20,048 bases of DNA from a virus. The stretch lies in the IMG/VR virus record IMGVR_UViG_3300017706_002632, positions 1 through 20,048 of that record, one strand, 5' to 3'. The position numbers were made by a program, and so were the translations under genes. The notes under the pieces are model-generated. The model made no database searches and was not told where the DNA came from. It saw only the letters and a program-made list of their open reading frames with translations. Positions 1 to 20,048 of this stretch are shown here, in pieces. Numbering within the stretch: the stretch's first letter is position 1; each line of letters begins with the position of its first letter.

Positions 1-569
1 AACTTACCGAAAATATAATTCATACTTTTAAATTTTATTACACCGAAGTAGATAATATAGAACATCTACAACATGAGGTAATAACATTTTTATTAAGTAA
101 AATCCACTTATTTGATCCATCACGTGGAGCTAAAGCATTTTCATACTTTGGTACGATTGCAAAAAGATATTTAATTATACAAAATACTCAAAACTATAAA
201 AAAAGAGTTGATAAAGCTCCAGTTGAAGAGTTATACCATGATTTAAGACATTCTTATGATATGGATTATAATCCTATGGAAAAGGATGATTTATCGGATT
301 TTTTAGATGAATATTTAGAGTATTGTACCGAAAATATTTACACTCTCTTTCCTAAAGAAAAGGATGCCAAAGTAGCGGATGCTATTTTAGAAATTTTTAG
401 AAAAAGAGAAAGTATAGACATTTTTAATAAAAAAGCTATTTATCTTTACATTAGAGAAATGGTTGATGTTAAAACTCCTCATATTACTCGAATAGCAGAT
501 CAATTAGGTGTTATTTTTAAAGATAATTTTATTTTCTATAAAGAATATGGGTATGTAGATTTTGATTGA
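1..569 (+). CDS. 55: T4 gp55-like late-transcription sigma factor, 5'-truncated by the window edge
   Basis: The frame is open from base 3 to the TGA at 567-569 (188 residues visible), so the gene begins upstream of the window; the internal ATG at 261 is not the start. A sigma region 2-like segment, FDPSRGAKAFSYFGTIAKRY at about residues 38-57, is followed by basic QNYKK and an acidic linker. A C-terminal helix-turn-helix-like stretch around VKTPHITRIADQLG follows. This pattern and the length match the gp55 family (T4 gp55 is 185 residues), which replaces the host sigma on RNA polymerase to read late promoters. The C-terminal end (YGYVDFD) is aromatic and acidic, reminiscent of the clamp-binding tail of T4 gp55, though that is only a resemblance. 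It would be the regulator of the structural genes that follow. Family assignment is fairly secure; the exact N-terminus is not visible. Confidence 0.82.
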   Translation, partial: LTENIIHTFKFYYTEVDNIEHLQHEVITFLLSKIHLFDPSRGAKAFSYFGTIAKRYLIIQNTQNYKKRVDKAPVEELYHDLRHSYDMDYNPMEKDDLSDFLDEYLEYCTENIYTLFPKEKDAKVADAILEIFRKRESIDIFNKKAIYLYIREMVDVKTPHITRIADQLGVIFKDNFIFYKEYGYVDFD

Positions 570-574
570 TTTCT

Positions 575-583
575 ATATTTATA
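575..583 (+). promoter_or_regulatory. ATATTTATA motif, copy 1 (candidate late promoter or start element)
   Basis: ATATTTATA lies in the 17-nt gap between the sigma-factor stop and the ATG at 587, ending 3 nt before that ATG. The same 9-mer recurs in the other large gaps of this window. The 3-nt spacing is too short for a classical -10 box with a leader, so a leaderless transcript or a translational role must be considered. Confidence 0.4.
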
Positions 584-586
584 GTC

Positions 587-934
587 ATGGGACAGTTAGA
601 CAAAAATATATTTGGTAAGAAAAAATTTTCCGACATTTTAGAGGAAATTTACACTAATCAAAAAAAGAAAGAAGAACAAATTTCTACTCTTATATCAGAA
701 CTAAAACCTCTTATTCAAGATATTGGAGATGCTACTCTTGTTGTTCCCCTCCTTAAGGAATATTTAGAAATTTCTGTTAAAAATGATGAGCAGCTTATTA
801 AAATGGCTACTATCATTCAAAGGGCTGTTCAAAGTGATGGGGTTGATGATGGTAACTTTGGTATGACCGAAGATGAAAAGCAACAGTTATTAAATGAAGT
901 AAAAAAATTCGGGGAGGATAAAAAGAAAAAATAA
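587..934 (+). CDS. Small hydrophilic protein of unknown function following the late sigma factor
   Basis: This is a 115-residue, charged, mostly helical protein that I do not recognise. A TTG at 566 would extend the frame by seven residues (ISIFIV...), but it overlaps the sigma stop and covers the shared ATATTTATA motif, so I chose the ATG at 587. Residues 13-21 (KFSDILEEI) resemble the N-terminus of the kinase at 19000. The middle is helical (IQDIG...LLKEYLEISVKND) and the tail is lysine-rich (GEDKKKK). The stop overlaps the next ATG by one nucleotide (TAATG, 932-936), so translation is probably coupled to the spike gene. Its size and position beside a gp55-like gene invite comparison with the T4 late co-activator gp33 (112 residues), but I see no sequence similarity to it. 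It could equally be a small virion or assembly protein. Confidence 0.7.
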   Translation: MGQLDKNIFGKKKFSDILEEIYTNQKKKEEQISTLISELKPLIQDIGDATLVVPLLKEYLEISVKNDEQLIKMATIIQRAVQSDGVDDGNFGMTEDEKQQLLNEVKKFGEDKKKK

Positions 935-2139
935 TGCCCAATCAATTTTATGGTGTTTCTGCTCTTACTAGAACAACTGAACTTGCATCTAATGTCCAAC
1001 CAGATACAAGTAGTGATATAATATCAGTAAGAGTTAAGGATATCATATTAGATGATACCCATCCTCAATTTAAAAAATATGGGGAATGGAATGGAGTTGG
1101 AACTATATTTTTTGATTTAGTTGATTTCCCTTTTGGTGAAAACGTAGTTAATACCGCTCGTCCTTTATTCTCAAATAATAAATTTTACCCCTTAATTAAT
1201 GAATTAGTATCGTTAGTTTTTCTTGCATCTACCGAAACTCAAACTAATACCAACATAACCGAGGCCTATTATTTACCCCCCATTAACATATGGAACAGCC
1301 AACATCATAATGCCCTCCCCGATCCTACTACGGAACTGAGTGAAAATACTACACAAGATTATCAAAATGCTGAAGGAGGTACATCTCAAGATGTGAGAAG
1401 GGTTTATGATAATTCAACCAACATAGAATTAGGTGAAGGTTTTAATGAACAAATTAATACTCATCCTCTTTTAATGTTTGCAGGGGATAATTTAATTGAG
1501 GGGAGGTGGGGTAATTCTATAAGATTAGGAAGTGTAATAGAAAAAAATAATAATTATCCTATTACTATTATAAGAAATGGGCAACCTCTAAATACTAATG
1601 TAGAAGGATGGGTACCCATTAAAGAGGATATAAATAATGATATTTCATCTATATATTTAAGTGAAACTCAATCTTTAAATTTAGATGCATCAAGTATATC
1701 ATATGATAGTTACCCTTCAATTCCCGAGAGTATAACTAATTATGATCAAAATCAAATAATTATCAATTCGGGTAGATTAGTTTTTAATTCAAAATCTAGT
1801 GATATTTTATTATCTTCCAATAAAAGTATAAATTTAAATACTCCTACTACGATTAATATTGATTCTAAAGAAACTTACGTAGCCTCAAATAAAATATTTT
1901 TAGGGGATAAACAAGCAACCGAGCCCCTCCTTAAAGGAGATATTACTGTAGCGCAACTTAACTCCATTATTGATGGTTTAATCCAATTTTTTACAGTGTA
2001 TGGAAAAGAACCTTCCCCTTATAAACCTGCATCAACTCCTCTATCCAATAGCATAGTAGGTACTTTAAATTCTGTTAAAGCTACTCTAAATAGATCAGGA
2101 CAGGGTGGAGCTAAATCTAACCGTAATTTTACAATGTGA
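934..2139 (+). CDS. 5: Baseplate spike protein, gp5-like (OB-fold plus beta-helix, no lysozyme domain)
   Basis: The 401-residue protein has an N-terminal half that reads like the OB-fold of gp5/VgrG-type spike proteins: SVRVKDIILDD, then FFDLVDFPFG, then ARPLFSNNKFYPLINELVSL, ending in YYLPPINIW. A middle segment contains EGRWGNSIRLGS. Roughly residues 280-330 form short alternating strands (SDILLSSNKSINLNTPT, INIDSKETYVASNKIFLG), the pattern of the triple-stranded beta-helix of gp5/VgrG needles. It would sit at the centre of the baseplate and puncture the cell envelope. T4 gp5 (575 residues) carries a lysozyme domain between these two parts; here the protein is shorter and no lysozyme sequence is apparent. 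It starts at a TAATG overlap with the gene before and its own TGA overlaps the next ATG. The spike assignment is by pattern, not by a database match. Confidence 0.7.
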   Translation: MPNQFYGVSALTRTTELASNVQPDTSSDIISVRVKDIILDDTHPQFKKYGEWNGVGTIFFDLVDFPFGENVVNTARPLFSNNKFYPLINELVSLVFLASTETQTNTNITEAYYLPPINIWNSQHHNALPDPTTELSENTTQDYQNAEGGTSQDVRRVYDNSTNIELGEGFNEQINTHPLLMFAGDNLIEGRWGNSIRLGSVIEKNNNYPITIIRNGQPLNTNVEGWVPIKEDINNDISSIYLSETQSLNLDASSISYDSYPSIPESITNYDQNQIIINSGRLVFNSKSSDILLSSNKSINLNTPTTINIDSKETYVASNKIFLGDKQATEPLLKGDITVAQLNSIIDGLIQFFTVYGKEPSPYKPASTPLSNSIVGTLNSVKATLNRSGQGGAKSNRNFTM

Positions 2140-3074
2140 TGGCTAGTGAATTTTGTAAAATACCCCCTCAAGATGATACTAAAAATATATTAGATCTACT
2201 TCCCCCATTACCTAGTATTAATAAAATAGCGGATTTAATCAATATTGAAGTAGGTAATTTAAAAATTAAATCTACTAATAAAGTAAAAGAATTACTTCTT
2301 GATTTTAAAGAAGGAATATGCCCTACACAACAGCAAATTAATAAATTTATTGGGATACGGAATAATATTGTTGAATCTTTGACTAAAGTGTATAATAAAG
2401 TAAACAGGTTATCAAATAATATTTCCGGCATAAGTAATTTTTTATCTGTTATATTAACAGGTATAAAAATAGCTAGTGGGGTAGTAAGAGGAATTACCAT
2501 AGGAGGAGCTGCTATTCCTTTCCCACTCCCTACTGCTGTTAATTCTGTAGTAGAAGGGGGACAAACTTCAATTGAAAAGGCTAAATTTAAAAATACTGGG
2601 GACCAGAAATTGGTTCCTTTGATAGGGGGGATAATATCAGCTAATATAGCTGTTAAATTATTTGCATCTGCCCTAAGGGAATTAATCTGTACTATAGAAG
2701 CTTTGGATATTTCATTAATAGAATGTTCCTTTCCACCTATAGTTAATGGAGTTGAACCCACTGAAGGTGAAATTGAGGATTTTAGGGATGGGGTTAGAGG
2801 AAGTTTAACCCCCATTTCTCCAGATGTGATAACATTTATAGAACAAGATGTAGAGGAACAAGAAAGTAGTATTACAAATAGTGCTTATAGGGGATTTATA
2901 TTTGAAATTGAAGAAATTCCTTTTTCTCCCACTGTTAATAGAAGACAAGCTTTAGCTAAAAACTCAAATGGAATTACTTTACTTCAAACAGAACTATCTT
3001 TTACTTCTACTCCAGATGTTCTTATTCAAGAATTAAAGCTAGTAATAGATAGAGATAATTTAAAAGCAGAGTAA
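2139..3074 (+). CDS. Hydrophobic structural protein of unknown function in the baseplate block
   Basis: The start is the ATG at 2139, which overlaps the preceding TGA by one nucleotide (TGATG); the GTG at 2136 in the same frame is a less likely start. The 311-residue protein has a proline-rich N-terminus (LDLLPPLPSINKIADL) and a helical region. Two strongly hydrophobic stretches follow, at about residues 100-130 (FLSVILTGIKIASGVVRG onward) and 158-185 (LVPLIGGIISANIAVKLFAS). The C-terminal third is acidic and mixed. Such hydrophobic helices could cross a membrane or pack in a virion, for example a baseplate-hub, tape-measure-like or injected protein; its place between the spike and gp25 favours a hub component. 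I do not recognise the family. A 215-codon open frame on the opposite strand is a shadow. Confidence 0.75.
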   Translation: MASEFCKIPPQDDTKNILDLLPPLPSINKIADLINIEVGNLKIKSTNKVKELLLDFKEGICPTQQQINKFIGIRNNIVESLTKVYNKVNRLSNNISGISNFLSVILTGIKIASGVVRGITIGGAAIPFPLPTAVNSVVEGGQTSIEKAKFKNTGDQKLVPLIGGIISANIAVKLFASALRELICTIEALDISLIECSFPPIVNGVEPTEGEIEDFRDGVRGSLTPISPDVITFIEQDVEEQESSITNSAYRGFIFEIEEIPFSPTVNRRQALAKNSNGITLLQTELSFTSTPDVLIQELKLVIDRDNLKAE

Positions 3075-3078
3075 TTAA

Positions 3079-3087
3079 ATATTTATA
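3079..3087 (+). promoter_or_regulatory. ATATTTATA motif, copy 2
   Basis: ATATTTATA sits in the 17-nt gap between the genes ending at 3074 and starting at 3092, ending 4 nt before the ATG. An ATG at 3087 that overlaps the motif reads only ATG AAA TGA, so it is not a gene start. A gap here is notable because most neighbouring baseplate genes overlap. Confidence 0.4.
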
Positions 3088-3091
3088 TGAA

Positions 3092-3421
3092 ATGAAACAG
3101 ACCGCATTAAAATCATTAATTAAACAAGCCGTTAAGGAAGCCATACAAGAAGAATTAAAAGAAATTCTTTTAGAAGCAGTACGTGCCCCTAAACAACAAG
3201 TTATAGAACATACTCAACCCCAAAAGGTTGTTGATGGTCCCTCTGTGAGTTCCACAGAACAAAGAACTGCTTATCAAAATATAATGGGAGATATGAAAGC
3301 CCAATTCACATCTCAAAATGTTCCTAAACCTTTCAACCCCCAAGGAGGAGCACCTGGTATGGATCTCCCCTCAGGAGAAGTTAATATGGATCAAATAATG
3401 GGATTAATGAGTAGCAAGTAA
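3092..3421 (+). CDS. Small helical protein of unknown function preceding gp25
   Basis: The protein has 109 residues. Residues 1-30 form one long amphipathic helix (MKQTALKSLIKQAVKEAIQE and onward), rich in Lys and Glu and containing several (L/I)xE tripeptides (IQE, LKE, LLE). The rest is low-complexity and rich in Gln, Pro, Gly and Met (KPFNPQGGAPGMDLPSG), ending MDQIMGLMSSK, and is probably flexible. It is preceded by its own ATATTTATA motif and its TAA overlaps the gp25 ATG (TAATG, 3419-3423), so it is probably co-translated with the wedge genes. It could be a small baseplate, chaperone or scaffold-like protein. The (L/I)xE sites would suit cleavage by a T4-type prohead protease, but that is speculative and I assign no function. 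Confidence 0.7.
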   Translation: MKQTALKSLIKQAVKEAIQEELKEILLEAVRAPKQQVIEHTQPQKVVDGPSVSSTEQRTAYQNIMGDMKAQFTSQNVPKPFNPQGGAPGMDLPSGEVNMDQIMGLMSSK

Positions 3422-3873
3422 TGGCTATAAAACAAACTAACATATTTCCTATTGATCAACAACCTCGGAATGCTGTTGGTTTGGCTTATCCCTTTTCTAC
3501 ATTTGCTATCTCGGGATCTGATCCTTATGCTGTAAGAGGAGGTGATGAAACTCCTTTTAAATTAAACTATACTACTAAAGATCAAATTAAATCTAATTTA
3601 ACTATTTTTTTTACTACTAATAAGGGAGAACGTCCTTTAAATCCCAATTATGGGGGTGGTTTAAAAGATATTGTATTTGAACAGCTTACTGAAAATACTT
3701 TTGAAATAGTAGAAAAAAGAATAAAAGATAATTTAGCAATATTCTTCCCAGAAGTTAAACTAGTTGAATTAAAAGTATTAGAGGTTCCTGATAATAATGA
3801 ATTAAGAATAGTTATGTCTTACACAGTTTTTAATACAAACGAAGATACATTAGAAATTAATTTTAACTTATAA
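3421..3873 (+). CDS. 25: Baseplate wedge protein, gp25/GpW-like
   Basis: The 150-residue protein matches the gp25 family. The typical core reads IKSNLTIFFTTNKGERPLNP followed by NYGGGLKDIVFEQL, with the conserved glycine/Glu-Arg-Pro turn at residues 69-72. Next come KRIKDNLAIFFPEVKL and a terminal beta strand (IVMSYTVFN). T4 gp25 is 132 residues; the extra length is N-terminal (LAYPFSTFAISGSDPYAV). In contractile tails gp25 joins the wedge to the inner baseplate and primes sheath assembly. It is followed immediately by gp6 through a TAATG overlap (3871-3875), which agrees with the two proteins acting in the same wedge. Assignment is confident. Confidence 0.88.
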   Translation: MAIKQTNIFPIDQQPRNAVGLAYPFSTFAISGSDPYAVRGGDETPFKLNYTTKDQIKSNLTIFFTTNKGERPLNPNYGGGLKDIVFEQLTENTFEIVEKRIKDNLAIFFPEVKLVELKVLEVPDNNELRIVMSYTVFNTNEDTLEINFNL

Positions 3874-5729
3874 TGGCTACAAGTAAAGATATAAAATACA
3901 TAAATAGGGATTTTGATAATTTTAGGAATAACCTTTTAGAATTTTCTAAAACTTATTTTCCTTCTACATATAATGATTTCAGTGCTAACTCTCCTGGTTC
4001 TTTATTTATTGAAATGGCATCTTATGTAGGAGATGTACTTTCATTTTATTTAGATAACCAAGTACAGGAAACTTTCCTTCAATATGCTCGTCAAGAACCC
4101 AATTTGTATGAATTGGCTTATATGATGGGGTATAAACCTAAAGTTACTACTCCTTCTTTAGTAGAGGTAGATATTTTTCAAACAGTCCCCGCTAAAGATG
4201 AAGGGGGCACTGATGTCCCTGATTATGATTATGCTCTTCTGATTTCAGAGAATGCTTCCCTGTCTTCTACTTTAGGATCAAATGTTAATTTTTTAATGGA
4301 AGATCCTGTTGATTTTACATTTTCATCTTCATTAGATCCCACAGAAATTAGTATTTATACTACTACGGGTGGAACTGATGTTGATACTTTTTTATTGAAA
4401 AAAACAAGGAAAGCAAAATCATCTACCATTAGTACAATAACTCGTACATTTACAGAAGTAGAACGTTACCCCATTATTACTATAAATGATTCTAATATAA
4501 TAGGAATATTGGATATAGTAGACAGTGATGGAAACATTTGGTATGAAGTTCCATATTTAGCTCAAGAAACTATATTTGAACCTATAAAAAACTCTCAATT
4601 AAATGATCCTAATAGTTATTCTAATGAGAGTGAAGTTCCTTATATATTAAGGTTAAAAAAGGTGCCAAGGAGATTTGTTAGTAGATTTAAGTCAAAATCC
4701 CAATTAGAAATTCAGTTTGGAGCAGGTACTAACCCTGATAATGTAGATGAAGAAATAACTCCCAACCCTAATAATGTAGGATTAGGTCTTCCTTATACTC
4801 AAAATAAAATTACAACAGGATTTGATCCTCAAAACTTTTTATTTACAAATACTTATGGTATTGCTCCTGCTAATACTACTCTAACTATAAGATATTTAAT
4901 AGGAGGTGGAGTAACTTCAAATGTAGAAGCTAATGCATTAAACAGTATAACAGGTAATATAAAATTCCAAAGACCCGATTTAGTAGATACTACAGCTCAG
5001 GATGCCTTTGATTCTTTAATTATTACTAACCCATCATTAGCCACAGGAGGAAGTGATGGAGATTCAATTCAGGAAATTAGAAATAATTCCTTAGGAAATT
5101 TTGGTTCCCAACTAAGAACTGTAACTCCTCAAGATTATTTAACTAGAGTTTTAAGTTTACCCCCTCAATTTGGTGCTATATCAAAAGCATTTATAGAAAA
5201 ACAAAGAGCTGGGAAATTAGGGGTTAGTGAAGAAGCTTCATTATTAGATTTATATGTATCTGCTTATAATTCACAAAAACAATTAGTAAATGCCTCTACA
5301 GCATTGAAAAAGAATATTTCTACTTACATATCTCAATATAGAAGTGCTAATGATTCGATACGAATTAAAGATGCTTTTATTATTAACATAGGAATTGATT
5401 TTAGTTTAATAATTCTTCCTAATTACAACTCAAATGAAGTAATAGCCAAATGTATTTCAACTCTTCAAAATTATTTTAATATTGATAATCAACAGATAAA
5501 TCAACCTATTTTACTTAAAGAAGTATTTATTTTATTAGATAAAATTGAAGGTGTTCAAACTGTAGACACCGTAGAAATCACTAATAAGGCAGGAGGTGAT
5601 TACTCAGAATATGGTTATGACATACAAGGTGCTACTCAAAGCAATATCATTTACCCATCAATAGACCCTTCTATATTTGAAGTTAAATTTCCATCTGCAG
5701 ATATTAGAGGAAGAGCAAGAACATTTTAA
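3873..5729 (+). CDS. 6: Baseplate wedge protein, gp6-like (baseplate J family)
   Basis: At 618 residues it is close to T4 gp6 (660). The N-terminus is characteristic: INRDFDNFRNNLLEFSKTYF, then SPGSLFIEMASYVGDVLSFY at residues 40-59, then YELAYMMGYKP. A baseplate-J-like core lies at roughly residues 390-450 (DGDSIQEIRNNSLGNFGSQL, then RTVTPQDYLTRVL and FGAISKAFIEKQ). The C-terminal part (IGIDFSLIILPNYN onward) resembles the domain by which gp6 dimerises. gp6 forms the continuous ring of the inner baseplate around the hub. It starts within the gp25 stop codon and ends 2 nt before the next gene. No frameshift or truncation is seen. Assignment is confident. Confidence 0.88.
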   Translation: MATSKDIKYINRDFDNFRNNLLEFSKTYFPSTYNDFSANSPGSLFIEMASYVGDVLSFYLDNQVQETFLQYARQEPNLYELAYMMGYKPKVTTPSLVEVDIFQTVPAKDEGGTDVPDYDYALLISENASLSSTLGSNVNFLMEDPVDFTFSSSLDPTEISIYTTTGGTDVDTFLLKKTRKAKSSTISTITRTFTEVERYPIITINDSNIIGILDIVDSDGNIWYEVPYLAQETIFEPIKNSQLNDPNSYSNESEVPYILRLKKVPRRFVSRFKSKSQLEIQFGAGTNPDNVDEEITPNPNNVGLGLPYTQNKITTGFDPQNFLFTNTYGIAPANTTLTIRYLIGGGVTSNVEANALNSITGNIKFQRPDLVDTTAQDAFDSLIITNPSLATGGSDGDSIQEIRNNSLGNFGSQLRTVTPQDYLTRVLSLPPQFGAISKAFIEKQRAGKLGVSEEASLLDLYVSAYNSQKQLVNASTALKKNISTYISQYRSANDSIRIKDAFIINIGIDFSLIILPNYNSNEVIAKCISTLQNYFNIDNQQINQPILLKEVFILLDKIEGVQTVDTVEITNKAGGDYSEYGYDIQGATQSNIIYPSIDPSIFEVKFPSADIRGRARTF

Positions 5730-5731
5730 TT

Positions 5732-6862
5732 ATGGCTACATATAAATTATTTCCTACTAAAGATTCTACTATTTATTCAAAATCTCCCATTAAAAATACT
5801 GGGGTAGATTCTATTTTAGAAGCCAATGTTGATACTGATCAAAAAGTAAGCAGATTTCTAATTCAATTTTCTCAAGATGAAATTAATTCTTTAATAGACA
5901 CTAGAATAGGTTCTGGGTCTTTTATGTCAGTAAATTTGAAAAGTAATATAGCTGATATTGAAAATTTGAATGTTGATACCACTTTGGAAGTATATCCTAT
6001 TTCGGGTTCATGGGATATGGGTACTGGGAGATTTAATGATAACCCCGAAACAAAAAATGGTTGTAGTTGGATTTTTAGAGGTTATTCGGGATCTGATGAA
6101 TGGGTAACTAGTGGTTTTGAAAGTTACTCAACAGGTTCTTATCTTAGTGGAGATGAAGGTGGAGGTAATTGGTATACAGGGTCGGCTTTGGGATTAGATG
6201 TAACTCAATCTCAAGTTTATAACTATACTAGTAATAAAGATTTAAAAGTTAATGTTACTAATGTTATTAAAACATGGTATAGTCAATCTAAAGGACTCAC
6301 TAATGATGGATTTAATAATGATGGTTTTATTATAAAACAAGATTCAGGAAGTGAAGGAGGAGGACTATATAAAAACGCCCAACTTAAATTTTATTCTATA
6401 GATACTAACACAATATATCCTCCTGAATTAGAATTTAAATGGAAAGATTCCACATTTGACACAGGATCTTCTACTATTAACATAATAAATAATTCGGAAT
6501 TAGTTGCTTCCTTAGATAACAATTTTGGAGAATTTAGAAGGGATAGTATACATAGGTTTAAAATCAACTGTCGTCCTCAGTTTCCTCCTAGAGTGTATCA
6601 AACATCTTCTGTATATCTTAATCAACATTATCTCCCCGAAGCTTCTTCATATGCTTTAAAAGATTTGAATACTAATGAATATGTGATAGATTTTGATGAT
6701 ACTTACACTAAAATAAGTGCAGACTCTACTAGTAGTTATTTTGATTTGTATATGAAGGGATTAGAACCCGAAAGATATTATCAATTGCTATTAAAAGTTC
6801 CTCTCGATAATCAAATTCTTATATTAGATGATAATTACTATTTTAAAATAATAAATGAGTAA
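5732..6862 (+). CDS. Baseplate-associated structural protein with a DNRLRE-like N-terminal domain
   Basis: This is a 376-residue protein. Residues 1 to about 220 read like the DNRLRE beta-sandwich family: an opening YKLFPTKDSTIYSKSPIKNT, a strand RFLIQFSQDEI, Trp/Gly-rich turns (SGSWDMGTGRFNDNPETKNG), then DLKVNVTNVIKTWYSQ and a terminal NDGFIIKQ. DNRLRE domains occur in secreted and surface proteins and are linked to carbohydrate or surface contact. The remaining 150 residues are a different, beta-rich part (HRFKINCRPQFPPRVYQT and onward, ending PLDNQILILDDNYYFKI). The gene sits 2 nt after gp6 and overlaps the next gene by 8 nt, so it is probably a baseplate or wedge-peripheral protein. The domain call is from pattern memory and the precise virion location is unknown. 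Confidence 0.7.
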   Translation: MATYKLFPTKDSTIYSKSPIKNTGVDSILEANVDTDQKVSRFLIQFSQDEINSLIDTRIGSGSFMSVNLKSNIADIENLNVDTTLEVYPISGSWDMGTGRFNDNPETKNGCSWIFRGYSGSDEWVTSGFESYSTGSYLSGDEGGGNWYTGSALGLDVTQSQVYNYTSNKDLKVNVTNVIKTWYSQSKGLTNDGFNNDGFIIKQDSGSEGGGLYKNAQLKFYSIDTNTIYPPELEFKWKDSTFDTGSSTINIINNSELVASLDNNFGEFRRDSIHRFKINCRPQFPPRVYQTSSVYLNQHYLPEASSYALKDLNTNEYVIDFDDTYTKISADSTSSYFDLYMKGLEPERYYQLLLKVPLDNQILILDDNYYFKIINE

Positions 6863-7229
6863 ACAAAAAATAAATTTAACTAGGATAGTTTATAATAAAG
6901 ATGATTATCAAAAAACCATTGATACCTCTTTTAATGAATTTACCCTCCCTTCTCCTGAGATTGAAGATAACTCAATTTCAATAGAACAATTTTTTGTCTA
7001 CTATAATCAATTATTTTTTGATATACCCAAAACAGGGGTTGAATCTCATAATACTCTTATTCAGCAGAGTACTGAATATGTTGGGGATCAACAAGTTAAC
7101 AATGAAATTGAAGCATTAATACAAGAAGTAAACGTTTTAAGAGCTCAATTAATAGAATCACAGACTGAATTGACAGAACTTCAACAAAATAATGCTGAAT
7201 TAGCTTTAATTGTAGCCAATAATGCCTAA
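6855..7229 (+). CDS. Small protein with a C-terminal coiled coil, probable baseplate component
   Basis: The protein has 124 residues. Residues 1-60 are mixed and contain an aromatic patch (IEQFFVYYNQLFFDIP). Residues 82-120 form a clear heptad coiled coil (EIEALIQEVNVLRAQLIES and onward, ending ELALIVANNA). It overlaps its upstream neighbour by 8 nt and the downstream giant gene by 8 nt, so it should be made in step with both. A small coiled-coil protein between wedge genes could be a trimerisation, linker or chaperone subunit. No family recognised. Confidence 0.72.
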   Translation: MSKQKINLTRIVYNKDDYQKTIDTSFNEFTLPSPEIEDNSISIEQFFVYYNQLFFDIPKTGVESHNTLIQQSTEYVGDQQVNNEIEALIQEVNVLRAQLIESQTELTELQQNNAELALIVANNA

Positions 7230-10200
7230 TATTACTATAAACAAAACATCTACCGATATTGTAGAAAACTATACTGAGCAGGATTTAAACCTTATTCCTT
7301 CTTTTAATATAGCATCTTCATTTAATTCTAATGTAGATAAAGTAGAATTTTCAATATATAACGAACAAAATGTTATAGAGTATATAAATTATAATTATAT
7401 TGGCTATACTACAACTCAAAAAGGTTCAATTAATATTGACCCCACTCAGGATTTAATTAAACAAGGATTTACACAGGGTAATTATACTACTATATATAAT
7501 TTTGTTCGTAACAGAATATCTTCTTCTTTAGAAAATCCTTTTTATATAAAAGAAATTAGTTCTGATAGAACTGAGTTAAGGATAGCTAATAATAATATTT
7601 CTAATGAAGATTTAGAGATATTAGTAAATAATTTTAAAGTTGAGTTAGAAGAATCTCCTTATTTTGAAGATTTTGAAGTTAATTTTGGTAATAATAATAT
7701 TTATCTTGCTAATAATATAATAACAGATCCTTCTACACCAGATCAGTATACAGTTTTAATAAAATTATATGAACCTTTAGAAAAACAATTTAAAGAAAAA
7801 GATACATTAAGAATAATATCTCAAACTGCTGAAGAAATTTCTTACAATGTAAATTTTCCGGCTGTAGTATTACCAACTCCACTTCCAAAACAATTAAGGG
7901 GACCTAACTTTAATCTTCCTAAAAAAGGAGAAGTAAATAATTCAACAACCTTTTCTGATTATAATTCATTATTCAATTTCTCCCCCAGTGAAAACTTCAC
8001 AGGATCTTTAGGAGAATTAAAAAATTTATTAGAAAATAAAGGAATCACTCCTAATGTAAATTATGCAGATTTTAATGATTTTGTTTATTTTTCATCTGCA
8101 GAAAAAAGAGTAAGAAACTTTTATTATAAAGTAAGTCTTATAGAGGATTATAATTCTTTTATAGTTGAGCTTCAAAATCTTACAAATGCCGATAATTCGG
8201 GGAGTGTAGCAGAATATCAAGCAAAAATATCTAATGTCTTAGAAAATTTTGATGAATATGAAAACTACCAATACTATTCCTCAGGTTCTTCTAACATATA
8301 TCCTAAAACTAGTGATAGTGATGAAAAACCTTATGTTTTATTTTCAACGGGGAGTAATGAGGCTTTAGCATGGTTACAAGACCAAGCAGTTAATTCTGGG
8401 TCTGTTTATGATAATGAAAATGTAGATAGATTATTTAATTCTTTACCTTCCTACATACAGGATGATAATAGAAATTCTTCATTTTTTACATTTATGGATA
8501 TGACAGGCCAACATTTTGACAATGTTTGGATTTATACTAAAGATTTAAGTAATAGATTTGATGCTGATAATAGATTAAAATATGGTATTTCTAAGGATAT
8601 TGTAGCAGATGCCATTAGATCTATGGGTGTTAATTTATATCAAAATAATTTTTCTTCAGCTAATTTATTATCTTCTTTAACAGGACTTAACTCAGAAGGA
8701 GGATTAATTCCCGATTTACCTTTTCCTGCTTCTGAGGGAGATGAAGTAGTATTAACATACGTCACCGCTTCTTCGGATCCAACAATAATAGATGATGTAA
8801 ATAAAGAATTTTATAAAAGAATATTTCATAACTTACCTTTATTACTTAAGCAAAAAGGTAGTGTAGAAGGCTTAAGAAACTTAATAAATACTTTTGGTAT
8901 TCCTGATACTACTCTGAGGATTTCTGAATTTGGGGGTAAGGATAAAACTAATTTTGATGATTGGGATTATTACCAAAATAAATTTAACTATGGTTTAACG
9001 GGAACAAATGTTAATTTAACTACTACGGCATTAAATTCTGCTTTTGATGGAGGATTAAACAACATTAGTTTTAGATTCAAATATATAAATGAAAATATTC
9101 CCTCTGAAGGAGATGTTTTATTATTGAGTACAATAGGAGGGAATAGCCTAAATATTGAATATACTGGGGGAGGGTTTATAAGTGCGAGTTATTCGGGCTC
9201 TATTCCTTCGGCTAGTGTTTATGAAGGTGTTGCTTCTATTGGAGGAGCAGAAATTACAGGTTCTTTCTTTAATGGAGAATGGTGGACCGTAGGAGTTGAG
9301 AACTCTAAATTAAGAGTTGGAACTAAAATATATAATGGAAGTGATGGGTTTAAAACAGGACTTAATACTTCGGAACCAGCAACCATAACTTACGGTAATG
9401 GTATGACTTTAAAAGGGAGTGATAATAATTTTGCTTTTCAAGAATTAAGATTGTATAGCAAAGCTGCTACAGATAACCAATTTAAGGATTTAATTATGAA
9501 TCCTCTTTCAATTGAAGGAAATTCATTCAATTCATCAAAAAATGAATTAGCATTTAGAGCTCCTTTGGGAGCTGAGCTTCATATTGAAAATAACCAACTA
9601 TCTACTAACTATTCTTCAGTCCATCCCGCAATTACAGGTTCATCTTTAATAACTCAATCATTTGCTAATAATAGTAATTATCAATTTCTTGGGGGAGATG
9701 TAACATATATAAATAATTCTGAGTTTGTATATGCAGACCAACCTGCTGTTGGAATTAAGAATAGAATAAAAGAAAAAATAAGGAGTGAAGAAATTCAGTT
9801 ACCTTTTAAGGGAGGTAATACTCTTTCTTCAATTTCTAGCATTCAACAAAATTATTTAACAAATAGTAGTGGTAGTTATACCAAAGATATTAATTTACTT
9901 GAAATAGCTGCTTCTCCCCAAAATGAAATTAATGATGACATTAATAATAGTTTTGGATACTTTAATATAGGGGAATATATTGGCGACCCTCGTCAAGTTT
10001 CGGAGTCCATTAATCACTATCCTGACTTGGATAAATTACGAGATACTTACTTTAACAAGTATTATAAAAATTATAATTGGACAGACTATGTAAGATTAAT
10101 TAAATATTTTGATAATTCACTATTTAAAATGATTAAGGATTTTGCTCCCGCTAAATCTAGTCTTGCCACAGGAATTGTAATTAAACAACATTTATTAGAA

Positions 10201-11244
10201 AGAAACAAACAAAGACCCCCCATTACAGAAACTACTCAATCTTATTATTCAGGCAGCATTCAAACGGGATTTGCTACAGGTAGTCAAGGGGGAGTTTATG
10301 ATGCTATTAATTACCCCCCACTTTCAACAGAATTAGCAAACGGACCTTCTCCTCAAGTTATTCAAACTTGGGAATATGAAATTCAGACTATCTCAGGTTC
10401 TCTAATAAAAACTCAATCAACTCATGATGAATTTTATAATGGAGAATTAAGTGGAAGTGAATTTACAGTTACTAATGGAGAATTGTTCAATAGCATTGTT
10501 AAACCCCTAATCACATCTTCTTTTACTCAATTTAGAGATAATGGAAATGGGCTTAACAATAGAATTAGAACATTCACAGGAGATATAACTTCAACGTTGG
10601 GTGGAAATGTTGTAATTTTAGTTGATACTAATATTAATAAAATTACTAATATAGCTTTAGGGGGAGCGAATACTGGTGGAACAGGAGCTGGGGGAAGCGT
10701 AATTTTTGATTTTAGAGGGTATTATGATTTATTAGGAGTAGGAGATACTTTAACTTTTTCTATTCCCGGTCCTCCTCTTTATGCTGCTCCTGCTTTAAAT
10801 TTTACAATTACTAATAAAACAGTATATGAAAATAATTCCTATAATAATTACATATTCTCAGTAGAACATGATTGGGCACCTATAGGTGGTTGGGCCTCAT
10901 TAATAGAAAACATAGCACAAAATCCTCCATTTGGGACTAATGGGGGATTGGTTCCATGGTATGGAATTACACAAATTTATGATGGTTCACCCATTAATTT
11001 AAGGGAAATATACTCTGATCCTCTTTTAAATAACATAAGTAATAATAGAAGATCTGTGATTTATCAAAATGTGGATTATAGTAATAACGCCTCTATTCCT
11101 GTAAATTTTGATTTGTTAAAAAATGGAGTAGCACTTAAAGCTGAAGTTCAAGATTCAAATTATACAAGAAAATCATGGTCTAATAGTAGGTATAGGGGAA
11201 CTCGAGTATCATCCTTAGACTTTAATCTGAAAATACAAAGATAA
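7222..11244 (+). CDS. Very large baseplate wedge-like protein with a LamG-like inserted domain (possible gp7 counterpart)
   Basis: At 1340 residues this is the largest gene in the window. The N-terminal 420 residues are beta-rich and unassigned. Residues about 425-575 hold a helical core (DNVWIYTKDLSNRFDADNRL; FYKRIFHNLPLLLKQKGSVE; GLRNLINTFGIPDTTLRI) like the conserved KGT-type helix of tail protein I and related wedge proteins. Residues about 610-760 look like a LamG/concanavalin A-like jelly roll (ISFRFKYINE, FFNGEWWTVGVENSKLRVGT, FAFQELRLYSKAATDNQF). The parent fold then resumes (DYVRLIKYFDNSLFKMIKDF; FAPAKSSLATGIVIKQHLLE at about residue 973). The C-terminal 340 residues are glycine- and serine-rich strands. 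Position after gp6 and size suggest the role of T4 gp7 (1032 residues), but direct similarity is not something I can establish. It starts 8 nt inside the preceding gene and ends in a TAATG overlap. Confidence 0.72.
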   Translation: MPNITINKTSTDIVENYTEQDLNLIPSFNIASSFNSNVDKVEFSIYNEQNVIEYINYNYIGYTTTQKGSINIDPTQDLIKQGFTQGNYTTIYNFVRNRISSSLENPFYIKEISSDRTELRIANNNISNEDLEILVNNFKVELEESPYFEDFEVNFGNNNIYLANNIITDPSTPDQYTVLIKLYEPLEKQFKEKDTLRIISQTAEEISYNVNFPAVVLPTPLPKQLRGPNFNLPKKGEVNNSTTFSDYNSLFNFSPSENFTGSLGELKNLLENKGITPNVNYADFNDFVYFSSAEKRVRNFYYKVSLIEDYNSFIVELQNLTNADNSGSVAEYQAKISNVLENFDEYENYQYYSSGSSNIYPKTSDSDEKPYVLFSTGSNEALAWLQDQAVNSGSVYDNENVDRLFNSLPSYIQDDNRNSSFFTFMDMTGQHFDNVWIYTKDLSNRFDADNRLKYGISKDIVADAIRSMGVNLYQNNFSSANLLSSLTGLNSEGGLIPDLPFPASEGDEVVLTYVTASSDPTIIDDVNKEFYKRIFHNLPLLLKQKGSVEGLRNLINTFGIPDTTLRISEFGGKDKTNFDDWDYYQNKFNYGLTGTNVNLTTTALNSAFDGGLNNISFRFKYINENIPSEGDVLLLSTIGGNSLNIEYTGGGFISASYSGSIPSASVYEGVASIGGAEITGSFFNGEWWTVGVENSKLRVGTKIYNGSDGFKTGLNTSEPATITYGNGMTLKGSDNNFAFQELRLYSKAATDNQFKDLIMNPLSIEGNSFNSSKNELAFRAPLGAELHIENNQLSTNYSSVHPAITGSSLITQSFANNSNYQFLGGDVTYINNSEFVYADQPAVGIKNRIKEKIRSEEIQLPFKGGNTLSSISSIQQNYLTNSSGSYTKDINLLEIAASPQNEINDDINNSFGYFNIGEYIGDPRQVSESINHYPDLDKLRDTYFNKYYKNYNWTDYVRLIKYFDNSLFKMIKDFAPAKSSLATGIVIKQHLLERNKQRPPITETTQSYYSGSIQTGFATGSQGGVYDAINYPPLSTELANGPSPQVIQTWEYEIQTISGSLIKTQSTHDEFYNGELSGSEFTVTNGELFNSIVKPLITSSFTQFRDNGNGLNNRIRTFTGDITSTLGGNVVILVDTNINKITNIALGGANTGGTGAGGSVIFDFRGYYDLLGVGDTLTFSIPGPPLYAAPALNFTITNKTVYENNSYNNYIFSVEHDWAPIGGWASLIENIAQNPPFGTNGGLVPWYGITQIYDGSPINLREIYSDPLLNNISNNRRSVIYQNVDYSNNASIPVNFDLLKNGVALKAEVQDSNYTRKSWSNSRYRGTRVSSLDFNLKIQR

Positions 11245-12821
11245 TGTTATCAAAATATGTAAATTACACTAAAGAAGAACTTATTGAAGAACAAAATAAT
11301 CTTAGGATTAATACTGGGGAGGATATAAAGGGTGCCATTGGAGGATTGCCTGTTGTTGAACAAACCCAAGAATATTTTGCTGTTTTTGATGAAGCAGGGT
11401 CAACAGGTCCTGAGATTATAGATAAAACTCAACTTAGAATTAGTTATTTAGTAGACTCCCAACTTAATACTTCTAAACCAGTAGAAGGACAACCTGCTGC
11501 CTTGAATGCTACTCAAAATTTTGGCAAACAAGAAGAATGTATAGTAAGGGCGGATAATGCTACAGTTTTAAACCAAAATCTTACAGGCAAACAATCTATA
11601 TATGATATTGGAGCCTTAGCATTGATTTCTACTACTGAATTTGGGAAGAGTAATGATGAGTATATTACTACTATGAGTTTCAACACAGTTGGGGGTCAAA
11701 TTGTAGGAGAAGCTCAAAATCTTTCATCTCAATTCAGACAAAGTAGTTTTAATGAATTAACTTCAAATGGAGAGTTAACAGCGGAATTTGACAGTATAAG
11801 CACCAATTTATCCCAATCAGAGGGTGGTTATGATTGGGTAGAATTTAATAATGATAGTACTTTTCTATTTAAACAGGATACAACTGTAGCAGGAACTAGG
11901 ATAAGATTTCAATTTTCAGGAAACGCTGCAGTTCAAGATGTTTATTTTGGAGAACAAATTACACTAGAAACTCAATTAGTATTTCAACCTGGGTCTGGAG
12001 GTCCCGAAGAAATCTTGGCTACGGGAGGGAGTTCAATTTTGAATGGTGGGGGTGGTGGGAGTGCTCAATATACACCTCAAAACTACATAGTGCCTATAAA
12101 CATGGAAACTCCATTTAGGAATTTTTTTCAAGATGATCAAATGTTTGTTAGATTAATAAGAACTTCTCCTAGTGGAATTAATAGCAATACAACAATTAAA
12201 TTTACCTCAGCTACATTTTCAACTCAACAAGAAACCCCCCCAGGAGATGTATTGATAATAGGAGTTAATGCTTGTACTTCTTCATATTGGAGTGGATTTG
12301 AAACTGTGGGGGATTCATCAGATCTTAATAAAAATTATAGCATATTAACAGCATCTCAAGATTTTTCTTCTTTTCTAGATGGAAACCATATTCAAAGAAT
12401 GAATAGTGCTAGCGTTGCTTTTGATCCTAATAATGATGGTAATACATTTAATCCGATTCAAACTGCATTAACTTTTGAAGTTGGTGATGAAATTAGATTT
12501 GAGTTTAATAAAAACAAAGTTTATAAAATAATTAAATCTATTGGAGGAGATGATGGTAGAAAAGTATTTATCCATCCCGCAGTGGATACAGTACAACTTG
12601 AGGTTCTAGGATCTAATGGAACTCAACTAAATCATTTTACTCATTATAGAATAATTCCTAATGGAGGATATTTAATAATTAATCAAAAGAAAGATAATCA
12701 AGCAGGTCCTGAACAAAATTTTAGGGGGATAATTACTCCACAATTCCCCTCTATAGATCTTGAAAGAAAAGGAGATGAATTAATTTATGAATTAAAACAA
12801 GCGGGGATAATAGAAACTTAA
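11244..12821 (+). CDS. Structural protein at the end of the baseplate operon, function unknown
   Basis: The protein has 525 residues. It opens with a helical N-terminus (LSKYVNYTKEELIEEQNNLR). An alternating beta-strand body follows, with a low-complexity glycine turn (SILNGGGGGSAQY, about residue 267) and a compact C-terminal part (HYRIIPNGGYLIINQKK, then PQFPSIDLERKGDELIYEL). The composition is that of a virion protein, with few charged helices and many Ser, Thr, Asn and Gly. It starts at a TAATG overlap with the giant wedge-like gene and is followed by a 30-nt gap with a regulatory motif, so it closes the baseplate transcription/translation unit. By position it could correspond to gp8- or gp10-like wedge components, but I cannot recognise a family. 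Confidence 0.7.
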   Translation: MLSKYVNYTKEELIEEQNNLRINTGEDIKGAIGGLPVVEQTQEYFAVFDEAGSTGPEIIDKTQLRISYLVDSQLNTSKPVEGQPAALNATQNFGKQEECIVRADNATVLNQNLTGKQSIYDIGALALISTTEFGKSNDEYITTMSFNTVGGQIVGEAQNLSSQFRQSSFNELTSNGELTAEFDSISTNLSQSEGGYDWVEFNNDSTFLFKQDTTVAGTRIRFQFSGNAAVQDVYFGEQITLETQLVFQPGSGGPEEILATGGSSILNGGGGGSAQYTPQNYIVPINMETPFRNFFQDDQMFVRLIRTSPSGINSNTTIKFTSATFSTQQETPPGDVLIIGVNACTSSYWSGFETVGDSSDLNKNYSILTASQDFSSFLDGNHIQRMNSASVAFDPNNDGNTFNPIQTALTFEVGDEIRFEFNKNKVYKIIKSIGGDDGRKVFIHPAVDTVQLEVLGSNGTQLNHFTHYRIIPNGGYLIINQKKDNQAGPEQNFRGIITPQFPSIDLERKGDELIYELKQAGIIET

Positions 12822-12828
12822 TTTTATA

Positions 12829-12837
12829 ATATTTATA
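12829..12837 (+). promoter_or_regulatory. ATATTTATA motif, copy 3
   Basis: This copy lies in the largest gap of the window (12822-12851) and ends 14 nt before the ATG at 12852. It is embedded in an AT-only inverted repeat (12825-12842, 7-nt arms, loop TTTA). With this spacing a promoter giving a very short leader is possible. It separates the baseplate block from the fibre block. Confidence 0.45.
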
Positions 12838-12851
12838 TTATATACATACAA

Positions 12852-13508
12852 ATGGGATACTTAAATAACACAATAGTAACAGTAGATGCTATTTTAACTA
12901 ATAAAGGAAGAGAATTATTAGCTAGAGGGGATGGTTCATTTAGAATCACTCAATTTGCTTTAGCCGATGATGAGATTGATTATACTCTATATAACCCATC
13001 CCATCCTTCAGGTAGTGCTTTTTATGGACAAGCATTAGAAAATATGCCCCTATTAGAAGCCTTTCCTGAGACTACTCAAAATCTAAAATATAAACTAGTT
13101 ACCCTCCCTAGAGGAACAGCTAAAATGCCAGTGCTTGATGCAGGGTTTAGTGCAGTTACTTTAAAACAAGGTGCCTCATTAGCTATAACTCCTCAAACTT
13201 TAAATTATCTTGGTAATAATCAAGTATTTGAAAATAGTGGATATACTGTTACAATTGCTGATGTGAGAACCTTAAGCACATTTAATGGAGTAGGCATAAA
13301 CACAGAACAAGCACAAGCTTTAAATTCCACTACCACTATAGGAACCAATGTATCTAGTACAGTTGTAGGTACTACTGTTAATTTAACAGCAACTACTGTT
13401 AATACTTTATTTGGTAGTAATACTCAACTTAATACTACTTTAACTATAGTAGGTAGAGACAGTGGAGCAAGATTAACAGTTCCCGTAACAATAACCAAAA
13501 CATCATAA
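12852..13508 (+). CDS. Conserved-looking structural protein, first gene of the fibre block
   Basis: The protein has 218 residues. The N-terminal 100 residues look compact and well ordered (VTVDAILTNKGRELLARGDG, then SFRITQFALADDEIDYTLYN). They are followed by HPSGSAFYGQALENMPLLEA and a strand pair around KYKLVTLPRGTAKMPVL. The C-terminal half is very rich in Thr, Val and Asn (TTIGTNVSSTVVGTTVNLTA) and reads as an all-beta, possibly Ig-like, domain ending LTVPVTITKTS. This is consistent with a virion surface or fibre-attachment protein. It follows the motif-bearing 30-nt gap and is 3 nt from the next structural gene. I do not recognise a named family. Confidence 0.72.
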   Translation: MGYLNNTIVTVDAILTNKGRELLARGDGSFRITQFALADDEIDYTLYNPSHPSGSAFYGQALENMPLLEAFPETTQNLKYKLVTLPRGTAKMPVLDAGFSAVTLKQGASLAITPQTLNYLGNNQVFENSGYTVTIADVRTLSTFNGVGINTEQAQALNSTTTIGTNVSSTVVGTTVNLTATTVNTLFGSNTQLNTTLTIVGRDSGARLTVPVTITKTS

Positions 13509-13511
13509 TAA

Positions 13512-14534
13512 ATGTCATTTAAACGACTTGATCCTGAGGATTTTTTAATTAGTGCCGATAGCGTTACAGCGGGAGCATGGGAAGATGAAACTCCTACTTT
13601 AACAACATTTTTTACATCTTCAACACAAGAAGCAGGTGCAAGTGGGGAGTATTATTTAGATTTATTTAAAGATAATACAGCAACCACTGCCGGGTTACCA
13701 ACCCAATTTTCAGTAGCCTTTGGAGATTCCGTTGGGTCAGGATCTATACTATTTGATCCGGGAATTGATGGAAAATCTCCAAGCTCTACAGTATTTGGTC
13801 AATTCCAAAATATTGTATTGGGAGATGAAAATAACAGTTTTATTTTTGGAGATGTAACTCCTGATACTCAAAGTTTATATGTTATATCAGTAGATAGAGC
13901 CAAATATAAAGGAAACATATTTCCAGGAACTCTGGATTTAAGGTTATCTTCTGATGGTTCTAGTATTCTTCAATTAACTGATAATAGTAATGATGTTAGT
14001 ACTGTTACTTTTAATGAAGCCGGAAGAGTTTATCAAGTAGTTTCTGGGTCTAATGGGTCTGCTATAACAGGAGGAGGACAAACTGCTCAAGGATCTTATG
14101 GATTATTTCTCCCGGATATTGGTTGTATAGTTTTAAATGCCGCTGCCCTAGATTTAACTTATGGTGCAGGAGGAGGATGTAGTTTAGGTACTGTACGAGA
14201 TTCTGATACTAATAACAACAATGTTAGAAGATTATATGAATCCCTTAAAAGTGCTGCTAATTTTACTTTGAACAGCCAAGAAAACCTTACATCAGATTTC
14301 ATTTTTATAAGAGCCCGAAACTCAGAATATAATTATTCAGAAAACCCATCATTTATTAGTGGATCTGAGGGTGAGGTTACTTATACGGAATTTATTAATT
14401 CTCCCCAAACCTTTATTACTAGTGTTGGGATGTATAATGATAATAATGAATTATTAGCGGTAGCAAAGTTAAGCAAACCGTTAAAGAAAGATTTTACTAA
14501 AGAAACTCTTATTAGAGTTAAGCTAGACTTCTGA
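13512..14534 (+). CDS. Tail or fibre-associated structural protein, shares its C-terminal module with the next gene
   Basis: The protein has 340 residues. The N-terminus (MSFKRLDPEDFLISADSVTA) is followed by a long Gly/Ser/Thr-rich beta region. The C-terminal 78 residues (FIRARNSEYNYSENPSFISG; FITSVGMYNDNNELLAVAKL; SKPLKKDF) closely parallel those of the gene at 14538 (FNYSVNP; FVTTVGLYNDNKELVAVGKL; SQPL). The two therefore appear to be paralogues or share a module, perhaps a docking domain on the tail. It is separated from its neighbours by only 3 nt on each side, with no ribosome-binding site. No enzymatic motif is visible. It is probably a structural protein of the tail tip or fibre base. 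Confidence 0.72.
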   Translation: MSFKRLDPEDFLISADSVTAGAWEDETPTLTTFFTSSTQEAGASGEYYLDLFKDNTATTAGLPTQFSVAFGDSVGSGSILFDPGIDGKSPSSTVFGQFQNIVLGDENNSFIFGDVTPDTQSLYVISVDRAKYKGNIFPGTLDLRLSSDGSSILQLTDNSNDVSTVTFNEAGRVYQVVSGSNGSAITGGGQTAQGSYGLFLPDIGCIVLNAAALDLTYGAGGGCSLGTVRDSDTNNNNVRRLYESLKSAANFTLNSQENLTSDFIFIRARNSEYNYSENPSFISGSEGEVTYTEFINSPQTFITSVGMYNDNNELLAVAKLSKPLKKDFTKETLIRVKLDF

Positions 14535-14537
14535 TGA

Positions 14538-15506
14538 ATGAGCGCTTACAAACAATTTCTTTCATCTGATATCGTAATAACTCCTTTTGAGACTAATAAA
14601 TCTTTTAGTTTTACTGGGGAGAGTGACTTAAATGCTTCTAATGTAAAAATTGATAGATTTATAGGGAAATCAGAAGAAGAACAAAATTTTAATCCATCTA
14701 GTTGGAGCACAACAGGTAACGTAAAACAAGAATATAAGGATTTAATATATAATTCAATTAAAAACTTATATTATGGTAATTATACAAAAGGGGGAAATGA
14801 TGGTTCTTCCACTTCTGCTTCGGGAAGTTATGATAATTCTTTACCAACAGATTTATATTTTGAAAGATTTTTCCCATCCTCCGATGGGTATTATTTAAAT
14901 GATATTGGGGTACTTTCAATTCCATCAAAACTTTATGGGAACCGAATTCAACCTAAGTCTTTCAAATTTACATCATCAAGTGTGGTAATTATTGATGATG
15001 GGGAAGGAAATTTAAAAGTAGGAGATAAATTTGTAGGTAATATTTTTTATAATCAAGGTATAGCTGTTATTGTGGGTGCCGGGAGTAATATTAATGATGC
15101 AGGAGCTTCATACGGCAACGCCGTGTATAACACTAATGTATATGGTACAACAGAAGATGTTAACATAGCATCTAATTTTATGACTTATGAAGATGTTGTT
15201 TTAGAATTTTCATCATCATATGATATACTTGAAACTCAATATAAATGTACTATAGATTCTAATGAATTTAACTACTCAGTAAATCCAAGATTACTTTCGA
15301 ATGATTTAAGAGGAGAAAATAAAATTTTAGATTTAGGAAGTTCCCAATATAGTGACTTTGTTACATCTTCTTATTTTTCACCATTTGTAACTACTGTGGG
15401 ATTATATAATGATAATAAAGAATTAGTAGCAGTTGGAAAATTATCTCAACCTCTTCTAACCTCACAAACCACAGATACTACCATATTTATTAATATAGAC
15501 AGATAA
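14538..15506 (+). CDS. Tail or fibre-associated structural protein, paralogous C-terminus to the preceding gene
   Basis: The protein has 322 residues. Start chosen at the ATG at 14538 (MSAYKQFLSSDIVITPFETN); the ATG at 14534 that overlaps the previous stop is in another frame. The N-terminal 230 residues contain a tyrosine/glycine-rich part (LYYGNYTKGGNDGSS; YFERFFPSSDGYYLND) and beta strands (KVGDKFVGNIFYNQGIAVIV). The final 90 residues repeat the module seen in the upstream gene (NEFNYSVNP, then VTTVGLYNDNKELVAVGKLS). The different N-termini suggest that one conserved anchoring module carries different outer parts. It ends 1 nt before the fibre gene. Confidence 0.72.
   Translation: MSAYKQFLSSDIVITPFETNKSFSFTGESDLNASNVKIDRFIGKSEEEQNFNPSSWSTTGNVKQEYKDLIYNSIKNLYYGNYTKGGNDGSSTSASGSYDNSLPTDLYFERFFPSSDGYYLNDIGVLSIPSKLYGNRIQPKSFKFTSSSVVIIDDGEGNLKVGDKFVGNIFYNQGIAVIVGAGSNINDAGASYGNAVYNTNVYGTTEDVNIASNFMTYEDVVLEFSSSYDILETQYKCTIDSNEFNYSVNPRLLSNDLRGENKILDLGSSQYSDFVTSSYFSPFVTTVGLYNDNKELVAVGKLSQPLLTSQTTDTTIFINIDR
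15483..15491 (+). promoter_or_regulatory. Weak ATATTTATT variant upstream of the collagen-like fibre gene
   Basis: A one-mismatch version of the recurrent motif lies inside the 3' end of the preceding gene and ends 16 nt before the fibre ATG. Because it lies in coding DNA of this AT-rich genome it may be chance; the spacing resembles copies 3 and 5. Confidence 0.2.
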
Positions 15507-15507
15507 C

Positions 15508-16812
15508 ATGGCAACACTAAATAAAGCAGGAATTACAGATGGGCAAACAATTGCAGCTGCTCAAATTTCTCAATCCATTGTAGCTTTAAATGGAGAAGAA
15601 ACTTATGATATTATAATCAATGGTTCTCTTACTTCAAACGACGGAGTAACTTTAACCAATATCCCAACAGTTACTCCTGGAGCTGGTGATTTTTTAGTTT
15701 TAGATGGAACAACAGTAAAAACTACAACGGCGGGTGCTTCAGGTACTTCAGGTTCTTCAGGTACTTCAGGTGCCAATGGTGCCACTGGTGGCTCAGGTAC
15801 TTCGGGTTCATCAGGTACTTCAGGTTCATCAGGTACTTCGGGATCATCAGGTACCTCAGGTTCTTCAGGTACTTCTGTTGGTACTAGTTTAGAAGTTAAT
15901 CAAATTACCTTTGCGGATAGCACAGAGACTATCTCAGGGTCAAATAATTTTGTATTTAACCATAGTAATAGTCAGGTATTCATTACATCTTCCGCAGGAT
16001 TTTCTCCATTATCTTTAGGTAATAAAAGAACCACCACAACTAATTCAGGAACAGAAGTCTCTTCAATTCAATTTTTAGGAGGTTTTAATGGAAGTTATTA
16101 TACAGCGGGTGAGATTGTATTAAAAGCAGCATCTAATTATTCTGCTACTTCTCAACCTACATTTATGGAAATAAATTTAGGGGATGGAGATTCAGCAAAT
16201 AGCACAAATGAGGTTTTATCTTTAGATGGAGAGGATCAAAGCATTTCCATTCCTGGTTATAAGTTAACCAATGATGATAATAGATTTGATACAAGTGTTT
16301 TAACGACACTTCCTTTATGTGCTTCAAATGGTAATTTAAAGTATCATATAGGTGGAAAGCAACTCATGAAAGCCATTGATTTAGGAACATTAGATGCATC
16401 TAATGCCACTTCGATGTCAATTGGAGACCCAATTCCATACCAGAACCCCGGAACAGGAGATGATCCTTTAGATGGGTTATTATATGAAGGAAGTATTAAT
16501 AACCTTGGAATTAATGGAGGTAGCACCTTTACTATTCAATTAGAAGATAATGTAGCAGATATTTTACAATCCGGAGATGAATTCAATGTACAATTTAAAT
16601 GTTTTAGTATACAGGCTACATGTACTTTTAAATTTAAATACACATTAGGAAATGATACAAAAACTAGAAATATCCCTGATTCAAGTGCAGGAAGTTTGTC
16701 TGTAACAACCGATAATAGTAATGATTTGGTATGTATAAAATTTCAATACTTTGAAAGAGATGCACAAAATCACGGCATTTGGCCCATATCGGCATACATC
16801 CTAGAAAGTTAA
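15508..16812 (+). CDS. Tail fibre protein with collagen-like Gly-X-Y repeats
   Basis: The protein has 434 residues. The N-terminal 70 residues are probably the virion-attachment part (MATLNKAGITDGQTIAAAQI; LVLDGTTVKTTT). Residues 76-123 are 16 uninterrupted Gly-X-Y triplets, mostly GTS and GSS with one GAN, one GAT and one GGS, and no proline: a collagen-like trimeric rod. A beta-rich shaft follows (SLEVNQITFADSTETISGSN). The C-terminal region of about 160 residues contains several Cys and aromatic residues (FNVQFKCFSIQATCTFKFKY; FQYFERDAQNHGIWPISAYI) and is a plausible receptor-binding tip. Collagen-like stalks of this kind are known in phage fibres. It is the last structural gene before the DNA-metabolism block. 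The fibre role is well supported; the receptor cannot be told. Confidence 0.8.
   Translation: MATLNKAGITDGQTIAAAQISQSIVALNGEETYDIIINGSLTSNDGVTLTNIPTVTPGAGDFLVLDGTTVKTTTAGASGTSGSSGTSGANGATGGSGTSGSSGTSGSSGTSGSSGTSGSSGTSVGTSLEVNQITFADSTETISGSNNFVFNHSNSQVFITSSAGFSPLSLGNKRTTTTNSGTEVSSIQFLGGFNGSYYTAGEIVLKAASNYSATSQPTFMEINLGDGDSANSTNEVLSLDGEDQSISIPGYKLTNDDNRFDTSVLTTLPLCASNGNLKYHIGGKQLMKAIDLGTLDASNATSMSIGDPIPYQNPGTGDDPLDGLLYEGSINNLGINGGSTFTIQLEDNVADILQSGDEFNVQFKCFSIQATCTFKFKYTLGNDTKTRNIPDSSAGSLSVTTDNSNDLVCIKFQYFERDAQNHGIWPISAYILES
15733..15876 (+). repeat. In-frame 9/18-bp tandem repeat encoding the Gly-X-Y stalk
   Basis: Sixteen 9-bp units run in tandem; much of it is an 18-bp period of the type GGTACTTCAGGTTCATCA. 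Third positions vary little (TCA, TCT or TCG for Ser; ACT or ACC for Thr). All units keep the reading frame. Such DNA can gain or lose whole units by slippage and so change stalk length. Confidence 0.9.
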
Positions 16813-16819
16813 AAAAATA

Positions 16820-17269
16820 ATGAATTGGTTATATAATGGAAAAGAAATCACAGACATATCACAATTTCCCTCAAACACATTTGGGTTTATATATGAAGTG
16901 ATTACCCCCGAGGGGAAAAAATATGTGGGGAAAAAAGTTTTATACCACAATCAAAAGAAAAAACTTACTAAAGTTGAACTCTCAGAACAAACAGGACGGG
17001 GAAGAAGGAAGACATTTAAAATAGTTCAAAAAGAAAGCGATTGGAAGAAATATTATGGTTCCAATAAACATCTTAAAAATCAAATTACTAAAGGAGAAGT
17101 TACGCTGGAAAGTTTGGGGAAACAAATTATTCAAGTAGCCTCCAATAAAAAACATCTTACATACTTGGAGACTAAATATCTCTTTCAACTTGAAGTTTTA
17201 GAAAACCCAGATTTGTACTATAACGATAATATATTAGGAAAATTTTTCACATCAGACTTTGATTCCTAA
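16820..17269 (+). CDS. GIY-YIG family endonuclease
   Basis: The 149-residue protein carries the GIY-YIG signature in variant form: GFIYEV at residues 22-27 and KYVGKK at 34-39. A basic segment with several Arg and Lys (GRGRRKTFK) follows, then WKKYYGSNKHLK at 75-86, and the expected catalytic glutamate in LTYLETKYLF (Glu117), with an Asn-rich end (YYNDN). The domain fills the protein; there is no separate DNA-binding domain, so it is a minimal nuclease. In T4-like phages such enzymes can be homing endonucleases or act in DNA processing or host DNA breakdown. The gene is complete and sits at the junction between fibre and replication genes, 7 nt after the fibre stop. Substrate unknown. Confidence 0.78.
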   Translation: MNWLYNGKEITDISQFPSNTFGFIYEVITPEGKKYVGKKVLYHNQKKKLTKVELSEQTGRGRRKTFKIVQKESDWKKYYGSNKHLKNQITKGEVTLESLGKQIIQVASNKKHLTYLETKYLFQLEVLENPDLYYNDNILGKFFTSDFDS

Positions 17270-17281
17270 ATTAGAATTCGT

Positions 17282-17290
17282 ATATTTACA
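17282..17290 (+). promoter_or_regulatory. ATATTTACA motif, copy 4
   Basis: A one-mismatch copy of the recurrent motif lies in the 24-nt gap before the primase gene, ending 3 nt before the ATG at 17294. Together with the preceding T it reads TATATTTA, as in copy 1. Confidence 0.35.
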
Positions 17291-17293
17291 TCA

Positions 17294-18217
17294 ATGGTAA
17301 ATCAATTACTAGTATCCTTAATGGACTCTGTCTTGGGCAAAGGTAAACAAACATCCAGAGGTAACCATGCTTACCACTGCCCGTTCTGTAAACATCACAA
17401 ACCTAAAATGGAGGTGAATTTTACGGAAAATAAAAAGGGACATAATCCTTGGCATTGTTGGGTTTGTAATACTAGAGGTAAAACCATTCCTAATCTCCTT
17501 AAAAAGATTGAGGCATATGATAAAATTGAAGAAGCTAAAAGGTTAATTCCTCAAGGATCATTTGTTGAAGAAACAATAGTTAAAAACGATCTGCACCTCC
17601 CTAAAGAATATACCCCTTTTATTGATAACCCCTCCAGCCTAATGGCTAGACATGCTTTGGCTTATCTAAAAAAAAGAGGGGTTACAATGGAAGATATGAT
17701 TAAATATCATATGGGGTATTGTGAAGAAGGAGAATATAGAAATATGATTATTATTCCCTCATACGATTATAAGGGGAATTTAAATTATTTCACTGCTCGA
17801 AGTTTTGAAAAGCAACCATTCCGTAAATATAAAAATCCATCAGTATCGCGTGATATTGTGCCATTTGAAATGTTTATAAACTGGAATAGCCCGTTGGTAT
17901 TATGCGAAGGACCATTTGACGCCATAGCCATCAAAAGAAATGCAATACCGCTGTTAGGAAAAAATATACAAACTAATTTAATGAAGAAAATCGTTTCTTC
18001 TAAAGTTGAAAAAATATACATAGCACTCGATAGTGATGCTATGAAATCTGCAATTAAATTTTGTGAAAAGTTTATGAATGAGGGTAAAGAGGTTCATTTA
18101 TTAGAAATGGACGATAAAGACCCTAGTGAGTTAGGATTCAAACTTTTTACTGAACTTATTCAAAAGTCCACCCCATTAACTTTATCGGGGCTTTTGGCTA
18201 GAAAATTAGCCCTATGA
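17294..18217 (+). CDS. DNA primase (zinc finger plus TOPRIM)
   Basis: The 307-residue protein has the layout of phage primases of the DnaG/gp61 class. An N-terminal zinc finger is formed by Cys29, Cys32, Cys55 and Cys58 (YHCPFCKHH and WHCWVCNTRG). A helical linker contains YHMGYC (138-143). The catalytic core contains MIIIPSYDYKGNLNYFTARS, FRKYKNPS, the TOPRIM glutamate in LVLCEGPFDAIAI (Glu205), and the DxD of ALDSDAM (Asp246, Asp248). It would make RNA primers at the replication fork; T4 gp61 is 342 residues. No helicase gene is adjacent in this window. It overlaps the next gene by 4 nt (ATGA, 18214-18217). A second Met at residue 10 is a possible alternative start if the upstream motif is a promoter. 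Confidence 0.85.
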   Translation: MVNQLLVSLMDSVLGKGKQTSRGNHAYHCPFCKHHKPKMEVNFTENKKGHNPWHCWVCNTRGKTIPNLLKKIEAYDKIEEAKRLIPQGSFVEETIVKNDLHLPKEYTPFIDNPSSLMARHALAYLKKRGVTMEDMIKYHMGYCEEGEYRNMIIIPSYDYKGNLNYFTARSFEKQPFRKYKNPSVSRDIVPFEMFINWNSPLVLCEGPFDAIAIKRNAIPLLGKNIQTNLMKKIVSSKVEKIYIALDSDAMKSAIKFCEKFMNEGKEVHLLEMDDKDPSELGFKLFTELIQKSTPLTLSGLLARKLAL

Positions 18218-18978
18218 AACAAATTAAAAAGAGTTATGGTAGAATATTAGAAATATCTGATGACCATAAACAAATAACCCTCCCAGATGGAAGATATTAC
18301 CAACGAAATGGAGAATATTATCCTTCTGTAACTTATGTATTAAGTCATTACCCCAAAGGTAAATTTTTTGAGGACTGGCTTAAAAAAGTAGGTTATGCTT
18401 CAGAACATATTGTAAAAAAAGCATCATCTGAAGGTACACAAGTATATGAAATGATTGAAGATTACCTTAATGGTAAAGAATTGAAATTTTTAGAGTATGG
18501 GGTTCCTATGTATCCTACACTTGTTTGGCAAATGTTTTTACGATTTGTTGATTTTTGGGAAGAATATAAACCAACATTAATTGAGGCTGAAGTCCATTTA
18601 TTTTCAGATAAATTAAAAGTAGCAGGTACTTGTGATATGGTGTGTGAAATCAATGGTGAATTATGGGTTATAGATTTTAAAACATCAAATCATCTTCAAA
18701 CCACATATGATTTACAAACTGCTATTTATTCTCAATGTTTTGAGGAATGTTTTGGTAAAAAAGTCAATCGCACAGGTGTGTTATGGTTAAAATCTTCAAA
18801 AAGAGGTCCTAAAAAGGGTGCAATGCAAGGTAAAGGGTGGGAAATGTATGAATCTAAACGTACACAAGAAGAAAATTTAAACATATATGGAGCTGTAAGG
18901 ACTTTATTTGATATAGAAAACCCAAATCATAAACCCGCATTTACTGAATTTCGCACCACAGCTAAAAGAGATTTGTAA
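18214..18978 (+). CDS. PD-(D/E)XK nuclease, Cas4/RecB-like
   Basis: The 254-residue protein has the motif order of Cas4/RecB-type nucleases. There is an early helix with EGTQVYEMIEDYLNG (73-87) and a glutamate in EAEVHLFSD (124-132). The metal-binding aspartate is in AGTCDMV (Asp141), DFKTS supplies Asp154 and Lys156, and the QTAIYSQ helix starts at Gln168. I see no cysteine set that would clearly bind an iron-sulfur cluster. It shares ATGA with the primase gene, so the two are probably translated together and act in replication, recombination or DNA-end processing. The gene is complete and no catalytic residue is missing. Confidence 0.82.
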   Translation: MKQIKKSYGRILEISDDHKQITLPDGRYYQRNGEYYPSVTYVLSHYPKGKFFEDWLKKVGYASEHIVKKASSEGTQVYEMIEDYLNGKELKFLEYGVPMYPTLVWQMFLRFVDFWEEYKPTLIEAEVHLFSDKLKVAGTCDMVCEINGELWVIDFKTSNHLQTTYDLQTAIYSQCFEECFGKKVNRTGVLWLKSSKRGPKKGAMQGKGWEMYESKRTQEENLNIYGAVRTLFDIENPNHKPAFTEFRTTAKRDL

Positions 18979-18986
18979 TATTTATA
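18978..18986 (+). promoter_or_regulatory. ATATTTATA motif, copy 5
   Basis: An exact copy lies in the 21-nt gap before the kinase gene, starting in the last base of the previous stop codon (TAA 18976-18978) and ending 13 nt before the ATG at 19000. The spacing is close to copy 3. Confidence 0.42.
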
Positions 18987-18999
18987 ACAAATACTCTTT

Positions 19000-19794
19000 A
19001 TGAAACTATATGATATTTTAAAAGAAATACAAGGTAAACCCAAAGCTATTATATTAGCAGGTGCTCCTGGAGCAGGAAAAGGGTATATCTTAAGGGGTTT
19101 AGACTTAGGAAGTTTAAAAGTATTAAACGTAGACGACATTTATGTTCCTATGTTAAAAAAAGCTAATATAACATTAGACTTAAAAAATGCTACTCCTGAA
19201 GAAAGAAGCAATCAAGCTAAAGCAATGGCTGCAGCTAATAAAGAATTCAAAGGCAATTTAGCAACTACCATAGGAGGAAAAGAATCATTTATATTGGATG
19301 GTACAGGTGCTTCATTAAAAGAAACATCTAAATTAAAGACCGAATTAGAAGAAGCAGGATATGAAGTATTTATGCTTTATGTTTATACTGATTTAGAACG
19401 CTCTTTAAAACAAAATCAAGATAGATTCGAAAAATCAGGAGGAAAAGATAGAAGCTTAGCTCCGGCCATAGTGATGAGAACATGGAAAAGTGTAACTCAA
19501 AACCATGCTCCTTATAAACAATTATTTGGTAATAATTTTGTATCTGTTGCTAATACTTTAGGGGATGAAAAGTTAACTGATTTAGAGGATATAGTAACTA
19601 AATATCTTACACCTTTTGATCCTAAGGGCACCAAACCTAAAACCCCTGCCCAACAAGCAAAATCAGATGCTCGAAAAGCCAAAGATGCCGAAGAAATAAA
19701 AGCATTATTAAGTGATAAAGGAGTAAAAGATATCATAACTACCTCAGTATCGGCTGAAGAAGCACAATCTAAATTAAAATCCTTTTTAGCATGA
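19000..19794 (+). CDS. P-loop kinase (adenylate-kinase/zeta-toxin-like) with a possible capsid-targeting N-terminus
   Basis: The 264-residue protein has a Walker A loop GAPGAGKG at residues 21-28, in the adenylate-kinase style where Gly rather than Ser/Thr follows the Lys. LNVDDIYVPML (43-53) and ILDGTGAS (about 99-106) recall zeta-toxin and polynucleotide-kinase-like P-loop folds. An Arg-rich lid-like helix follows (DLERSLKQNQDRFEKSGGKD). The substrate cannot be told from sequence. A Lys/Ala-rich tail (about 205-264) lies outside the kinase core. The first ten residues, MKLYDILKEI, resemble the capsid-targeting peptide of T4 internal proteins and contain an LxE site. The gene has its own upstream motif and shares ATGA with the nucleotidyltransferase gene, suggesting a joint function. 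Confidence 0.78.
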   Translation: MKLYDILKEIQGKPKAIILAGAPGAGKGYILRGLDLGSLKVLNVDDIYVPMLKKANITLDLKNATPEERSNQAKAMAAANKEFKGNLATTIGGKESFILDGTGASLKETSKLKTELEEAGYEVFMLYVYTDLERSLKQNQDRFEKSGGKDRSLAPAIVMRTWKSVTQNHAPYKQLFGNNFVSVANTLGDEKLTDLEDIVTKYLTPFDPKGTKPKTPAQQAKSDARKAKDAEEIKALLSDKGVKDIITTSVSAEEAQSKLKSFLA

Positions 19795-20048
19795 ATAGTC
19801 TAGTTGAAGCATTGATTGAAGGTATTATAAGTGAAGAGGAACAATCCAAGAAAAAGATAATTGGAATGTTTGGAGGTGGGTTTAAACCTCCCACATCAGG
19901 TCATTTAGAAGTAGTAAAACGAGCCCTAGAAGAAAATCCTGAAATGGATGCTTTAATTATATTAGTAGGTAGTGGTACACGAGATACGGTTACTCAAGCT
20001 GATTCAATTGCTATTTGGAACATATATAAAAAATATCTTCCAAATAAA
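19791..20048 (+). CDS. Nucleotidyltransferase (cytidylyltransferase/NMNAT-like), 3'-truncated by the window edge
   Basis: 86 codons are visible and remain open at the right edge. The ATG at 19791 overlaps the kinase stop (ATGA). After a helical leader (MNSLVEALIEGIISEEE) the catalytic fold begins at KKIIGMFGGGFKPPTSGHLE (residues 21-40). The (H/T)xGH signature is present as T-S-G-H (Thr35-His38), so the first His of the classical HxGH is Thr. LIILVGSGTRD follows as the second strand. The family transfers a nucleotidyl group, for example onto nicotinamide mononucleotide, phosphopantetheine or sugar or alcohol phosphates; the acceptor cannot be read from this fragment. The leader contains LIE followed by Gly, a good match to a T4-type prohead-protease site. 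Confidence 0.78.
   Translation, partial: MNSLVEALIEGIISEEEQSKKKIIGMFGGGFKPPTSGHLEVVKRALEENPEMDALIILVGSGTRDTVTQADSIAIWNIYKKYLPNK

Follow-up and report, generated by a model that had tools for sequence, protein, structure and literature searches.

A repeated intergenic word as the probable late promoter core of Immutovirus-like phages, with a host-type promoter before the primase gene

In phage T4, the late promoter is an 8-bp TATA box that starts at -13 and needs no -35 element, and late transcription requires the sliding clamp (PMC2988020). In Bacteroidetes, the sigma-A promoter combines a -33 box, TTTG, with a -7 box, TAnnTTTG, and transcripts start at a distance of 4-5 nt from the -7 box (PMC6847099).

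How does the phage DNA analyzed here compare with these systems? The window, which is the whole virus record of 20,048 bp, has the same gene order as the stretch from baseplate to primase in Flavobacterium phage vB_FspM_immuto (Immutovirus), to which its baseplate protein is 46% and its primase 45% identical; a sigma factor gene comes first, baseplate and tail genes follow, and primase, exonuclease and a P-loop kinase close the series. An earlier note on this DNA had placed one 9-mer in every intergenic gap of 17 nt or more, and ORF calling combined with a word search reproduced its gaps, positions and spacings: exactly five gaps are at least 9 nt long (570-586, 3075-3091, 12822-12851, 17270-17293 and 18979-18999), and all five, each of at least 17 nt, hold ATATTTATA or ATATTTACA (at 575, 3079, 12829, 17282 and 18978), separated from the ATG by 3, 4, 14, 3 and 13 nt, respectively. 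The window also holds an extra sense copy of ATATTTACA at 334, within the sigma ORF; a search of its minus strand for the word found no copy. The gaps are 87% A+T, and the shuffled control that the note had suggested bears the word out: when bases were shuffled inside each gap (20,000 trials), a maximum of three gaps with the word was reached once and five of five never, and no shuffled set contained an exact 9-mer common to four gaps. A reversed-pattern control is uninformative for ATATTTATA because this word is the same read backwards.

Occupancy of every gap holds in the window but not in the relatives: in the three largest metagenomic ones the word is found in approximately 40-70% of 17-60 nt gaps, with fewer copies in Immutovirus and in early regions. 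Comparing intergenic with coding density, as had also been suggested, reveals a word concentrated in gaps and pointing in the sense direction (36:1, 28:1, 18:0 and 15:1 sense to antisense copies in the relatives' gaps); coding copies are rare and about evenly split between the strands. The top over-represented 8-mer in the gaps of six contigs is ATATTTAT, with 122 copies observed vs. 11.8 expected under a second-order Markov model, and 6 antisense. The word is directional and genus-wide. Does it represent a single element? Unseeded motif discovery (EM) returned two classes, not one. The first (late) class, found as ATATTTATA-AYAAAA in some contigs, has the extended consensus ATATTTATAAYAAA, in which AYAAA downstream of the core is a feature of the class, and lacks a -33 box; its core stands before 85 protein families, upstream regions that share no conserved element ahead of the core. 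The second (early) class was recovered as GGCTTACA... in contig G001, GTCGTACATTTATA in G003 and TTC.TATATTTAG.TAT in Immutovirus, and longer models expand it to TTAGGCTTACA...TATATTTACA, ATTTGGCTT...GTCGTACATTTATA and TTGcTT...TTC.TATATTTAG. In the complete Immutovirus genome, the second class is crowded into the small-gene block at 61-76 kb, and sites of the first precede the terminase, sheath, tube, baseplate hub and other structural genes; the structural block takes in 10 of 17 late-type vs. 1 of 29 early-type sites (Fisher p 4e-5), in a comparison limited to sites of one class.

Four of the five sites in the window carry the late core, ATATTTATA (all features described here are on the plus strand). 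It stands at 575-583, 3 nt before the ATG at 587 of an Immutovirus gp117 ortholog (587-934), which has the same start in orthologs at 37 loci; at 3079-3087, 4 nt before the ATG at 3092 of a 109-aa gene (3092-3421) that is followed by baseplate wedge genes; at 12829-12837, 14 nt before the ATG at 12852 of an Immutovirus gp107 ortholog (12852-13508); and at 18978-18986, where it begins on the final base of the preceding gene's stop codon, 13 nt upstream of the ATG at 19000 of a P-loop kinase gene (19000-19794) with an AAA_33/Zeta-toxin-like fold (PF06414, E 9.7e-16; PF13671, E 2.5e-6). Of 161 orthologous upstream regions, 158 keep ATATTTAT (35/37, 61/61, 49/50 and 13/13, in the same order), in some cases where protein identity is down to 27-40%. 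This is a real, strong and conserved promoter class, most likely that of the late promoters of Immutovirus-like phages; the four sites lie before virus-building gene groups and are very probably promoters that the sigma factor encoded in the same window would use late in infection.

The putative reader of these promoters is encoded at 3-569 by an ORF whose 5' end is cut by the contig end; it is orthologous to Immutovirus gp118 and conserved in the relatives as a 225-270 aa protein adjoining the baseplate genes. Sigma-70 region 2 (Sigma70_r2) matches the orthologous gene in five relatives; phrog_234, the gp55 family of late sigma factors, matches it in four, including Immutovirus gp118; and the predicted fold (pLDDT 72) has matches of modest E-value, in the PDB mostly to sigma factors and in BFVD to phage sigma factors. 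Each single match is weak (Pfam E 1e-5 to 2e-3, PHROG E 1e-4 to 8e-3, best Foldseek E against the PDB 0.01). T4 gp55 as a single sequence aligns weakly to the sigma alignment, a profile search with that alignment against PDB sequences gave no match, and among sequence comparisons only the profile-profile one succeeded: in hhalign, a 23-sequence sigma profile matches eight gp55 proteins with E 4.8e-5 over 98 columns. By remote homology, then, the 3-569 product is a sigma factor and a distant homolog of T4 gp55, which it exceeds in length through a helical region at its C terminus. Co-occurrence of the gene with the word, the T4 precedent and retention of the ATATTTAT core in the relative Mel-JY01, where sigma identity has fallen to 33%, all suggest that this sigma reads ATATTTATA. 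Loaded with the phage sigma, host RNA polymerase would recognize ATATTTATA (extended, ATATTTATAAYAAA) at 575, 3079, 12829 and 18978 as a -10-like core that acts alone, without a -33 box, and each copy would start transcription anew in front of a small block of genes.

Like a T4 late promoter, the phage element combines an 8-bp -10-like box with AT-rich downstream sequence and no -35 element, is located upstream of structural genes (as seen on the Immutovirus map), has a gp55-type sigma in the phage genome (here by remote homology) and is predicted to lie a short distance from the start point, which in T4 is about one turn downstream. Unlike in T4, the central AA of the box is replaced by TT, the late class conserves a downstream AYAAA, many sites have a predicted leader of 0-1 nt, and Immutovirus lacks a recognizable clamp or clamp loader. 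To call the word a reverse-complement-like form of the T4 box, as the earlier note did, is misleading: TATTTATA has the same orientation as T4 TATAAATA and keeps six of its eight positions, differing at the central pair of bases, and the gaps show no enrichment for sense TATAAATA (6 sense and 32 other copies in G001; T4 gives 10:0 in the same pipeline). The box is best read as a T4 late box variant whose central bases are swapped, from TATAAATA to TATTTATA. As for the clamp, gp45 in T4, where it activates late promoters with the co-activator gp33, the models PF02916 and PF00712 gave no match, and the phrog_168 clamp loader was not detected in the complete Immutovirus, whose polymerases are A-family. 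Absence of Pfam clamp matches alone is not taken as proof because the models also fail to match the PCNA-like candidate clamp that G001 and Mel-JY01 carry alongside a T4-like clamp loader; the model behind this candidate's Foldseek matches to PCNA has low confidence (pLDDT 51), and relatives sought for a better fold yielded none that was usable. Since a complete Immutovirus has no detectable loader, clamp coupling probably does not apply to this box in general.

If these sites are promoters, why do some stand so close to the start codon? Across the 85 protein families, the late box precedes the ATG by 1 to 60 nt, with no fixed distance; counted by family, the spacings form two modes (3-4 nt in 15 families, 5-9 in 7 and 13-15 in 23), and families with spacings of 1-8 nt are concentrated at 3-4 nt (15/24, p 1e-4). 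Where the spacing is at least 9 nt, A occupies positions 12-13, 4-5 nt past the core, in 84-87% of sites, and transcription would start at these conserved residues. With a spacing of 3-4 nt, the start would fall on the A of the AUG, which makes some phage mRNAs probably leaderless; longer spacings would leave a leader of at least about 9 nt. For the 3079 core, the transcript is predicted to start at A3092 and to be leaderless, and 52 of the 61 orthologs of this gene have a core-to-ATG spacing of 3-5 nt. The short spacings, offered earlier as an argument against an ordinary promoter, are thus a genuine second mode but do not count against a promoter, since the mode fits leaderless mRNAs. Such mRNAs would be unusual for the phylum because in F. 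johnsoniae 87% of leaders are longer than 10 nt (PMC6847099). The layout recalls the TA signals of leaderless genes in bacteria, a -10-like box approximately 12 nt before the AUG with the start (predicted in the phage) at or near it (PMC3160421), but here it is found in Bacteroidetes phage genes and at part of the sites only.

The remaining site, 17282, is of the other type. A -33 box, TTTG, at 17258-17261, inside the end of gene 16820-17269, is followed after a 19-nt spacer by a -7 box, TATATTTA, at 17281-17288, which overlaps the word at 17282 and ends 5 nt before the ATG at 17294 of the DNA primase gene (17294-18217; phrog_47, E 4.2e-47). Upstream of the primase orthologs, ATATTTAT is found in 0 of 65 cases and the ATATTTACA of 17282 is not conserved, whereas TTTG-N18-20-TAnnTT is present in 52 of 65, vs. 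2 of 161 for the genes behind the four late sites (0/37, 0/61, 2/50 and 0/13). Judged by its boxes and their conservation, the 17282 site is the primase gene's early promoter, of Bacteroidetes type (TTTG-N19-TATATTTA). The distance from the -7 8-mer to the ATG is exactly 5 nt in 45 of 65 orthologs; with Bacteroidetes transcripts starting 4-5 nt after the -7 box, this early gene, too, is predicted to give a leaderless mRNA. The resemblance to TAnnTTTG noted earlier is close but incomplete here: the element is built like a sigma-ABfr promoter, as TTTG-N19-TATATTT, with the first seven bases of TATATTTA in place and A instead of G at the last (17288), a position that varies among the relatives, whose early class also includes TTGG/TTAGG-type -33 boxes and TAnATTTA. 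It does not extend to the four late sites, in which the -33 box is absent and the first T of TAnnTTTG is not conserved. Conversely, a late promoter served by a gp55-like sigma, also proposed in the earlier note, is well supported for those four sites but not for 17282, a host-type promoter.

As a whole, these data are best explained by four late cores read by the 3-569 sigma, with predicted start points, and an early promoter at 17282, a reading to which we assign a probability of roughly 0.78. According to one competitor, the promoters at 3-4 nt mainly serve genes further downstream, and the adjacent gene is translated from read-through transcripts, with no leaderless mRNA made; starts inside or at the AUG are normally incompatible with ordinary initiation, and F. 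johnsoniae mRNAs are mostly leadered (PMC6847099). The clustering of short-spacing families at 3-4 nt and the close spacing kept by orthologs of gene 3092 and of the primase gene argue the other way, and read-through is the less probable reading. This alternative concerns the short-spacing sites only and is compatible with the promoter reading.

Could the four sites and 17282 instead form one class, host sigma-A (sigma-ABfr) promoters without a strong -33 box that are used throughout infection? ATATTTA is common to the word and the early -7 box TATATTTA, and F. johnsoniae promoters often have little -33 signal (PMC6847099). However, the invariant first T of TAnnTTT is only 39-43% T in the late class, which has an AYAAA of its own, and the two classes separate both by gene block and by ortholog group (0/65 vs. 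158/161); on these grounds a single class is improbable and was rejected.

That the word is an element at translation starts, as the earlier note also considered, for Bacteroidetes ribosomes that do not use Shine-Dalgarno pairing, is very improbable, even though it lies a few nt before the ATG in many cases and Bacteroidetes favor A at -3 (PMC6847099). Its spacing from 1 to 60 nt, its absence where genes overlap or adjoin closely (gaps under 8 nt), its position behind terminators (a hairpin and T run directly upstream of the late box in 15 of 43 testable wide gaps vs. 3% in shuffles) and the layout of Mel-JY01, in which Shine-Dalgarno-like sequences are present and the ATATTTAT core is typically 31-40 nt before the ATG with GGAG-like sequences in between, together argue strongly against a ribosome-binding role, and this reading was rejected. 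An origin by chance, for which the A+T content of the gaps might speak, is refuted by the shuffles, the strand asymmetry and the conservation among orthologs.

The literature searched contained no promoter map for this group of aquatic Bacteroidetes myophages, and a search for the motif found nothing relevant. A late box, an early box and a likely sigma make early and late genes separable from sequence alone; they would also take gp55-type late transcription beyond the clamp-dependent model of T4 and offer a direct way to test for leaderless phage mRNAs where the host phylum does without Shine-Dalgarno pairing. More tentatively, and with the odds somewhat against it, the phages may possess a gp55-like late system adapted to Bacteroidetes, with the TATTTATA box, a long sigma, no obligatory clamp and a set of early and late mRNAs that are leaderless, starting on the AUG, while host mRNAs are mostly leadered.

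Against the main reading stand, besides the weakness of each sigma match and the missing Immutovirus clamp loader, cases in which word and sigma gene do not appear together: the 42 kb of LR756508 examined show no motif enrichment despite a sigma ortholog, and in the G001 contig the motif is present and a search for the sigma gene found none. In some relatives, the ortholog of gene 12852 has a second copy of the core, 4-5 nt before its ATG.

Two late cores, the AT-rich words read as putative late promoters, stand in tandem 5' of the orthologs of window gene 12852 (12852-13508, plus strand) at loci L088 (16340-16394), L015, L012, L024 and L032 of relatives; at each, one core lies at leader spacing and the other 4-5 nt ahead of the ATG. 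The window gene itself retains only the upstream core of this pair. In Immutovirus (NC_055915), a late box and an early box, the latter of the host-type Bacteroidetes promoter class, overlap in a single site at 25026-25037, 130556-130567 and 149748-149759 (sequence TATATTTATA or close to it), an arrangement suggestive of a gene read early as well as late.

The long early promoter TTAGGCTTACA...ACATATATTTACA recurs within a single gene block at 140-155 kb of the G001 contig (locus L178). The words CTTGCATA and ACCTAACA, which recur in gaps of Mel-JY01 (PP395634), are possibly the early promoter elements of that genome.

An unannotated protein of ~246-250 aa (L175:15730-16467 and L232:25755-26504) adjoins the B-family polymerase and clamp loader; it has no Pfam match, its predicted fold weakly resembles PCNA, and it is probably a divergent sliding clamp.

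The 149-aa window gene at 16820-17269 matches PHROGs that carry the names NAD synthetase and homing endonuclease, and the Mel-JY01 gene in the equivalent position is labeled GIY-YIG; in Immutovirus, “NAD synthetase” may be the wrong annotation. For the window's P-loop kinase at 19000-19794, which has a Zeta-toxin-like Pfam match, an enzymatic role in nucleotide metabolism is likelier than one as a toxin; the next ORF, cut by the record end, is cytidylyltransferase-like.
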